Positions 1-64,000 of a stretch of 64,000 bases of DNA are shown here, piece by piece. The notes below the pieces were generated by a model, which was not told the DNA's origin, made no database searches, and was given only the letters and a program-made list of their open reading frames with translations. The translations under genes were made by a program, and so were the position numbers. This DNA is from Lentisphaera profundi. Lineage in GTDB: Bacteria > Verrucomicrobiota > Lentisphaeria > Lentisphaerales > Lentisphaeraceae. The stretch's first letter is position 1. Each line of letters opens with the position of its first letter. The DNA lies in contig NZ_CP117812.1 of assembly GCF_028728065.1 (NCBI RefSeq), positions 1,736,001 to 1,800,000 on the forward strand. The letters are read 5' to 3'.

Positions 1-991
1 CATTCGATATGGGGCTTGTGGCGCGTACCATGAATTCCTCGGGAATTAACTGCTCGTCCTTCCACTTTCCTTTATTGCTAACCAGCATTCCCATTTTGAG
101 CATATCGCGCGATCGAAAACTCGAACCGGCAGCTGACTTTGGGAGCCCGCTGGTGTCTTCCTGCCAGGCATACTCAGTAATGCCCATCTTGCCCATCAAT
201 TCCTTTTTAATAAAATCCGCCGCCGAACCTGGAACGACTGCTTCGAGAACCTGCATAATCATGGCAGGATCAGAAGCCTTATAAGCGAACTTTCTCGGTG
301 CCTGCAAAATCGGCACGCTGTCCGAAAGATAGGCCTGGATCTGCTTTTGGCCCTGTAAGAGTTCTGGCTTGTTTTTATACTTCATGACTTTCTCCCGTGT
401 CAGTTTTACTCCAGAGCGCATATTCATCGCTTCTGCCAGAGTCACTTTATCGGCGTCTTCAACAAGCTTACTTCGATCAAGGTCTTTGAGAAAATCGACG
501 ACAGGTTTATTCAGATCTTCCATCTTCATATAGCCCAATTGTATAGCTCGTCCGAGTGCAAACGCTGTATAAGACTTGGTGATAGACATTTGAAAATGAG
601 GGAGGTTTTGACGGCCGCGTCTATAGTATGACTCAAATATAAGCTTGCCTTTGTGACTAATGAGTAAGCTATCTGTTTTGTCTTTTCTATCTTTATTGGG
701 GTCTGTTGCAACTTCACGGGCAAAGGCCAAAATCATTTCCTTGTTAATCCCATCTGTGCCCAATGAGCCGACGGGAATATCGTCGTTCATGTCTGTGGGA
801 TGTTCACTGATATAGGCTTTATCAAGATAGGGAATATTCTTCTCCCACTGCATGGAAACATCTTTGGCATTGAGATCTATAACTTCCGGGGCCGTGCCGT
901 TGTTTTGAGCCATAAGAGTACAGGGCAATGCCAATAATGATTTAAGTACTGTAGCGAAGATTCTCTTTTTGTTATTTCTGAAAAATTTCAT
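1..991 (-). CDS. Serine hydrolase, beta-lactamase class C-like (partial, runs off window)
   Basis: Read directly from the complement strand: 330 codons from ATG at 991, open to the window edge, so the C-terminus is missing. The first 29 residues look like a signal peptide (basic start, hydrophobic stretch, end near LMAQ), implying export. The SxxK nucleophile motif of the PF00144 family is SITK at residues 136-139, and a tyrosine block (FAYKAS, residues 235-240) follows where the family has its Tyr motif. A ribosome site AAGGAAG lies about 9 bases before the ATG. Family members act as esterases, peptidases or beta-lactamases; the substrate here cannot be told. The gene sits behind a triplicated promoter-like unit (1098-1223), so it may share regulation with the glycan genes nearby. 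Confidence 0.85.
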   Translation of the reverse strand, partial: MKFFRNNKKRIFATVLKSLLALPCTLMAQNNGTAPEVIDLNAKDVSMQWEKNIPYLDKAYISEHPTDMNDDIPVGSLGTDGINKEMILAFAREVATDPNKDRKDKTDSLLISHKGKLIFESYYRRGRQNLPHFQMSITKSYTAFALGRAIQLGYMKMEDLNKPVVDFLKDLDRSKLVEDADKVTLAEAMNMRSGVKLTREKVMKYKNKPELLQGQKQIQAYLSDSVPILQAPRKFAYKASDPAMIMQVLEAVVPGSAADFIKKELMGKMGITEYAWQEDTSGLPKSAAGSSFRSRDMLKMGMLVSNKGKWKDEQLIPEEFMVRATSPISN

Positions 992-1084
992 CGTCTAAAC
1001 TTCCTTTAATATTAATGAATAAAATTACTGTTATTCGGCTACAGCGATGGGGCTTTAGGGCATTGTCACTTTGAGCGTCATTGA

Positions 1085-1226
1085 AACTGTTTCTTTCATA
1101 TACCCTGAGATTTTTAAAATTGGACGTTATGGGAACTGTTTCTTTCATATACCCTGAGATTTTTAAAATTGGACGTTATGGGAACTGTTTCTTTCATATA
1201 CCCTGAGATTTTAAAATTGGACGTTA
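1085..1226. repeat. Three tandem copies of a 49-bp unit
   Basis: Copies begin at 1085, 1134 and 1183 (period 49). The first two are almost identical; the third has one T fewer in its T-run. Each unit holds one complete copy of the ATATAC...TGGACG promoter-like motif, so the array multiplies that motif upstream of the serine hydrolase gene. Confidence 0.95.
1098..1223 (-). promoter_or_regulatory. Class 1 two-block promoter motif, three copies
   Basis: On the gene strand each copy reads ACGTCCAA, then a spacer, then GTATATGAA. The plus-strand cores are 1098-1103/1121-1126, 1147-1152/1170-1175 and 1196-1201/1218-1223, giving gaps of 17, 17 and 16 bases. The same arrangement recurs in front of five other units in this window, always pointing at the gene. 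Distance from the nearest copy to the ATG at 991 is about 107 bases. Calling it a promoter is inference. Confidence 0.6.
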
Positions 1227-1606
1227 TTGTAGTGGTAACTTTGGTACATAGCTATTTGGATATTTTTGATAAGCGCCCAGACTTAGCTTGCTCCACTGTA
1301 TTGGCCCACCCATTTCTACATAAATATAATTGTTCCTATTTTGCTTTTTTCCCTATTAATCTGGCAAGGATATAGATTGAATAAATGATCTAAGTAAATG
1401 GTTTAATTGGATGGGTCCGATACGCATATTTTATGCCGGGCTAAAGTCCTAGAGGCAGGAAAAGGGGTCGAAATTGATCTAGGGCTCACTTGTGAGCCCG
1501 CTAGAATGTAGCGTGCTCCATCAGGGGCATGACTATGAGGAGATCATTCTTACTTTAAAGATTTTAGATCTTCGAACTTAAGGTGATTTTTATTAACAGG
1601 TGAGAG
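1227..1606. other. Gene-free stretch with one perfect hairpin at 1482-1499
   Basis: No credible reading frame was found. A perfect 8-bp stem, GGGCTCAC (1482-1489) and GTGAGCCC (1492-1499) with a 2-base gap, is bracketed by CTAG on both sides. It lies downstream of the minus-strand GH32 gene and could end or protect its transcript, but there is no T-run to make it a standard terminator. Confidence 0.4.
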
Positions 1607-3247
1607 TCATTTCTGTGCACTTGTCTTCCATGAGCTTTTTACTTCGTGAATCTTCATTGAATTGATAAGCGTACTCCCTCCCGAAAAAGAGATCGATCTA
1701 TTGTCAAGATCATGAAGCTCAGAATGGGTTAACACTGTAATGCCATCATTAAGAAAAATTTCAAAGGAGCCGCGATCAACAAGGATACGCAATTTTACTG
1801 TTCCTTTGTTATTTAACGCGTCATTCATGACATACTGATCATACTTGAAACGGTGGTTTTTCCGATCTTTCTTCTCTTCCACACTCTTAGCGTCCCAAGT
1901 AGATTTTTTGCTTAAATTGCTTTTACTTATAAAGTGAATTGTATTTTTAGTAGCATTAAAACTGAGCTTACTTCCACGTATATTAAGTTCTAAGTCCTTG
2001 TCTTTCCCTGGGGTAAATTCGATACTCATATCCAAACACTCTTTATCAATGTTTTTCAGCTCCTCATTTGCAACACTAATACTGCAGCCCCTAGGCAGGC
2101 GCCATTGTTTGCCGTAGAGCTTTTCTATCTCTTTTACAGGCCAACGATAAAGGCGAATCCCCTCAGGTGTACGGCGAATCTGCATTATAGCTGGGAAACT
2201 CAACTGTTCGGTAAAGGGCATTTTTTTGCGCCAGAAATCACTTTTTTTCAACCAGCCGACGATAATTCTTCGCCCATCAGGACTATTATTAAATGTCTGT
2301 GCAGCATTCCAATGACCCAACTTGTGATTCTTTAGCGCCTGTTCACTTTTAAATTTTTTACCATCGAATGAGCCTATTTCATAATCAAAACTACCGTCAT
2401 AGATGAGCCATTTCTTTTGTGGATTATTAGGAAGATTTCCATCTGCGTCAAGTACGGGTAATTCGAATAAATCAAAGCATTCATGAGCCCAGGGCCTGAC
2501 AATATCACTTTCGAATTTCCACTTTTGTAAATCATCGGAACTAAAAATGCGCACTTTACCTCCACTGCTTTCACCTAACCAAAGTAATGTCACCCACTTC
2601 TTACTTCCTTCATGCCAAAATAATTTTGGATCGCGTTCAGTTCCTTTAGGGTCAACATTCCTGCCCTGAAATGGTATTACTGGAGCACCATCATTTAGCA
2701 GTTTAAATGTTCGGCCACGATCAGTGCTATACGCCAGTCCTTGATAGTATTTTGTCTCTTTTGGGGGCGTGAGGATTCCAAACCCCTTGCGCGCATCAAC
2801 TGCATACGAATACATAAGTACCAGGGTTTTTGTATTTCCTATTTGCTTACCAAGGGAGTTATTATGATCAACTACTCCGGTACCGGAAAATACATAGCCC
2901 TTACCATACGGAGTTATAGCATGCGCCAGTTGTTTCCAATGTACGAGGTCCGTGCTCACTGCGTGTCCCCAGGTCATATTCCCCCACCCTGTCCCAAGTG
3001 GATTATGCTGAAAAAACAGGTGGTATTCGCCATCGTAGTACATCAGTCCGTTCGGGTCATTGATCCAGTTCTTAATTGAGGTAAAATGGAATGCCGGGCG
3101 ATACGCCTGCTCATAGCCGATCCCTTTATAAGTATCAAAAGTTCGGAAGGGGTTCTTTTCTTCCGCCATAGCTTTATTAAAAGCCATACTACTTAACAGA
3201 CTTATAATAAATACGCTGGCGAGTAATTTTAATTTTTTCAATTTCAT
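1607..3247 (-). CDS. Glycoside hydrolase family 32 (fructanase / levanase type)
   Basis: Exported GH32 enzyme, expected to hydrolyse beta-fructosyl bonds in inulin, levan or sucrose-type glycans. It shows the three family signatures: WINDPNG near residue 64 (nucleophile Asp), a GTERDPK block (transition-state Asp) and HECFDLFEL (acid/base Glu). The C-terminal part, with an RGSFEIFLNDG segment, is the usual beta-sandwich. The frame stays open to 3397, but I start at ATG 3247: a signal peptide follows (MKLKKLKLLA onward, ending near KAMA) and AGGAT lies just upstream, while the extra 50 residues are only another frame of the duplicated esterase fragment. It is followed by a hairpin and preceded by the esterase remnant and a second GH32 gene. 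Length after the signal, about 520 residues, fits the family. Confidence 0.93.
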   Translation of the reverse strand: MKLKKLKLLASVFIISLLSSMAFNKAMAEEKNPFRTFDTYKGIGYEQAYRPAFHFTSIKNWINDPNGLMYYDGEYHLFFQHNPLGTGWGNMTWGHAVSTDLVHWKQLAHAITPYGKGYVFSGTGVVDHNNSLGKQIGNTKTLVLMYSYAVDARKGFGILTPPKETKYYQGLAYSTDRGRTFKLLNDGAPVIPFQGRNVDPKGTERDPKLFWHEGSKKWVTLLWLGESSGGKVRIFSSDDLQKWKFESDIVRPWAHECFDLFELPVLDADGNLPNNPQKKWLIYDGSFDYEIGSFDGKKFKSEQALKNHKLGHWNAAQTFNNSPDGRRIIVGWLKKSDFWRKKMPFTEQLSFPAIMQIRRTPEGIRLYRWPVKEIEKLYGKQWRLPRGCSISVANEELKNIDKECLDMSIEFTPGKDKDLELNIRGSKLSFNATKNTIHFISKSNLSKKSTWDAKSVEEKKDRKNHRFKYDQYVMNDALNNKGTVKLRILVDRGSFEIFLNDGITVLTHSELHDLDNRSISFSGGSTLINSMKIHEVKSSWKTSAQK

Positions 3248-3272
3248 TATATCTATCCTAGCCATTATCAGT

Positions 3273-3515
3273 TCAAAATGGAGACGTTGATAAACCGTCT
3301 TTGCTATAAAAGTGGGCTTCACTCGGATTAGAGCCATAGGCGTAACGTACGGCGAACGGATTAGAGCCATAGGCGTAACGTACGGCGAACCGAGCACTGA
3401 CCTTATCTGAACTCACTACGACACTTTTTCCATCAGAACTCAATACAGCCTTCGCCCAATGCCATTTTTTATCATTTCTAGCAATGGCAAAACTCTTGAG
3501 TTCACCACTAATCAT
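3273..3515 (-). pseudogene. C-terminal fragment of a sialate O-acetylesterase-like gene
   Basis: An 80-codon frame whose residues match only the C-terminal end of the SASA-type esterase at 18319-19892: both share LKSFAIA/LEGFAIA, WHWAKA/WYWANA, VVVSSDKV/VIVSSDKV and AVRYAY. The catalytic part is absent and no ribosome site precedes the first ATG. A 33-bp tandem duplication (3324-3389) repeats FAVRYAYGSNP inside it. It therefore looks like debris left between two GH32 genes by recombination rather than a working gene. Confidence 0.75.
3324..3389. repeat. Exact 33-bp tandem duplication
   Basis: Two identical 33-base copies, 3324-3356 and 3357-3389, inside the esterase fragment. The length is a multiple of three, so the frame is kept and eleven residues are repeated. 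The lack of divergence suggests a recent slip. Confidence 0.95.
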
Positions 3516-3545
3516 TTTGAGCCGTTTATTTTATTATTCATCATA

Positions 3546-5069
3546 TTATTTTCTTTTTTTCCATATCGAGCTTAAGTCGTGAATGCTAAGTTTATTGATC
3601 ATTAGGTCGTCAGCTCCGTCGATATGGATACGCGAATTTTCGGGCGCACAATTTAAGGTAGCGACAGCAGCGCCATTATTAACAAAAATCTCAAAAGATG
3701 TGCGATCAAAGAGGACGCGGAATTTGACTTTGCCGTTTTTGTTTTTTGCGGCAATTAAAGTGCTCTCGGCTATGGCACCGACATTGTTTTTGATTCTGAT
3801 TTTGCCATCTGACTGAGTATAACGAACATCGATGCCGCGGACATTAAACGAAACTTTATCGTGGCTCCCGGGAGTAAACTCGATGCTCAGGTCCATTAAG
3901 TCCGGTGTGAGGCTACCAAGGTGATCTTTATCATTAGCCGTATCAAGAGTAATGTTATTCCATGTTTTGGTGTCGATGTAAAGCTTTTCAATTTCCTTGA
4001 TCGGGTTCCTTAATAAGCGAATTCCACTCGGTGTAGTGTGTAGAGTCAGTTCGACCGGGAAAGACATTTGTTGGGAGAAGGGCAAACCTTTGTGAGAACC
4101 AAAAGGTTCTTTACGGTGTTGGTTTTGCATAAAACCAAGTTGAACGACACGTCCATCGGGGCCATTATCAAAAGTTTGCCAAGCGTAGCCCACATTGCCA
4201 CGAGGTTTTGACGCATCAAAGCCCTGCATTCTCTCACCCTCTTCTAAGGTCCATATTCCTTTTTTAAGATTACCGACGCCATACTTGCCGCCAGCATTTG
4301 TTATGACCCACTTCATTTTTGATTTGTCCCCATCAAGTGGGAGCTGAAAGAGATCTGGACATTCTCCGCCAATGCCATCTATTTTTCCTATACGCTTCCA
4401 ATTCATAAGGTCGGACGACTCAAAGACCGCATTGACTCCCGCAGTCAAAAGCATGATCCATTTCTTCGTTTCTGGATCAAAAACAACCTTGGGGTCACGT
4501 TCGCCCGTAGAAGACCCCTGGTTTGGAACTAGGTTTCCCATGAGGGTAAAGGTGCGTCCTTTATCTGTACTGTAGGCGCCATCTTGGTGGAATGCTTTTT
4601 GGGTATGAGTAAAGAAGGCGACGATGGTTTTGATATCGCCTTTTTGCTTGCCTAGAGTGTTATTATGGTCAATAATCGAAGTGCCCGACCAAATCTGGCC
4701 CTTGCTCGTACAATGCCCTTTATGCGGTACAATCGCATGTTCCAATTGTTGCCAGTGAATTAAGTCAGTACTGATCGCGTGGCCCCAGTTTTTTTGCCCC
4801 TTGTGCTGAAAATACATATGCCATTCACCGTCATAGTAAATTAAGCCATTGGGGTCATTGATCCCCCCTTCACGAGAGGTGAAGTGGAATTGTGGTCGAT
4901 TTTTTTGGTCGTAAGGGGCGGTGTAAGTATGGAAGTTGAATTCAGCCTTATCGAACAAGGGATCGGGCGTTACTTGCTTATCTTCTGCTTTTGTAGAGAA
5001 GCTTAAACAATGGCACATGGAAATAAGAAAAAGAAAAATAGACTTTGAGTTTTTGTTGCTTCGGTACAT
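3546..5069 (-). CDS. Glycoside hydrolase family 32 (fructanase type)
   Basis: Exported GH32 enzyme of 507 residues with a signal peptide over the first 28 (basic start, FLFLISMCHCLSF core). Family signatures are GGINDPNG near residue 72 (nucleophile Asp), TGERDPK, and GGECPDLFQL with the acid/base Glu. The residues just before NDPNG are GGI, whereas the two sister enzymes here have WI or WL; this aromatic is usually kept, so substrate preference may differ. A C6 run at 4863-4868 codes the GG and is in frame. A class 1 promoter motif ends 42 bases before the start codon, so the gene probably has its own promoter even though a sulfatase gene lies just upstream in the same direction. Confidence 0.93.
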   Translation of the reverse strand: MYRSNKNSKSIFLFLISMCHCLSFSTKAEDKQVTPDPLFDKAEFNFHTYTAPYDQKNRPQFHFTSREGGINDPNGLIYYDGEWHMYFQHKGQKNWGHAISTDLIHWQQLEHAIVPHKGHCTSKGQIWSGTSIIDHNNTLGKQKGDIKTIVAFFTHTQKAFHQDGAYSTDKGRTFTLMGNLVPNQGSSTGERDPKVVFDPETKKWIMLLTAGVNAVFESSDLMNWKRIGKIDGIGGECPDLFQLPLDGDKSKMKWVITNAGGKYGVGNLKKGIWTLEEGERMQGFDASKPRGNVGYAWQTFDNGPDGRVVQLGFMQNQHRKEPFGSHKGLPFSQQMSFPVELTLHTTPSGIRLLRNPIKEIEKLYIDTKTWNNITLDTANDKDHLGSLTPDLMDLSIEFTPGSHDKVSFNVRGIDVRYTQSDGKIRIKNNVGAIAESTLIAAKNKNGKVKFRVLFDRTSFEIFVNNGAAVATLNCAPENSRIHIDGADDLMINKLSIHDLSSIWKKRK

Positions 5070-5110
5070 TTGAGTTAACCTATTTAATTGATTTTGATTT
5101 CATTTACTCC

Positions 5111-5139
5111 ATATACAGCTAAAATCTGTGGTTTGGATG
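5111..5139 (-). promoter_or_regulatory. Class 1 two-block promoter motif
   Basis: Plus-strand cores ATATAC 5111-5116 and TGGATG 5134-5139 with 17 bases between; on the gene strand ACATCCAA then GTATATGGAG. The -10-like block lies 42 bases before the ATG of the GH32 gene at 5069. Confidence 0.65.
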
Positions 5140-5180
5140 TGAGCGGGTGAGTTTTAAGAAAACTAGATTGAAATAAATAA

Positions 5181-6755
5181 TTACCGAAGAGTATTTGATT
5201 CCTGGGCGACACCACGAGTTTTAAAAATCTTCTCAAAGTGATCAACAACATCAGCTTTGCTTGGGTCTTTTGCCAAATTGACTGTTTCAAGAGGGTCATT
5301 CTGGTAATCGTAGAGTTCAGTACCGATGAGTTCTCCTGTTCTCGCCCCGCTCTCATAATCCATTAATACCCATTTTACATAACGATACCTTTTATTGCGC
5401 AGTGTGTAGCCCATGCTATCAGGTTTCTTAGGGTCTTGCCATAGACGCCTCGGGTACTGTGACATTGCGGCATTTCGAACGGATTCTTTGGGATTATCCA
5501 AAAGATTTTTCAGGCTCTTTCCCTCGAGGACTTCAGGGACAGGAAGATTACTCAGTTCACATAGAGTTGGGAAAATGTCGACAAACTCGGTTAAGGAATC
5601 GGATTTGACGCCTTTCTTTCTTTGCCATGGCGAACTGATAATTAAAGGAGAACGTACGGCTTGTTCATAATTCGATTGCTTGCACCAAAGTGCGTGATCC
5701 CCAAGGTGCCAGCCGTGATCCCCCCAGAGAACGACTATGGTATTATCCGCGATGCCGAGCTCCTCTACTTTATCAAGCAGTTTACCAACCTGAGCATCGA
5801 CATACGAAGTACATGCATAGTATCCTTGAATCAGCTGTCGTTGATAATCCTCCGGTAGAGGTTTAAGAAGTCCCGTTTTGGGAACACCCGTATAGCCACC
5901 ATTTAACTCTCCATTTCCGTGGCGAGACCAATATGGCGAGTCTTTGGGTAGCTTTTGGAAAGTCGCAAGTTCAAAATCGTCACGTTTATAGAGGTCCCAG
6001 TATTTTTTGGGAGCTATAAACGGCAAGTGTGGTTTGGCAAAACCTACGCTGAGGAAGAAGGGCTTCTCTTTTTGTGCTAATTTTTCGAGTTTGGCACAAG
6101 CTAGCTTGGCTTGCACGCCGTCGATATAGGCGTCATCGGGCAAGTCAAAGTCAGTACACTCTGTCGCCGGGTAGCAATTATGTTCATTTTTAAAGGCAGC
6201 TTTTTTGTCGCGTGGCAAATGAAAGTACTTCGTAAATAAAGCTGCAGTTACTGGGTCTTTGTACTTTAAACCCTTGCTCTGATAATAGTGCGAATTTGCC
6301 GGGTGGCTGGTGTGGGGAATTGTCCATGATTGGGCATCCTGTTTTTTGTCGGTGTTTCTTGAATCAAAGGTTTTTCCATAACCTGTGGTAATGTAACCCT
6401 TGTTCTTAAAATACTCCGGTAATGTCAATAAATTGGGATTAACAGAACGCATTTTTTTAAATTTTTCCATGCTGTAAATTCGAGTCGTATCGGGGTAGAG
6501 CCCAGTTAGTAAGCTAACGCGTGACGGGCCACAAATAGCCTGTTGGCAGGAGTTATTTAGAAAAACAGTGCCGCTCGAAGCCAAACGATCAATATTCGGA
6601 GTTTTTACGGTGGCATTGCCATAACAACCCAACACAGGTTTGAGGTCATCTATTGGAATAAATAATATATTGGGCCTCTTTCCCTTAGCAGAAGCTGCCA
6701 ATAATGCGGGCGATATTACAATGATTACCAGTACGGTTCTTAGTATTTTAAACAT
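5181..6755 (-). CDS. Sulfatase, iduronate-2-sulfatase-like (FGly type)
   Basis: Exported type I sulfatase. The metal-binding start NILFIPIDDL and the activation motif CGPSR (Cys at residue 75, converted to formylglycine in this family) are present, followed by SLLTGLYPDTTRIY, which is typical of iduronate-2-sulfatase-like members. KPHLPF, the WGDHGWHLGDH metal/substrate block and a C-terminal ELYDYQNDPLE also match. I choose ATG 6755 rather than 6773 because GAGGAAA sits 7-12 bases before it and the signal peptide then starts cleanly (MFKILRTVLV). It lies between GH32 and GH10 genes, which suggests it desulfates the same glycan. The maturing enzyme is not in this window. Confidence 0.93.
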   Translation of the reverse strand: MFKILRTVLVIIVISPALLAASAKGKRPNILFIPIDDLKPVLGCYGNATVKTPNIDRLASSGTVFLNNSCQQAICGPSRVSLLTGLYPDTTRIYSMEKFKKMRSVNPNLLTLPEYFKNKGYITTGYGKTFDSRNTDKKQDAQSWTIPHTSHPANSHYYQSKGLKYKDPVTAALFTKYFHLPRDKKAAFKNEHNCYPATECTDFDLPDDAYIDGVQAKLACAKLEKLAQKEKPFFLSVGFAKPHLPFIAPKKYWDLYKRDDFELATFQKLPKDSPYWSRHGNGELNGGYTGVPKTGLLKPLPEDYQRQLIQGYYACTSYVDAQVGKLLDKVEELGIADNTIVVLWGDHGWHLGDHALWCKQSNYEQAVRSPLIISSPWQRKKGVKSDSLTEFVDIFPTLCELSNLPVPEVLEGKSLKNLLDNPKESVRNAAMSQYPRRLWQDPKKPDSMGYTLRNKRYRYVKWVLMDYESGARTGELIGTELYDYQNDPLETVNLAKDPSKADVVDHFEKIFKTRGVAQESNTLR

Positions 6756-7180
6756 TTGTCTATTTCCTCTCATTTTTTTATCAGCTCTCTAGTGCCGTGG
6801 TTCACCTATTCTGCTCCTCATAACGGCAGTTTAAAATTCAGCCCATTGCTCTGCTGTCGCGAAGTGACAGACCTATAGAAGCATGGGACAAGGAGCAAAG
6901 CGACACCGTCCCATGTATGCCATCAACCCCATTTTACTCTGAAGGAGTATTGATAGAATCGTACTTTCAGCACGAATGTTGTTCTCTGCTTACACCTACG
7001 ACGGCGCTGCGCTTGTCGCAGTCTTATATATAGAGCTATGCTTGCAGCATGCTTTATAAAGTACTTTGAAGGGCATAAAAATGGTTTGAAATTTACGATG
7101 TCTTACATTTACGCTATGACCTACAGAACTTGTGAGACGATGCACTCGTCAGCTCCTTCCTGTCTGATTCACCATAATAT
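6756..7180. other. Gene-free stretch with an inverted repeat at 6882-6915
   Basis: No supported gene. CATGGGAC (6882-6889) and GTCCCATG (6908-6915) form a perfect 8-bp stem with an 18-base loop. The surrounding bases are more GC-rich than the other spacers and share the string gacaccgtccc with the structured region near 41450, so it may be the remains of a dispersed element. No class 1 or class 2 motif precedes the sulfatase. Confidence 0.4.
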
Positions 7181-8461
7181 TCAGGGTATTACTAAAGAGC
7201 TTGAAACTCCGCTTTTAGAAAGAGAGAATTTCTTTTTGACTTTTTTACCTTTTATAGTTGCCGTGACTTCATAATCTCCGAGAAAACCGCGAATTTTGAG
7301 TTTTCCATCGGAGTCCGTTGTACCAGTTACATTGGTCCACCATTCATTGAGCACGAGGTTTTTGTAGACTTCACCAGCTGGGAGTAATTCTCCTTTGGGC
7401 GTTATCAATCCCTTTTGTTTTTGCCACATAAACCCGTCGGTGAAGCCCCATAAAGTAATGCCCTTAATGTTTGGATGGCTGAAGAAAGTAGTTAGGTATT
7501 CGCCGAATTTACGACCATGCTCTTGACGGTCTTCACCACCAAGATCAAACTCTGTTATGCGAATGGGGAGATCCAGTTCGCTATACCAGTCAAGGTATGT
7601 ATACATGACTTCAGGTGAAGGGCTATCTTCATTCAAATGCCCTTCAATGCCAATGCCGTCTATAAGATTTTGCTCCTTCATGGTTTTCATCATATTAAAA
7701 ATATTTTTACGAAATCTGCTATTTTTGGTGCTACAGATCATGCCATTGTGATTGTAGTAGATTTGGGTATCAGGCGATTTTTCTTTGGAAATTTTATGCC
7801 ATTGCGCAAGTGAATCCATTCCACCCATAGAATCAATCCAGTCCATGTGCCCGTACATTTCGTTGACCAGATCCCAGTCGCTATACCAGCCGTTCATGCG
7901 GCTTGCTGTTTCTTTTATATGATCAGATATCGCTTTGGGTGCATCGACTTTACTCAGTGCTTTTATCTCTTTAGGAGTATTGCTCCAGCGCGGATAGATG
8001 GTGGTATGGCCCCGCACTTGAAAGCCTTCACTTTTATAAAATTCATTCGCTTTTTTCTGTTGCGCTTTAAAGTCTTCATCCCAGAAGTCGTTCCAGAAAA
8101 TGGTTTGAGTGACTGCATTGAAACCAAAATTTTTAATGTTGTGACGGTAGATCGAGGCAAATTTTGTAGAAGCTAAGTAATTTTTTGAATTAACTACTGT
8201 ACCAAATGGGAAAGCATGTTTTATCATTTTTATTTGTACATCAATCCCCTGCAGCAATTGACCATCGCTATCTTTTATGGAAATGACGATATCTGCTTTG
8301 CGGTATTTCTCGATGCGCTTATTTGCTTCTACCTTCCATTGATTTACTTTGCCACTATTGGAACCGGATATTAGAGGGGAAAACGTTTCACTGGCTATTA
8401 CATTGCTGATCGATACGAATATACATAAGCACATAACAAAAGTAGTGAAATTTTTATTCAT
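7181..8461 (-). CDS. Glycoside hydrolase family 10 (endo-beta-1,4-xylanase type)
   Basis: Exported GH10-like enzyme of 426 residues. After a signal peptide (residues 1-24, ending VIAS) there is a short beta-rich segment (about 40-90), then the GH10 barrel. The acid/base Glu is E201 in DWDLVNEM (family WDVVNE) and the nucleophile is E304 in RITEFDLG (family TELD). The C-terminus (about 370-426) is a small beta domain with TTDSDGKLKIRGFLGDYEV, resembling add-ons found in marine GH10 proteins. The gene is divergent from the GH32 gene at 9017, and both have a class 1 motif facing them. Xylan is the usual substrate; here a mixed or decorated glycan is possible. Confidence 0.9.
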   Translation of the reverse strand: MNKNFTTFVMCLCIFVSISNVIASETFSPLISGSNSGKVNQWKVEANKRIEKYRKADIVISIKDSDGQLLQGIDVQIKMIKHAFPFGTVVNSKNYLASTKFASIYRHNIKNFGFNAVTQTIFWNDFWDEDFKAQQKKANEFYKSEGFQVRGHTTIYPRWSNTPKEIKALSKVDAPKAISDHIKETASRMNGWYSDWDLVNEMYGHMDWIDSMGGMDSLAQWHKISKEKSPDTQIYYNHNGMICSTKNSRFRKNIFNMMKTMKEQNLIDGIGIEGHLNEDSPSPEVMYTYLDWYSELDLPIRITEFDLGGEDRQEHGRKFGEYLTTFFSHPNIKGITLWGFTDGFMWQKQKGLITPKGELLPAGEVYKNLVLNEWWTNVTGTTDSDGKLKIRGFLGDYEVTATIKGKKVKKKFSLSKSGVSSSLVIP

Positions 8462-8569
8462 GAAGTATTTACCTTATATACACATTAATTTTATTTTGTT
8501 TCTACACGCAGACCCTCAGACAAAACCTGCTGTGATAGCACTTAGCTTGCTAAGAAAATAACCGACTCC

Positions 8570-8598
8570 ATATACAAGTTTTTTTTTTGTATTGGATG
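8570..8598 (-). promoter_or_regulatory. Class 1 two-block promoter motif
   Basis: Plus-strand cores ATATAC 8570-8575 and TGGATG 8593-8598 with exactly 17 bases between, including a run of ten T. It faces the GH10 gene, 109 bases before its start codon. Confidence 0.65.
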
Positions 8599-8959
8599 TT
8601 CGCTTAGTGTTTTTATTAGATTTCTCTAGCCAATATCATTGCCTATTTCCGAGTCACTCTAATGTATAGAGATCCGCAAAGTCGTTTGCTATCCTGATTC
8701 ATAGGAGGTGGTACTTAGTTTGATTTTACTCACTTTTAAAAAATCGGTGAATTTGGCGACTTGTTTGCTTTCGATTATTGAATCAATTTTGCTTTTTCTT
8801 TCACCGCTAGTTTTCTTTACTGTTATATATCCTATGGCTCCATGCCATGGAATTTTTGTAAATATCCTTTTTTTCAGGCTAGAATATATCTCCTCGATCA
8901 TTGCCGGAGTCCGCTTCGCTAAACAAATTTTAAAAAGCCGTATCTAAATAAAAAACACA
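8599..8959. other. Divergent intergenic stretch; doubtful 70-codon frame at 8689-8901
   Basis: Between the two opposed class 1 motifs there is one minus-strand frame (8689-8901, 70 codons, Lys/Ser-rich, no recognised family) and an overlapping plus-strand frame with an AGGAG-like start. Neither has a convincing ribosome site at the right spacing or a family match that I can see. The minus frame may be a gene remnant. Confidence 0.25.
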
Positions 8960-8988
8960 CATCCAATTGCTGTTAAAACTGGGTATAT
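8960..8988 (+). promoter_or_regulatory. Class 1 two-block promoter motif
   Basis: CATCCA 8960-8965 and GTATAT 8983-8988, 17 bases between, read in the direction of the GH32 gene. The right block ends 28 bases before the ATG at 9017. This copy fixes the orientation of the motif, since its gene lies on the plus strand. Confidence 0.7.
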
Positions 8989-9016
8989 GATATGAAACAC
9001 ATACAGGAAATTATTA

Positions 9017-10599
9017 ATGATGACACCTAAAAAATTACTCAGTTTTATCGGCCTTGGGATTTGTACCTTGTGCCCCCCGTAGTGAATGCACAAGCTGACC
9101 CACTTTTTAACCCTAAGCATCTTAACTTTGAAAGCTACAAAGATATTGGCTATAATCAAAAATATCGTCCACAATTTCATTTCACTTCACGTAAAAACTG
9201 GCTCAATGACCCCAATGGTATGATCTACTATTCTGGCGAATATCACATGTTTTTTCAGCACCACGCACTCAAAAATGCTAATGGTACAAAATCATGGGGT
9301 CATGCAGTAAGTAGCGATATGATACACTGGACACAACTCGATCACGCCATCGTACCCTATAAAATCCCCAATGAACTCATTAGCGCAGAATTTGCCAAAA
9401 AATGGGATGGTGAAGTGGCTATTTGGTCGGGAACCACAGTGATTGACCACAAGAATGTCCTTGGTAAACAAGTAGGCAACACAAAAACTATGGTGGCCTA
9501 CTTTACCGCTACGGCCCGTCCAGAATTCTTTCAGGCAGCCGCTTACAGCACCGATAAGGGACGCACATTCAAATTGCTCAAGGATGGTGGTATCATTCTT
9601 CCTAATCAAGGTTTACTCAAGGGAGAACGTGATCCCAAAGTTTTTTGGCATGAAGCAAGCCAGAAGTATGTCATGCTCATTTGGATGAAGGCGGGTGAGT
9701 GGGGCAATAAAGACAAGCTCTCGGGGGTGCGTTTTTTCACTTCAGAAAACCTACTCGATTGGAAGGCCACTAGTTCTTTAGATCGCAAATGGTTTGCGGA
9801 ATGTATGGACATAGTAGAGATCCCTGTAGATGGCGATATCAATAATAAAAAATGGGTTTTGTATGACGCCAGTTTCGATTACGAAATCGGCGATTTTGAC
9901 GGTGAAAAATTCAAGTCTGATAAGGTGACATTAAAAGGTGATTACGGTTTCCATTATTACGCTGCACAAACCTTCAACAATAGTCCCGATGGACGTAGTA
10001 TTATGATTGGATGGCTCAATGATCGCAAGCACTCACCTTTTGTAGAAACAAACATGCCCTTCGATCAACAGATGTCGATTCCTACCAACATGACTCTTCG
10101 AACAAGCCCCAAGGGTATTCGCCTCTTTCGTTGGCCTGTAAAAGAAATAGAAAATCTTTACATAAAAACTAAGCTTTTTAATTCTTTAAATCTTTCAAGT
10201 GCTAACAAAGTACTAAATGGGCTAGAAGCTGAGCTCATTGACTTTAGTATTGAATTGGAGCCCACGAAAGATTTAGAATTTAATTTCCGTGGTATCAAGG
10301 TGAAGTATGATTTTAAAGAACAGACACTTCAACCAACAAAAATCCTCAATAAACATCACCAAAATCACAAGCTACCTGCCCCTTTAGTTAATGGAAAACT
10401 TAGGCTCCGCGTGCTCATTGACCTTGCTTCAATAGAGATTTTTGTGAATGAGGGTGAATTTGTCGGTACTTATCTGGGACTAACTGAAACAAATAATAAA
10501 TCCGTTAGCCTCAATGGTGAGACACAGACAAAAGTGAATGCAATTTCTTTCCATCAACTCAAATCGATCTGGAGGGAAAAAGAAACTTCAGGACAATGA
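9017..10599 (+). CDS. Glycoside hydrolase family 32 with a one-base frameshift in the signal peptide
   Basis: GH32 fructanase-type enzyme with all family signatures: WLNDPNG, GERDPKVFWHEA and FAECMDIVEIPV (acid/base Glu). The natural start is ATG 9017 (AGGAAA upstream, then MTPKKLLSF leading a signal peptide), but after CTLCPP this frame stops at a TAG. The rest of the protein, from VVNAQADPLF, lies in another frame. Adding one C to the C6 run at 9073-9078 joins the two into a signal peptide ending NAQA followed by the mature enzyme. From the sequence as given, only a late alternative start (such as TTG 9061 or GTG 9082) could express it, without a signal peptide. Either a sequencing error, a decayed gene or a slippage switch would explain this. 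A class 1 promoter motif lies just upstream. Confidence 0.88.
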
Positions 10600-11030
10600 T
10601 AAATTATATCTCACCTACAAAAATGGAGGTATATATGAGATCTTTTATAAGCGCTAAATTTATTGAAGAAAACATATCAGGCATAGTCGATTTATAATAA
10701 AAATGCGATTGACCTTAAACGACTTTTTTTAGATAATGGATCCTCATGGTAAACTGACTAAGCATGAACAAAAGCGCTAAGTCCCCTCTAAATGGCTTAG
10801 CCTTGTGTTTATACTCAGCAGTAAATACTTTAATGAAAAATGAGCACCAAATGCTGTTTCAAAGAGCTATCGTTTTGGATGAAATTTAAAATGTTGATCT
10901 AGAATAGATTCTCCGGATTTTCAGATAAATCCAACGCTCTTACCTTTTGCTCTTTTGCTCTTTTGCTAATCGCTTAAGGACTTACCTAGACTTTTTCCAC
11001 TTAGGATCAAATAAGCTTGGTGTTTATTAT
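10600..11030. other. Gene-poor stretch: weak hairpin and a short direct repeat
   Basis: GCTAAG (10776-10781) and CTTAGC (10796-10801) could form a 6-bp stem. The string ttttgctc is repeated three times near 10940-10965. Apart from the tiny frame at 10635-10697 I see no gene. Confidence 0.35.
10635..10697 (+). CDS. Possible 20-residue peptide with a strong ribosome site
   Basis: A frame of 20 codons starts at ATG 10635 only 6-7 bases after GGAGG and ends in TAA at 10697. The match to a ribosome site is among the best in the window, yet the peptide (MRSFISAKFIEE onward) matches nothing I know. It follows the GH32 gene by 35 bases, so it could be the stub of a lost downstream gene. Confidence 0.2.
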   Translation: MRSFISAKFIEENISGIVDL

Positions 11031-12347
11031 TTAAACAGCCTTGAATATATTGTGAAGTTCATTATTGCTATCGCCAAATTGCTGAGCGTCAATACCAAAG
11101 TGTTTTATTGTACTCAGCCATAGGTTGCCAAGCGGAGTGACATTCTCTTTGAAACTGTAGTGTTTACCTTGTTTCATCCCTATCCCTCCACCCCCAGCCA
11201 TTATCATAGGGATGTTTTTGACCACATGATGAACTCTTATGCCAGTTCCAAAAAATATAAGCGTATTATCTAGCAAGCTTGAGCCATCAATTTCTTTAGT
11301 ATTCTTTAGTTGCCTAATGAGATATGCTAATAATTCCGCCAATTTTTTATCGCGATCAATCTGACATTGCAAATCTTGACTATTTTTTGCCCAATGACTC
11401 ATGGCGTGAGTATTTTGTTGATGGCCCATTTGCTGCAATAAACCAATTGATGACATTCTATAGCTAATGACACGGGTTAAATCAGTTCGAAAAATTTCAG
11501 TTATCAGATCAAAACATGTTTTGATCTTCTCTTCTTCATTTAGTGAGCCCGAAGGGATTTGAAAATTCGTTTTGGGATAGGGTTTATCTGCCCAAGCCAT
11601 ATCTTTTTGAATTCTTTTTTCAATACTTCTCAAACTATCTGTAAACTGTGAAAGTCTCTCTTTATCCTCTTTTGAAATAACCTTGGCCAATGATTTGGTC
11701 CCTCCATTCGAGAGGACTAATAAACTTCTATGCTTACTAAGCTGCTTTCTTCTTTCACTCACAGTGAGCTCTGGGTCGCCAAATGATCTTCTATATATAT
11801 CACCTAAAGTATTCAAGCCATTTAAAAACTCTCCACTTTCATTACAAGACATCGAGGCACCCCTTCCCCAACCATCATAATTACCTGTTCGTCCATTAAT
11901 CTGCATTGAACTTATGCGGGTGTATTTACCTACTTCTTTGGCGATCACCTGATCCACCGATACAGTATTAGTAAAAGGTCTCAAAGGATTTGAATCTGGA
12001 TTAGCACAGGTCAAAAATGTATCGCAACCAGCGTGAGGCCACCTAGCATGAATAGGTGATAAATTACTTATAAGTGAGACATCATTTTTATACTGAGCTA
12101 ATGCCTGCAAACTTGAACTTAACTCGAGTTTTTTAACTTTTTCTTGACTATTACAATGCCATTTCTGTGAGACATTATTTGGAAACCATCCCTGATCATA
12201 ATGCCCATAACCATAGCCAATAAAGATGACTCTTTTAGGTGGTTTAAGAGATTTAGCATAGGCGCTACTTTCAAACATAGGAAGTAGCGCACCTAAGCCC
12301 GCAGCTTTTATTAAACTTCTTCTGTTAATGCTTGATGAATGACTCAT
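11031..12347 (-). CDS. DUF1552 protein, Tat-exported
   Basis: A DUF1552 family protein of 438 residues; the family belongs to the alkaline-phosphatase-like fold seen in sulfatase relatives but has no proven activity. It starts with a twin-arginine-type leader (INRRSLIKAAGLGALLP, residues 8-24), so it is expected to be exported folded. Family-typical blocks are visible: SVDQVIAKEVG, FRTDLTRVISY, LDNTLIFFGTG and IPMIMAGGGG. It follows the cytochrome-type gene by 3 bases on the same strand, an arrangement repeated twice more in this window. The pair probably acts as one periplasmic unit on an unknown substrate. Confidence 0.88.
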   Translation of the reverse strand: MSHSSSINRRSLIKAAGLGALLPMFESSAYAKSLKPPKRVIFIGYGYGHYDQGWFPNNVSQKWHCNSQEKVKKLELSSSLQALAQYKNDVSLISNLSPIHARWPHAGCDTFLTCANPDSNPLRPFTNTVSVDQVIAKEVGKYTRISSMQINGRTGNYDGWGRGASMSCNESGEFLNGLNTLGDIYRRSFGDPELTVSERRKQLSKHRSLLVLSNGGTKSLAKVISKEDKERLSQFTDSLRSIEKRIQKDMAWADKPYPKTNFQIPSGSLNEEEKIKTCFDLITEIFRTDLTRVISYRMSSIGLLQQMGHQQNTHAMSHWAKNSQDLQCQIDRDKKLAELLAYLIRQLKNTKEIDGSSLLDNTLIFFGTGIRVHHVVKNIPMIMAGGGGIGMKQGKHYSFKENVTPLGNLWLSTIKHFGIDAQQFGDSNNELHNIFKAV

Positions 12348-12350
12348 AAT

Positions 12351-15239
12351 TCATGATCCTCTAAAAGTTTTAGATGCCACTATAGACTTGATAATATTGC
12401 GAATTTTAAAGCCTGAAGATTTATTCGCATTATAAATCGTATCAATTTCACCTTGGTCGACAATGCTGATAGGTCGGTGAATCGCATAGCTCATTAATGC
12501 TTTTATAAAACCTTTGACAAATTGTTCTTCCCGGCTCACAAGATACTTTTTTAGACCTTTCACACCATCGAGTTCAAGCCCTGAAGGAAGCTTACTTTTG
12601 ACATTGATTTTCTCTCCTTGCCAAGCACCATAATGATCAAAACCCTCAAGTGCAAAACCCAGTGGATCAAAGCTACGGTGACAAGAGTTGCATTGAGCTT
12701 GCTTTGTATGAAATAACATAAGTTTCCTACTCTCGGATAGGTTTAGTTTTTTCAAAGCAAACCTTTCTTCAATCGTTTTTTTTCTAGAGGCAGATAAATC
12801 TGGTACATTAGGTGGTGCAGGTGCAGGTGGGTTGAAAAGTAAATTCCTCATAATATAAACTCCACGCTCTACAGGTGATGTTCTATTCCCTCGTGAAGTC
12901 ATCATCAGAAATGATGCATGGTTTGGAATACCTCCCCGTGGACTAGATTTCACTAAAGCTCGAGCGGAAAAGCCTTTTTTATTTGAAATTGGTAAATCAT
13001 AGTATTTTGCCAGAGTATTATTTACGTAGTTGTAGTCCGGGTTCAGTAAATCTGTTATTGGACGGTTATTTCTTATAATAAATCTCATCGCTTCCGTTGA
13101 TTCACGTAGCATATAAAATTTCTTTCGTGGCCACTTTATGAGATTCGTTCTTTGTGCGTGAATCGTAGGGGTCAAAGCTATAAAGCGGGAGAGTTCTAAC
13201 CACTGAAAAACAAAGGAATCAATAAAAGGCAAGATTTTTTCTGAGTCCAGTATTCTGTCACATTCTTTAAAGACGGCTCTCTTACTGAGACTCTTATTTG
13301 CGACCACCATTTTTTGAAGTTGTAAATCAGGTTGAGAACTTAGCAAAAAGTAAGAAAGCTTATTTACAAAGCTCAATGCCGTTAAGTTTTTATTGTTTTT
13401 ATTAAGTTCGGGAACGATATAGATGAATTCTGGAGAAGAGAGTATCACTGCCAGCACATCGACAAGTGCATCCTGAGGATCTGCCTCTAACTTAGATTGG
13501 CTGAGTAAATGGTCTTTTATTTGCTCCAGTTGAGCGGAACTTATATTTCGACCTCGGTAAGCTTTAAAAGCAAAATTTTCAACTATTTTAACGGCCTTTG
13601 CCATATCCCATTCACTATACTGACTCAATAGTTCTATTTCTGCTTGAGCTAGATATTTTGATTTTAGTGGACCTTCAAGTTCAATCCAATCTATCCATAT
13701 TTCCGCATCGCTATCAATTCTTAATTGACGGCCACTACTCTGCTCCCCAAAATCCCAATGAAAGGATAAATCCTCAGGACTTCTTGATGTGCCTGTTACT
13801 TCTTGATAATAGTTTTCATAAGGTTGAAATTCTGGATTAATTAATTGTTTATGAGATGCGGTACTTATAAATGATTGTTGATCTGGCTTAGTATGGATGG
13901 TTCCACAACGAATTTTAAGTCGGTATCGACCTTCTTTAATTTTATCAAAATTGTAAATATTCTTGCCTAACAAGGTCATAATAGGAGTGCTTTCAGAATA
14001 AATCGCTCCTGTTTTAAAAAGTGGATTATTGATATTCTGCTTGGCAAACTCAAGCTCATTTCCTAGCCTTTTTATGAGGTTCTTTAAATTTCCCCGTCGC
14101 TGAGTAACCGTCTCCAACTCTAACTTTTCGGTGTTCTTAATTATTAAATCAGGCCATAGTTTGATCCTCTTTTGAAAATCTTTAATCTTGTTAGTTTCTG
14201 ATTCATACTTGATTTTAATGACCTGACTATTTGTTTCGCTTAGCAATGCTTTTTCCAAATGAGCTTTGGCAACATTAAAGGATGCTTGCCAATGAACTTC
14301 ACTAAACAGCTGATCTTGAGCTATTGTATCGAATCGACTGATTTCTGGTGAATCGGGAATATGATCTAGACTTGTATTGACACCTAAAAGGTCACGATAA
14401 GTTAGTTTCAATTCTCTTTTATTTAAAAATCGTATGGGCGGATTAAGGCCTCTATTTTGAGTATAATCTTTTGCTTTTCTAATCGTTTGTGTCAGTTCAT
14501 CTATAAAGTTGGTCAACTCTTCATGTGGTATATCCGGCTCATCTTCTGGTGGCATTTCGCTTAAATTAACGGTGTCCAAAATATCTTGCAACAATTGAAT
14601 ACTATGAGCTTTATTCAGTACATCAGGAAGTTTATCAAAGCGTTGGTCACCTTTTTGTTTTATTTCTCCATGACAGTCCTGGCAACGTTTTTCAATAAAG
14701 TGCTTTATTGAACTTGAGAGCTTTACTGTTGACTGGTCTTTTACTTGTATACTTGATACTTCTGATGAACTTATCAGATCAACCTCTTCTATTCTTGAGG
14801 GCTCTGATGAACTTATGAGATCAATCTCTTCTATTCTTAAGGGCTCCAATTGAATATCTACTTCAGCTTTCACTCCTTGTTCTTCATCAAAAACAGTTTT
14901 CTCTAGAGAAATCACTTCTAAGGCTTTACGCTCTAAAGGCTTTTTTTCTTTTAATATTAACCAAAGACTTACAGCTGCTAAAATAAATGTTAATAAAATT
15001 GAGTGTATGGCTACATTCTTTTTTTGTTTATTTTTTCTGATTCGCTTACTTCGAGTTTTCGAAACTTTGAAACTACTTTTCTTAGTCTTTTTTTGACTTA
15101 GAACAGCCGTTTGATTTTTATATAATACCGGTTGTTTCGTATCACATTGATCACAACGAACGTGAACTCCTACTATTTCTTTAGGAGCTTCAAGTTCAAT
15201 GCCACAACCGGCACAGTTAAATCGTATTCTATCATCCAT
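12351..15239 (-). CDS. DUF1587/1592/1588-type cytochrome protein with N-terminal zinc ribbon and membrane anchor
   Basis: A 962-residue planctomycete-type cytochrome protein. The N-terminus is a zinc ribbon (Cys 9, 12, 29, 32) instead of the usual signal peptide, followed by a Lys/Arg-rich segment and one membrane helix (about 76-96). A linker with the repeat RIEEIDLISSSE follows (about 135-160), then a cytochrome c motif CQDCH (186-190). The DUF1587, DUF1595, DUF1592, DUF1588 and DUF1585 regions follow; the DUF1588 part carries CNSCH and DPLGFALEGFDHYG. The ribbon should lie in the cytoplasm and the cytochrome outside. It is the first gene of a two-gene unit with the DUF1552 gene, behind a class 1 motif. 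The two sister proteins in this window have plain signal peptides, so the ribbon-plus-anchor start is the odd feature. Confidence 0.88.
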   Translation of the reverse strand: MDDRIRFNCAGCGIELEAPKEIVGVHVRCDQCDTKQPVLYKNQTAVLSQKKTKKSSFKVSKTRSKRIRKNKQKKNVAIHSILLTFILAAVSLWLILKEKKPLERKALEVISLEKTVFDEEQGVKAEVDIQLEPLRIEEIDLISSSEPSRIEEVDLISSSEVSSIQVKDQSTVKLSSSIKHFIEKRCQDCHGEIKQKGDQRFDKLPDVLNKAHSIQLLQDILDTVNLSEMPPEDEPDIPHEELTNFIDELTQTIRKAKDYTQNRGLNPPIRFLNKRELKLTYRDLLGVNTSLDHIPDSPEISRFDTIAQDQLFSEVHWQASFNVAKAHLEKALLSETNSQVIKIKYESETNKIKDFQKRIKLWPDLIIKNTEKLELETVTQRRGNLKNLIKRLGNELEFAKQNINNPLFKTGAIYSESTPIMTLLGKNIYNFDKIKEGRYRLKIRCGTIHTKPDQQSFISTASHKQLINPEFQPYENYYQEVTGTSRSPEDLSFHWDFGEQSSGRQLRIDSDAEIWIDWIELEGPLKSKYLAQAEIELLSQYSEWDMAKAVKIVENFAFKAYRGRNISSAQLEQIKDHLLSQSKLEADPQDALVDVLAVILSSPEFIYIVPELNKNNKNLTALSFVNKLSYFLLSSQPDLQLQKMVVANKSLSKRAVFKECDRILDSEKILPFIDSFVFQWLELSRFIALTPTIHAQRTNLIKWPRKKFYMLRESTEAMRFIIRNNRPITDLLNPDYNYVNNTLAKYYDLPISNKKGFSARALVKSSPRGGIPNHASFLMMTSRGNRTSPVERGVYIMRNLLFNPPAPAPPNVPDLSASRKKTIEERFALKKLNLSESRKLMLFHTKQAQCNSCHRSFDPLGFALEGFDHYGAWQGEKINVKSKLPSGLELDGVKGLKKYLVSREEQFVKGFIKALMSYAIHRPISIVDQGEIDTIYNANKSSGFKIRNIIKSIVASKTFRGS

Positions 15240-15377
15240 AAAATTTATAACCGTAAAAATCTATTATTAAACACTCTCTATAACACAGCTAGTTTTGTCG
15301 TTTGCCTTTTCTATGCGAGTTAAGTTCTAAGTCTTTCTATTATGAAATTGACTACTATATAAAAATGAGTTTATTCC

Positions 15378-15406
15378 ATATACCGGGATATACGTACTTT
15401 TGGATG
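15378..15406 (-). promoter_or_regulatory. Class 1 two-block promoter motif
   Basis: Plus-strand cores ATATAC 15378-15383 and TGGATG 15401-15406, 17 bases apart. It faces the zinc-ribbon cytochrome gene, 139 bases before its ATG. Confidence 0.65.
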
Positions 15407-15515
15407 TATCACATATTTATTTAATTAAAAAATTTGTAGCAAGCACTTTTGATTATTAAAATGTAAAGCTACCTCCTTTACTCCATACAGTCTTAAGTAT
15501 CTCCCAGACAAGTCA

Positions 15516-15998
15516 TTAGAAATTTATATAAAACTTAGCCCGATTTAATTTACTGCTGTGAGCATCAGCAAAAAATAATTTAGTTTTCGACTCTTCATGC
15601 CTGATCTCAAGGGCTTCTAACTCTGGATCAAAAAAACAGGCAGATCTTTAGATTCACAAAGCACCACTGTTTTCGCAACTTTTGATAAATATTCAATTCG
15701 GATACTTGTGACTTCCTCTGTTGCTGATAGTCGATAAGTTTGAAGGTGAGTGTTGAACACATAGTTCCTGTAATGCGAGAGCTCATCTTCTGATTCGGCA
15801 CTTTCTGAACAGATAAAAACAGCGGGATTTTTTAGATATCGTTTATCAAACTTGACTTAATATTTTCATATTATGTGAACCACCCTCGTTGGTAATAATT
15901 CCAAGCTCTATATCCCGTTCTTCCCAAATCGTGAATGGTAGTCCTCTGATAAAATTTAATGACGATTAAAAAAACCTTGATAAAATCAAGTTATCCAT
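15516..15998 (-). pseudogene. Decayed gene of unknown family
   Basis: Protein-like sequence continues over about 480 bases on the complement strand but needs at least three frame changes. The pieces read, in order: from ATG 15998 MDNLILSRFF; LPFTIWEERDIELGIITNEGG; KFDKRYLKNPAVFICSESAE through CESKDLPVF; and FFDPELEALEIRHEESKTK ending in TAA at 15516. Each break is at a short homopolymer (for example the A-run near 15630). I cannot name the family. It sits between the cytochrome gene and the esterase-lactonase fusion and may be the C-terminal half of a lost enzyme or regulator. Confidence 0.5.
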
Positions 15999-16089
15999 AG
16001 GAAAAACATGTTTATGCTTGTGTATCGTCATCTTTTTACATTTATACTCAATCCCTAGTAGGTTTCATTGATTTAGTGATAGTTTAACA

Positions 16090-18309
16090 TCATCGGGAAC
16101 GGAAGCTTAATGATACTGGAGATGGCACATTAATATACTCACTAGACGCTGTTAAACATCCAGTTTTTAGATCGATTTTAAAGAGTGAAATATTATTCGA
16201 CTGAATATTACAAGATAGCAGGTACTTTCCATCTGGGGAAATAATGAAGCTTACGGGTGTTTTTCCTCCACTGGAAACGGTTTCAATAAATTTTAACATC
16301 CCGTTATTTTTATCTCTCTTAAAGAGGCTGATGCTATCAGGTCCACGATTCGTACAATACAGAAAGTCTCCACTTGGGTGGATACGTATTTCTGCAGAAT
16401 GATTATTTCCTTTAAAATTTTTCGCTAGGCAAGAAATATGCTGAATCTCTTGAAGACTTCCGTCTTTACGCTCATACTTAAAGACTGTTACGGCACCTCC
16501 CATTTGATTTAAAAGATATAAAAACTTACCTTCAAATCCAAAAACCAGATGCCTGGGACCATTAAAGTTCTTTGAAACTATCTCACCATCATAAATCATT
16601 GAGCCGTCATTTTTATTGAATTTCACTCGGCAGATTCTCCCTCCTCCTATATCAGCTACAAAAAGGTATTTATTGTCAGGAGACGGTATAACACAATGAG
16701 GTGCAAAGCCTTTTTGGGGAGTTTTGATTTCCAGGTGCTGAACAAGCTTATCCAAAGAACCATCTTCTTTGAGTGAAAATGATGAAATTGAGTTACCATG
16801 AATATTTGCGGTAAAGGCAAATCTTGAGCTTTTATCTAGTGCCATATAACAAGGATCTTTTGGCAAATCTCGAATTTCTCCTGTTTTTTCAGTTTCTAGG
16901 AAGGATTTAAGAACGCCACCCGCCTTAGTATTGCCCGCAGTATATAAAAGACCACTAACTGAGGTCTTGACGAGTACCGTACCCGGTTTTTCAAAAAGAG
17001 GTGTCGCTTTACTAAAATTGCCATTTTCTTTATTAAAACTAGCTGAATAAACTCCTTCAGAGCCCGTGCCTATGACGACTTGAATAGCCTTAACCTGTCC
17101 GGACTTTATTTCATTTTGGTAATCGTTTTGAAGAGCTATGTGAGCTAGGCGCAGCCCAATATCTCGCTTATTTTGTGGGGCTTTAGGATTTGCTGTTTGA
17201 AGGTCTGCACTTATTGCCATAGCGGTATTTTTAATTGATAAACACTTTTCAATGGCTTTCTGGACTTCAGTCTTTAGATCCTTTGGCTCAGAGTTAACTA
17301 ATGGTTCCACAAAGTAAAAGGGCAGTTCCCCCTCGTCCCAAAGCTTACGCCAGCTAACTATAAGTGCTTTTTGATGATTAAATAATTCCTTGGGTTTCCT
17401 AACATTTCCTTGATCCCAGATTACACCACGTATAGAGAATGGAATCAATGGGTGAATCATACCATTGAACATTTTAGTGGGTACAATATTGGTGATCCAT
17501 AGCTCAGAAGGTATTTCTGGACGGTCTATAGGAGTTTGATTTTTGGCCAGTGCTTTCCTAGCTTGAGGTAGCCATAGCTTCATATCTTTGAGGTATTTTT
17601 GCCAGCTTTTCTTGCCAAGTTCGCTTGAGGGCCTGCCATCGTATATTTGTTTAATTCCCCACTTGAGCTCAGGACTATCTCGATAAGCTTCAGCTGGAAT
17701 CCAAGAAGTCATTGGCGTACCGGCCTGGCTTGCCTGGATTATGCCAATAGGCACGTCTATTTCTTGATTAAGTTTTTTTCCAAAAAAATACGCCAGCCCA
17801 GAAAATTCTTTGATATGATCTGAATCGGCGGCCTTCCACTTCACTTCCACATTTTTATTGGGTAGAGGTGATTGTTGTTTAGTGACAGAGGCCAATCTAA
17901 GCAATGAATTATCCGCATTCTTGATTTCATTCGTGCCCTTTAGTGATTTGCGTAATGGATAATCCATACTCGCCGTTCCTACACAGAGCCAAACCTCACC
18001 TATGAGTACATTTTGTATCCTCAAGTGATTGACTTTCAAAACTTGCGCTTTGGAATTGGCTCTTAAGGCTTTAAGCTTTACGCTCCAACATCCGTATTCA
18101 TCCGCAGTAGTGACGACTTCTTGAGTCCCAAAACTAAGTTTAATTTTTTCATTGGCTAAGGCCGTGCCCCAAATAGGTATTTCTTTATTCCTTTGGAGAA
18201 CCATATTATTTGAAAAAATATCCGGCAACTTAACTTCTGCATTGGTCGAAAATATAAATAGTGTTAGAAAGAAAGTAATTATTTTCATCATGTTTATTTT
18301 TTTAGTCAT
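16090..18309 (-). CDS. Fusion of a catalytically dead SASA-type esterase with a lactonase beta-propeller
   Basis: A 739-residue exported protein (signal peptide to about residue 24). Residues 25-400 match the sialate O-acetylesterase-like protein encoded next door, but the catalytic motifs are altered. GQSNM has become GTASM (111-115, nucleophile Ser to Ala113), WYQGES has become WDQGNV (298-303), and the HPQNK block has become APQNK (His to Ala377). Residues about 405-735 form a 6-phosphogluconolactonase-like seven-bladed propeller (PF10282 type): repeats such as PHCVIPSPDNKYLFVADIGG, GPRHLVFGFEGKFLY and IRIHPSGDFLYCTNRGP. AAGGAA lies 6 bases before ATG 18309. Probably a binding protein with a propeller partner domain rather than an esterase. 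The gene ends a unit after the intact-motif but frameshifted esterase. Confidence 0.85.
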   Translation of the reverse strand: MTKKINMMKIITFFLTLFIFSTNAEVKLPDIFSNNMVLQRNKEIPIWGTALANEKIKLSFGTQEVVTTADEYGCWSVKLKALRANSKAQVLKVNHLRIQNVLIGEVWLCVGTASMDYPLRKSLKGTNEIKNADNSLLRLASVTKQQSPLPNKNVEVKWKAADSDHIKEFSGLAYFFGKKLNQEIDVPIGIIQASQAGTPMTSWIPAEAYRDSPELKWGIKQIYDGRPSSELGKKSWQKYLKDMKLWLPQARKALAKNQTPIDRPEIPSELWITNIVPTKMFNGMIHPLIPFSIRGVIWDQGNVRKPKELFNHQKALIVSWRKLWDEGELPFYFVEPLVNSEPKDLKTEVQKAIEKCLSIKNTAMAISADLQTANPKAPQNKRDIGLRLAHIALQNDYQNEIKSGQVKAIQVVIGTGSEGVYSASFNKENGNFSKATPLFEKPGTVLVKTSVSGLLYTAGNTKAGGVLKSFLETEKTGEIRDLPKDPCYMALDKSSRFAFTANIHGNSISSFSLKEDGSLDKLVQHLEIKTPQKGFAPHCVIPSPDNKYLFVADIGGGRICRVKFNKNDGSMIYDGEIVSKNFNGPRHLVFGFEGKFLYLLNQMGGAVTVFKYERKDGSLQEIQHISCLAKNFKGNNHSAEIRIHPSGDFLYCTNRGPDSISLFKRDKNNGMLKFIETVSSGGKTPVSFIISPDGKYLLSCNIQSNNISLFKIDLKTGCLTASSEYINVPSPVSLSFRSR

Positions 18310-18318
18310 AGTTTTTCC

Positions 18319-19892
18319 TTACCAATTATCCGATTTAAAAGGCGCTGCGGGTAGTCCTTCACGGTTATAAAGGTTGCTGTGAATGGGGTTCCATCGGTAA
18401 GCATAGCGAACCGCCATAACTTTTTTGACTTTATCGGAACTGACGATTACTGATTTTCCATCCTCACTGATTCTAGCATTTGCCCAATACCATTTTTGAT
18501 CTTCTCCAGCTATCGCAAAACCTTCAAGACTTGATGAAATTTGCTTTGTCGTTTCTAAACCTTTTTTCTCGCCGACCATAAGACCACTACCTATATGGCT
18601 AAAATGAACAATCGCTTCAGCTCCGCTATTATGGAGCTTTTGGAAGAGAGGTCCACTATAGACAAGTTCCTTTCTTCCATATTCTTTGGCAAGTGCCCAC
18701 AATGAGAGACGCTTGCCCACATCCTGTTTATTTTGAGGGTGAATATTAACCGGATTGCCAATATCGTAAGTGACTGCAAGTCCTGTGTTAGGAAGTTCTA
18801 AGGAACGCTTTTGAGCTTCACGAATTTTTGCGTAACCATCCCCCCTTCCGCTTTTTCATTATACTTATGAAGATTAGCTAATTGCACTGTGTAAAACGGA
18901 AATGCTCCTTGCCCCCAAAGTTCACGCCAACTCTCGATCAAGGCTTTTTTCTTAAAGAAGTAATAATCACCCTGGCCCCAACTTGACTCGCCCTGATACC
19001 ATATAACTCCACGAATGCCATAAGGAATAATTGGGTTTATCATGGAATTGAATATTTTAGTCATACCGTGGTGTGACACCGGCATCCTACTATCTGGTCG
19101 GTCCGGGATATTAAGTGGGAGGCTTCCCTGAGAAACACGTTTTTCCGCCCCTGGAAGCCAAATTTCCATTTTATCTAAATAGTCATTCCATTGCTTTTTG
19201 TTTTCCTCGTTAACTGGCAGACTCTTATCAAGTTCGATTTTTTCCTTCTCTAATTCTGTAACTATGTTAAAACCAAGCTCTGGAATCCAAGGCTCAATTC
19301 CAGTTCCGCCCCAGCTTGCATCGATAATAGCTATGGGGATTTTTAGATTTTCATAAAGAGATCGTGCAAAAAAATAACCAACCGCGGTATAATCCTTGGC
19401 TGTATCCGGCGAACAGACACTCCATTCACCTTTAACATCAGTACGTGGAAGGTTGGCCGCAGTTCTTGTAAGGTTTAACTGTCTAATAGCGGGGTATTTA
19501 GCCGCTGCTATTTCTTCTTTTGAATTAAAGGCAGCCCCCAGACGCCACTGCATATTGGACTGACCGGAACATATCCAGACTTCACCCACTAAAACATCTT
19601 TAATACTATGATTAGCAATGGTCAATGTCTGACCTTTTAGATTGGCTTCCATGGGCTTAAGTTTAAGCATCCATTTGCCATTTTCATTAGTTTTGGCACT
19701 TATACTTTGATTCCCAAAATTTACATTTATCACTTCACCAGGACTAGCCCAACCCCATATAGGAACAGAAATATTTCTTTGGAGAACCATATGGTCATTA
19801 AAGAAAGCTGGGATTTTAACTTCTGCTTGGAGTGATGCAGTCATAAACACCAGCAAGAGTGATAATAGATATGTTTTACGTTTTGTCTGCAT
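18319..19892 (-). pseudogene. Sialate O-acetylesterase-like (SASA) gene with one frameshift
   Basis: Exported carbohydrate acetylesterase of the sialate O-acetylesterase family, broken in the sequence as given. Part one starts at ATG 19892 with a signal peptide and holds GQSNM (110-114, nucleophile Ser112) and WYQGES. It leaves frame after KAEGG at a G6 run (plus-strand C6, 18840-18845) and stops at 18798. Part two resumes in another frame with DGYAKIREAQ, holds the catalytic DIGNPVNIHPQNK block with Asp and His, and ends at 18319. One more G restores a continuous protein of about 524 residues. All catalytic residues are kept, so the break is recent, a sequencing error or a slippage switch. 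It lies 4 bases from the GH32 remnant and 9 from the esterase-lactonase gene. Confidence 0.85.
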
Positions 19893-19896
19893 TTTT

Positions 19897-20181
19897 TTAT
19901 TCTCCGCTTTTTTTCAAAATTGATTTCATCGGATAAACTTTGCACTTATTTATGAGGACTTTATCTGTCCCAGAAACTTCTGCACTAAAAGTGATTTTGT
20001 TTAAGTGACTAACAGAAAGATTTTTTCTTTCAGGTAATTTAAAGGCAGCTCCCTCTTGCTGCCATTTGCTAAAACGACTCTCTTCAAAGTCTGCAATGAG
20101 TATGTCGGCTTCTTCTTGAGCCAAAGCATTGCTATGGCTAAAACAGCTCACTACACCAAGTGCCGCAAAGATCTTAAACAT
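19897..20181 (-). pseudogene. GH32 remnant with a large internal deletion
   Basis: A 94-codon frame from ATG 20181 with a good signal peptide (FKIFAALGVVSC onward, ending NALAQ), then DILIADFEESRFSKWQQEGAA, an N-terminal block found in some exported GH32 proteins. It then jumps to VLINKCKVYPMKSI, which resembles the extreme C-terminus of the same enzymes (KVNSL..YELKSIW in the sisters). The whole catalytic domain is missing. I infer an in-frame internal deletion of a GH32 gene. The product could still be secreted as a small beta protein, but no function is proposed. Confidence 0.55.
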
Positions 20182-20357
20182 ATTAGAAACTTTCTCGACT
20201 AAGGATTTCCAATAGCACAATCCTTAACTTTAACACCATTGTGAAGCTGTCCCATTTTACGCCTATTTCTTCTAAATTGATTTGAATTTGTGTACTATCG
20301 AACATTGAATTGTCGCGTTAACGCAGTTGACCACGTGGATCTCAGATGGAAACATAT

Positions 20358-21203
20358 TTATTTATTATGATCAAACCAGGTACCGCCTGCCCGTGAACCT
20401 GGAACTATTCTTTCCACCAAAGTCCTGCCATTCTTCACTTCCACGTGACCATCAGACATGGCCATATTGGCCTTTCCTCCTCCATGAGCATTAAAATATT
20501 CATAGTTCGAATATGAGTTTTTATAAGCATTATAATAATCATATCGAGCAGAATGATTGTGAAACAAACCGCCTAGTAGATTGCTGGCGGCCCCTTTATT
20601 ACCGGACTCATCATAATTCCACAATTCTGAAAAGAGTAGTGTTTGACTTGGCATTGTAACAGTGGAAAGCTGCACACCAACACCACCATTTTCAGGATAC
20701 ATCCCCCCAATAAGCCCGGGGTAAAATCCATTCCACAAACCCTCGTAATGCTCCGATGCTGCGTAGCTTTTCGGATACAAATCTGTCGTTATATCTGTTT
20801 CATCATAATTACTTTCAAACAAACCTAAAGAAGGGTCTGATGGACAATTGAATATCCTGGTGTGTGATTCAGAAGTATTACTCCTTAAGACATTGCCGTT
20901 CGGTCCAGTCCAATCAAGATTCAAATAGGTATAAATACTATCTTCCCATGAGATCTTGCCGAGATGATTCTGATTTTGAAAAAACCCATCATTGTCCAAG
21001 GTAAACATGGTATTGGCAAACAACAATTGCCTCTGATTGTTCGCACAGACTGCCATCTTGCTTGTTTTACGTGCTTTTGAGAGGCTTGGCAAAAGCAAGC
21101 TTGCCAGTATTGCGATAACACTGATTACGACAAGAAGTTCGATTAAAGTGAAGCGATGAATGCCCTCTTTAGACTCCTTAATTTTCATATTTCGCATAGT
21201 CAT
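20358..21203 (-). CDS. Prepilin-like protein with N-terminal methylation motif (Lentisphaera type)
   Basis: A 281-residue type II secretion pseudopilin-like protein. The leader (18 residues, basic) is followed by the methylation/cleavage motif [20 protein letters not shown] and a long hydrophobic helix. The C-terminus has [17 protein letters not shown], a variant of the H-X9-DG tail with ten instead of nine residues between H and DG. Such proteins are numerous in Lentisphaerae; most are thought to be surface or secreted proteins made through a pilin-like route, of unknown function. AGGAC precedes ATG 21203 by about 8 bases. A class 1 motif ends 42 bases before the start, and the gene is divergent from the first ECF sigma gene. 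Confidence 0.88.
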
Positions 21204-21245
21204 AATTTAAGTCCTGAATAAAGTTTTTAGTTGAGTTACATTTCC

Positions 21246-21273
21246 ATATACAGGCATTTTTTCATATTGGACG
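21246..21273 (-). promoter_or_regulatory. Class 1 two-block promoter motif next to the first ECF gene
   Basis: Plus-strand cores ATATAC 21246-21251 and TGGACG 21268-21273, here 16 bases apart as in one of the copies near 1200. It points at the prepilin gene and lies 80 bases before the ECF sigma gene on the other strand. Confidence 0.65.
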
Positions 21274-21353
21274 TCAATCATTATATTACATGACAATACC
21301 ATTTAATTTACCTTTAGTTTGTATTTAGTCTTTGATGGCCGTAACGTCATGAA

Positions 21354-21941
21354 ATGAAAAATAATTATCACACTAGACATACTCTACTACTCAGGGCCGC
21401 AGATCCAAATGATGAGCAGGCATGGGAAGATTTTGTGACGTATTACGATAGTTTTATTCAAATGGTTCTAAATCGTTTACTTTTTGATTTAAGAGAGAGT
21501 GATGATTTACGCCAAGATATCCTCATAAAGTTATGGAAAAACCTACAAACTTATGACCATAAAAAAGCCAAGTTTCGTACATGGTTGAGCACGGTTATTC
21601 GCAATACAGTTATTAATCACTCAGAAAAGAAAGGTCGAAAAAAGCTATTGCTAGCTCCCGAAGGCAGCCTGCTACTTGCGGCTGACTCACAGAACGAACT
21701 CGAATTACATATTCAAGCCGAGTGGGAAACTTATGCATCTTCTCTGGCATTGGAAAAAGTAAAACCATTATTTTCAGACAATGCATTTAAAGTTTTTAGT
21801 ATGAGTCTTGAGAATATGTCAGTTGATGTTATTTCTGAAAAATTGGAGATTAGTACTGATAGCGTCTACAAAATGAAAACTCGTTTCATAAAACGATTAC
21901 ATGAAGAAATAAACTTCATTCGAAATCAAACAGAGTTTTGA
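21354..21941 (+). CDS. ECF-type RNA polymerase sigma factor (first module)
   Basis: A 195-residue ECF sigma factor. Region 2 is clear (DLRQDILIKLWKNLQTYD, then FRTWLSTVIRNTVINH, roughly residues 50-92). Region 4 is the C-terminal helix-turn-helix (DVISEKLEISTDSVYKMKTRF, about 160-180), preceded by a long linker. The opening RAADPNDEQAWEDFVTYYDSF is shared with the second ECF protein of the window (QANNQDAWEDFCTYYQQY), so they are paralogues of the PVC-type ECF group that pairs with protein kinases. No anti-sigma gene is next to it; instead the kinase gene follows directly, so control by phosphorylation is likely. Candidate target: the class 1 motif found beside it. Confidence 0.9.
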   Translation: MKNNYHTRHTLLLRAADPNDEQAWEDFVTYYDSFIQMVLNRLLFDLRESDDLRQDILIKLWKNLQTYDHKKAKFRTWLSTVIRNTVINHSEKKGRKKLLLAPEGSLLLAADSQNELELHIQAEWETYASSLALEKVKPLFSDNAFKVFSMSLENMSVDVISEKLEISTDSVYKMKTRFIKRLHEEINFIRNQTEF

Positions 21942-21946
21942 TCACA

Positions 21947-24052
21947 ATGAGAAAGGGGCAAAAAGAAACACAAGATGCTGCTCAAAAAGCACTCATAAAT
22001 GCTGACCCTAGACTAAGAGTTTTTTTCAAAAAAGAAAATATCCCCGATACAGAATTAATATATGATGAGTTAGAGTGCTCCTCTAAATATAAAGATTTTA
22101 CTGAAATAGCTCGTGGTGGCATGAAAACCATTTACTCTGTTTACGATCAACATGCCGATCGCATCATTGCCATGGCAAAATTACACGATGTGACACCAGA
22201 AAAAATGTTTGAGCCCTTTTTAAGAGAAGCGAGATTAACAGCAAAATTAGATCACCCAAACATCATAAAAATCCATGAGATAGGCCTTAATGAATTTAGC
22301 AGGCCTTTCTTCACCATGGACTTAAAGAATGGTGAAAATCTTGGCTCTCAACTTAAAAAAAAGCAGTCTAGTTTAGCTGAATTATTAGTTATTTTCGTGA
22401 AGGTTTGTGATGCAATTTCCTATGCTCATTCAAGAGGTGTCATTCACCTAGATTTAAAGCCTGACAATATTCAAGTTGGTGAATTTGGTGAAGTCATAGT
22501 CTGCGACTGGGGGCTTGGTAAAATAATTGATGATCAAAGCTTCTCTAAGGATCCAATCAGTGATTCAGATATACTCAATAACATGACTCTGCATGGGAAG
22601 ATAAAGGGAACCCCAGGCTTTATGGCACCAGAACAGACTGGTCTCACCAATTTTGATAATGGTACCTGGACTGACATATACTCATTGGGCGTTAGCCTGT
22701 ATGTCATTCTTTGTGGTGATATACCTTTCCAAGGAGAAATTAAAACTCTTCTCAAAAACACTGCAAATGGGCAGTTTAAAAAACCATCAGCAATCACCCT
22801 TGTCCCACCAAGACTTGAAGCCATCTGTTTAAAAGCTATGAACAATGATCCCAAGAACCGCTACGCTAGTGTAGATGCCCTTAAAAATGACATAGAAGCT
22901 TATCAAGATGGTTACTTAACCAGTATCGAGGATGCCACTCTTTTAAAAGCCTTGACGCTACTCATCAAAAGAAATAAAAAAATAACTAGTATATTTTTAA
23001 GCGCTATATTTTTATTAATCTTATCAACTTCCATTTTTATTAAAAATATTAATATTGCTAAAAATAAGGCAGAACAAGCCACTATTGCCGCACGTGTATC
23101 AGAGCATAAAGCTCTTGATCTAGCAGACCGTTACCGTTCAGAAAAAATAAAAAGTCAGCGCAGGGGTAAAACTTCTGCACCTCAATTTATTTATAAAAGT
23201 GTTAAAGCGTGGAATCAATCTGAGATTGATTCAGCTGAGAGTAATATAAATATGGCCTTAATCCTAAATCCTAAAAATAATCAAGCGATCGAAATTAAAG
23301 CAGGACTTTTAGTCAGTCAATTTCAGTTTACTAATGCATTGAGCTTTTTACAGCAACAGGGTTTCAATGACAGTAGTTTAAAGGGTCATGGTATTATTGA
23401 AAAGTATTACAAAATAGCCCACACACACCTAAATCAGGAAGAATCACTCACTGATAATATTAAGTTGGAGATAATTCGCAATCTTTATACTGAGTACTAC
23501 TCAAATCATTCTATTATTCTGGATGGTTTTTCTTATTCTTTTTTCAAAAAAAATAGCCCACTTAAACTACGATTAAAATACACTCAAAAATTCCTCGAGA
23601 TATTTAACCCTAAATTGACTGCATTAAACTTTAACTATAATCCTGAGCAGACTTATCTTGATATCTCTAATAATAAGGAAATGGTCTGGGCCAAGTGCCT
23701 TAGAAACTTCCCCGCAACTCGAATCAATATATCCCATACCAAGCTATCTGATGTTTCTTCATTTACAGGCATGCCTCTGCTAGAGGTCGATGCCAGTCAT
23801 TCAGCCTTAACTGAAGTAGGCTTTGAATATCTATCAAAAATTCACACTCTTGATATATCAAACACAACAGTAAACCAGCTTACAAATATCCCTAGACGTT
23901 TAACTAAGTTAAACATTCGCCATACCTCAGTGCAATACTTAAGTCCATTGAATAAACTTAACTTATTAGAAGAACTAGTAATTCATAAAGGGCAATTCTC
24001 AAAAGAAGCTCTGGAAAGTGTACCCAAGAAAGTAAAAATTATTCAGAACTAA
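21947..24052 (+). CDS. Membrane Ser/Thr protein kinase with leucine-rich-like tail (first module)
   Basis: A Hanks-type kinase of about 700 residues. Numbered from TTG 21938, the ATP loop is IARGGMKTIYSVYD (57-70), the lysine is K81, the catalytic loop HLDLKPDN (170-177) and the metal loop DWG (190-192), followed by GTPGFMAPEQ. HLD and DWG replace the usual HRD and DFG, and the glycine loop is shortened. A membrane helix lies at about 351-370, so the C-terminal part should be outside the cytoplasm. That part has helical repeats and then LRR-like lines (LTKLNIRHTSVQYLSPL, LHTLDISNT-like). ATG 21947 lies 5 bases after the sigma stop; TTG 21938 is an overlapping alternative. Probably senses something outside and acts on the ECF factor. 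Confidence 0.88.
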   Translation: MRKGQKETQDAAQKALINADPRLRVFFKKENIPDTELIYDELECSSKYKDFTEIARGGMKTIYSVYDQHADRIIAMAKLHDVTPEKMFEPFLREARLTAKLDHPNIIKIHEIGLNEFSRPFFTMDLKNGENLGSQLKKKQSSLAELLVIFVKVCDAISYAHSRGVIHLDLKPDNIQVGEFGEVIVCDWGLGKIIDDQSFSKDPISDSDILNNMTLHGKIKGTPGFMAPEQTGLTNFDNGTWTDIYSLGVSLYVILCGDIPFQGEIKTLLKNTANGQFKKPSAITLVPPRLEAICLKAMNNDPKNRYASVDALKNDIEAYQDGYLTSIEDATLLKALTLLIKRNKKITSIFLSAIFLLILSTSIFIKNINIAKNKAEQATIAARVSEHKALDLADRYRSEKIKSQRRGKTSAPQFIYKSVKAWNQSEIDSAESNINMALILNPKNNQAIEIKAGLLVSQFQFTNALSFLQQQGFNDSSLKGHGIIEKYYKIAHTHLNQEESLTDNIKLEIIRNLYTEYYSNHSIILDGFSYSFFKKNSPLKLRLKYTQKFLEIFNPKLTALNFNYNPEQTYLDISNNKEMVWAKCLRNFPATRINISHTKLSDVSSFTGMPLLEVDASHSALTEVGFEYLSKIHTLDISNTTVNQLTNIPRRLTKLNIRHTSVQYLSPLNKLNLLEELVIHKGQFSKEALESVPKKVKIIQN

Positions 24053-24419
24053 TTTTCACTATAGATTACAAAACGGGCGTTGAGTATTAGTGGGATGGTC
24101 CCCGCTGGCCATTTGAAACAGCGCAAACACTCACGGCTTTGGCTAATACACTCAACAACTATGATCAGAGATCTTCTCCAAAGAAGATTATATCATGTCA
24201 AGTCCTGATAGCACCAAAAAGTCTTTGAAGATACACCTGGAACTATTTCCGTATAGACATCCTCCCTATCTCCTTTCAGTAAGCTGAAAAACAGTCCATG
24301 ATTTATACTTTTCAGAAAGGGGAACTTCACCCGCCGTTTTAGCCTCCACCATTATTTTAGCTACGTCAGAAGGTACGTGTACATGTTCGAACTTGTGCAT
24401 ACATGTAGAAACTTAGACT
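24053..24419. other. Intergenic stretch with an imperfect inverted repeat and possible coding debris
   Basis: GTTGAGTATTAG (24079-24090) and CTAATACACTCAAC (24143-24156) are near-complementary and could fold after the kinase gene. The 15-mer GCTAATACACTCAAC at 24142-24156 recurs exactly at 43115-43129, also just after a plus-strand gene. On the complement, 24200-24390 reads as broken protein-like pieces (HVPSDVAKIMVEAKTAGEV, then DREDVYTEIVPGVSSKTFW), perhaps an old gene fragment of unknown family. Confidence 0.35.
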
Positions 24420-24641
24420 GATTGAGGACAAAAAAAAGCCAAGCTGGTGCTTGGCGATCCCAGGGGAATTTTGAATGATTGAGGAGAATAGATAAGGCCG
24501 AGCTGGTGCTTGGCGATCCCAGGGGAATTTTGAATGATTGAGGAGAGTAGATAAGGCCAAGCTGGTGCTTGGCGATCCCAGGGGGAGTTTGAATGATTGA
24601 GGAGTGGTGATAAGGCCAAGCTGGTGCTTGGCGATCCCAGG
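24420..24641. repeat. Four tandem 57-59 bp repeats, each with a hairpin
   Basis: Units begin at 24420, 24477, 24536 and 24595. Each carries GCCAAGC-TGGT-GCTTGGC, a perfect 7-bp stem with a 4-base loop, then gatcccagg. In the second unit the stem base A is G, which still pairs as G-U in RNA. The array lies between convergent genes, so it may stop transcription from both sides or be a dispersed repeat family. Long frames across it on the complement strand are only repeat translation. Confidence 0.9.
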
Positions 24642-24696
24642 ATTGAGTGACAAGTGATTTGCTTCTTGATGAGAGGATATCCTAAGTCTGTGAGTA

Positions 24697-25389
24697 CTAT
24701 ACCGACCAATACCAACTCGTTATGTTATAGCGATAGATTTCGGTGTTCTTAGGGTTCATTTTCTCCACCCAGTGCTCAGAGCCTTTTGAGGAAGGATCAA
24801 ATAAAACACAGCGATTAAATAAAGGTGCAATACGAACTGGCGCATCATCTTCACCGATAAAGACCAACTCACCTCCATCTGCTTCAGCCCAATCTTTATT
24901 TAAGTACAATAACATGCAAACTTCCCTTCCCGGTGAGTCATCGGCGTGTTGCTCCACAAAATCCCTAGCACCTAAACGAAAGTAATTGGTATTTATAGCT
25001 GGATCTTCCACAGTAATGTCGGTTAATTGGACATTAAAGATACAGGATAAAACTGACATAAATTCATCCCCTCGCAAAAATGACAAAAAGTCCTGAGCAT
25101 TATTGCCACTAAGCTCATCGCATTGCCAAATACCTCGCTGAACAAAGCGCTCATCTTTACTGGCTTGCTGCCATTGATTATCATCTACATATAAAGCCGA
25201 GTAAGTGTGCTTTTGTGTCTGCCAATAATCCTCTTGCTGTAAAATATTCACTACTTCATTCAGCTTGTCTTCATCAAATAAGCCATCAATCACGATATGA
25301 TTGGGACAAGAATTTGATAAAGACTCTCGATACCTAGATAGAGCAGGAACGTTGACGCTCTCATCATTCAAGTACATAGAAACTACCAT
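24697..25389 (-). CDS. 2-oxoglutarate/Fe(II)-dependent oxygenase (prolyl-4-hydroxylase-like)
   Basis: A 230-residue cytoplasmic protein with the iron site of this superfamily: H148 and D150 in EQHADDSPGRE, H206 in SEHWVEKM, and R220 in IYRYN as the probable 2-oxoglutarate anchor. CMLLYLNKDW and GGELVF between them are typical of the P4Hc group, which hydroxylates proline or other residues, or small molecules. No signal peptide is seen. The start is uncertain: neither ATG 25389 nor ATG 25377 has a clear ribosome site. It is close upstream of the hairpin repeat array and stands alone, with unrelated neighbours. Substrate unknown. Confidence 0.8.
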   Translation of the reverse strand: MVVSMYLNDESVNVPALSRYRESLSNSCPNHIVIDGLFDEDKLNEVVNILQQEDYWQTQKHTYSALYVDDNQWQQASKDERFVQRGIWQCDELSGNNAQDFLSFLRGDEFMSVLSCIFNVQLTDITVEDPAINTNYFRLGARDFVEQHADDSPGREVCMLLYLNKDWAEADGGELVFIGEDDAPVRIAPLFNRCVLFDPSSKGSEHWVEKMNPKNTEIYRYNITSWYWSV

Positions 25390-25433
25390 TTATATTTTTA
25401 GATAATCCCAAAGCAAGGAGGTAACTGAATACC

Positions 25434-26195
25434 CTATTGTAATTGAGCCGTAATTGATGCTACAACTTTTTGAGCCAGGAATGCGGAACCCGCAGTGTTG
25501 AAGTGAACATTTTTAGGCTTTTGTAAATCGCTTAATTTTGTATTTACGGCGCTATACAAATCATTTACTGTAATATCATTTTTCTGCATGATTGCGATTG
25601 CCACAGTATTATATTTACCGGCATCAATGGGGTCACGATAGGGTTTTACTCCCGCAGGAAAAGGTGTAGTTGTCGCGAAAATAAGCTTTGCATTTGTCGC
25701 TTTTAATTTTGAAACTAATAAAGTTAAGTTTTTTGTATATTGTGCTAAGTCAGCTTGTTGAGGGTCATTGGCCTCATTTGAGTTTTCACTCGTCCCCGCC
25801 ACTTTAACTCGCTTTAAATCATGAAGTCCCCAATTAAAGTGAATGACATCCCATTGCGTATCTCCTATCCAAGAATCAAGTTTTTCGACACCTAGAGTTG
25901 TGCCCTGAGCATTTCCTGGATTATGGCTAATATTTGCTTTACCCTTTAATTTTTTACGAACAGTATTGGTATAGCCAATAGAAATGGAGTCACCAATAAT
26001 TAACACCATCGGCAGACTGGGATCAACTTTGGATTTTTTCGATTTTCTCTTTTTTTTATTTTCCGCAGAACCTTCTTCGGGAACATAAGCCTTATCACTT
26101 GCCGCTTTAGGATTTGGCTTAGTCGCTGGTGCTGCAAATAGATTGAGGGCATTCAAACAAATAAAAATGGCAATATATAAACGATATAAACTCAT
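25434..26195 (-). CDS. SGNH/GDSL hydrolase, exported
   Basis: A 253-residue exported hydrolase. A signal peptide (1-21, ending LFAA) is followed by a Lys-rich linker (about 25-58), then the SGNH fold. Block I is IIGDSISIGY with Ser70, block II the NAQGT segment, block III HFNWGLHDLK with the Asn, and block V VHFN with the His near residue 233. Such enzymes remove acetyl or acyl groups from glycans or lipids. It ends 45 bases before the oxygenase gene on the same strand. Whether it belongs with the glycan genes cannot be told from sequence; the linker suggests it sits at a distance from the membrane or wall. Confidence 0.85.
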   Translation of the reverse strand: MSLYRLYIAIFICLNALNLFAAPATKPNPKAASDKAYVPEEGSAENKKKRKSKKSKVDPSLPMVLIIGDSISIGYTNTVRKKLKGKANISHNPGNAQGTTLGVEKLDSWIGDTQWDVIHFNWGLHDLKRVKVAGTSENSNEANDPQQADLAQYTKNLTLLVSKLKATNAKLIFATTTPFPAGVKPYRDPIDAGKYNTVAIAIMQKNDITVNDLYSAVNTKLSDLQKPKNVHFNTAGSAFLAQKVVASITAQLQ

Positions 26196-26399
26196 GGAAA
26201 TCCCTTGTGATTTTAATTATATTTTGAAATGGCTGCAATGTATTTTAATTATACTGATCTCTATTCAATAATCTTACAATATACAACACTCATCATTAAT
26301 AAATCTAAGCATAGTTTATACATGCTGAATTACTTAGATTAACATATAATGCTTTACGGATGAATTCTTATCCAACAAGAATTCACCCATGGATAAAAA

Positions 26400-29006
26400 T
26401 TACTTAAAACTCTTCACCAAATTTTTATCTTCTTTGAGTTCTTCACTCTCTTTATGTGTAAAGGGATAAGATTTTATGATCTCCAAAAGCATTGGCTGGG
26501 GTTTCATATCATTTTCTAAAAGAGTTTCAGTCAATTTCATGATGACTGGCTCATCAAAATACTGAAGTTGACGACCCAAGGCAAAGCTGAGCATGCGCTC
26601 ACTAAAAGTTCTTGCAAAAGATGCTTTGCGTTTCACTAAAATCTTGCGTAATTCATGAGGATTTGAAAAAGCCTCTCCACTGGGGAGTACTCCATTGGAA
26701 TCAATAGTATTCTTACCGTTCTTTTTACGATAGTTGCCAATAGGATCAAAGTTCTCGAGTCCAAAACCAATAGGGTCAATTTTATCGTGACAGGAGCGAC
26801 AGTTTGGATCATCTCTATGCTTCTCTAATTCTTGACGTAAAGTCAACTTAGCTTTGCCTACTCCTGCACCTTCTGGCAAGGGAGGTATATTGGCTGGTGG
26901 TTCAGGAAGATGTTTACCTAAAAGACGCTCTAAGACCCATAAGCCACGATCTACAGGAGAAGTCCGAAGTGGTTGTGAAGTCGCTGTTAAAACGGCCGCC
27001 ATACCCAATACACCACCACGGTTTTTATCTTTTATTTGAACCCGACGAAATTCATCTCCTACTACACCTTTGACTTTATAAAACTTTGCCAAATCTTCGT
27101 TCATATAGGTGTAATCAGAGTCAAGGATATCGAGAATTGATTTATTTTCAATAAGTATTGCCGAGATGAAATTTTCTGTCTCCGCCACCATATCATCCAT
27201 CAGTTCGGGTGTGAACTGTTTATATTTTTTTGCATCAGGAGTTCGACTACGCCCCAAAGAAGTAAGCGTCAGCCACTGACTCGAAAAAAGCGAGGTGAAT
27301 CTTTTAGCTTTCGGATCTTGTAGCATTCTCTTAAGTTGTGACTCCATAACTTGAGGATCACTTAATTTTCCTTTTGAGGCAAGGTTCATAAGCTCATCAT
27401 CGGGTAGTGACATCCATAGGAAGTACGATAAACGAGAGGCTAATTTATAGTCACCCATTTTTTGGAGTCCTTCACGTGAAGATTCGATGCGATAAAGAAA
27501 CTGAGGTGAGACTAAGACCGCAATAAAAGCACCTTTTAGCCCCTCTATATAACTTTTACGAAGCTTGTATTCAGAATCATAAATCTGCAATAATTTGCTC
27601 AATTCAAGATCTTTTACTGGACGACGATAAGCACGGCTGGCCAAGTTTTTGACGATAATCTCCGCAGCTTGCCGAGGAGATACATTAGTACTGGGTTTGG
27701 CAATATTAAGCTTCGCATAATCGGGCTTGTCTGGGAGCTTCAAATATTGTGCACGATGAATCCACTCGACTCCACCAGGGCCTTTCTTGGGATTTAATAC
27801 TGGAGCAGCACTGCCTGAGGTGTCTGTTGCAGCGACCACTGCGACATCTGAAATATTCTTGTCTTTGACCGATTTTTCCTTTGCTGCTTTCTTGGTTTTA
27901 CTTTTATCGACTTTAGGACTTTTTCCTCTTCCACGAGTGGGCATCGTACTCGCCAATAAACTACCTTCAGGATATTTATATAAAGGTCCCTCGATTTTTA
28001 GTTCAGAAATTCGCATCGCCACACTGCCTAGTGTTGGCTTTGGATACATTTGTTTCGGTTGGTAAATATCTCCTGTAGGTGATGCCTTCGCCAGTTCTTG
28101 CGGAACTTTAGAAGGGATCGCATTAAAACTGATCTGACGATTGCCTTCTTCCAAATAGAGTAAAATTTTGTAGTCACCAGAGAATTCATTTCGTGATTTT
28201 AACCATGTTGAACCTATTAGCTGATTATCGACTAAAACTTTTATGGCAACCATTGTCGTATTATTTGGTCGATAACCATGGGCGTCTATTGAGAGTTCAT
28301 AAACTCCAGAAGTTTCAATCGTTTGATAGTAATATAATGTATCTTGATCACGATAGATAAAATAACCTAGATCATCGGACTTGGTACTTTCATCTGTATT
28401 AAAAAGCGTATTCGCTTTCTTACTCATGCTCAAAGGTTTTACTTTTTTTGAGGGAAAATACTTATTCACTAAATCTTCCGCAGCAACAAAATATTTATCC
28501 ATTTGAGTAGCGGATAAAAACAGCCCATCGCGGTCATTATTAAATCCGCTTTCGCCGATTGCATCTTCATTGAATTTTTTTGAAGCATCATAATCCCACG
28601 CAAAGAGGTCTTGAATTGTGTAACGATACTCTTCTTTGGTCAGTCGTGGGATATTTACGTTGCCTGCATTTTTATACTTATTCCAATCAATATTCTTTAG
28701 TTGATAATCAAGCCAGTCAACTAATATCTGACGTTCTGCCTCGGTAGGAAAAGGTTTTTTTGTCGGCATTTCACCGGTGTGAACCTGTTCAATGGCTTTC
28801 TTCCAAATTTCAATATTCTGGGCAATTTGTGGATCATCTTCAAAGAGTTCGAAATCAATCCCACCTTTCTCATCCAAACTATCATGACATTTATAACAGT
28901 AATTATCTAATATAGGGACGATATCTTTTTGGTAAGTTAGATGACTCATATCCTTCGCTTGAAGCATAGAAGTGAGTCCGAACGTTAATAAAATATATTT
29001 ATTCAT
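26400..29006 (-). CDS. DUF1587/1592/1588-type cytochrome protein
   Basis: An 868-residue exported protein of the planctomycete cytochrome group. A signal peptide (to about residue 17) is followed by a cytochrome motif CYKCH (37-41). The DUF1587 part starts at PRLTKEEYRYTIQDLF, and a carbohydrate-binding-like beta region lies near 215-345. A Lys-rich low-complexity linker (about 360-410) comes next, then DUF1595, DUF1592 (LASRLSYFLWMSLPDDEL), DUF1588 (SPVDRGLWVLERLLG and CRSCHDKIDPIGFGLENFDPIG) and DUF1585. It lies 11 bases after the DUF1552 gene, so the two are co-transcribed, in the opposite order from the pair at 11031-15239. Presumed periplasmic electron-transfer enzyme of unknown substrate. 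Confidence 0.9.
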   Translation of the reverse strand: MNKYILLTFGLTSMLQAKDMSHLTYQKDIVPILDNYCYKCHDSLDEKGGIDFELFEDDPQIAQNIEIWKKAIEQVHTGEMPTKKPFPTEAERQILVDWLDYQLKNIDWNKYKNAGNVNIPRLTKEEYRYTIQDLFAWDYDASKKFNEDAIGESGFNNDRDGLFLSATQMDKYFVAAEDLVNKYFPSKKVKPLSMSKKANTLFNTDESTKSDDLGYFIYRDQDTLYYYQTIETSGVYELSIDAHGYRPNNTTMVAIKVLVDNQLIGSTWLKSRNEFSGDYKILLYLEEGNRQISFNAIPSKVPQELAKASPTGDIYQPKQMYPKPTLGSVAMRISELKIEGPLYKYPEGSLLASTMPTRGRGKSPKVDKSKTKKAAKEKSVKDKNISDVAVVAATDTSGSAAPVLNPKKGPGGVEWIHRAQYLKLPDKPDYAKLNIAKPSTNVSPRQAAEIIVKNLASRAYRRPVKDLELSKLLQIYDSEYKLRKSYIEGLKGAFIAVLVSPQFLYRIESSREGLQKMGDYKLASRLSYFLWMSLPDDELMNLASKGKLSDPQVMESQLKRMLQDPKAKRFTSLFSSQWLTLTSLGRSRTPDAKKYKQFTPELMDDMVAETENFISAILIENKSILDILDSDYTYMNEDLAKFYKVKGVVGDEFRRVQIKDKNRGGVLGMAAVLTATSQPLRTSPVDRGLWVLERLLGKHLPEPPANIPPLPEGAGVGKAKLTLRQELEKHRDDPNCRSCHDKIDPIGFGLENFDPIGNYRKKNGKNTIDSNGVLPSGEAFSNPHELRKILVKRKASFARTFSERMLSFALGRQLQYFDEPVIMKLTETLLENDMKPQPMLLEIIKSYPFTHKESEELKEDKNLVKSFK

Positions 29007-29017
29007 ACTTAAACTCC

Positions 29018-30280
29018 TTAGGCTAAAATATCGACTTTGCCAGTGCTATCGGCAAAACCTTTATTTTTAATTCCGTAGGCCTCAAGAACTGAACTCAATA
29101 GATTCGCATAAGGGGTTTTTGCTTTATCGGCTATACGCCCCTGAGTTTTCACTGCACCACCAGCACGACCTGCTAAAATGAGGGGCAAATCAGTTTTAAT
29201 ATGGCCATTGCCATCTTTCATACCCGCGCCAAAAAGAACTAAGGAATTATCTAAAAGGGTTTTATCTCCTTCTTTTACATTTTTCATTTTCGCTAGAACA
29301 CGAGCTACTTTCTCAGCATGCCATTGCGATACTCGGGTATATTGATCGTAATTGCTCTCTTTATTTTTGTGATGGCTCATAGTATGATGATCAAGTGAAA
29401 CACCATCTAGAAAAGTAAAGGATTTGCGACTAAAACCATGCCCCATCATAATGGTTCCAACATGGGTAGTTTCAGTCATAAAACCCAATACCATCAAGTC
29501 ACAAAGTAAATCCATGTGCTCGTTACGATCACGTGGAATATCACTTCCCGGTCTTAGCATCGTCGTTTTACTTGATTTATTAGCTGGATTCATAAGGTTT
29601 TCAATTCGACGTTCAACTTCGCGAACTCCGCTAATGTATTCATCAAACTTCACACGATCCGCAGAACTAATGTTTTTACGTAAATCCTTCGCTTGCCCAA
29701 ATACCGCATCAATAATACTCTTACGACGATTCATCAAATGACGCATTTCTGGCGTATCATAGGACTTGAACATGGAATCAAAAATGTTTTGCGGGTTGAG
29801 TTCAGGTGTAATCATTGTACTTACAGAACTCCACGAAACTGTACTGGCCATCACCTTACCACCGCGGGGCGGCTCCGTGCCGACCACCAAAGAAGGTAAG
29901 CGTGTATCTTGACCAATTTTTTGAGCGATCATTTGGTCAATCGAAGGCGTCTTTGCTTTATCTCTTGATACACCTGAAAGAAAGGAGTTGGTCATTTCGA
30001 CATGGCCTTTACCACTTGAATCGAGACCAGAGATAATATTTATATCATCATCAAATGATTCGAAAGGTTTTAAAATAGGCGAATAAGCTAAGCCTTTACC
30101 AAGACCTGTCATATCCCAGTTGGGGGGATAAACGCCATTGGGCATAAACATGGAAAGAAAACGTTTGGGAGATTCTGAACTCACGGCTTCATCACCCATA
30201 ACTTCTAAAGCGGGCAATGCCATACAGGCACCTAAACCTTTTAAAAATGTTCTACGGGGTATTTTCCAGTTCTTGCTCAT
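29018..30280 (-). CDS. DUF1552 protein, Tat-exported
   Basis: A 420-residue DUF1552 protein. The leader has twin arginines (KIPRRTFLKGLGACMALPALE, residues 6-26). Family blocks are [66 protein letters not shown] and LPLILAGRAGG. It is the first gene of an operon with the cytochrome protein. A class 2 promoter motif lies 34-66 bases before its start codon, and the second ECF sigma gene is divergent beyond that. Confidence 0.9.
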   Translation of the reverse strand: MSKNWKIPRRTFLKGLGACMALPALEVMGDEAVSSESPKRFLSMFMPNGVYPPNWDMTGLGKGLAYSPILKPFESFDDDINIISGLDSSGKGHVEMTNSFLSGVSRDKAKTPSIDQMIAQKIGQDTRLPSLVVGTEPPRGGKVMASTVSWSSVSTMITPELNPQNIFDSMFKSYDTPEMRHLMNRRKSIIDAVFGQAKDLRKNISSADRVKFDEYISGVREVERRIENLMNPANKSSKTTMLRPGSDIPRDRNEHMDLLCDLMVLGFMTETTHVGTIMMGHGFSRKSFTFLDGVSLDHHTMSHHKNKESNYDQYTRVSQWHAEKVARVLAKMKNVKEGDKTLLDNSLVLFGAGMKDGNGHIKTDLPLILAGRAGGAVKTQGRIADKAKTPYANLLSSVLEAYGIKNKGFADSTGKVDILA

Positions 30281-30313
30281 ATTTAGGCCTCTTGATTTTT
30301 AAATTCTTTATTA

Positions 30314-30346
30314 GTGGTACCGTACAAATAAATGAATCTTGAAGCT
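30314..30346 (-). promoter_or_regulatory. Class 2 two-block promoter motif next to the second ECF gene
   Basis: Plus strand: GTGGTAC (30314-30320), 14 bases, AATCTTGAAGCT (30335-30346), then CT and a T-tract. On the gene strand this is AGCTTCAAGATT-N14-GTACCAC with an A-tract upstream, 34 bases before the DUF1552 ATG. The same 19 fixed bases at the same spacing occur at 40891-40923 before the PQQ-propeller gene. Confidence 0.6.
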
Positions 30347-30477
30347 GCTTAATATTTTTTTGTATATTTTAATTTTTATACAGTTCTGTTTAATGTGTTT
30401 GATTTCTATATGCCTTGACTATAATAGAATATCTTTTAGTGTTATGAACTGACACTCTATATCAAAGGCTTAATAAC

Positions 30478-31077
30478 ATGTCTACGTCAAACGATCCATG
30501 GAAAACTCGCATCACCTTGCTTGAACGGATTAAACAAGCCAACAACCAAGACGCTTGGGAAGACTTTTGCACCTATTACCAGCAATATCTTTACAATATC
30601 TTACGACGAATGAATATGGACACCAGTGAAGCTGAAGATATTTCACAACTCGTACTGCTCAAAATGTGGAACAAACTGCCTTCCTTTGAGCTAGATAAAG
30701 ATCGTGGTAAATTCAGATCTTGGCTCGCAACTGTTGTGAGGAATCAGGCTGCTGATTACATCAAAAAAAAGCACCGTGAAATCCCCCGCTTACAAAGTCC
30801 TTCTGAAGATGCTGCAGGGCTTTCCTTAAATTCTGATTTATCGCAAATCATTACCGAAGAATGGGAAAGTTACTTACTCAAAAAAGCATGGAATAACATC
30901 ACTAATGAATTTGATCAAGTGACGCTGAAAGGTTTTGAAATGCTTTCTAAAGGTATGAATGTCGAGCTCATTGCTGAAGAACTTAAGGTTAAAACTTCAA
31001 CTGTCTATGCTCATAAAAAACGAGTTAAAGATAGATTAAAAGTCGAAATACGGCGTTTGAAAAATGAACTCCTCTAA
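30478..31077 (+). CDS. ECF-type RNA polymerase sigma factor (second module)
   Basis: A 199-residue ECF sigma factor, paralogue of the one at 21354. Region 2 runs through AEDISQLVLLKMWNKLPSFE and FRSWLATVVRNQAADYIKKKHRE (about 55-102); region 4 is VELIAEELKVKTSTVYAHKKRVKDRLK (about 161-187). As in the first module there is no anti-sigma gene; the kinase gene overlaps the 3' end by 14 bases. The gene is divergent from the DUF1552/cytochrome operon, whose class 2 motif is the closest candidate target. Confidence 0.92.
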   Translation: MSTSNDPWKTRITLLERIKQANNQDAWEDFCTYYQQYLYNILRRMNMDTSEAEDISQLVLLKMWNKLPSFELDKDRGKFRSWLATVVRNQAADYIKKKHREIPRLQSPSEDAAGLSLNSDLSQIITEEWESYLLKKAWNNITNEFDQVTLKGFEMLSKGMNVELIAEELKVKTSTVYAHKKRVKDRLKVEIRRLKNELL

Positions 31078-33169
31078 AGAACCTTCTCTCGAAGACAACT
31101 TTACCCAAAGCATTGATTTCCTAAAAGAATCATTGATGGAAGTTCATGAAGAAGAATCTCAGGAGGGTAAAACCTATACAAATATACTGACTCTTCTTCC
31201 ACAATCTTTCAAAAACTACCGCGACATCAATCTTTTTGATGAGGGAGGAATGAAAGTCATTGAGAAAGCTTGGGATCCTTCGGGGAATCGCGAAGTAGCT
31301 ATTGCTTCTATGAAAACTGATAGTGAGGACCTGAAACAAAAAATACTATTTATCAACGAAGCTTGGACGACGGGACGCATGGAGCACCCCAATATTGTCC
31401 CAGTCTATGAAGTCGCTATTAATGATCAACAAGCCCCCTACTTCTCGATGAAGATGCTTCGTGGTATGAACCTGCAAGATTGGTTAAAAAAACAATCTGA
31501 AAGTGCTCAAAAACAATCTATCCCATCCCTACTTGAAATCTTTAAAAAAATTATCGATGCAGTCGCCTATGCTCACTCCAAAGGAGTCGTTCATTTAGAC
31601 TTGAAGCCCGCCAACATTCACGTTGGTGAGTTCGGGGAAATTTTGCTTATTGACTGGGGTTTAGCGCGTGTTTTCAACGCCAGCTTACTCAGCGAACAAC
31701 AACTTAAGCTCCACGAGGCCATTGAACCCTATCTCCAAAGTCATTCCCGTGGTACACCCGACTATATGGCCCCTGAAAGTAGAGATGGAACATCGCCATC
31801 ACCTCAAGCCGATATTTATTCACTTGGTATAATTTTGCGTTGCTTACTGACAAGCGCAATGCCACAAAGTGAAGCCTTTGACAACCTTAAAAAAGTACCC
31901 AAATCGATTCAATCAATTATCGGAAAAAGTAGTGCTACAAATCTTGAAGTTCGTTATAAGACCGTGGAAAGTTTAAATAACGATATCAACTCTTATTTGG
32001 ATGGCTTTGCCAACTCTGCAGAAAGCCCTAGTACCATAACACACCTGCAGTTCTTTATTAAACGTCATAAACAGCTATGTCTTTTTGGCTTAATAGCCTC
32101 TTTCATAATACTCACACTCACACTCTATTCCTTTAGTGAAATCAAAGGAAGTGAAGCTATTGCCCTTGAAGAAACTGAGCGAACTAAACAAGCACTCGCA
32201 GATTTACAGCTAGAAACCTTAGAAAAAGATAAGCTCATTAAAAAGCTCGAGCCAGGAATTCTGATTGAGCAAAGGCGCTATGTCAACGATTTAGACTTCT
32301 CGGAAGCTCTACGCAGTATGGAATTCCTCATGAGAATGGATTCAAAGGACCCGGAAATCCTCTTTCGTTACGCACGCTTAAAATTTGCTACGCTTGAATT
32401 TGAAAAAGCTCAAGAGGTTTTCATTGAAGTTCAAAAACAAGACCCTAACTATCCGGATATAGCTCATTTTTTAGAAGCTAGCGATCATTTTTTAAAGCTG
32501 AGTCAACAAAGAGAATTAAATGATGATGATTACTTAAATCTCGCTTCCAATGTCAAACAAGGTACCGTCGCGCTTGCTCTTTTTGAAAAAGTTTATTCCA
32601 CAAAAAATATTCATGAGCAAATTGAATTTTTTAAAAAGTTTATGGCCTCAAAATTTTCAAAGCAAGTTTATAGCATTCAAATTTTAGATAATCAAAATCT
32701 CGAAATTAAATTAAAAACTGCCAGTAAGTCCCTGAATATCCTCTGTGGCTTACCAGTAGAAAATTTGTATTTAGGACCTAATTCACAAGTCCAGAGTTCT
32801 CTTAATCATTTGACTAAACTTAAAAAATTAAGTATTTACAATGGGAAAGTGAATACTTTAAAAACTACTAGAAACTTGATTGAATTAATTATTGAACAAT
32901 CAGAAACTTCCCCCAGTTTGTCTATTTCCCCACAAGATCATCCCCTTCTGAAAACCTTTAGTTTACGTGGGAGCAACTTAAATAAATGGCCTATTTTTCA
33001 AAATTTCCCTCACTTGGAAAGCCTTGATTTGAGAGAGACGAATTTCGAAAAATTTTCTTCCCTCTTGCATTCCAATAGTCTTAAAACAATCTATCTAACG
33101 GGCCCTATTCCCGAAGATCATTTAAAGCGACTCAACAAAAGAAAAGATATCGAAATCATTATTGAGTAA
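31064..33169 (+). CDS. Membrane Ser/Thr protein kinase with helical-repeat and LRR-like tail (second module)
   Basis: A 701-residue Hanks-type kinase overlapping the sigma gene by 14 bases, which implies coupled translation. ATP loop FDEGGMKVIEKAW (58-70), Lys84, catalytic loop HLDLKPAN (177-184, Asp179), DWG (197-199) and YMAPES. HLD and DWG, and the GGMK loop, are the same departures from HRD, DFG and GxGxxG seen in the first-module kinase. A membrane helix lies at about 340-359, followed by a coiled stretch, TPR-like helices (FEKAQEVFIEVQKQDPNYP) and LRR-like segments (LKTFSLRGSNLNKW, LESLDLRETNFEKF). Likely senses a signal outside the membrane and regulates the adjacent ECF factor. Confidence 0.9.
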   Translation: MNSSKEPSLEDNFTQSIDFLKESLMEVHEEESQEGKTYTNILTLLPQSFKNYRDINLFDEGGMKVIEKAWDPSGNREVAIASMKTDSEDLKQKILFINEAWTTGRMEHPNIVPVYEVAINDQQAPYFSMKMLRGMNLQDWLKKQSESAQKQSIPSLLEIFKKIIDAVAYAHSKGVVHLDLKPANIHVGEFGEILLIDWGLARVFNASLLSEQQLKLHEAIEPYLQSHSRGTPDYMAPESRDGTSPSPQADIYSLGIILRCLLTSAMPQSEAFDNLKKVPKSIQSIIGKSSATNLEVRYKTVESLNNDINSYLDGFANSAESPSTITHLQFFIKRHKQLCLFGLIASFIILTLTLYSFSEIKGSEAIALEETERTKQALADLQLETLEKDKLIKKLEPGILIEQRRYVNDLDFSEALRSMEFLMRMDSKDPEILFRYARLKFATLEFEKAQEVFIEVQKQDPNYPDIAHFLEASDHFLKLSQQRELNDDDYLNLASNVKQGTVALALFEKVYSTKNIHEQIEFFKKFMASKFSKQVYSIQILDNQNLEIKLKTASKSLNILCGLPVENLYLGPNSQVQSSLNHLTKLKKLSIYNGKVNTLKTTRNLIELIIEQSETSPSLSISPQDHPLLKTFSLRGSNLNKWPIFQNFPHLESLDLRETNFEKFSSLLHSNSLKTIYLTGPIPEDHLKRLNKRKDIEIIIE

Positions 33170-33299
33170 AGTAATTTGAAGCATTCCTCTCTATAATCAC
33201 GGCTTATAAAAATACTACACATAATGGTGACTAACTCATTACCTTAGTTTATTTCTTGATCACTTATAGACATCCCCATTTTTAGCCTTAAGATGATGC

Positions 33300-33364
33300 T
33301 TGCGAGTCCTATACTTCTTCTCCGAGTTGGAGAAGTCATTGAGCCGACTGTGTAGGACTCGCAA
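33300..33364. other. Long nested inverted repeat between convergent genes
   Basis: Outer arms TTGCGAGTCCTATAC (33300-33314) and GTGTAGGACTCGCAA (33350-33364) pair over 15 positions with one G-T wobble. Inside, CTTCTCC (33317-33323) and GGAGAAG (33329-33335) form a second stem around a 5-base loop. There is no T-run, so it is not a standard terminator. It could be a bidirectional stop, an RNA-stability element or a small mobile repeat. Confidence 0.8.
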
Positions 33365-33394
33365 CTTCTCCCAAATCCTTAGACTAAAAAACTC

Positions 33395-34375
33395 TCATTT
33401 TTTCTTTTTCTTCTTAGGAGTCGGTGCAGGAAGATTGGCGATACTTTTAGCGGTCCATTCGACTACTGTATTATTTCCAGATAGGTAGTTATTCTTAACT
33501 AAGAAGGCATCCGCTTTCACAAGTACATCTTCAAATATTTTTCTACCGCCCTTTTGAATGTGAAAGAAGCCATGACCTGAGCCTTCATAAACATGAGTTT
33601 CACACTGATTTCCCGCTTCTACCATTTTTTTCTGAAAGGTGTTGATAACCTCAACTGAAGTAAGCTTATCATTATCCCCGAAGAATGTTATCGTTGGCGG
33701 AAGGCCAGATACAATATTATGGAAAGGTGAAATCTCTTTCCAGTACTCTGTTACGCGGTCATGACCATAGCCATCAGGACCATTGTCGTATACAGGATTT
33801 AATAGCATCAAGGCATTTGGCTTACAGGATACTGAACTTTCAGGCTTGGCATCAATTTTTGGACACATGGCGCAAGCTGCTGCAACATGGCCGCCTGCCG
33901 ATCCTCCACCAACAATGATTTTATCCGGATCAATTCCTAATTCTTTTGCATGAGTACGCACATAGCGAATCGCTTCTTTGCCATCCTCTACACAATTTCT
34001 GGGAATTGCTTTATGACTAGCTTTCGTGCGGTATTGAGCCGAAATTGCCACTAAGCCTCTTGAAGCAAAATATTTACCGAAGCCATAAAATTGATCGGTA
34101 TTACCCCCACTCCAGCCACCACCAAAGAAGAAAATAACACAGCCTTTATCTGCACGTTCTGAATTATCTGACGGCAGGAACATATCCAACTTCAAAGGCT
34201 TTCCTTCAGTTGGTTTGGAGAATATTACTGTCTTATCTGGTGTATATCCCAAGGTCCAGGAATATTTCTCCACCTTAGTCTTTTTCTTGGGTGCGGCAAA
34301 TAATTCATTTGTTGCTAGAGTGTGACTAAAAACAAAAATCATCGCGATCAATGCAGTTGTGAGAGGTTTTTTCAT
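33395..34375 (-). CDS. Exported alpha/beta-hydrolase esterase (acetyl-xylan esterase-like)
   Basis: A 326-residue hydrolase with a signal peptide (to about residue 28). The oxyanion block is FFFGGGWSGG (82-91), the nucleophile Ser159 sits in VGGGSAGGH, an acid lies in FFGDNDKLT and the His in GSGHGFF. This is the BD-FAE/esterase-lipase pattern used by enzymes that remove acetyl or feruloyl groups from plant glycans. The protein ends in six lysines, an unusual tail. It follows the sulfatase gene by 33 bases on the same strand and is probably co-transcribed with it, which fits removal of both ester and sulfate groups from one glycan. Confidence 0.88.
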   Translation of the reverse strand: MKKPLTTALIAMIFVFSHTLATNELFAAPKKKTKVEKYSWTLGYTPDKTVIFSKPTEGKPLKLDMFLPSDNSERADKGCVIFFFGGGWSGGNTDQFYGFGKYFASRGLVAISAQYRTKASHKAIPRNCVEDGKEAIRYVRTHAKELGIDPDKIIVGGGSAGGHVAAACAMCPKIDAKPESSVSCKPNALMLLNPVYDNGPDGYGHDRVTEYWKEISPFHNIVSGLPPTITFFGDNDKLTSVEVINTFQKKMVEAGNQCETHVYEGSGHGFFHIQKGGRKIFEDVLVKADAFLVKNNYLSGNNTVVEWTAKSIANLPAPTPKKKKKK

Positions 34376-34408
34376 TAGAGTTCCTGGTTTGGTTAACTAT
34401 TTAATTTT

Positions 34409-35701
34409 TCAGCTTCTAGGGGCGACGCCTGAGCACACATCTTTTTCCCATTGACGATAAAGTTTAAGCATGTGCTCAACTTGTTTTACATTGGATTTAC
34501 TGAGATCATTTTTTTCTGCTTTATCTTTCTCTAGGTCAAATAACTCTAGCTTCCCCTTGTGGCTCATTAGTTTCCAATGAGCTTCTCGCACAGCAAAATC
34601 TTTTCCCTTTTTCCAAAACAAGTTACGTTGAGCTAAGGCTTTATTTTTAAGCAGCAGTGAACTCAAATCTACACCATCTAAGTTCTTTATATCTTGCTCT
34701 CCTGCAAGAGTCATCAAAGTCGGCATAAAATCCATCGTCATCACTGGATCTGTGATTGTTTGATTCGCTTCTATTTTACCGGGCCAGAGGAATAGTGCCG
34801 GCACGCGGTGACCGCCTTCATAGAAAGTATTCTTTGTACCACGAAAAGGAGCGTTCGACGATCCGTATTTGCCAGTACCGCCATTGTCTGAGCAAAAAAT
34901 GATTAAAGTCTTTGTATCGAGCTTCAAGTCTTTTACCTTCTTCAATATTCGACCAATCTCGGCATCCATTGATGCCATCATATCTTTATAAGCACGTTCT
35001 TTATCGTCTACTGCGCCATAGATTGGTTCGGGATTGCCAGGCGTACGGTAAGCGCCATCATTAGGCCCTTGATACGGATAGTGAGGTCCACCATGAGCTA
35101 AATACAAAAAGAAAGGCTTCTCTTGATTCTGCTCTATAAAATCAATACCATAATCTGTAATAATTTCCGTTAAATAACCTGGCGTCTTTACTTTTTTATC
35201 CCGTATCCACCAATCCTCATGCCCTACTTGGTCGATATGACTAAAGTAATCAATATTGCCACTCACAAAACCTTTAAAATGATCAAAGCCCTGATGAACG
35301 GGATTAAATTTGGGATCATAGCCCAAATGCCATTTACCAAACATCGCGGTACTATAGCCACGAGCTTTCAAGGCCTCTGCCATCGTCAACTCTTTTAAAT
35401 CGAGTCCTGTATGGCGATGTCCCACCGCTGTGACGACGCCCTCAATTCCCGAACGATTCTGATATCTACCGGTCATTAAAGCTGCTCGAGTAGGTGAACA
35501 AACCGCGCCATTGGAATGAAAGTCAGTGAGTAAGGCACCGTCTTTTGCCATCTTATCTAAATGAGGGGTTTTGAAATCTTTATGGCCGGTACAAGACAAT
35601 TCACCATAGCCCATATCATCGGCCATGATTAGGATGATATTTGGTTTTTCTTTCGCGCTTAGAGCAAAAGAGCAGCACAAAAGAAGTAGATATTTAAACA
35701 T
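34409..35701 (-). CDS. Sulfatase (FGly type, arylsulfatase A / GALNS-like)
   Basis: A 430-residue exported sulfatase. A short signal peptide (1-16) precedes NIILIMADDMGYGELS (metal-binding Asp pair); the activation motif is CSPTR with Cys68, followed by AALMTGRYQNRSG. GKWHLG, GGPHYPY and FCSDNGGTGKYGSSNAPFRGTKNTFYEGG are typical of the GALNS/arylsulfatase group. The C-terminus holds the small subdomain with ELFDLEKDKAEKNDL. Substrates of this group are sulfated galactans, glycosaminoglycans or similar. Separated by 215 bases from the next sulfatase upstream, with a hairpin in between, so it may have its own promoter. Confidence 0.93.
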   Translation of the reverse strand: MFKYLLLLCCSFALSAKEKPNIILIMADDMGYGELSCTGHKDFKTPHLDKMAKDGALLTDFHSNGAVCSPTRAALMTGRYQNRSGIEGVVTAVGHRHTGLDLKELTMAEALKARGYSTAMFGKWHLGYDPKFNPVHQGFDHFKGFVSGNIDYFSHIDQVGHEDWWIRDKKVKTPGYLTEIITDYGIDFIEQNQEKPFFLYLAHGGPHYPYQGPNDGAYRTPGNPEPIYGAVDDKERAYKDMMASMDAEIGRILKKVKDLKLDTKTLIIFCSDNGGTGKYGSSNAPFRGTKNTFYEGGHRVPALFLWPGKIEANQTITDPVMTMDFMPTLMTLAGEQDIKNLDGVDLSSLLLKNKALAQRNLFWKKGKDFAVREAHWKLMSHKGKLELFDLEKDKAEKNDLSKSNVKQVEHMLKLYRQWEKDVCSGVAPRS

Positions 35702-35776
35702 TGTTCACCCTTGGTTTTTATGCACATAATATTTGTACGTTTATCTAACATTAAGATAAATCCCTAGTCGCCTGGT

Positions 35777-35796
35777 CAAGGAATGGCAATTCCTTG
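35777..35796. other. Perfect hairpin in the spacer between two sulfatase genes
   Basis: CAAGGAAT (35777-35784), loop GGCA, ATTCCTTG (35789-35796): eight perfect pairs. It lies in a GC-richer patch (about 35770-35850) unlike the surrounding AT-rich spacer. No T-run follows on either strand, so the role could be RNA stability or the remains of a dispersed element. Confidence 0.7.
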
Positions 35797-35916
35797 CTGG
35801 GGGAGGTCGAGGGGGACAGCGTCCATCTCGTGTGCGGAGCACAATGACCTTTCATCTGTTTAATCGTAATATTTTTTATTCGCATGATTCACTAATAGCA
35901 GTTCTCCTAAAAGTTC

Positions 35917-37692
35917 TTAATCTAAAACGCGTATGACTCCAGAACTTCGGTAGCGTACCGTGCCCGCTTTATTTTCGATTTTTTTATGGGATTCTGATTT
36001 TAAAAACTGCCCGAGTGGAATCGTGATTTTGTCTTTGTATTCCTCTATGGGTAAAACTTTTACATCGTACTCAAGTCGATAGTTCGCTGCTTCATAAGTA
36101 TCAAAACGAAAATCATATTGTGTTTTATGCTTGAGACTAAAGAAGACATAATCTGCTCCTGCACTACGATCAAAAATCGCCATTCCCGAGGAGGACACAT
36201 GATCATCACGCACTAGCTCCACACCATTCTTTAAGAGACGTACTCCACTGACTTCCGCCATTGCATAACCGCGACGATGAAAAATCTCAAAACTCGGGTG
36301 ATTATTTTTTACAAATTCGCTTACGTCAAGGCTCAAACTTCGGGTCTCGTGAAAAGCCACTTCACTTGAATCCCAAGCACCGATGATTTTGCCTTTAAAT
36401 TGCTCACGTATTGATTGCCACTTCTTTTTCAAAAGCGGAAACTGAAGTAGCTTTTGCTCGAGTTCAGCACTCAATTCTTGACGTATTTGGGCTAAAATCT
36501 TATCATCCTCATGAGCATAAAGAGGAGATAGTTCTTCAGGGTCATTATCAATATCAATTAAGTAGTCATCTGGGTAGTACTTATAATTTTTATTGCGCAC
36601 ATAAAGTGAGGCATTATCAATTCTCATACTTACGGATGGATAAAAAGCTAATTGATAATCTTTACTTGTGGGCTTGCCTTTAAGATCTCCTAAAAAACTA
36701 AATCCGTGATTATCGTATTGTTTTGGAACCGTAATATTTGCGCTCTCCGCAAGTGTTGGCAAAATATCCGTAAAATCCACCAGTCGATCACAGACCTTGG
36801 CTTCTTTGTTGCCCATACGTGCGATAAGCGGAACCCAATTACCCGCACGCTTATTGCCCATACTCTTACCACCATACACCTGACTACCATCCTTCAGTGT
36901 ATTCATAAGCCCTGGGTAAGTTCCGTTATCGGCAGTGAAGATAATGAGTGTATTATCGTAAATTCCTTGCTGCTTTAAATGATCAATTACTTTGCCCACC
37001 AATTTATCGGTATAAGCAACCATATCGCGGAAATTACTATCCCAATCACGACTCTGAAGATCGCGACTATCTGGAGTAGGGACAAAAGGGAAATGAGCGA
37101 GTACCATAGGATAATACGCCAAGAATGGTTTCTTCTTGTCAGCTGAAATAAATTCTAATAGTTTTTGATTAAGAATATCAGGACCAAAATCCTTCGATCC
37201 ATATTCTTTGATCTCATCATTGGTCGTGAGTGTCGGCTTCCAAAAGCGGCTCTTTCCAAGTGATTTATCCTCCAAGTAATTATGAAGACAATGCTCATCA
37301 AAGCCAAATTCTGCGACAGAGCCTTTATCCGAACTCAATTGCCACTTGCCAAAAATGCCTGTGCGATAGCCTTGTGTTTTAAGTAATTGCGCAAAAGTTT
37401 TACTGCCTTTATCTAAGCGTCCAAATTTTGTGTAGTTCGCAAAAGTATGACGTCCGGTCATGATTTTTACGCGTGAAGGTGTGCAAATAGGCGTCGATTC
37501 ACAATTAGTAAATAAGACGGATTCTTCTGCTAACTTTTGAATTTGTGGCGTTAAATTCTCTTTTGATCCATAATTATTGTAAAATTCTCGTCCGGTATCA
37601 TCTACCATAATAAGTAGGATATTTGGCGCTTGCTTTGCGGAGAGCGCAAAGCTCGCCCACAAAACGAAGAAACAAAAGCTTTGTACTTTCAT
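35917..37692 (-). CDS. Sulfatase (FGly type) with C-terminal beta extension
   Basis: A 591-residue exported sulfatase. Signal peptide to about residue 19, metal start NILLIMVDDTG, activation motif CTPSR with Cys70, then IMTGRHTF; GKWQLS and FTADNGTYPG match the family. About 140 residues beyond the usual end (about 450-591) look beta-rich (IGAWDSSEVAFHETRSLSL, RSSGVIRVLD), probably a binding or structural domain. The ATG at 37692 immediately follows the TAA of the upstream sulfatase, so the two are translationally coupled. With the PQQ-type gene they form a three-gene unit. Confidence 0.92.
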   Translation of the reverse strand: MKVQSFCFFVLWASFALSAKQAPNILLIMVDDTGREFYNNYGSKENLTPQIQKLAEESVLFTNCESTPICTPSRVKIMTGRHTFANYTKFGRLDKGSKTFAQLLKTQGYRTGIFGKWQLSSDKGSVAEFGFDEHCLHNYLEDKSLGKSRFWKPTLTTNDEIKEYGSKDFGPDILNQKLLEFISADKKKPFLAYYPMVLAHFPFVPTPDSRDLQSRDWDSNFRDMVAYTDKLVGKVIDHLKQQGIYDNTLIIFTADNGTYPGLMNTLKDGSQVYGGKSMGNKRAGNWVPLIARMGNKEAKVCDRLVDFTDILPTLAESANITVPKQYDNHGFSFLGDLKGKPTSKDYQLAFYPSVSMRIDNASLYVRNKNYKYYPDDYLIDIDNDPEELSPLYAHEDDKILAQIRQELSAELEQKLLQFPLLKKKWQSIREQFKGKIIGAWDSSEVAFHETRSLSLDVSEFVKNNHPSFEIFHRRGYAMAEVSGVRLLKNGVELVRDDHVSSSGMAIFDRSAGADYVFFSLKHKTQYDFRFDTYEAANYRLEYDVKVLPIEEYKDKITIPLGQFLKSESHKKIENKAGTVRYRSSGVIRVLD

Positions 37693-39300
37693 TTATTTGA
37701 TTCCGTCTACTTTTACATTCTGATTTTCTTGACGTGCTAGCTTAGCTGAAAGTTCAGCAAAACCTTCGGGAAGAAAAGGCGTTTCACCTGTATTCTTTTG
37801 GGCTTTACCTGGAGTACTACGGCCATCTTGAATATATTTCTGCATCAAAGCCGTCAAGCGATCGACTATATGTGGATAAGAACTGAAAATATTATTCGTT
37901 TCAGCTGGATCAGATTTTAAATTATAGAGCTGTATCACGGGCAAGCCCTGAGATTTTGCCATTTCTGGAGTCAGGTCACTCTTCGGCCAACCACCAGAAC
38001 CTGCACAAAAAATCAACTTCCAGTCACCCTGGCGAATAGCAAATGAGCCATTGATTGAATGATGTACGGTCGCAGGTCTTTTAAAATCCCAAGGCTTCTG
38101 CATAAGCAAGGCTAAGGTAGAATAGGAATCTTCACCCGCATTAATCGGCAAAGTACTTCCCACTACATCTGCTAATGTTGCCAACATATCTGTCGTACAA
38201 ATAGTTTGATCACAAATAGAACCCGCTTTGACTCCGCCGTTTGGCCAGCTCACAATATAAGGAACGCGATGACCACCCTCAAATATATCTGCTTTACGAC
38301 CACGAAAACCGTTACTCGAAAAATGTCCCGCGTTATTAATTGTCGTCATATCAGCACGTGGTGAAATGCCATTATCAGCGGTGAATACCAAGAGCGTATT
38401 ATCGTAGATGCCCGTGCTTTTCAGTGTCTTAATCAATTCACCTACATGAGCATCAATTTGTAAGATAAAATCGCCATAGGCATTGATACCGCTCATCCCT
38501 TGAAACTTCTTAATGGGTAATATCGGTGTATGTGGTGATGGCAAAGGTAGGTAGAGGAAAAAGGGCTTTTCAGCCTGAGCATTTTTCTTGATAAACTGAT
38601 TCGCGCGACGGAAAAAATTGGGCGTCACATCTTCGATATCAAAATCACCCGCCATGGGTCCAGCGCGCCAAAGACGTTCGCCCTCTTCTCCCTTGCGCTC
38701 AGTTATTTCTAAATTTGTTACTTTGCCATTCTCAACATAGAGATAGGGGGGGATATCGAGTGAACTAGGAATCGCATAATAGTATTCAAAGCCGTGTACA
38801 TCAGGACCATTTTTCACACCTTTGGCATAATCAATTTTAGTTCCCGGAGTGTAACCCCAATAAAGCGGATCAATCTTAACGCTATCCGGATGAAAACTAA
38901 AGTCCCAACCAAGATGCCATTTGCCGATCATTCCGGTATGGTAGCCATTTTCTTTCAGCATAGAGGCTAAAGTCATGCGACCAGGTTTAATCAGCGAAGG
39001 TGATGTCCCTCCAATCACACTACGCTTCAAATGTGTTCTCCAGGCATAGCGCCCCGTGAGCACACCATAGCGAGTCGGCGTACATACTGCAGAGTTGGTG
39101 TGAGCATCTGTAAACATCATGCCGTTTGCCGCCAACGAATCTATATGGGGAGTATGTATTTTCGATGATGAATTAAAACAGCTGACATCGCCTTGCCCCA
39201 TATCATCCATTAGCACATAAATAATATTAGGTTTTGGTGCTGCGCTAAGGTTTAAAGTCATTAAACCTGCTACTGCCATTATGATTTTATTGAAGCTCAT
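37693..39300 (-). CDS. Sulfatase (FGly type, arylsulfatase-like)
   Basis: A 535-residue exported sulfatase. Signal peptide to about residue 20; NIIYVLMDDMGQGDVS carries the metal Asp pair; activation motif CTPTR with Cys73, then YGVLTGRYAWRT. GKWHLGWD, PSPHTPI, FTADNGISPRAD and FRGRKADIFEGGHRVP are typical. Its start codon overlaps the stop of the PQQ-type gene (TAATG at 39298-39302) and its stop abuts the next sulfatase start, so three genes are coupled. A G7 run at 38746-38752 is in frame, a useful contrast with the broken C6 runs elsewhere. Confidence 0.93.
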   Translation of the reverse strand: MSFNKIIMAVAGLMTLNLSAAPKPNIIYVLMDDMGQGDVSCFNSSSKIHTPHIDSLAANGMMFTDAHTNSAVCTPTRYGVLTGRYAWRTHLKRSVIGGTSPSLIKPGRMTLASMLKENGYHTGMIGKWHLGWDFSFHPDSVKIDPLYWGYTPGTKIDYAKGVKNGPDVHGFEYYYAIPSSLDIPPYLYVENGKVTNLEITERKGEEGERLWRAGPMAGDFDIEDVTPNFFRRANQFIKKNAQAEKPFFLYLPLPSPHTPILPIKKFQGMSGINAYGDFILQIDAHVGELIKTLKSTGIYDNTLLVFTADNGISPRADMTTINNAGHFSSNGFRGRKADIFEGGHRVPYIVSWPNGGVKAGSICDQTICTTDMLATLADVVGSTLPINAGEDSYSTLALLMQKPWDFKRPATVHHSINGSFAIRQGDWKLIFCAGSGGWPKSDLTPEMAKSQGLPVIQLYNLKSDPAETNNIFSSYPHIVDRLTALMQKYIQDGRSTPGKAQKNTGETPFLPEGFAELSAKLARQENQNVKVDGIK

Positions 39301-40853
39301 TAATTTTTATCCTTGTTTTCAATACAAATTATTTCTTTCATCGTATGAGTGTATAGCCTTCCTTTCGAGTAAGCAAAAGTACTTAAGGTCCAAGTCTTGT
39401 TGGCTTCTCCTAAATCATTAACTGCCACTAAGGCTTCCCCATTTTTAAAAGGCTTAGTCGTATCAATCACGTAAACCGTGCCAGTAACGACTGGAATAAT
39501 CAAATGCTTGCCCACAAGGATAGGGCTTGCTGAGCACATGTGACCAAAACCCGCTGAGTTATGGCCTTTAGCACCAACTTCTAAACCTTTTTGATTGACT
39601 GGAATATTTTTTACTTTTTTTATGCTCGCAATATATTTATCTTCTTGAGCACTTTTGGGGCTCGCGATGAGTTGTGCGGGAAGTGCCAAGTATTCGACTG
39701 AGCCGGTTTTGATATTTACTTTTCCTAAATAAGGAGCTCCAAAAGACAAGAAATAATAATCATTGCCTACCAAAATCTCGGTATTGTAAGTAATGTTCCT
39801 CTTACCTTTGTTGGCTTTAATCGTTTCTTGTTTTCCCTCTTGCTCCTTGCGGTGAACCATAACGTCATTGATGAAGTCGACTTTTCTTATCAATTCACCA
39901 GAATCAGTACTTAATACCTGGCACTCATTTCCGACTAATACCGGAATGAAATCTTGATTCCAATGCACATTCGACATGGTGAAAAGACCATTGATTTTTT
40001 TTGACCAAATCTCTTGTCCTTCTTTGCCTTTCGCTAAGCTCATCAAAGTAATGCCTGTTGGTTTTTCAACTGGAGCATGAGGACCTCCGCGTTGTTGAAC
40101 CACCGCTTGGGTGCCATCTTTTAGCGTATTGAGCACCGGGTTACAATGGACAACTGTGCCGGTTTTTTCACGCCACAAAACTTTTCCAGTATTCTTATCT
40201 ATACCATGAATATAAGTCCAAAATCCTTTGTCTTTAGCCGCTTCGGCTTTCCCTTTATTATCTTTTTTGTCAATACTTGTGAACTCTTCCTTTTTATCAG
40301 CCATTTCAACATAGAGGATTGTATCCCCCACAAAAAAAGGTTCCGCTTGACGATTCTTGTGCATATAACGCGGCACAAAGTCTCGCACCCATTGCTCATT
40401 GCCTTCCATGTCGTAACAGGCCATCCGTCCACAGCGATTAAAAAACCAAACTTTTTCTCCATCACATAAGGGAGCAAAAACAGTCGCATCGGAAAAACCA
40501 TTGGCAATATCAATGATTACTGAACCAGGGAGATCTTTTGTCCACAGGACTTCTCCCGTTTCAGCATCCATACAGTACGCAATAATATCTCTGACCGAAC
40601 TTTTCTCTTTAATATTATCTATCGGCTTATGGATAGTCGTGAAGACTTTATTTCCCCAGATTGTGACCGCTGCTTGCCCCGCTTCAGGCATAGGTGTGCG
40701 CCATTTAATATTTTCATTGCGTACCGCACTCCATTTCAAGGGTGCTTCGCCTTGCACTTGGTAATTAGCATTGGGACCAGAAGCTTGTGGCCAATGCTGT
40801 CCAAAAGAACTCAAACTTAAACTCGCTAAAATAATCAATTTACTGAAGTTCAT
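39300..40853 (-). CDS. PQQ-like beta-propeller protein, exported
   Basis: An outer-membrane or periplasmic propeller protein of about 517 residues. The frame is open to 40979, but I start at ATG 40853: a signal peptide (MNFSKLIILASLSLSSFG) follows, and the class 2 promoter motif at 40891-40923 would lie inside the longer version. HWPQASGPNANYQ is the usual opening of this family, and blades are visible as repeats such as ETGEVLWTKDLPG, MEGNEQWVRDF, NTGKVLWREKTG and SLAKGKEGQEIWSKKING. PQQ-type propellers of this kind are common in planctomycetes and relatives beside sulfatases; many lack a catalytic role and may bind glycans or proteins. It is the first gene of the coupled sulfatase unit. Confidence 0.85.
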   Translation of the reverse strand: MNFSKLIILASLSLSSFGQHWPQASGPNANYQVQGEAPLKWSAVRNENIKWRTPMPEAGQAAVTIWGNKVFTTIHKPIDNIKEKSSVRDIIAYCMDAETGEVLWTKDLPGSVIIDIANGFSDATVFAPLCDGEKVWFFNRCGRMACYDMEGNEQWVRDFVPRYMHKNRQAEPFFVGDTILYVEMADKKEEFTSIDKKDNKGKAEAAKDKGFWTYIHGIDKNTGKVLWREKTGTVVHCNPVLNTLKDGTQAVVQQRGGPHAPVEKPTGITLMSLAKGKEGQEIWSKKINGLFTMSNVHWNQDFIPVLVGNECQVLSTDSGELIRKVDFINDVMVHRKEQEGKQETIKANKGKRNITYNTEILVGNDYYFLSFGAPYLGKVNIKTGSVEYLALPAQLIASPKSAQEDKYIASIKKVKNIPVNQKGLEVGAKGHNSAGFGHMCSASPILVGKHLIIPVVTGTVYVIDTTKPFKNGEALVAVNDLGEANKTWTLSTFAYSKGRLYTHTMKEIICIENKDKN

Positions 40854-40890
40854 ATAGCTATCCATTAATTTTTTGTACTCTACATCACTG

Positions 40891-40923
40891 GTGGTACTTA
40901 ATAAAATAAGAAATCTTGAAGCT
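40891..40923 (-). promoter_or_regulatory. Class 2 two-block promoter motif
   Basis: GTGGTAC (40891-40897), 14 AT-rich bases, AATCTTGAAGCT (40912-40923) followed by a T-tract; identical in fixed bases and spacing to the copy at 30314-30346. On the gene strand the right block ends 38 bases before ATG 40853, which also supports that start. Confidence 0.6.
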
Positions 40924-41102
40924 ACTGATGTTTTTTGTGTATTAAAAATATTATAAGAACCCTCTCCAAAATCCCTCAAAGTATGTAACGATTCGAGCGT
41001 ACACTAATTCTCATTTATATTCACTATACTTACAGTTTTATATAAGTAGCTAATACGAACACTTCGCCAATACATGACTTCTACTTGATAAATAATACTC
41101 CG

Positions 41103-41425
41103 TCATCCTTCAACTATTCCTTTTTATCCGTCCCCGATGGCAGCCGGGCCCGTGTGGCAACACCTGCCTAATGAGTGGGAACTTAAGCACATGCCGAAGG
41201 TATGTAGTAGGGTAGCCACCGGATTTATCCGGTGGGTATTGTTAAAAAAATGATATTCATGCCGAAGGTATGAAGGAAACGCTCTGCAGCGTACCTTCGG
41301 CACGCACGACGCTGTTATTCAAACACCACGGACTTACGTCCATGGCTACATTCCTAAGCTCTTCGAGCTCAAACATCTCTTAAGTTCCCACTCATTAAAC
41401 ACCTCTCCGCCGGAGTGAGGCGGAT
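41103..41425. repeat. Structured repeat, copy 1, split by an insertion
   Basis: The left part (41103-41165) ends with GCCGGGCCCGTGTGGCAACA and cct; the right part (41398-41425) begins AACACCT and continues ctccgccggagtgaggcgg. Copy 2 at 41514-41605 has the same two parts joined without interruption. Small stems are visible (GTGT-ggca-ACAC, CCGCC...GGCGG), so the repeat may fold as RNA. Confidence 0.8.
41166..41397. mobile_element. Palindromic MITE-like insertion with 19-bp terminal inverted repeats
   Basis: Perfect inverted ends TAATGAGTGGGAACTTAAG (41169-41187) and its complement (41379-41397) enclose 191 bases. Inside are CCACCGGAT / ATCCGGTGG (41216-41235) and TGCCGAAGGTA / TACCTTCGGCA (41260-41270 / 41292-41302). 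A third GCCGAAGGTA lies at 41193-41202. AACACCT flanks it on both sides (41159-41165 and 41398-41404), with three extra bases gcc on the left, and occurs once in the uninterrupted copy 2. No transposase is encoded, so a non-autonomous element is inferred. Confidence 0.75.
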
Positions 41426-41513
41426 TAATCCCCCTTTTTTTTGTTTAAAGCCTTGGGACACCGTCCCCTTCCCTGCAAGCTGTGCCCACCTTGAGAGGCG
41501 AGTAAAAAATTAC

Positions 41514-41605
41514 TCATCCCCCTTCAGCTCTTCCTTTTATCCGTCCACGGTGGCAGCCGGGCCCGTGTGGCAACACCTCCCCGCCGGAGTGAGGTGGATC
41601 CCCCC
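41514..41605. repeat. Structured repeat, copy 2, uninterrupted
   Basis: From tcatcc through the GGGCCC palindrome and AACACCT to gccggagtgaggtggat this matches copy 1 with a few substitutions and small indels, but without the 229-base insert. It acts as an empty site for comparison. It is GC-rich in an AT-rich region. Confidence 0.8.
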
Positions 41606-41936
41606 AAACAAAATAGTATTTTTTATCAAAATATTATTCATAAGCTGTGGAAACCGATCCTCTACTCGGCCTAGATCAGTTTATCATCACCCTTTCCATA
41701 GTGAGTCATTTTTCTATTTTTCTATTGAATCAACAGCTTTTCGAACTTATTCTCCAAGAATTTCCATTCAGAAAATAAACTTTCCGTATTATTATTTTTC
41801 AAAAAAATTACTACTGAAGCTATTAACCCCCCACCATGAAATTGTATTTACTTGCATGTTTATTTGAGAAATTTGTAACAATGGGGGCTTTTGTCTTGTT
41901 ATTATATGTATAGATAATTTATATACGGAGAATAAT

Positions 41937-42020
41937 ATGAGTAAATTTCAAAAACGATTCCTCACACTTAAAAAAATATATTTAAAGAGCTCAAGCCTAC
42001 TTGTCGGTACTAAAGCCTAA
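41937..42020 (+). CDS. Possible 27-residue basic peptide
   Basis: ATG 41937 is preceded at 7 bases by CGGAG, and an AT-rich -10-like stretch lies 15-25 bases further up. The frame of 27 codons ends in TAA at 42020. The peptide (MSKFQKRFLTLKKIYLK, then SSSLLVGTKA) is strongly basic in its first half and could be amphipathic. It may be the truncated start of a lost gene. No family recognised. Confidence 0.3.
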   Translation: MSKFQKRFLTLKKIYLKSSSLLVGTKA

Positions 42021-42467
42021 ATAACAAAATTTTACCATGAGTCTAAAATAAGGAATTCGACGCTACCTTCGTAGGGTTTCTTTATATAATTCATACAGAC
42101 ACGAAAATACCGTGCTCTGTACAAACAGATGCTATCGCTCTAACACTGCACCATAATTGTCCGTTTAAAAAACGTGATTAGAGCTTTTTTTATTGTGGGC
42201 AAACATCTATTTACTCAATTCCAAGTTTTGTATCAATATTTATTACACACTGTCGATTCTTATAGTCATGTCATTTCAAATGACTCTAAGCTTTCTATTA
42301 ATTGGGCACAAATAGTGAATAAATCGTGTGGTTATATACACATATACTCAATATTAAATGAAATAATAAAAACATAAACCATTGAAAACAATATATATAT
42401 ATACAAAACAATGACTTAGGATCACATTCTTCTTTACTTCTCCTTAATATAAAATAAGGAGTTTAAA
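42021..42467. other. Gene-free AT-rich stretch
   Basis: No supported gene. A 67-codon frame at 42174-42377 starts with GTG and lacks a ribosome site. A run of alternating TA lies near 42392-42402. The ribosome site AAGGAG for the prepilin gene is at 42457-42462. Confidence 0.5.
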
Positions 42468-43103
42468 ATGAAAGCAAAATTCACACTGATCGAGTTGATC
42501 GTCGTTGTTGCGATTATAGGCATAGTAGCCAGTTTAATATTACCTACACTAGGCAAAGCTAGGAACAAAGCTCACCAAGCCAATTGTAAGAGTAAACTAA
42601 AGCAAGCCACTATGGCCAATTTCATGTATGCAGATGATAATAATTCCAGGATTTTTGAAAGCACAAATGGCCAAACAAAGTGGAATAAAAGTTTGTTTGA
42701 ATCTGCTTATTTAAGTGGAGCCAATAAAAGTGATAAGCATCCATTTCACTGCCCTAAAGGCGTTGCTTTCAATTGGAACTATGAAACTAATTATGCGATG
42801 AACTACAAACTAAGCTTTAAAAGTTCCACATATTCACCCATACCTCTTGAAAGTACAAATGGATCTTCCACTCTTATGCTCATTGATGCTTACAATAAAT
42901 CAAATATTCTATGGCGAAATCATATCAAAGGTTCTACAGGTATAAACAAAGTCATCAATGCCAGTTCTGAGATGAAAATGGCGAGGCATGACAATAAGTT
43001 GAACCTCACATATCTCGATGGTCATCTGGAATCTATTTCTGATACCGGAATTCTACTGATTGGTAACACACTAAAAACCACTGATGAATTTTGGACTCCC
43101 TAA
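42468..43103 (+). CDS. Prepilin-like protein with H-X9-DG tail (Lentisphaera type)
   Basis: A 211-residue pseudopilin-like protein. Leader of only four residues (MKAK), then FTLIELIVVVAIIGIVASLI, the methylation motif and hydrophobic helix. The rest is rich in Asn, Ser and Lys, and the C-terminus has HDNKLNLTYLDGHLE, the exact H-X9-DG spacing. AAGGAG precedes the ATG at good spacing. It is not next to other secretion genes. By analogy with the many copies in Lentisphaerae genomes it is probably a surface or secreted protein; function unknown. It differs from the one at 20358 in leader length and in the tail spacing. Confidence 0.88.
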   Translation: MKAKFTLIELIVVVAIIGIVASLILPTLGKARNKAHQANCKSKLKQATMANFMYADDNNSRIFESTNGQTKWNKSLFESAYLSGANKSDKHPFHCPKGVAFNWNYETNYAMNYKLSFKSSTYSPIPLESTNGSSTLMLIDAYNKSNILWRNHIKGSTGINKVINASSEMKMARHDNKLNLTYLDGHLESISDTGILLIGNTLKTTDEFWTP

Positions 43104-43104
43104 A

Positions 43105-43190
43105 ACCCACCTTAGCTAATACACTCAACTTTAAATAAAAAGTAGATATTATTTATTAGTCTGATTTGTAAGTGGGTGCTTTTTCTTTTA
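43105..43190 (+). terminator. Possible terminator after the prepilin gene
   Basis: ACCCAC-C-TTA (43105-43114) can pair with TAAGTGGGT (43169-43177), followed by GCTTTTTCTTTT. The loop is long (about 55 bases) and one base bulges, so confidence is low. The loop contains the 15-mer GCTAATACACTCAAC shared with 24142-24156. Confidence 0.35.
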
Positions 43191-43233
43191 TTGTCTTACT
43201 AGAAGATTTTTAAAAGACAAATTTGGTGAGCAC

Positions 43234-45537
43234 ATGAAAGTCATCCTCGCAGAAAAACCCTCGGTCGCACGGGATATTGCTCGAGTACTCGGTGCTCGCA
43301 GTAAAAAAGATGGCTATATAGAGGGCAATGGCTATTTAGTTACATGGGCCTTTGGTCATCTTGTTCAGCTGCAAAACCCCGACGCTTATGATGCCTCACT
43401 CAAAAAGTGGACTTTAGCTCCCCTGCCCTTTATTCCTGGTTCTTTTAAACTGGAAATATCTTCCATGAAAGGAGTCAAAAAGCAATTCAACACGATTAAA
43501 AAACTCTTTTCTAGTGCCACTGAAATCATCTGTGCCACTGATGCGGGACGCGAAGGTGAATTAATCTTTCGCTACATTGCTCAGCTCTGTCATGTCAAAA
43601 ACAAGCCCTCAAAACGCCTATGGATCAATAGCCTTACAGATAGTGCCATCCAGCAAGGTTTTGCCAACTTAAAACCCTTGAAGCAATTTGATGCTTTAGC
43701 TGATGCCGCACGTTGCCGCTCTGAAGCGGACTGGATCATTGGTCTCAATGCCACTCGAGCCTACACAGTGAAACACAGTCATGGTCGAGGCGTGCTTAGT
43801 GTGGGACGTGTACAAACGCCCGTCTTGGCGATGATAGTCAATCGCGACCAGGCAATACGCCAATTCAAAGCTGAGAACTACTGGGAACTTTGGACTCTTT
43901 ATCGCCAAGTTAAATTTAAGCATCAACGAGATCGTTTTAGTAAAAATGAAGAAGCTCAAGAAATATTTAATCGGGTCATTAATCAGCCCCTACAAATCAC
44001 CGATCTAAGTGAGAAAAAAACGACTCAAAGAGCCCCACAACTTTTTGATTTAACGGAACTCCAGCGAGTGATGAATCGCAAAGCTGGCTTACCAGCAGTA
44101 AAAACTCTCGCTATTGCGCAAAAACTCTACGAGAGCAAGCTCATCTCCTACCCCAGAACTGATAGTCGCTACCTAAGTGATGATATCTACCCCACCTGTG
44201 GTAAGATCCTTGAGAAACTCAGCGCTAATAAAACCAAAGAGATTGCGCTACTCGACCTAAATAATTTAGCTAAGCAACGCAATTATTTCAATAGTTCTAA
44301 AGTCAGTGATCACCACGCAATCATCCCCACTGGGCATAGTACTGCGTCTTTGGATAGCAATGAACTTCGTGTATACGATGAAATTGTCACTCGTTTTATT
44401 GCCATTTTTTATCCTCCCTGTGAAAAAGCACATACGACTGTAAGTGCCATGGTGGCCGAAGAGACTTTCAAAGCCAAGGGTACTACCATCCTAACAGAAG
44501 GCTGGCTCGCTCTTTATGGTGGTGGAAAAAAACAAGATAATGACGAGCAAATTCTTCCTGTTTTTCAAGTGGGTGAATCAGGCCCCCATCAAGCTGAAAT
44601 CAAACAATGCCAAACTAAGCCTCCCAAGCATTTCAACGAATCATCTTTACTCAGTGCGATGGAGACCGCCGGCAAAGAAATAGATGACGAAGAACTCAAA
44701 GAAGCCATGAAGGATCGAGGTCTAGGCACTGCTGCCACCCGCGCTAATATTATCGAAACTTTAGTGAAACGCGATTACATAAGCAAATCAAAACGTCAGC
44801 TTCTAGCCACCGACAAAGGTGAAGACCTGATTCGTTTACTCTCGGCCCAAAAGACTCTTACTTCGCCTGATCTCACTGGTGATTGGGAAAATAAACTCAA
44901 GTTAATGGAAAAAGGCCAACTGAGTGCCAAAGACTTTATGCAAGAAGTCAGTTCCTACGCCGAACAAATTATCGGCACCCTCAATTCCAAAGAAATGGAT
45001 AAAAGCATGGGCTTCGGCCCCTGTCCTTTATGCAGTAGTCCCGTGATTAAAGGAAAGACTGGCTATGGGTGCTCCGCTTGGAAAACGGGTTGTCAATTTC
45101 GTTTTCACGCCGAACAATTTGGTTCGAAAATTAAAGATGATGATGTTCCTGTATTACTCAGTGCTGGGCGTCTCAATCGCCCGCGAAAACTTACTGACGC
45201 CACAGGAAATGAGCTCAGTGCCTACATCACTCTGGATAAGCAAGGACAAATGGGTCTACTGAGGCGTGAAGAAAAAATTAATGCCGATGCGATTGGCTCT
45301 TGTCCTCTATGCCGGGGCAATGTCATGGATAAACACAAAGGCTATAGTTGCGATAGCTGCGACTTTGTTATCTGGAAGAAAATTGCCGGGCGAAATACTT
45401 CCCTAGCGCTCGCACAAGTTCTAATCAATAAGGGCCGCAGCCAAGAACTCAAAGGTTTTAGATCAAAAGCAGGCAAACGCTTCAGCGCCGCACTCGTCCT
45501 AAAAGACGGAAAAGTTGAATTCAATTTCAAATCTTAA
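43234..45537 (+). CDS. topB: DNA topoisomerase III
   Basis: A 767-residue type IA topoisomerase, which relaxes or decatenates DNA through a 5'-phosphotyrosyl link. The Toprim domain is at the start (MKVILAEKPSVARDIARVLG, with ATDAGREGELIFR as the acidic metal block). RVQTPVL lies near residue 190, and the catalytic Tyr306 is in LISYPRTDSRYLS. Two zinc-finger-like regions end the protein: CPLCSSP...CQF (about 597-625) and CPLCRGN...CDSCDF (about 690-710), as in TopB of many bacteria. GGTGAG precedes ATG 43234. It stands alone between the prepilin and the cytochrome operon and may be of the chromosomal housekeeping type or brought by an element; nothing in context decides. Confidence 0.95.
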   Translation: MKVILAEKPSVARDIARVLGARSKKDGYIEGNGYLVTWAFGHLVQLQNPDAYDASLKKWTLAPLPFIPGSFKLEISSMKGVKKQFNTIKKLFSSATEIICATDAGREGELIFRYIAQLCHVKNKPSKRLWINSLTDSAIQQGFANLKPLKQFDALADAARCRSEADWIIGLNATRAYTVKHSHGRGVLSVGRVQTPVLAMIVNRDQAIRQFKAENYWELWTLYRQVKFKHQRDRFSKNEEAQEIFNRVINQPLQITDLSEKKTTQRAPQLFDLTELQRVMNRKAGLPAVKTLAIAQKLYESKLISYPRTDSRYLSDDIYPTCGKILEKLSANKTKEIALLDLNNLAKQRNYFNSSKVSDHHAIIPTGHSTASLDSNELRVYDEIVTRFIAIFYPPCEKAHTTVSAMVAEETFKAKGTTILTEGWLALYGGGKKQDNDEQILPVFQVGESGPHQAEIKQCQTKPPKHFNESSLLSAMETAGKEIDDEELKEAMKDRGLGTAATRANIIETLVKRDYISKSKRQLLATDKGEDLIRLLSAQKTLTSPDLTGDWENKLKLMEKGQLSAKDFMQEVSSYAEQIIGTLNSKEMDKSMGFGPCPLCSSPVIKGKTGYGCSAWKTGCQFRFHAEQFGSKIKDDDVPVLLSAGRLNRPRKLTDATGNELSAYITLDKQGQMGLLRREEKINADAIGSCPLCRGNVMDKHKGYSCDSCDFVIWKKIAGRNTSLALAQVLINKGRSQELKGFRSKAGKRFSAALVLKDGKVEFNFKS

Positions 45538-45586
45538 TTCCTAGATCAATAAGATTTCTCCCCTCACTACAGGGCATATTCAGAAT

Positions 45587-46264
45587 TTATTTTGATTTTG
45601 AGTCTGGATTTTTTAAACCACTTATATAATTCGCTAAATCTTTAAAATCTTTTGATTGGAGTCCATAATCATTGAGAACTTTTACCATGAGATGACCAGT
45701 GACATCTTTCGTCTTCGCGCCTACTCGCTGACCTCTAGAGAACTTATTAAGTTCTATCTCTATATAAGCCGGCGATAAAATGTTGAGCTTAGGAGCTTTC
45801 ATAGATTCATTTCCCTCTCCATAGAGTCCGTGGCATGAAATGCAGTTCGCTTTCTTTTGATAGAGCTCTTTTCCTCGTAAGGCCGATGCACTCGTATCAA
45901 CTTTGAGCACGGGACTCTTTAATGCAGAAAGGTAAATAGAGAGCTCTTGAATATCTTTGCTACTAAGTAATTTAGCCTGCTGAGCCATTAATTTTCCCGT
46001 TGCATCTTTTTTTGAGTCCGCTCCACGCAAGCCATTTTTAAACTTGTGGAGTTGTTCTGATATATAAATAGATGATTGAGAGGCTAAGGCGGGCGTATTT
46101 AAGCTGCTATTACCCTCCGCCTCTAAACCATGGCACTGTGCACAAACTTTACTAAAGATTTTTGCACCCACTTGCGATGGATTCACCTTATTCGCATCCG
46201 CAAATAAGGCTCCATGTAGAGACACAAGAAAAAGCACTCTAAAGAATAAAAACATCGGCTTCAT
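45587..46264 (-). CDS. Di-haem cytochrome c (c4-like), exported
   Basis: A 225-residue periplasmic cytochrome. After the signal peptide (to about residue 22) there are two similar domains, each with a haem site: CAQCH (41-45) and CISCH (140-144), each followed by a GEGN-type loop. Each has a later Met-containing segment (KLMAQQAKLLSSKDIQELSIYLS; HLMVKVLNDYGLQSKDFKDLANYIS) that can supply the sixth ligand. It is the third gene of an operon after the large cytochrome protein and DUF1552, 13 bases from the latter, so it is a likely electron acceptor for that pair. The other two DUF1552 pairs in the window lack such a partner. Confidence 0.92.
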   Translation of the reverse strand: MKPMFLFFRVLFLVSLHGALFADANKVNPSQVGAKIFSKVCAQCHGLEAEGNSSLNTPALASQSSIYISEQLHKFKNGLRGADSKKDATGKLMAQQAKLLSSKDIQELSIYLSALKSPVLKVDTSASALRGKELYQKKANCISCHGLYGEGNESMKAPKLNILSPAYIEIELNKFSRGQRVGAKTKDVTGHLMVKVLNDYGLQSKDFKDLANYISGLKNPDSKSK

Positions 46265-46277
46265 TTAGCCATATACC

Positions 46278-47621
46278 TTAAGCGTTTTTATAGGTAAATA
46301 TCCCTTCTTCTAAACGCTTGGTACTATCGGAGAAACTCTTTTCTTCAATACCCATACTATTTAAAATACTCAAATGTAAATTACTGAGTTGTTCACCATC
46401 GCGACGGAAATACGAGCCGTGTTTAAGTCCCATATTTTTTCCGCCAGCCAAAAGCGTCGGAATATTCTTGACGTTATGAGTGGTACTGCAACCACTACCA
46501 AAGAGGACTAAAGAATTATCGAGTAAATTACTATTACCTTCTTTTGTCTTTTTTAACTTATCCAGAAAATAGCCAACTTGTCCTGCAAGGAACTGATCGT
46601 ATTTCGCAAAGTCCATTTGCCCCTTCTTATCTTTCGCGTGTGAAAGACCATGATGATCTTTGCTTAAACCTAAGCGTATTGGGAAGGTATTGGAAATCCC
46701 CATACCATCCTCACGATTAAGCATAAATACAACTGACCGTGTAATATCAGCATCAAAAGCCAAGGTAATTACATCAAGCATTGTCTGATAAAATTGCGCT
46801 GGATCTTGTTCGAGATCATAATCAAACTTGAGTTGACTATGATCTTGTTTTTTAAGTGGGATATCAATCCATTTTTCCGATGTTTCGAAGCGGGATTCAA
46901 GTTCGGTTAAAGAGGTTAGATACTGGTCCATTTTTTCACGATCCGCTGAACCTAGACGTTTATTAAAATCGCGCGAACTATCGAGAACAGCATCAACAAT
47001 TTTCATTTTCTTTTTCAAGAGTACGCGTTGCTGCTCCATAGAGTCTTTCGAACTCAAGAAAAGACGATTAAAAACGTCTCTTGGATTATTTTCTGCTGGA
47101 ATCGGCTTTCCCTCATTATTGTAGGCAATTGTCCCTGTCCTAGAGAGGAAACCCACACCATTATCAATCGATAACACTAAAGATGCTTGGCGACAATGCT
47201 GCTTGGTATTACGGGCAATGACTTGATCGAGAGAAACTGTGTTATATTGACCTGGTTTTGGATCGTGAAATGGTGCTCCTGTAAGCCACATATCTGAACA
47301 CACATGTGGATCTGATAAGATCGCATTTTTGTGACCGAAACCACCAAAAAAAGTAAGTTCCTTACGAAATTTCTCTAAAGGCTTTGTCGATTGATTAAAT
47401 TTAAAATCGCGGCCTGTTTCTTTAGGGTACCAACTCCAATCATCTAATTTATTTTTTTCTTGTGGCAAGGACATTCCGTTAGCTGTATACATAGCGCAGA
47501 AGCGCTTGGCACGGTTCGATTCACTAAGAACTTCTTCGCCCATAATTTCTAATACTGGAAGGGCTAAACTAATACCTGCAATCCCCTTGAGAACTGATCT
47601 TCTATTGAATGATTTATTCAT
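46278..47621 (-). CDS. DUF1552 protein, Tat-exported
   Basis: A 447-residue DUF1552 protein with a twin-arginine leader ([22 protein letters not shown], residues 4-25). Blocks seen: [59 protein letters not shown] and [15 protein letters not shown]. It lies 12 bases after the 1259-residue cytochrome gene and 13 before the di-haem cytochrome, forming a three-gene unit. Function of the family is not established. Confidence 0.9.
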
Positions 47622-47633
47622 CGTTAAACTTCC

Positions 47634-50600
47634 TTACTTAGTATTAAAAATATGACTGTTAATAATAAACTTTAGAACATCACGGGTTTTGTAACCTGTG
47701 GGTTTCAGTGCCTGCGCATTTTCTTTTAAAAACGCAACTTCATCAAAATTCAGGCTGCCGCCCGTTGCGTAGATCGCTAAATGTTTCATAAAACTAAAAG
47801 CGACTTGATCCATGCGATCATCGATGAGATATTTTTTCATTGCATTGAGATCATTGACTTCGGTACCATCTGGTAATTCTGATTCTGATTCATAGGATTT
47901 TTTCACAAATCCTGCGGCATCAAACATCTCAAAAGGAATTCCCCAGGGGTCGATTTTCATGTGACAGTTTTTACAACCCTTTTGATTTCTGTGAGCTTCT
48001 AATTTTTCTCTCAAGGTCAGGGTCTTATCTTCTTCATCCACAGCCGGAACATTCGGTGGTGGAGTCCCTGGTGGCTCGGCTACAATTTTCCTCGCCACCC
48101 AAGTCCCACGTTTAACGGGATGAGATTCATGACCATCGGATAAGCCGGCTAAGATACTTGCCTGAGTGAGCAGACCTCCACGATTTTTGTCCACAAGTTC
48201 CATTCTACGGAATTTATAGCCCTGGGGATCTTTATTCTCAAGCTTATAATACTCGGCAATTAAATCGTTGCCTATGGTGAAATCTGAATCAATAATATTG
48301 CTCAACTCTAAATTTTCTTGAATGAGATAATTTATGAATTCTACCGGTTCTTGACGAAGTTGCTGCTTCATACGCTTTGTTAAAGTGGGATAGAGTTTCT
48401 GATCAATTTTTACTGAATCGAACTTATCGAGTAGTAACCAATCACGAGTAAAGCGCTCGGTGAAATTCGCAAAACGAGCATCACTAATCATCTCATCAAC
48501 TTGCTTGTTTAGGTCTTGACTAATTTCTTGTGCCTGTGCTTTCGCTAACAAATCTGCATCAGGTGGGCTATTCCATAGGAAATAAGATAGCTTAGAGGCT
48601 AACTCAGTATTATTGAGAGCTTCTTTTTCAGGTGAATCAGACTTTTCAGTAATGAATAAGAATTGAGGCGAAGTTAAAACGACTAAGAGAGCATCTTTCA
48701 CACTTTCATGGAAATTTTGATTCTCTTTGTAACTACCTTGCCAAACCCTGTAGGCAATATCAAGGTCATTATTATTGACTTCCCCACGATAAGCACGGAA
48801 CATAAAATTCTCGATCACTTCTTTTGCGTAGACTTCTGGCTTTGCACTATTGCTTGAATCAATAAACACCGTCTTGTGGGATTTAGTTGGCCATGATTCG
48901 TAATAAGGGCCTTCAAATTCCACTGATTTGACCAATAAACGCGGAACATCAATTTCAGTCACGTAATCATGGCGTAAACCAATTTCTCTCACTCCAGCTA
49001 AATAATTGGCATTCGCTTTATTGAGTACTGGACTTGGAAAGTCATTTATACTTCCAGTGAATTCATATTTTTTGAACTCGTAAGAATCGACTTCTTGACT
49101 AGGACCAATTTCATTTAAAGTACTGCCATCATCACGACGGAAGCCCATTTGTAGATTGACCATTGGGTTACGCTTTTCAAAAGCAACAAAACTTTTATAC
49201 GTTTTGGAATTTTCACTCAGAAGATTGAGAGATGCACTATCGAGTTGAAAACCTTTAGAAGCTGTGAAGTCTACAGGATATTGACCTGCCTCTAAACGAA
49301 GCACCTTCATCCCTTCATTTCGCATGTCACCTTGTTCTTTGTCACTGAGGAAGCGCTTAGCTATCACGACATCATCTTGTGAATACGAAAATTCAGCTCC
49401 ATCAAAACGATCTTCATAATCTTTGCGATTGTAGACTTTAATGACACTAATCACCTGAGGCTTATCAAAAACAACTTTAATCCAAGGATTATCTTCCTGC
49501 TGTGTATGTCCTAAGGTAGTTTTATTTCCATCAGTCAGTTTATCTGGCCCCATATTATTAGAATAAGTTGAGCTCATGGTGATTTTAGTATTTTTAATGG
49601 CTTTCTTGTTCTGATCAAAAAACTCGAGCTGTGTAAGATTGATAAATTTATCTTTACCTGGCACTTGAATAAGCAGTGAATTAACTTCTTTACCTGTCGA
49701 TCCTTTGATGACAATACTCGAATCCTTCTGTTTCCCTTTACCGACTTGAACGGGAATAAATAATTTTTGTTCACCTAAGCTGAAATTTAAGCTAGCATTT
49801 TTATTATTGGCTAGGTACTTAAAGTCCAATTGGTAAACACCTGCTTTTTTAAGGGCAAACATTTTTTGCGTAGGTTCAAAGTAATTGACCGCGGTAAATT
49901 CAGCACTATCAAATCGCTCTTCAAAGCCTTTTCTATTATAAATTTTCACAGAGCTTAAATTCGCGCCATTAGGAAATTCAAATTTTAACCAAGGATTACT
50001 TTCTAATCGCGTATGAGCAAAATTATTTTTGTTACCATCCGTCAAATTCACTGTATCATACTTTTTATCCAGAAGTGAACTCATCGTTATTTTCACATTC
50101 GATATTTTCTTGTCCTGCGCATCGAAGAACTCAATTTCCGAAAGATTTAAATATATATCCTTTCCTTTAAGGGCAATTTGAAATGAACTTAGCTTCTCAT
50201 CTTCAAAGCCTGTGATCGTTATGAGCGCAGCACTCTTACCTGCGCTCATTCCTTCAATTTTAAACTGCTCATTGTTGTTTAAGTTGATTTTATTTGAGCT
50301 TTCATTGAAGGATACAATTTGTGTATTCTCATCCTCTTTAATCGCGGGGTATGCTTTATCTAGGTTTAAAGTATCGCGGTACTTAGCGGCATTAACTTTA
50401 ATTTTGAAATTGCCCGTACTGGGCAACTCACGCAATGAAATCTTAAAGCGAGGTGACCATACCATAGTTGGCGACCAAGCGGCCTTTGCAGGAATCGATG
50501 GCCTCATCAGCATTCCATCCTCAGCAAAATTTATTGGATCTCCTTTAGGGTAAGTAGCTCTGGGGCCACTCACACCAGCGAAAACCGCGTGATAAATACT

Positions 50601-51413
50601 ATCAAAATCAAGCCATCCCCTAACCGTGCTATTACCTTTATAACCCTCAACGAAGCGATATTTCTTTTTCATAATATAAGGTTCGATTGCAAAAGGTTTT
50701 TCAGGTAGCAATTCGGTATACAGGAAATTTTTCAACTGGAGTTGTTTGCTACCTGCGCCGAGTATAAGTCGATCGGCAATAGGCTCTTTATTAATATTAT
50801 CACCAAAACTCACACTGAAATTTTGGATTTTTGGTTTTTCCTTGGGATTAACTACTGATAGATCTAAAGCTTTTTGTGCAATCGAAAAGTAGCTTTCCAT
50901 TTGCATTGGTGAAAGCTGCATCGATCCGCCATCATTAGTGAAGCCCTCTGGGGATACCGCATCATTTGGTAAAACTCGGCCCACATTTTCATCTAACTTT
51001 AATAAATCACGCAAGGTATTGCGATACTGACTTTTAGTCAGGCGGCGCACTGAACCATTTTTTTCTGCTGCTCTCAAACGTCCTGCATCTAAATTCTCGC
51101 TTATCCACGACGTCAGCGCCAAGCGTTGTACCACAGTTGGTTGCTTACTATCTTCTGGAGGCATCACTTCATCCGAATCCAGTGGCATCGTCAGTACGTG
51201 TTGCATTTTTTCCCAAGAAAATAATTTCTTGCCAGAAAAATCATCCGCTAATTGATCTATACGAAAACCACCCTTTTGCTTTTTCTCTCCGTGACAACGG
51301 ACACATAATTTCTCTAAAATCGGTTTTATCTCTTTATCATAGTGCGTGACTTCATATGCGGAAAGCTGAGTTCCAAGCCCCAGCAATAGCATGATTTGCA
51401 ATTTATTTTTCAT
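47634..51413 (-). CDS. Large DUF1587/1592/1588-type cytochrome protein with tandem discoidin-like domains
   Basis: A 1259-residue exported protein, about 300-400 residues longer than its two relatives in this window. Signal peptide (to about 19), cytochrome motif CVRCH (37-41), and DUF1587 around RRLTKSQYRNTLRDLL. Then comes an inserted region with two similar F5/8-type (discoidin-like) units: LNLSEIEFFDAQDKK...ITMSSLLDK...LTDGNK and INLTQLEFFDQNKK...ITMSSTYSN...LTDGNK, both followed by NPW(L/I)K and IKVYNRK-type strands. DUF1595/1592 (LASKLSYFLWNSPPDADLL), DUF1588 (HPVKRGTWVARKIV, CKNCHMKIDPWGIPFEMFDAAG) and DUF1585 complete it. The insert suggests binding to a glycan. First gene of the operon. 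Confidence 0.9.
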   Translation of the reverse strand: MKNKLQIMLLLGLGTQLSAYEVTHYDKEIKPILEKLCVRCHGEKKQKGGFRIDQLADDFSGKKLFSWEKMQHVLTMPLDSDEVMPPEDSKQPTVVQRLALTSWISENLDAGRLRAAEKNGSVRRLTKSQYRNTLRDLLKLDENVGRVLPNDAVSPEGFTNDGGSMQLSPMQMESYFSIAQKALDLSVVNPKEKPKIQNFSVSFGDNINKEPIADRLILGAGSKQLQLKNFLYTELLPEKPFAIEPYIMKKKYRFVEGYKGNSTVRGWLDFDSIYHAVFAGVSGPRATYPKGDPINFAEDGMLMRPSIPAKAAWSPTMVWSPRFKISLRELPSTGNFKIKVNAAKYRDTLNLDKAYPAIKEDENTQIVSFNESSNKINLNNNEQFKIEGMSAGKSAALITITGFEDEKLSSFQIALKGKDIYLNLSEIEFFDAQDKKISNVKITMSSLLDKKYDTVNLTDGNKNNFAHTRLESNPWLKFEFPNGANLSSVKIYNRKGFEERFDSAEFTAVNYFEPTQKMFALKKAGVYQLDFKYLANNKNASLNFSLGEQKLFIPVQVGKGKQKDSSIVIKGSTGKEVNSLLIQVPGKDKFINLTQLEFFDQNKKAIKNTKITMSSTYSNNMGPDKLTDGNKTTLGHTQQEDNPWIKVVFDKPQVISVIKVYNRKDYEDRFDGAEFSYSQDDVVIAKRFLSDKEQGDMRNEGMKVLRLEAGQYPVDFTASKGFQLDSASLNLLSENSKTYKSFVAFEKRNPMVNLQMGFRRDDGSTLNEIGPSQEVDSYEFKKYEFTGSINDFPSPVLNKANANYLAGVREIGLRHDYVTEIDVPRLLVKSVEFEGPYYESWPTKSHKTVFIDSSNSAKPEVYAKEVIENFMFRAYRGEVNNNDLDIAYRVWQGSYKENQNFHESVKDALLVVLTSPQFLFITEKSDSPEKEALNNTELASKLSYFLWNSPPDADLLAKAQAQEISQDLNKQVDEMISDARFANFTERFTRDWLLLDKFDSVKIDQKLYPTLTKRMKQQLRQEPVEFINYLIQENLELSNIIDSDFTIGNDLIAEYYKLENKDPQGYKFRRMELVDKNRGGLLTQASILAGLSDGHESHPVKRGTWVARKIVAEPPGTPPPNVPAVDEEDKTLTLREKLEAHRNQKGCKNCHMKIDPWGIPFEMFDAAGFVKKSYESESELPDGTEVNDLNAMKKYLIDDRMDQVAFSFMKHLAIYATGGSLNFDEVAFLKENAQALKPTGYKTRDVLKFIINSHIFNTK

Positions 51414-51511
51414 TTATGAATCCTTTGGATATTTAAAATTTTAAGATTAATCATTTACAATATGTCCTATAAGTATGTCGGGTTAACAGCAATAAAGATC
51501 ATTTGAGGAAT

Positions 51512-51810
51512 TTAAGACCCCCGTTTGATGCACAACAAAGCTTCGAAAGCATTAAAAACTTGCTCTGTATTAAACGGCTTATGAAATAAGCTTAAAGTGT
51601 CTTCGGCTAAGGCACCAATACTTACTTTAGAGTCGAGTGAATCACAGCTCTTGCACAAAGAGAATTTTTTCCTTGTTTGAAACATCATTAATTACCCATG
51701 CATTTAAAATTGATATCAAAGTAAAGCCAAAACCATCGGAAACTTCTACATTCAAACGATCGAAATATATACAACCCTTATTCGGGTCGATACTTTTAAA
51801 GATTTAAATA
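51512..51810 (-). pseudogene. Decayed response-regulator receiver domain
   Basis: In the 620-base spacer the complement strand reads protein-like sequence in two overlapping frames: SIDPNKGCIYFDRLNVEVSD and GFGFTLISILNAWVIND, then after a frame change CDSLDSKVSIGALAEDTLSL, FHKPFNTEQVFNAFEALL and a TAA at 51512. HKPF followed by a helix is the receiver-domain Lys-Pro pattern, and VEVSDGFGF resembles the DVEMPDGNGF loop, but the phospho-acceptor site is no longer intact. No start is evident. A dead fragment is the simplest reading. Confidence 0.5.
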
Positions 51811-52035
51811 TCCTGAAGGCGAAAGATCAAGAGGATTAACTTAATGTAGCTCACGGATTCAGAAATATATAAACGCCTCCGGCGGGCGGACTTAACTAGG
51901 CGCCTCAGAAGCTTTGTTCCTCTTTATGGGTAATCGTGATTATAAAAACTCTTTTTAATCTGATTTAGCTGTCATTTCTCCATAACCCTCAACCATTATA
52001 TAGAATAATATCTAACTCAACACAGGTCTGTTACT
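51811..52035. other. Spacer before the SASA gene
   Basis: A GC-rich patch (cgcctccggcgggcgg, 51884-51900) recalls the structured repeats near 41103-41605 but is too short to assign. No gene seen. Confidence 0.4.
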
Positions 52036-52905
52036 ATGTCAATTCGCACTCTATTTCTTGGTCTTTTACTTTTCAGTTTTTCAACTTCTCTCTTTTCCTC
52101 AGAAAAAACCAAAATAATTTTATTTGCGGGTCAATCAAATTGCCGTGGCAAAGGTGATTTCTCAAAATTGACTGCAAACGATAAAGCCATACTCGCTAAG
52201 GCTCAAAAACAAATCACTTTGGCTCTTTTTGAACATGGCAAAAAAACGCTTAAACCTTTGGATTGTTTCAAGGCAGCCCCAGGTGATACCAAGAAATATG
52301 GCCCCGAATGGTTTTTTGGCCCAGAAATGTTCATGGGCATGGAGCTCAGCAAACAATGGCCCAATCAAAAATTTCTCTTCATCAAGCATGCTGTAGGCGG
52401 GTCTTCTTTACACGCCGCCTGGAATATCAATTGGTCTGCGGACATCGCAAAAGGGACTCCCGATGAAAGACGTCCTCGCCTCTACTACACTTGGATTGAT
52501 TATGTTAAAGAAGTCTTGGCTACACTCGATATGAGTAAATATGAGATTGTCGGTATGGTCTGGGTTCAAGGCGAGTCAGATAATCCTGGCATGAAGAAAG
52601 GTCCCAAGTATGAATATTCCCAAAACTACAAAAAAAATCTCACTACATTGATCAATCAGGTTCGCAGCGATCTCAAACAACCCCAATTACCGTTCTTTTG
52701 CCTTCAAATCGGCAAATTGCCCATGACTGAAATTGCGGGTGAAATGGAAAATGTTTACGCCTTGCGTCACGATGGCAAAAAGGGTGAAGGCAAATATGTC
52801 TATCCTATGTATCCCCAAAGCCACTACAATTATGAAGGCATGAAAAAAATTGGCACTAATTTTGGCGAACTCTATATCGAAAAATGCCGTGATTTAATTG
52901 ATTAA
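52036..52905 (+). CDS. SASA-domain carbohydrate acetylesterase, exported
   Basis: A 289-residue SGNH-type acetylesterase of the SASA group (PF03629, CE6-like). Signal peptide to about residue 22, nucleophile Ser34 in FAGQSNCRG, GGSSLHAAW, WVQGESDNPG with the Glu block, and His in SHYNYEGMKKIG near the C-terminus. Expected to remove O-acetyl groups from plant or algal polysaccharides. It belongs to a different branch from the esterases at 16090-19892, which are twice as long. The next gene on the same strand, 184 bases on, is a GH12-LamG protein, so the two may act on the same glycan. Confidence 0.9.
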   Translation: MSIRTLFLGLLLFSFSTSLFSSEKTKIILFAGQSNCRGKGDFSKLTANDKAILAKAQKQITLALFEHGKKTLKPLDCFKAAPGDTKKYGPEWFFGPEMFMGMELSKQWPNQKFLFIKHAVGGSSLHAAWNINWSADIAKGTPDERRPRLYYTWIDYVKEVLATLDMSKYEIVGMVWVQGESDNPGMKKGPKYEYSQNYKKNLTTLINQVRSDLKQPQLPFFCLQIGKLPMTEIAGEMENVYALRHDGKKGEGKYVYPMYPQSHYNYEGMKKIGTNFGELYIEKCRDLID

Positions 52906-53089
52906 GTAAAACAAGGAACTGACGATAAATCCGAATAGGTCCTTTCAGGAGCTATTATCAATTTCCCAGAAAGTCTGATCTTGATACTGTTTTAAAATTT
53001 CTCTATAAATAAAGCCTGCGGCTTGTCAACTTTGCTTAACTTATCTGCATTATTTCTATAATAGCATTCAATCAAAACCGAGGATATAT

Positions 53090-54517
53090 ATGAAAATTTC
53101 ACCACTTCTCAGCTTAGTGACTTTAGCCTGTTTAAACCAAATAACTTTTGCCTCCGAAACGAGCGAAATCCATACTATCACCAATAAGGATATGACCGAT
53201 ATATCCTACTACACTGATGAGTATCTCGTTCACAGCAATCTTTGGGGTGCACGTGCCATGAAAGAAAATGCCCCTCCCTTCCAATTCAATCTTCATAAGG
53301 CGAATGGACCTCTTCCCTGCAATGTTGCTTATGACTGGACTATCTTCGACAAATTTGAAACACCCATCTTCCCCTATATGGGTTACGGCGATCGCCTATG
53401 GGCGACAAAACCCAATAGCACAACAAATAAATTACCCATTCAAATAAAAGATATTGCTGTCTGTGATATTTACTGTGACTTAGAAATCGATGAGAAAAAT
53501 TTTGATCGTTCCAAAGGTAATCTCGCCTATGATGTTTGGTTCGCTCGTGATAAAATCAATAACGACGATGAAAAACGCATCGAAATCATGCTTTGGTTTA
53601 ATCGTAACGAACAATATCCTGTGGGTGGAAATAACCACCAAGGCGTTTATTCATTTTTTGGTATTCAATGGGACCTCTATGTGGGGAATCTCAAGCCAAA
53701 AACTGAAGGTGGCCAAGGCACTACAGTTTGTACTTTCATTGCTCAAACACCTGCTTATAAAGGCATGATTAACTTCATGAAGCCCATCGAGATCATTAAA
53801 CGCAAGGGTCTTTTATTAGATACAGATTACTTGGGTGCTTTTGAATTAGGCAACGAAGTTTATTTGGGTAATGGCAGCACACACATCAAAGGTTTTCATG
53901 TAGATGTACAGCCCGTAGGTCTGCCCCAAGATAAACTTCGACTCGACTGGCGCTTTCACCACCTCCCCTTTTCTAAGCAGTATTTTGATGGCAGCCACGG
54001 CATCACTACTTCTCTCAAAAACCAGACCGCCGTGGAACAAGCTTCTATTGCGATACGCTTTCGTCCTCTCGAAACCGAGAAGCGTCAAATTCTTTATAAG
54101 GAAGGCAAAACTCAAAACGGGCTATCGATTTATCTGGAAAAAGGACAAATCAATTTTGCGTCTTGGAACACGATAGACGGCAAAATCGTGAGTAGTTTTT
54201 CTTCTACTCCCTTAGTTAAAGCCATTGTGAATCAAAATTCAAAGACGTCGGCAACTTATGTCAATGCTGTCGTCAGCCTTGATCAAGCGACTGCAACGAT
54301 GACCACCTATCTCGATGGAGAAATCCTAGGAACTCAAACTTTTTATGGCCTTGAGGCCAAACGAGGTAATACCACTTTTGCATTTGCCGATGGCAACGCC
54401 AAACTCCCTTACCCCGACGGAGTAAAGCAGGATGCTGCATTTTTTAACGGTATCATCGATGATATCCTCATCTACGATGCGATCTTGACTCCCGAGCAAG
54501 TGGCTTTAATTAAGTAA
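53090..54517 (+). CDS. GH12-like endoglucanase fused to a LamG domain
   Basis: A 475-residue exported protein (signal peptide to about 21). Residues about 75-275 show the GH12 pattern: the nucleophile Glu165 in KRIEIMLWF, the GIQWDLYVGN strand, the FIAQTP strand and the acid/base Glu256 in YLGAFELGNEVYLG, ending in a GFHVDV strand. GH12 enzymes cut beta-1,4-glucan or xyloglucan. Residues about 285-475 form a LamG/concanavalin-like domain (ASIAIRFRPLETEKRQILYKEG, ATMTTYLDGEILGTQ, FFNGIIDDILIYDAILTPEQV), probably binding glycan. GAGGATATAT precedes the ATG. The domain assignment is from visible motifs only. Confidence 0.75.
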   Translation: MKISPLLSLVTLACLNQITFASETSEIHTITNKDMTDISYYTDEYLVHSNLWGARAMKENAPPFQFNLHKANGPLPCNVAYDWTIFDKFETPIFPYMGYGDRLWATKPNSTTNKLPIQIKDIAVCDIYCDLEIDEKNFDRSKGNLAYDVWFARDKINNDDEKRIEIMLWFNRNEQYPVGGNNHQGVYSFFGIQWDLYVGNLKPKTEGGQGTTVCTFIAQTPAYKGMINFMKPIEIIKRKGLLLDTDYLGAFELGNEVYLGNGSTHIKGFHVDVQPVGLPQDKLRLDWRFHHLPFSKQYFDGSHGITTSLKNQTAVEQASIAIRFRPLETEKRQILYKEGKTQNGLSIYLEKGQINFASWNTIDGKIVSSFSSTPLVKAIVNQNSKTSATYVNAVVSLDQATATMTTYLDGEILGTQTFYGLEAKRGNTTFAFADGNAKLPYPDGVKQDAAFFNGIIDDILIYDAILTPEQVALIK

Positions 54518-54552
54518 GGTATTATTAAAATACTAATACCTAAAACTCGTAC

Positions 54553-54580
54553 TTTCATGCCTCAAAACTGAGGCATGAAA
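54553..54580. terminator. Perfect 12-bp hairpin between convergent genes
   Basis: TTTCATGCCTCA (54553-54564), loop AAAC, TGAGGCATGAAA (54569-54580). It lies between the stop codons of the GH12 gene and the dehydrogenase gene, 36 and 23 bases away, a natural place for a shared terminator. The A and T ends are part of the stem, and no separate T-run follows, so efficiency is uncertain. Confidence 0.6.
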
Positions 54581-54602
54581 AAACTCTTTACTGATCTCCT
54601 AC

Positions 54603-57600
54603 TTACTTTTTACGCTTAGTATCCATTGATTGAATATACTCAAGTAAATCAGTAAACTGCTGGAGGCTGAGTCCATCTACGAGATGCAAGGACATCATAT
54701 TTAAGCCTGGCTCAATTTTCTTGACCTGCTTAGTATCTAATTTAGTAGCTATACCGGCGATATTGTGGAGTACAATTTGCTTGGGACTTTGCTTGACCAC
54801 TGTACCAATATGAACCGTACCATCTGCCATTGTCACTGTTTTCCAAGATTGAGCGATGCTCGCACCCGGCCTAATAATCGACTCGGCTAATGCCGCCTTG
54901 CTCATATTACCTAATTTACTCAGATCGGGTCCTTTCACTGCCATTCCAAATTCTGTATTGTGACAAGCAATGCAACCCACTGTTTTAATCAGTTCTTGGC
55001 CACGTTTAGCATTGCCTTTATTCTTCGTTAAGTACACTATCACATCTTCAATTGCTGAATCCGCTAATTTGATATCGCCTGCTTTTAATGGCTTTTTAGG
55101 CTCTGCAACTTTGGCACTTGCATCGAGTACACAACGATTTTTCTTAAGCTCCGCTAAAATCTGCTCTTTGTCTTCACTTGCTTGGCTCGCTAAATAAGCT
55201 TTCAGTACGCTAGCAATGCGCTCAGATTGTGCCCAAGGCGTCGGTTCAAAATAGGGTCCGGCGGGGTTTGGACGAGTGCTCCACCAAGTACTTCCATCCC
55301 AGTCCACATCTTTTTGCTGAAGACGCATCAATACGCTATAAGTTTTCTTCTTAAGCTCTGGATCAGCAGATTTAAGACGCTCAATCAAGGCATCAACGAC
55401 ATTAACTTCGTGCATAAACTTCATTGTATTTAACGCTGCTTCTTGCTGAATCTTATCATTGCTATTCAAAGCCTTTATTGCCGCTTCATAACCATTCAAT
55501 TGAACCAGTGCTTGGCGAGCAATATGAGGAAGAATAATACTCGGATTTGGCGCTGAGCATTCTGTCTTGGCATCTTTTGAACTTGTTGGCTTTTGTAAAC
55601 TTTTCTTAGCTGCTGAACTCACAATAAACTTAACTGTTGCACTTTTCTGTGCACCCGAACTTAAAATCCCTTTGGCAGTGAAACTTTTAGCTCCCTTTGG
55701 AAGCTTATACTCGATCATTGAACTCGCGTGAGTCCCAATCCCTTTCAGAGTCTCGCCTTTCAGATTTTTGAGTTCTTTGCCAAGACAATCTTTGTTCACG
55801 ACGGTCTTGCCCCAGCCACCTTTCGCTTTCTTCCATTTCACTGACGTCAGAGCAATTTTTTGACCATTCTTTAGAATCACGGTCGGCTCAATCCAAGCAG
55901 CGTGATCTCCGCCATTGCTTCCTAGGCTATCAACAATAAGAACTAAGCTTTTATAAGTGCTTATATCACCTTTAATCTCTACCGTATTGTTTTTGTAAGT
56001 AACTTTTACCGATGCAAACTCTTTTACTTCTTTAGCAACTTTGCTTTTAACTTCAGCTTTTACTTCCGCTTGTGCGAATGCTTTTCTTTGAGGTGGAGTG
56101 GCGACCGAAATCAAGTCATCTCCTACAAGTTTTTTGCCAATGCGTCCAAGTGCTACGGCTGCCGCTACTTGAACACGAGGATTCTCATCCTTTAAATAGC
56201 TGCTTATAAGCTTGACGTCTGCTTTTTGATTGAAAGGTTTCCTGTCCCCCATCAAACGCACTGCATGCTCACGTAGTTCTGCTATCTTACTTAATTTCAC
56301 AAGCTCAGTAAAAGCAGAACCTTGAGCTAATTGTGCTAAGGTATAAACTGCTGCTACTCGTGCTTCCAAAGTCTTTGCGGACTTCGCTAATTGAACTAAA
56401 TCATTTATGTAGGACTGATCCTTACGCGCTAAAATTTCTTGTTGAGCATAAACCCTTGCAGTCGCACTCGCCGTATCAATAAAGCCTAAGAGTTCAGTCT
56501 TCGAAGCCTTAGTTAAATCTGGGAAAACCTTATATTTCCAGCCTGCAGGCACATAGCGTTCCACGTAACCTTTATTCGGATTGCCTTTATAACCCGCACC
56601 ATTCCAGGCCGCCACATACATACGACCCGAGGCATCCACATCCAAGTCGGCTACTTGAGAGACTTTTAGAAATTCACTTGGTATATCGGTAAATGTTGGA
56701 CCATCTGTTTTAACATCATGAATGAAGATTGTGGAACGTCCCCAATCGGCCATCAAGGGCTTATTATTGTATTCTTTGGGCCAGCCTGGCTCTTGAAGAT
56801 AAAGTGCGCCCGTTCCTGAACCACCGCCATACATTCCCAATGCAGGGATCATATCTTCGATGAAATTTTTATAGAGACAGGGATAACCGTACTCAGCTGA
56901 TTGGATGTAGTGATTAAATCGTACCCACCAACCCACTCCATCATTCGTATTCTCACGTGAAAAGACGTTCATGAAAGGATCTATAGCGACGTCATATACA
57001 TTTCTTGTACCGTGAACAAACATCTCGAGTTCTGTTCCATCAGGACGAACACGCGCCACTCCACCTCCATAAAACGTGAGTTTATTGCCATCTACGCCCT
57101 CGGCATTCACAAAGCCAAAGTCACCAATAGAAATATAGAGCCAACCATCAATGCCCAAGCGAATATTATTGGTACAGTGATCCGCACCGCGACTTTGAAT
57201 GAATTTAGGATTGCCGATCCCCTTAACTAAAACCTTACCCGGACCATCGGCTACGCCATCATTATCCGCATCGACAAAAAGCGAAATATCTTGACCATAG
57301 ACCTTACCATCTTTTTGGGTGCAATGTAAAACTATGAGCTGATTACCAATCGAGACAATCCCACGAGGATTATCCACCCTTGCATAATCAGTAAGTTCGT
57401 CAGCTATACCGTCATTATTCTTATCTCGCAGACGTTTAATCATGCCCATATTTATTTTCTTGCCCAAAGATCCTTGCATGTCCACGCCAACAAAGACATC
57501 GCCGTAAGGCGAGGCCGCAATCACGGCAGGACAAGGCGTTTTATCAGGTCCCGAAAATCTTTGTGATTTTAAAGTCTTAGCATCTTGCGCTGCCTGGAGA

Positions 57601-57650
57601 CAAGTTGTTAAGGCAACAAGTGAGATAAAAGATTTTGTGAATTTTTTCAT
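54603..57650 (-). CDS. PVC-type membrane-bound dehydrogenase with HEAT repeats, NPCBM domain and cytochrome c
   Basis: A 1015-residue exported protein. Signal peptide to about 20; a six-bladed sorbosone/glucose-dehydrogenase-like propeller (about 30-370, with DKNNDGIADE and DADNDGVADG calcium-type loops); HEAT repeats (about 385-525); an NPCBM-like beta domain (about 545-690: SLGSNGGDHAAWIEP, LKGIGTHASSMIEYKLP); more HEAT repeats; and a C-terminal cytochrome with CIACH (893-897) and the HIGTVVKQSPKQIVLH strand. The family is widespread in planctomycetes and relatives; the sugar-dehydrogenase role is assumed, not shown. The NPCBM domain placed between the HEAT blocks is the less usual part. 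Not in an operon; it converges on the GH12 gene. Confidence 0.88.
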   Translation of the reverse strand: MKKFTKSFISLVALTTCLQAAQDAKTLKSQRFSGPDKTPCPAVIAASPYGDVFVGVDMQGSLGKKINMGMIKRLRDKNNDGIADELTDYARVDNPRGIVSIGNQLIVLHCTQKDGKVYGQDISLFVDADNDGVADGPGKVLVKGIGNPKFIQSRGADHCTNNIRLGIDGWLYISIGDFGFVNAEGVDGNKLTFYGGGVARVRPDGTELEMFVHGTRNVYDVAIDPFMNVFSRENTNDGVGWWVRFNHYIQSAEYGYPCLYKNFIEDMIPALGMYGGGSGTGALYLQEPGWPKEYNNKPLMADWGRSTIFIHDVKTDGPTFTDIPSEFLKVSQVADLDVDASGRMYVAAWNGAGYKGNPNKGYVERYVPAGWKYKVFPDLTKASKTELLGFIDTASATARVYAQQEILARKDQSYINDLVQLAKSAKTLEARVAAVYTLAQLAQGSAFTELVKLSKIAELREHAVRLMGDRKPFNQKADVKLISSYLKDENPRVQVAAAVALGRIGKKLVGDDLISVATPPQRKAFAQAEVKAEVKSKVAKEVKEFASVKVTYKNNTVEIKGDISTYKSLVLIVDSLGSNGGDHAAWIEPTVILKNGQKIALTSVKWKKAKGGWGKTVVNKDCLGKELKNLKGETLKGIGTHASSMIEYKLPKGAKSFTAKGILSSGAQKSATVKFIVSSAAKKSLQKPTSSKDAKTECSAPNPSIILPHIARQALVQLNGYEAAIKALNSNDKIQQEAALNTMKFMHEVNVVDALIERLKSADPELKKKTYSVLMRLQQKDVDWDGSTWWSTRPNPAGPYFEPTPWAQSERIASVLKAYLASQASEDKEQILAELKKNRCVLDASAKVAEPKKPLKAGDIKLADSAIEDVIVYLTKNKGNAKRGQELIKTVGCIACHNTEFGMAVKGPDLSKLGNMSKAALAESIIRPGASIAQSWKTVTMADGTVHIGTVVKQSPKQIVLHNIAGIATKLDTKQVKKIEPGLNMMSLHLVDGLSLQQFTDLLEYIQSMDTKRKK

Positions 57651-57847
57651 AAGTACTCATGATTTATTTTTATATATTATATATAAGACTGAATCAAGAA
57701 AGACTATTCTAAACAGCTAAACAGCTATTTTATACGAAAAAAATATCCCTCGAAAATTACTAGCCATCTGAATTTCTTGGACCCTCGTAAATTGCTGTGT
57801 GTATTTAAGCAATATTTATTGAATCCCCAAGGCTTTTCCTCTAGTTT

Positions 57848-58906
57848 CTATAATGCCAATTCTGAGGGCCCCACGCGAATTACGCGTTTGCCAAAATTTG
57901 CTCCATGCAACAAGCCCACAAAAGCATCTAAGGCCTGTTCGAGCCCATCAATTATTTCTTCACGATAGTGAATACGTCCGGAATCTAACCATCCCGTCAT
58001 TTCTTTAGCAAACTCAGGATATAGTGGTGCAAAATCATCAAATATAATAAATCCACGCATGGTGATTCGCTTACGTAGTAACTGCCCCATCAACCACCCC
58101 ATTCGATCTGGTCCATCGGGAAGTTCTGTTACATTATATTGTGAAACCATACCACAAATTGGCACCCGCGCATGAGCATTTAAATGCGGCAGCACAGCAT
58201 CAAAAACTTTGCCTCCGACATTCTCAAAGTAGATATCAATCCCATCGGGTAGTGCTTTAGTCAACTCATCGACAAAACCCTCCGAACGATGATCTATGCA
58301 GGCATCAAACCCCAAGTGCTCTAGGGCATGCGCACATTTCTCCGCCCCACCAGCGATACCAACAACTCGGCAACCCATGATTTTGCCAATTTGTCCCACT
58401 GTCGAACCTACTGGACCTGTGGCTGCCGCAACGACAATCGTTTCACCCGCCTTTGGCATACCGATTTTCAAAAGTCCCGCCCATGCAGTAAATCCGGGCA
58501 TGCCCATAATCCCCAAAGCCCAAGATGGTTGCGCTGGGTTGCTTCCCAATAGCGTCACTCCCGCACCGTCGGACAAAGCGTAATCTTGCCAGCCATTGAA
58601 ACTCAGTACCCAATCCCCCTCACTGAACCCCACCAATTTCGAGCTATGAACACGCGACACCGTCCCGCCAACCATCACCTCGCCAAGCTTAACTGGTGGT
58701 GCATACGAAGGTGCATCACTCATCCGTCCACGCATGTACGGGTCCAAGGAAAGAAATACCGTTCGTAATAACATCTGTCCTTCTTGCGCTATCGGTAGAT
58801 CAGTAGTTTCTAATCTAAGGGTATCGTCATTAGGTACGCCCACTGGGCGCTCCGCCAATACGAATTGACGGTTTGATTTCTCGCTTTGTTCAATTGATTC
58901 ACTCAT
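57848..58906 (-). CDS. curA: NADPH-dependent curcumin-reductase-like oxidoreductase
   Basis: A 352-residue cytoplasmic MDR-family reductase with the CurA/YncB pattern: LSLDPYMRGRMSD, MVGGTVSRV, GDWVLSFNGWQDY, MPGFTAWAGL, the nucleotide fold AAATGPVGSTVGQIGK with GCRVVGIAGGAEKC, then FENVGGKVFDAVLP and IHYREEIIDGLE. These enzymes reduce double bonds of enones such as curcuminoids using NADPH. Its similarity to gammaproteobacterial CurA, as I recall it, is high along the whole length, and base composition is richer in G+C than its neighbours, so I suspect lateral transfer. No ribosome site stands out (TATC before ATG). Standing alone; regulator not seen. Confidence 0.88.
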   Translation of the reverse strand: MSESIEQSEKSNRQFVLAERPVGVPNDDTLRLETTDLPIAQEGQMLLRTVFLSLDPYMRGRMSDAPSYAPPVKLGEVMVGGTVSRVHSSKLVGFSEGDWVLSFNGWQDYALSDGAGVTLLGSNPAQPSWALGIMGMPGFTAWAGLLKIGMPKAGETIVVAAATGPVGSTVGQIGKIMGCRVVGIAGGAEKCAHALEHLGFDACIDHRSEGFVDELTKALPDGIDIYFENVGGKVFDAVLPHLNAHARVPICGMVSQYNVTELPDGPDRMGWLMGQLLRKRITMRGFIIFDDFAPLYPEFAKEMTGWLDSGRIHYREEIIDGLEQALDAFVGLLHGANFGKRVIRVGPSELAL

Positions 58907-59489
58907 GATATGCAGTTTCCTAGATTTAAAAATTAGCCAAAAGACGATGTCAAAATACTACCCATCAAGTATGGTATGACTATCTTAGCCAAGACCTAAC
59001 TGTCTCTCATCACAAAACAGTGCTGATAAAAGTACACGAAGTGGCATATGCATGCAAATATATGAGCTTAAATCAATTAAAAAGTTTAATGGAATCAGGC
59101 TGCCATACTTACATCCAATTACTTCCTCAATAAAAGTCAATTCCCCTTTAAAACTCTAAGTGGGGGCATAATCACGCTAGCTGACTCGGATCTATAGCTG
59201 CAACTTTTTTCGGCCTGTGCTAATTTTTTATTATCTATAAAGTTCCAATTCGAATGACTTGGTTCTTTTTTATTTATAAGCAGTGAAAAAAAGGCAAAAA
59301 TCACCTTATTGCTATGCACTGGCCGTGAAATTTCATTTGCTTAGTTTCTATTTTATTAGGATGGGTTTTGAATTTGTGCAAGAGGGAGGGTAAATCCACT
59401 TTTAAAATTTGAAATAGATTCATTTTTGATACAATTATTAATCGCGTACTCATTAAAATTGAGTGCACATTTATGGAGTTGGAGAGTTT
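58907..59489. other. Spacer without a supported gene
   Basis: A 60-codon GTG-started frame on the complement (59137-59319) has no ribosome site or family. ACATCCAA occurs at 59111-59118 without the GTATAT partner. The ribosome site GGAGAG for the next gene lies at 59480-59485. Confidence 0.45.
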
Positions 59490-60959
59490 ATGTTTTTACG
59501 TATAATAAATTTATTTGCCTGTGTACTTTTCCTGAGTAGTTGCTCGGAAGAATATATTTCGGAATCCCCGAAAGTTAAAGGAATGCAAGTCAGTTCAAAT
59601 GATGCTCAATGGGAGAATATAATTAAGGAGGCTACGGCTAAAAGCCTTTGGCACGATATCATAAAAAGCTTAAGGACGAACGAGGATGTATTTCGAATTA
59701 AGTGCACTATTGAAAAACCCAGTAAAAAGGATAAATCCGAAAAAAAAGTTTTTATTGGCGAAGGTCATATCAAGTTAAATTTGACTATAGAAGATCTCGC
59801 AAGTAAAAAAACCGTCAGTATCGTCAAGTATTCGCAGCGTTTTAAACAGCTCTCTGAAACAAGAGCGGTGGAGAACGCACGAGAGGCCTTTTTAAAGAAG
59901 TCAAATGAAGAAGCCGCGACAAGATTAATGCATAATCTCGATGCCGCTGCACTTCGTTATATCGTTAATCAAAAACCCTCTCAGCAAGTGCGCAATGTAT
60001 TAATCAAGAAAATTGCCGCGGGAGAATTACGAAAAGAGCAAATAAGAATCATCGCAAGTTGTGGTTCCAACGCAGTGGTATTTTCGAGGGAACTTCTTAA
60101 ATATCCTGAGACTTGTAGTGCAATTCTATATCGAATTAAAGCTGAATATAAAGACCTCGAACTGCTTACAAAGCTAGCTCTTAATCAAGATAAGTCGATT
60201 TCAGCGGCAGCGAGCATTTGCCTAACTAAGCTCTACATAAGTGAGTTTAATGCGCGCTATGACCGTAAATGTCGCTTACAATTCACAGATTTCATCGAAC
60301 TCTTAGTTAATGACAAATTCAAAAGTCGCGATGCTTTCCTACGCTATACTTATGTAATTGAAGGCTATCAGACCGAACAAGAAAAACTTGAGCAATATGG
60401 CCTTCTTGACCTTCAAGAAGAAGGTTTATTAAGCGCGGAGAGACTAGAGCAACTTAAATTTAATGAAAATAGTGAATTTGAGTTTACGACTGAGGATTTC
60501 GATATGATGGTTAAGAGCTATGATCGACGTCTAATTTTAGTAGCCTTTAATTGTTATCAGGATGACGCTAAAATGATGACTGCTTTATTGGATTTATATC
60601 AAAAAAGCTCACAAGCGCCTATCAAAAATAACAAAAACTCCTCAATGTTCTTTCCCACAAAAGAATTCCTCATGAGCCTGCTCCCAAATATCAGTGCAAA
60701 TATGTTAATCACTCGTGGCACGAACGAGATGATTCAAACCCTTGAGCATAGAAAAATATCACACAACTATCAGGATTTACGTGTTTTACTAAATAGCAAA
60801 GTGGATACAGAGCGTTTAGCCGTCTTCCGCTTTTTACACGAAAACTGTCGACTTAGGTCCGCGAGTGTGCTTCGAACTTGTTTACAGGATGAGAAGGATT
60901 CTGTACTCAAGGAGAAGTTTCTTAATGTCGTCAAAAACGATTCATATTTCACGAGATAG
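59490..60959 (+). CDS. Lipoprotein of unknown function, helical-repeat type
   Basis: A 489-residue protein from ATG 59490 (GGAGAG just upstream; the frame is open earlier but lacks a signal). A lipoprotein signal with lipobox LFLSSC (Cys18) implies a membrane-anchored periplasmic protein. A short beta region (about 60-110) is followed by a long, mostly helical part with Glu/Lys/Leu-rich pairs of helices, HEAT-like in character (QPSQQVRNVLIKKIAAGELR-like blocks, VFRFLHENCRLRSASVLRTC). I recognise no family. It is followed at 3 bases by the WG-repeat protein, so they are probably made together. Confidence 0.75.
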   Translation: MFLRIINLFACVLFLSSCSEEYISESPKVKGMQVSSNDAQWENIIKEATAKSLWHDIIKSLRTNEDVFRIKCTIEKPSKKDKSEKKVFIGEGHIKLNLTIEDLASKKTVSIVKYSQRFKQLSETRAVENAREAFLKKSNEEAATRLMHNLDAAALRYIVNQKPSQQVRNVLIKKIAAGELRKEQIRIIASCGSNAVVFSRELLKYPETCSAILYRIKAEYKDLELLTKLALNQDKSISAAASICLTKLYISEFNARYDRKCRLQFTDFIELLVNDKFKSRDAFLRYTYVIEGYQTEQEKLEQYGLLDLQEEGLLSAERLEQLKFNENSEFEFTTEDFDMMVKSYDRRLILVAFNCYQDDAKMMTALLDLYQKSSQAPIKNNKNSSMFFPTKEFLMSLLPNISANMLITRGTNEMIQTLEHRKISHNYQDLRVLLNSKVDTERLAVFRFLHENCRLRSASVLRTCLQDEKDSVLKEKFLNVVKNDSYFTR

Positions 60960-60962
60960 ATC

Positions 60963-62429
60963 ATGAATAAGCTAATTTTCTTTTTATTAATCACCCCCTT
61001 TTTATCCCCGGCTGACTCCTACCAAAAGGAGTATGAAACTGTTTCGGTAAAGGGCGAGACCAAAATTCGTGCGAAAGCAGATCAAAAAACTAGCTCATCT
61101 AGTTTTAAGAGCGTCGCTAGTATTCAAAACCATATGGCCATGGTTGGGGGAGGAAGCAAATATGGTTGCTATGATTTAAAGGAAGATAAATTTATCCTTC
61201 CGATCGAGTATGCTTATTACTCTATGAAAATCATTAATGAAAACTTGGTCATGGGTACGAAAGATAAAGTCTGTCGGATTTTTAATCGCGAGGGTAAAAT
61301 CATACATGAGTTCCCTCAAGGGCATCTTCGTTACTCGAATGAACATTCCTTGATCGTTGTGACAGCAAGAGCTGTGGGGCCCAATGATGTGAGAAAACGA
61401 AATGTTCATTCCATACACACGACCTATCTTTATCATTTCGCTAGCAAGAAGCTCTTTACATTTAAGGGCGAAGTTCGCAATCCCAATACACGTAACCTGC
61501 TCTTCGGCTTTGCATTAATCGAAAGCGATGAAACTTCAAGTAAATTTGGATGTATTGATACCGAGAGTGGTCTTTTAGTTCTCCCTATGGACTATGATCA
61601 AATCGACTTGTTATCTAAAGGTCTTTTTGCCACTCATGATGATCAAAAAGTACGCATACTTGATCGCAAGGGGAATAAACTCGCAGATTTTATCCAGGCT
61701 AGCTTGGCTTTGAGAAATGATCGATATGTCGTTTTCACTAGGTCCCACAACATCAAAGATAGTTTCTCATTTTTACTGGATCTAAAAAATAATAAAGTGG
61801 CCGAACTCAAACTTGGAGCAGTGAGAGAGGAAGTCGCTCCTGGCATTTTCTCTTTTAATGGCTCTGAAGCGTGGGGTCTGGTAAAACTCAATGGAGAAAT
61901 TTTAGCGAAAAGTCAATTTGAAAAAATTGAGTACGACGGCAAAAAGTTCTTTTGTGGTACCTATCGTGAAGGTGGAACAGCCATTTTTGATGAAAATGGT
62001 GAAATTGCGGTTTCTTTGGATAAGGGAAAGGTGCGTTGGCATCATTACTATATTGATAATCATAAAGGTTTTTATAAAGGAACTCTGGTGGCGAAAGATC
62101 CCGATGGAACAGGCTACCTTGTGGGCCGTAATGGTGAGATATTAAGCAAAAAATATCCAAAATCCAACCTTTCTTATCAATATGGTTTCGTTAGCGCATT
62201 TTCAGATAGTAAGTGGTCTTTATGTACTTTTGAGGGCAAGGCTCTTCATGATGAACCTTTTGATAGGTGTTATCAATCAAAGAATCATTTAGTGGTGATT
62301 CGCAATGGTTTAAGCGGAATATTTAATAAGCAAGGTAAACTTATCCGAGAAGTTAAATATAAAAGAGTTCACATGGATCGCGATGGGATAAGCGCTACTA
62401 TTGACGGCGAAAAAGTGCTTTTAGAATAG
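60963..62429 (+). CDS. WG-repeat-like exported protein
   Basis: A 488-residue protein with a signal peptide (MNKLIFFLLITPFLSPAD). It contains about nine repeats of the WG/KWG type, each with a G-K-x-I/L strand and a following hydrophobic block: SKYGCYDLKEDKFILPIEY, DKVCRIFNREGKIIHEF, SKFGCIDTESGLLVLPMDY, QKVRILDRKGNKLADF, EAWGLVKLNGEILAKSQF, TAIFDENGEIAVSL. Such repeats usually form a propeller-like or solenoid binding surface; a function is not established. It lies 3 bases after the lipoprotein stop and is presumably its partner. Confidence 0.75.
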   Translation: MNKLIFFLLITPFLSPADSYQKEYETVSVKGETKIRAKADQKTSSSSFKSVASIQNHMAMVGGGSKYGCYDLKEDKFILPIEYAYYSMKIINENLVMGTKDKVCRIFNREGKIIHEFPQGHLRYSNEHSLIVVTARAVGPNDVRKRNVHSIHTTYLYHFASKKLFTFKGEVRNPNTRNLLFGFALIESDETSSKFGCIDTESGLLVLPMDYDQIDLLSKGLFATHDDQKVRILDRKGNKLADFIQASLALRNDRYVVFTRSHNIKDSFSFLLDLKNNKVAELKLGAVREEVAPGIFSFNGSEAWGLVKLNGEILAKSQFEKIEYDGKKFFCGTYREGGTAIFDENGEIAVSLDKGKVRWHHYYIDNHKGFYKGTLVAKDPDGTGYLVGRNGEILSKKYPKSNLSYQYGFVSAFSDSKWSLCTFEGKALHDEPFDRCYQSKNHLVVIRNGLSGIFNKQGKLIREVKYKRVHMDRDGISATIDGEKVLLE

Positions 62430-62882
62430 ATTTTTTATTGCTCATAAAGGATTCATTAAGAGCTCCAAGTCGGCTCCTTCTTGAAGACTTTTCCTAAATC
62501 TCATCATTGCTTTGACTATGTTCATTTTCTATTTAATCATTATGTAATGATAAATGACCTCAATCATTTTGTATACTTTTTTACAATTACTCAGGAAGCG
62601 GCGCTATACCACTAATCGCTTGCTCAAGAGGTAATTCATTACTAGAGAGTGAGGCACCTCTCGCGTATGCGAAGCATAAGGAACTCTATTCTAGCTAATC
62701 GAGACTTGTTTAATTTTGAATTAATAATCATCACTTGGAATATTACAGCCGCTATTTGCTAGTTAAATACTACGTTTAAGCTCCCTCTTCACAAAAGAGA
62801 CATACTAAATAATCCATTTTGAATTAAATTATATACTTAGGCTACAAGTAAGTAGTCATCAAAAAAAGACCGGAGATATTTT
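62430..62882. other. Spacer without a supported gene
   Basis: No coding frame found. A GC-richer patch at 62650-62690 (gaggcacctctcgcgtatgcg) recalls the dispersed structured spacers but could not be paired. The ribosome site CGGAG for the small lipoprotein lies at 62871-62875. Confidence 0.45.
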
Positions 62883-63101
62883 ATGAAAAAATTTATTATG
62901 AGCCTTATGGTATTTGCATCAGTATTTGCTTTTGCATCAGTATTTGCTTTTGCATCATGCAAAGAAGAATCATCAGCTGACAAAGCTCGTTCTGCAACAG
63001 AAGCTGCCGCTGGCGATGCTGAAGGCGAAATGAAAAAAGCTGAAGATGCTGCTAAAGATGTAAAAGTACCTGAAGCACCAAAAGCGCCTGAAGTAAAATA
63101 A
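62883..63101 (+). CDS. Small lipoprotein with a repeated signal peptide
   Basis: A 72-residue protein. The signal peptide is lengthened by an 18-base tandem repeat (62916-62951), giving ASVFAF twice, before the lipobox FASC. The mature part is small, charged and Ala/Glu/Lys-rich (EESSADKARSATEAAAGDAE, then KKAEDAAKDVKVPEAPKAPE), like small entericidin-type or Lpp-like lipoproteins, but I cannot name it. Good ribosome site and terminator support a real gene. Confidence 0.75.
   Translation: MKKFIMSLMVFASVFAFASVFAFASCKEESSADKARSATEAAAGDAEGEMKKAEDAAKDVKVPEAPKAPEVK
62916..62957. repeat. 18-bp tandem repeat inside a signal peptide
   Basis: The unit gcatcagtatttgctttt occurs twice without change (62916-62933 and 62934-62951), followed by its first six bases. 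The length keeps frame and varies only the hydrophobic core. Confidence 0.9.
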
Positions 63102-63123
63102 TACTTCAAAACATCTTTTAAGA

Positions 63124-63154
63124 AGGCTCTCTATTTATAGGGAGCCTTTTTAGT
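63124..63154 (+). terminator. Rho-independent terminator after the small lipoprotein gene
   Basis: AAGGCTC (63124-63130) pairs with GAGCCTT (63143-63149), extended by one G-T and one C-G pair, and is followed by TTT. It lies 23 bases after the stop codon. Confidence 0.8.
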
Positions 63155-63179
63155 TTCTAAGTACGGTTTAAAGTTTTCC

Positions 63180-63872
63180 TCAAGAACGCAAGGCTTTAAC
63201 TTCATCCAGCGTAAGGTGACGCCATTCGCCAAGATCAACATCGAGGGAGATTGCACCTATCTTTTCACGGTGGAGGGAGATAACTTTATTGCCCACAGCA
63301 GCAAACATACGCTTGACTTGATGAAACTTGCCTTCAGTTAAACTCAAGAGCACTTCCTTAGGAGTGATGATCGTCAACTCAGCGGGCAGAGTGAGCTTTG
63401 TTTCTCCTTGTAATTGAACACCCTCTTTAAATTGCTCGACGACATCTCCAGAAATCTCTCGTGATAAACCCACTCGGTAAACTTTTTTACAATTCTTTGA
63501 CGGGCTGATAATATTAAATGTCCAACGACCATCGTCAGTCATAAGAACTAAACCACTTGTATCCGCATCCAAACGTCCGGCAATATGGAGTTCAGAAGTT
63601 CTCGCAACATCTAATAAATTGAATAAAGATGGATAAGATTTCTCATCAATATTTGAACAAATGGTATTGATTGGCTTGTGCATGAGCAGGTAACGAAAGG
63701 CACGTGTTTTTAGGCGATTGCCATGAAGTATTATGGTATTATTCTCATGCACTTGAGTGGCTTCATTTATGATCGCCTCATCATTGACGAGGACTTCCCC
63801 TGCATGAATCAATTGTAGCGCTTCATTTTTCGTGAAGTCGGTACTTTTACAAACAAAGCGATCAAGTCGCAT
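63180..63872 (-). CDS. rsuA: 16S rRNA pseudouridine-516 synthase
   Basis: A 230-residue RsuA-family enzyme that makes a pseudouridine in small-subunit rRNA. It starts with an S4 RNA-binding domain (MRLDRFVCKSTDF to about residue 55) and then the synthase domain with the catalytic Asp102 in GRLDADTSGLVL, KVYRVGL and EGKFHQVKRMF. The TTG at 63887 would add five residues, but ATG 63872 is the usual start for the family and follows AAGAG at a suitable distance. Another RsuA/RluF-like role is possible; the catalytic family is not in doubt. Confidence 0.9.
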   Translation of the reverse strand: MRLDRFVCKSTDFTKNEALQLIHAGEVLVNDEAIINEATQVHENNTIILHGNRLKTRAFRYLLMHKPINTICSNIDEKSYPSLFNLLDVARTSELHIAGRLDADTSGLVLMTDDGRWTFNIISPSKNCKKVYRVGLSREISGDVVEQFKEGVQLQGETKLTLPAELTIITPKEVLLSLTEGKFHQVKRMFAAVGNKVISLHREKIGAISLDVDLGEWRHLTLDEVKALRS

Positions 63873-64000
63873 CAGAGCTCTTTTCAATAAAATGCATTAG
63901 ATTCTGTGAATTTAATTGATACAAACTGAATGATGAAAAATTTGTGTGAGGGAGAAATTTGCTATTTAACTTCCTAGTCATTGAGTATCGCTTTTTTTGT

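Follow-up and report, generated by a model that had tools for sequence, protein, structure and literature searches.

The question raised by this locus, a window of 64,000 nucleotides of the Lentisphaera profundi genome, is what reads a two-block sequence that recurs in front of its genes. The preliminary description had reported eight copies of CRTCCA-N16/17-GTATAT (M1), all pointing towards a gene, and had taken them for the -35/-10 elements of a glycan-use regulon read by the local ECF sigma factor. Judging from sequence comparison, there is a high probability that M1 is a private promoter read by that neighbouring factor, encoded at 21354 (ECF 21354). All eight copies were recovered by an exact-match scan:

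1098-1126, minus strand: M1 copy, CGTCCA-N17-GTATAT, exact match, third of a tandem triplet, in front of the serine hydrolase gene that starts at 991
1147-1175, minus strand: M1 copy, exact match, second of the tandem triplet
1196-1223, minus strand: M1 copy, N16, exact match, first of the tandem triplet
5111-5139, minus strand: M1 copy, exact match, upstream of GH32 3546-5069 (minus), possibly also serving GH32 1607-3397
8570-8598, minus strand: M1 copy, exact match, upstream of GH10 7181-8461 (minus)
8960-8988, plus strand: M1 copy, exact match, upstream of GH32 9061-10599 (plus)
15378-15406, minus strand: M1 copy, exact match, upstream of the zinc-ribbon PSCyt/PSD gene 12351-15239 (minus) and of the 438-aa gene that follows it (11031-12347)
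21246-21273, minus strand: M1 copy, N16, exact match, upstream of the prepilin gene 20358-21203 (minus), divergent from the ECF gene

The spacer between CRTCCA and GTATAT is 16 or 17 bases in all eight copies, the extended consensus is ACRTCCAA-N15/16-GTATATGR, and no ninth exact copy occurs in the 64-kb window. From base composition about 0.04 copies would be expected per 64 kb, against eight observed within 20 kb, and no copy arose in 3 Mb simulated with a first-order Markov model. The three copies between 1098 and 1223 form a single 49-bp tandem repeat, so that the set amounts to six independent occurrences. Every copy is intergenic with a same-strand gene start 41-204 bp downstream, which bears out the constant orientation described earlier, and together they face six transcription units. 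The two GH32 genes named previously are indeed the ones directly behind M1, but the window contains three, and the additional one (1607-3397) lies downstream of GH32 3546-5069 on the same strand, the two possibly forming one operon. The genes concerned, besides the serine hydrolase, are:

1607-3397, minus strand: GH32 glycoside hydrolase, possible M1 target as second gene
3546-5069, minus strand: GH32 glycoside hydrolase, predicted M1 target
7181-8461, minus strand: GH10 glycoside hydrolase, predicted M1 target
9061-10599, plus strand: GH32 glycoside hydrolase, predicted M1 target
12351-15239, minus strand: zinc-ribbon planctomycete-type cytochrome (PSCyt1/PSD2-5), predicted M1 target
20358-21203, minus strand: prepilin-like protein with a GFxxxE-type N-terminus, predicted M1 target

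The candidate reader is encoded next to the last M1 copy, together with a kinase:

21354-21941, plus strand: ECF sigma factor of 195 aa, proposed M1 reader, with an N-terminal TRxTLL containing an invariant Thr7
21938-24052, plus strand: Ser/Thr (Hanks-type) kinase with one hydrophobic segment, Pkinase domain at residues 51-316, overlapping the ECF gene

ECF 21354 scores above the cut-offs of TIGR02937 (sigma70-ECF superfamily, residues 23-185) and Pfam Sigma70_r2, while its sigma4 part gave no match to its own Pfam model; as a protein of about 200 aa with sigma2 and sigma4 only, it fits the definition of the ECF (group 4) sigma factors. Against the NCBIfam model TIGR02989 of a Rhodopirellula/Verrucomicrobium family it reaches 47.4 bits, the cut-off being 124.55. 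Its sigma2.2 region reads ESDDLRQD, and all 58 full-length paralogues have D or E at the second acidic position. The kinase is proposed as the sensor and activator of ECF 21354; its structure prediction, of poor quality (pLDDT 41), was left unused.

Across the whole genome (5.46 Mb), the relaxed pattern TCCA-N16..20-GTATAT has 36 matches, of which the clustered ones lie around the ECF gene at C2:1683763-1757271, and the remainder are scattered in numbers like those of the reversed control. Three further M1 sites are found within 75 kb of ECF 21354, and no other cluster exists in the genome; a divergent M1 pair at C2:1683762/1683956, 74 kb from the ECF gene, was counted against the proposed reading. 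In the congener G002, an ECF 95% identical to ECF 21354 is encoded at C1:60102 with eight M1 copies within 25 kb, their spacers diverged, their blocks kept and the same types of genes behind them. No M1 cluster was found in the congener G001, whose best ECF is 42% identical, and G005 combines a 62% orthologue with one altered M1 copy only, before a decayed prepilin gene. This clustering around the ECF gene and the co-occurrence in congeners support the earlier proposal of a -35/-10 set read by the local ECF for glycan use.

ECF 21354 is one of about 60 paralogues in this genome; 47 of the 60 have a kinase gene next to them and the other 13 do not. Local motif scans covered 2.04 Mb of this genome around the ECF paralogues and 0.5 Mb of G002, and genome-wide searches were made for the M1-type, CTGTCC, TGTTAAG, TGTCACA and TGTTACA patterns only. 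Eight ECFs, ECF 21354 included, have a strongly supported private local motif and two more have one with weaker support; nine modules (eight distinct motifs) reach p<=1e-5 with a motif, where random gene sets gave 0.1. For about 50 of the 60 modules no convincing motif emerged with the methods applied, small target sets limiting the power of detection. All five genome-wide matches of CTGTCC..ACGAA (full motif CTGTCCC..ACGAA) lie at the ECF C1:435670, all three of TGTTACA..GGGTTTA at C2:500597, and all seven of TGTTAAG..CTTCTAT at C1:668921-704749, a cluster that includes two ECFs (C1:666884 and C1:700590). TGTCACA..CKGTAY has ten matches, all in two clusters at the ECFs C1:1385856 and C1:1431095, where the TGTCACA -35 block is paired with two -10 variants (TGTCACA..CGGTAY and TGTCACA..CTGTAT); more generally, related ECFs have the -35 block in common and their differences lie chiefly at -10. 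The outcome named beforehand as speaking against promoters, sites placed at random with respect to genes and strands, was not what was found: 38 of the 44 sites of nine such motifs are placed like promoters as oriented, 12 of 44 when flipped, and 6.9% for random positions.

The motif clusters also accompany the orthologous ECF into another genus. TGTTAAG clusters occur on the contigs bearing a 71-82% ECF orthologue in G002, G004 and G005, and G001, which is without that orthologue, has a single occurrence; the CTGTCC motif lies 3.4 kb from an 88% ECF orthologue in G001, and the contig of a 72% orthologue has no exact match to it. The genes behind the private motifs encode glycoside hydrolases, sulfatases, PSCyt operons and prepilin-like proteins, and about ten ECFs appear to have their own promoter 'password' before nearby genes for polysaccharide or sulfate degradation. 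Several candidates and procedures were set aside: an AACTC..ACTCA dyad at the ECF C2:2283405 is a dispersed GC-rich repeat and not a promoter, CTCAC..TAAGG at C1:880559, which owes its support to near-identical orthologous flanks, was left uncounted, and a free EM search for motifs suffered from overfitting, with real modules hardly unlike random gene sets, so its results were unused. An 'antisense' dyad control was invalid, because a reversed dyad is the same dyad.

One of the motifs with weaker support than the eight main ones belongs to a second ECF module of the window, and only two copies of it occur in the 2.5 Mb scanned:

30478-31077, plus strand: second ECF paralogue, 35% identical to ECF 21354
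31064-33169, plus strand: second kinase, overlapping the second ECF gene
30314-30344, minus strand: CTTCAAGAT-N15-GTACCAC, candidate private motif for the second ECF, in front of the DUF1552-like/PSCyt-like genes 26400-30280
40891-40921, minus strand: second copy of CTTCAAGAT-N15-GTACCAC, in front of a gene set (33395-40856) that includes three sulfatases

We infer that RNA polymerase with ECF 21354 would recognise ACRTCCAA-N15/16-GTATATGR as a -35/-10 element and would transcribe the GH32, GH10, serine hydrolase and prepilin-like genes, the PSCyt operon and the three further sites within 75 kb. The cognate kinase would sense a substrate-linked signal and then phosphorylate the ECF, perhaps on its invariant N-terminal Thr, and each paralogue would read its own private promoter before its own local cluster, the -35 block being common to related ECFs and the -10 block setting them apart. 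The joint proposal, in which ECF 21354 reads M1 in a local glycan-use regulon, about 60 paralogues have their own promoters and the kinase is the switch, is considered highly likely. A more specific form, which must be called tentative and is judged slightly less probable than its contrary, holds that there are, across the family, about 55-64 mostly kinase-linked ECF modules per genome, nearly orthogonal, with -35 kept among related ECFs and -10 diverged (perhaps via the loop before the conserved FRxWL) for each glycan or sulfated-polysaccharide cluster, and that the switch is the N-terminal Thr and not the ECF43 site.

The two blocks might instead be bound by a transcription factor, either an activator or a repressor, as the local regulons of classical regulators also yield local motifs. 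This is very improbable: the blocks form neither an inverted nor a direct repeat, their orientation to the gene is fixed, their 16-17 spacing is that of sigma contacts, and motifs of this kind lie 1-204 bp (median 61) from the called start; moreover, motif clusters track the ECF orthologue between genomes, and the same two-block layout with other letters stands beside other ECFs. That the M1 copies are remnants of a locally spread repeat or mobile element, as the 49-bp tandem array could suggest, has a negligible probability, given that the other copies are alike in the two blocks only, with differing spacers and unrelated flanks, that spacers diverged between species while the blocks stayed, and that all copies point at a gene start.

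M1 could also be a promoter read by a different sigma factor, or by several ECF paralogues together, in which case the neighbouring ECF would not be its dedicated reader. M1 and a second motif, M2, are alike (TCCAA..TGTA, with the -35 block and some of the -10 block in common) and their ECFs are 50% identical, so crosstalk is possible, and the pair of ECFs within the one TGTTAAG..CTTCTAT cluster points the same way. Nevertheless, M1 copies surround a single ECF and are absent where that ECF has no orthologue, and the motif, wherever one is detectable, differs from paralogue to paralogue, which makes this explanation improbable.

If the proposal is correct, these bacteria provide dozens of related sigma factors that occur naturally in one cell and use different promoters, a set exceeding the clostridial SigI sets, and both the question of how duplicated sigma factors escape crosstalk and that of how kinase-linked ECFs that keep the acidic region-2.2 motif are switched on become directly testable. 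From promoter passwords alone one could predict the enzymes that cooperate on a given polysaccharide in this poorly studied bacterial group, and orthogonal sigma/promoter parts would become available for engineering.

In the polysaccharide utilisation loci of Bacteroidota, many ECFs each control a local glycan cluster, using membrane anti-sigma factors and SusCD-like transporters, whereas kinases and prepilin-like proteins recur here. In the literature examined, no paper was found that treats ECF sigma factors, kinases and polysaccharides together in Lentisphaerota, and about 55-64 paralogues per genome with a private promoter each were not found described for kinase-linked ECF groups. The ECF43 group (EcfP/PknT of Vibrio, EcfK/PknS of Xanthomonas) pairs an ECF with a cognate Hanks-type kinase, and the acidic DxxD of sigma2.2 is replaced by a QTTA/STTA-like motif, where phosphothreonine switches the factor on (PMC8999054, PMC13147305). 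ECF 21354 likewise has an adjacent, overlapping Hanks-type kinase gene, but the sigma2.2 position stays acidic in all 58 paralogues compared. Other kinase-linked groups are ECF59, ECF61, ECF62 and ECF217, with examples from Planctomycetota, and the present factors resemble them in having a Ser/Thr kinase next to the ECF and in keeping a DAED-like region 2.2 motif (PMC8999054). The SigI/RsgI systems of cellulolytic clostridia comprise 8-16 paralogous sigma factors per genome, of a different sigma family and restrained by RsgI anti-sigma factors; each governs a separate polysaccharide regulon through a promoter variant of its own (PMC6056542, PMC4711584). Their promoters have the -10 (CGAA) in common, discrimination taking place upstream of the -35 A-tract (PMC6056542). 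The present system is similar in its many paralogous sigma factors with proposed polysaccharide regulons and promoter variants of their own, and differs in its ECF-type sigma with a kinase partner, in its -35 block common within clades with differing -10 blocks, and in its approximately 60 members against 8-16.

Judged from sequence, the motif CRTCCA-N16/17-GTATAT (M1; extended form ACRTCCAA..GTATATGR) and its counterparts elsewhere in the genome very probably form a promoter family whose reader is the adjacent ECF sigma factor, for M1 the product of 21354-21941 (+). All eight M1 copies claimed by the preliminary description were recovered in place, their CRTCCA and GTATAT blocks 16 or 17 bases apart, and their uniform orientation towards genes held as well, every copy being intergenic with a same-strand start 41-204 bp ahead. 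Three of them form one 49-bp tandem array, so that six occurrences are independent; base composition predicts about 0.04 copies per 64 kb, and no copy occurred in 3 Mb of Markov-simulated sequence. The region encodes PSCyt/DUF1588-type proteins and many sulfatases, a gene content that points to Lentisphaerota, and includes the following features:

24419-24641: probable intergenic repeat in the interval from the kinase gene to 24697; a 59-bp unit stands in 3.8 tandem copies with 92% matches, and short ORFs in the array repeat SPGIAKHQLG
3324-3390: 33-bp direct repeat in the first codons, as called, of the GH32 ORF 1607-3397, which probably begins further downstream than called
16090-19892: fragmented acetylesterase-like ORFs (18319-18720, 18798-19892), possibly broken genes, adjoining an esterase-lactonase fusion (16090-18309)

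Across the genome (5.46 Mb, two contigs), TCCA-N16..20-GTATAT gave 36 matches versus 24 for the reversed control, while exact TCCAA..GTATATG gave 13, namely eight in the window, three within 75 kb and two isolated elsewhere. Sites outside the window include:

C2:1683762 (-): divergent pair with C2:1683958
C2:1683958 (+): divergent pair with C2:1683762
C2:1714757 (+): precedes another prepilin gene

The congener G002 encodes a 95% identical orthologue of the window ECF (C1:60102-60686) and carries eight M1 copies within 25 kb of it, with diverged spacers, in front of genes that include GH32, PSCyt and prepilin; the divergent pair lies 6 kb from the ECF there versus 74 kb here. In the congener G001, the best match to the ECF is at most 42% identical and no M1 cluster was found. 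G005, from another genus (relative of 62%), has one altered copy, ACGTCCAA..GGTAGGTG, preceding a decayed prepilin gene that is oriented divergently to the ECF gene.

The window ECF has about 60 paralogues in its genome and 55-64 matches in each of G001, G002 and G005. It is matched at E<=1e-18 in 25 of 289 genomes sampled from the phylum, those beyond the family mostly having 1-10 ECF matches each (best 11 per genome scored). A kinase gene adjoins 47 of 60 ECFs, 32 times downstream on the same strand, 11 times tail to tail and 4 times head to head; the last two arrangements suggest that the pair, rather than an operon, is the conserved unit. One paralogue, C2:1238094-1238671, lies in two frames and is probably a pseudogene.

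Further motifs came from dyads enriched around single ECFs.

Private motifs of paralogous ECFs
M2, ECF C1:192633: RTCCAAA-N14/15-CTGTA
M3, ECF C1:435670: CTGTCCC-N16-ACGAA
M4, ECF C1:700590: TGTTAAG-N17-CTTCTAT
M5, ECF C1:1750223: TGTAACA-N15-CGCTT
M6, ECF C1:1385856: TGTCACA-N15-CGGTAY
M7, ECF C1:1431095: TGTCACA-N15-CTGTAT
M8, ECF C2:500597: TGTTACA-N14-GGGTTTA
M9, ECF C1:154917: TGTCAC-N16-YGGTAA

In exact whole-genome searches, every match lay at the cognate ECF for M3 (5/5), M4 (7/7), M6 with M7 (10/10) and M8 (3/3). An anchored count, with random gene sets as the control, gave nine modules at p<=1e-5 versus 0.1 expected; the anchors had been picked after the first motifs were seen, and the control was run on identical anchors. 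The nine modules represent eight distinct motifs, because C1:1420160 scored through the M7 cluster of its neighbour. M2 did not reach p<=1e-5 in this count, and its support comes from pooling with the G002 orthologue. In this genome (G000) and in G002, the module of ECF C2:2283405 contains and is surrounded by long arrays of a 20-bp GC-rich unit, AACTCAGCGCGTAGCGCGTC, and its variants (G000:C2:2280658-2297345, G002:C3:250836-261358), which look like a REP-like hairpin repeat.

Random placement, which would have spoken against the promoters proposed in the preliminary description, was not seen: 38 of the 44 sites of the nine motifs are intergenic with a same-strand gene starting no more than 350 bp downstream, versus 12 when the same sites are flipped and 6.9% of random positions. 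Prepilin-like genes make up 21 of the 63 genes behind motif sites (a few behind non-local matches) versus 67 of 1480 in sampled regions. Such targets occur in most motif-bearing modules, often several in each, and our guess is that their products bind substrate at the cell surface in glycan use. Examples are:

Window 20358-21203
G000:C1:439688-440898
C2:492629-498476

In the further genome G004, all eight M4 matches lie on contig C8, and in G005 three lie on contig C257; a later search found the C1:700590 orthologues on these very contigs (C8:6064, 72%; C257:14501, 71%), and that of G002 is C30:53000 (82%). Four further G005 matches lie on C7 and C32, and G001, with no relative above 40%, has one. 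For CTGTCC..ACGAA, the single G001 match lies 3.4 kb from the 88% orthologue of C1:435670 and the G002 matches lie at its 87% and 61% relatives; the exception is G005, with no match on the contig of its 72% relative.

Inspection of upstream regions near the second ECF of the window (30478-31077, +) gave a candidate motif, CTTCAAGAT-N15-GTACCAC:

30314-30344: copy 1
40891-40921: copy 2

Both precede gene sets flanking this ECF, and no third copy was found in 2.5 Mb scanned. Two copies are few, but 16 fixed bases match and the spacers differ.

The ECFs C1:1385856, 1431095 and 1420160 are 63-69% identical, with C1:154917 as their 54-57% relative, and TGTCAC is the -35 in every motif found for these four while the -10 varies. 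TGTnACA is common to C1:1750223 and C2:500597 (42% identical), and TCCAA to the motifs of the window ECF and C1:192633 (50% identical). In other ECFs, the loop before FRxWL and region 2.4 read the -10; this loop is two residues shorter in both the window ECF and C1:192633, and these few cases hint that it may take part in reading the -10 here.

In ECF43, the acidic motif of region 2.2 is missing and phosphorylation supplies the charge (PMC13147305, PMC8999054), whereas a DAED-like motif is retained in the other groups; ECF59, 61, 62 and 217 are kinase-linked groups (PMC8999054). In contrast to ECF43, the family of the window ECF has the acidic residue, kept in 58/58 full-length paralogues, and the ECF43 switching mechanism therefore does not apply here. 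Since Thr is invariant at position 7 and makes up 91% at position 10 of these paralogues, both are candidate phosphosites.

The ECF, the kinase and the local regulon are each of a known kind, and what sets this case apart is how many paralogues there are, together with the layout of private promoters. In working principle, the closest known counterparts of this ECF set are the SigI sets of clostridia.

Follow-up and report, generated by a model that had tools for sequence, protein, structure and literature searches.

In the polysaccharide loci of Bacteroidetes, cluster-specific ECF sigma factors are held under anti-sigma factors. Activation of ECF43 sigma factors by phosphorylation has been demonstrated in Vibrio and Xanthomonas, with the pairs EcfP/PknT and EcfK/PknS (PMC8999054, PMC13147305). 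For ECF59, ECF61, ECF62, and ECF217, mostly with planctomycetal examples, kinase regulation has been predicted from gene neighbourhood, and kinase-linked groups besides ECF43 retain a DAED-like motif (PMC8999054). Among kinases, the WNK family lacks the beta3 lysine; its catalytic lysine sits instead where the glycine loop would have its third glycine. The family retains the alphaC Glu, HRD Asp, and DFG Asp, and in WNK1 the HRD Arg contacts the alphaC Glu; a 2007 survey considered WNK the only functional eukaryotic-type kinase family without the beta3 lysine (PMC1821047). The parts consulted of a review of bacterial pseudokinases do not describe a WNK-type family (PMC12599244).

The window analysed here is the whole stretch of 64,000 nucleotides at C2:1736001-1800000 of a two-contig, 5.46 Mb genome (G000). 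The initial annotation described two modules in it, each with an ECF gene tightly linked to a membrane kinase gene, and this arrangement is borne out (Table 1): ECF1 overlaps its kinase gene by 4 bases, the TTG start of kinase 1 overlapping the ECF1 stop, and ECF2 overlaps its kinase gene by 14 bases. Both kinases consist of a Pkinase domain, a single predicted membrane helix, and a C-terminal part with repeats. Of the LRR-like and repeat domains proposed to lie past the helix, the repeats stand in kinase 2, where a TPR match (PF14559) in the C-terminal part is over cut-off, but the LRR matches in the kinase C-terminal parts are weak and below cut-off. A low-confidence structure model of the kinase (pLDDT 43) has a helical and then strand-rich C-terminal part with moderate support at most. 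The modules had also been said to have no anti-sigma gene; consistent with this, the domain scan found no anti-sigma domain among the neighbouring proteins scanned around the window's two modules, which include oxygenase, GDSL lipase, sulfatase, alpha/beta hydrolase, DUF1552/DUF1592 cytochrome, GH32, and GH10 proteins. A search for related loci returned distant Bacteroidota matches only. Two features were overlooked by the initial annotation: the modules are two of about 58, and the active site of the kinases is of WNK type.

Table 1. Features of the two modules, their dyads, and the kinase active-site codons (positions counted from the first letter of the window)
Feature	Position	Strand	Basis
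ECF sigma factor, module 1 (ECF1)	21354..21941	+	Sigma70_r2 1e-14; TIGR02937 over cut-off; N-terminal TRxTLL signature
Transmembrane Hanks-type kinase, module 1	21938..24052	+	Pkinase 2.5e-33; one TM, residues 349-367
Codon of glycine-loop Lys63 of kinase 1 (GGMK, third glycine of GxGxxG)	22124..22126	+	alignment to PknA
Codon of Ala80 of kinase 1 at the beta3-lysine position	22175..22177	+	44/45 Ala, no Lys
ECF sigma factor, module 2 (ECF2)	30478..31077	+	Sigma70_r2 3.2e-15
Transmembrane Hanks-type kinase, module 2	31064..33169	+	Pkinase 9.2e-34; TPR_19 7.4e-7; TM residues 338-356; LRR-like C-terminal part
Codon of glycine-loop Lys64 of kinase 2	31253..31255	+	kinase alignment
Codon of Ala81 of kinase 2 at the beta3-lysine position	31304..31306	+	kinase alignment
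Three class 1 dyads, 49-bp tandem repeat, upstream of a 400-aa gene starting in the window	1097..1221	-	pattern and PWM
Class 1 dyad upstream of GH32 gene	5110..5137	-	pattern; annotation
Class 1 dyad upstream of GH10 gene	8569..8596	-	pattern; annotation
Class 1 dyad upstream of GH32 gene	8962..8989	+	pattern; annotation
Class 1 dyad upstream of cytochrome/DUF1592-DUF1552 operon	15377..15404	-	pattern; annotation
Class 1 dyad divergent from ECF1, upstream of pseudopilin-like gene 20358-21203	21245..21271	-	pattern and PWM; kept in G002, G005
Candidate class 2 dyad in front of ECF2 (weak)	30381..30411	+	
Candidate class 2 dyad divergent from ECF2 (weak)	30422..30451	-	
Candidate class 2 dyad upstream of ORF 42468-43103 (weak)	42272..42300	+	

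The genome has 105 Pkinase matches and 87 sigma70-ECF matches, and 58 of its ECFs form one family by tree, with the N-terminal TRxTLL signature in common. As in ECF43, the ECF gene typically lies beside that of a transmembrane Hanks-type kinase: 45 of the 58 have a kinase within 400 bp, on the same strand in 30 cases. The present system differs from ECF43 in having dozens of paralogues, private promoters, and kinases without the beta3 lysine. It differs also in sigma2.2, where ECF43 has its acids replaced and a conserved Thr, while the 58-member family of this genome keeps the acids (100%, 74%, and 71% D/E in the acidic columns of the 58 paralogues, with Asp in 58/58 at one position); the acid-loss switch of ECF43 is thus inapplicable. 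Two N-terminal TRxTLL threonines are invariant in the 58 paralogues, but similar Thr positions occur in ECF relatives adjoining canonical kinases, so these threonines are candidate phosphosites only. Kinase linkage and the lack of an anti-sigma gene (the latter checked around the window's modules) are shared with ECF59, ECF61, ECF62, and ECF217; WNK-type kinases and private dyads, however, are not described for those groups in the cited literature, the comparison being one by description. The likeness to the polysaccharide ECFs of Bacteroidetes is that of one sigma factor per polysaccharide gene cluster, with a Ser/Thr kinase here in place of the anti-sigma and receptor pair.

Relatives from the host's own family have 53-80 matches to ECF1 per genome, with one exception that has 8, and other genomes of the host's class have 0-16. 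Distances among the ECFs correlate with those among the kinases (r=0.706; highest value among permutations 0.263), although block duplication accounts for part of this correlation. Pseudopilin-like genes are found within 3 kb of 22/58 ECFs compared with approximately 20% of random genes from the regions analysed, a modest enrichment. A divergent target gene at every module was considered and rejected, since for about half of the ECFs the gene upstream is on the same strand.

The class 1 motif, TCCAA-N15/17-GTATATG, had been placed divergent from the first module, and a site is indeed present there. The pattern has 13 matches in 5.46 Mb, 11 of them inside the 74 kb of C2:1683762-1757271, which end at module 1, while its backward control has one match genome-wide. 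The binomial probability of this clustering is 2e-19 for a pattern chosen after sight of the sequence; all dyads were picked in this way, and the independent tests are the other genomes. In C2:1683-1757 kb a PWM gives 12 sites between genes that score 22 bits or more, all upstream of a same-strand gene; its top score in 1.49 Mb of background is 17.6. Annotation of the genes behind the sites (GH32, GH10, and the DUF1592/DUF1552 cytochrome) bears out the polysaccharide and cytochrome targets that had been proposed. In G002, where the ECF1 orthologue is 95% identical, 7/9 class 1 matches (one intragenic) lie around the orthologue on contig C1. The site divergent from this orthologue is kept although the gene it faces differs, and retains 18/20 box bases compared with 59% for the upstream region. 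In G005 ECF1 is 62% identical, GACGTCCAA-N-GGTARGTG occupies the divergent position with a drifted -10 box, and a second copy of GACGTCCAA...GGTARGTG lies upstream of a sulfatase gene. G001 has neither an ECF1 orthologue nor a class 1 cluster, with one match versus two control matches. Because of the co-localisation in G000 and G002, the conserved site in G005, and the joint absence of cluster and orthologue from G001, a reading of class 1 by ECF1 appears well supported.

This falls short of proof because a second module, that of ECF C2:1691421, is located in the same territory in both G000 and G002. Its position only 8 kb from the leftmost class 1 site pair, and that of its 88% identical orthologue in G002, are what would be expected if the dyad were read by ECF C2:1691421, or by both sigma factors, rather than by ECF1. 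We regard this as improbable, since the site divergent from ECF1 is conserved in G000, G002, and G005, and G005 has an ECF1 orthologue while its best match to ECF C2:1691421 is 44% identical; the 40 kb examined of the contig carrying ECF1 in G005 contain no orthologue of ECF C2:1691421.

The kinases next to family ECFs are distinct from the remaining kinases of the genome. Among 104 aligned kinases, 58 have a WNK-type layout, 45 of which abut a family ECF, and most of the other 13 lie 2-14 kb from one; canonical kinases, with the beta3 lysine present, never abut a family ECF (0/37; Fisher 1e-15). In the alignment, every one of the 45 abutting kinases has Lys in place of the third glycine of the glycine loop and lacks the beta3 lysine, which is replaced by Ala (VAxA) in 44 and Val in one. 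The signature is also found in ECF-adjacent kinases of G001, G002, G004, G005, and G008, while elsewhere in the class the kinases adjoining related ECFs are mostly canonical. The missing beta3 lysine and the Lys at the third glycine are shared with WNK kinases; the present kinases differ in being bacterial, membrane-spanning, and ECF-linked, with PknA and PknB as their best PDB relatives and no WNK among the 60 matches listed. Nor is the HRD Arg kept (Leu in 53/58 WNK-type kinases), and DWG replaces DFG in 58/58. The layout looks like convergence, an independent invention.

Loss of the beta3 lysine is one pseudokinase criterion in use, as given in the review (PMC12599244), and together with the failure to find a separate anti-sigma gene around the window's modules it would suit linked kinases that are inactive, each an anti-sigma-like scaffold that holds its ECF and releases it upon signal. 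This is doubtful, because the invariant third-glycine Lys (45/45) is at the location of the catalytic lysine in WNK kinases (PMC1821047) and the abutting kinases retain the alphaC Glu (45/45), the HRD Asp/Lys/Asn (45/45), and the DFG Asp (44/45). With HRD Asp and DFG Asp present, the beta3 lysine is the sole loss, which sets these proteins apart from bacterial pseudokinases that have lost HRD or DFG catalytic residues. Retention of the alphaC Glu, HRD Asp, and DFG Asp leads us to expect activity, and the WNK-type kinases are likely, although unproved, to be active enzymes.

Private dyads are not limited to module 1. An unseeded dyad scan of 1092 upstream regions, selected near ECF and kinase genes within 39% of the genome, found local dyad clusters backed by 5-166 words, compared with at most 2 in three shuffles; for motifs M3, M4, and M5, locality was judged within that scanned 39%. 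The best-replicated private motif is TGTTAAG-N17-CTTCTAT, which adjoins ECF C1:700560 and has 7/7 of its G000 matches within the 36 kb of C1:668-705 kb. It tracks the ECF orthologue across four genomes: matches are 8/8 on C8 in G004, 3/4 on C30 in G002, and 3/7 on C257 (with 3 on C7) in G005, and contigs C8, C30, and C257 carry orthologues of ECF C1:700560 that are 71%, 83%, and 70% identical. Where no close orthologue is present, matches number one (G001) and zero (G008). The genes of this putative regulon include fucosidases (Alpha_L_fucos, GH95), GH97, sulfatases, esterases, cytochromes, and pseudopilin-like proteins. Further examples from the unseeded scan are TGTCACA-N15-CTGTAT near ECF C1:1431044, with 5/6 whole-genome matches within 7 kb; a CTGTCC-N17-ACGAA cluster near ECF C1:435649; a GTWACA-type...GGGTTTA dyad near ECFs C2:500579, C2:523094, and C2:532153; and the weaker ATCAAAA...CGGTTT near ECF C1:272110, with one word and one site elsewhere. 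Private motifs were thus found for about six motif groups (8-9 ECFs) out of 58, that of module 2 not being secure. A test seeded with divergent promoters gave strong local enrichment for ECF C2:532153 and ECF1 only, with three moderate cases; it was discarded as a motif finder, having missed motifs evident in the unseeded scan.

The pairing of ECF and kinase genes, the private motifs, and the tracking of a motif with its ECF orthologue (module 1 and ECF C1:700560) are direct observations. Least probable of the alternatives is that local transcription factors use the dyads as operators, with the ECF and kinase genes as mere neighbours: locality is equally expected of local regulators and the ECF-DNA link is here drawn from sequence, but the two boxes at near-constant 13-18 bp spacing, nearly all upstream on the gene strand and 2-205 bp from starts, argue against operators, as do motif presence that follows the ECF orthologue in two cases and the similar dyad common to the close ECF paralogues 500579, 523094, and 532153.

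Module 2 is the weak half of the finding. The class 2 motif described at this module is unconfirmed, and the best dyad found here, CAKTTC-N15/17-TTCTATWW, is possibly not the same motif. It has three sites nearby and one elsewhere, compared with five backward-control matches genome-wide, and a seeded locality test was not above nulls. Two of the candidate sites lie on opposite strands of the intergenic region ahead of ECF2, while the ORF behind the third is pseudopilin-like by eye and has no Pfam match. The dyad was defined from those same sites and is for this reason a lead rather than a confirmation; the closest ECF2 orthologue in the compared genomes, 43% identical, is too distant for footprinting. 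A first seeded motif discovery was rejected as overfitted, every module 2 candidate having zero background by construction. The proposal that each ECF reads its adjacent motif is well supported for ECF1, while for ECF2 and class 2 it is only suggestive.

Each module may be a membrane-to-promoter signalling pair. The single-pass kinase, with a TPR/LRR-type part predicted to lie outside, would sense a signal, probably a polysaccharide or a breakdown product, and would phosphorylate its partner ECF, which would then guide RNA polymerase to a two-box promoter near-exclusive to the gene cluster around the module. Reading of the motif by the sigma factor, phosphorylation as the gate, and the phosphosite are parts of this scheme that we infer; kinase gating is plausible in view of the synteny and co-evolution of the two partners and of what is known for EcfP/PknT and EcfK/PknS. 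We judge it probable that kinase-sigma pairs drive cluster-private two-box promoters in this way, from signal through phosphorylation to ECF. With less assurance, we lean slightly toward a wider reading in which each genome of the host's family has about 58 active, independently evolved WNK-type kinases, each with one ECF and a private promoter for one polysaccharide cluster, as parallel insulated channels.

What appears to be new is the pairing of putative WNK-type kinases with ECFs. If the scheme is true, dozens of natural sigma-promoter pairs would operate within one cell, the regulons of polysaccharide clusters would be predictable directly from sequence, and active protein kinases without the beta3 lysine would have a second evolutionary origin. 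The switching of kinase-linked ECFs that retain the sigma2.2 acids, which is open according to the review (PMC8999054), would become testable.

Pseudopilin-like genes are present in several private regulons, in which a gene cluster shares a dyad found almost only around one ECF/kinase module (loci L045, L028, L024, L205, and L207), and their products have FTLIELLVV at the start and a VDGHV-type sequence at the end; overall enrichment of such genes near ECFs is modest. In the TGTTAAG regulon, a DUF1592-type cytochrome protein has an N-terminal FHA domain, a phosphothreonine-binding fold. The TGTCACA dyad also occurs outside its main cluster, upstream of sodium/solute symporter-like genes. Two tandem arrays lie in the window: every copy of the first carries the putative class 1 promoter dyad, with a single 400-aa gene downstream, and the second lies between an oxygenase gene and kinase 1.

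Coordinates of the features described
Feature	Position
49-bp unit, 3 tandem copies	window 1085-1227
59-bp unit, 3.8 copies	window 24419-24641
FHA-cytochrome gene	L233:8860-11802
TGTCACA dyad, source genome (L245)	G000 C1:1363756
TGTCACA dyad, same-family relative (L244)	G005:C247:6444-6544

Related ECFs with the MAYTTKKSLL start, from other class members (L136-L151), are often near kinases that keep the ordinary beta3 lysine, which suggests that ECF-kinase pairing predates the shift of this lysine to the third glycine of the glycine loop.
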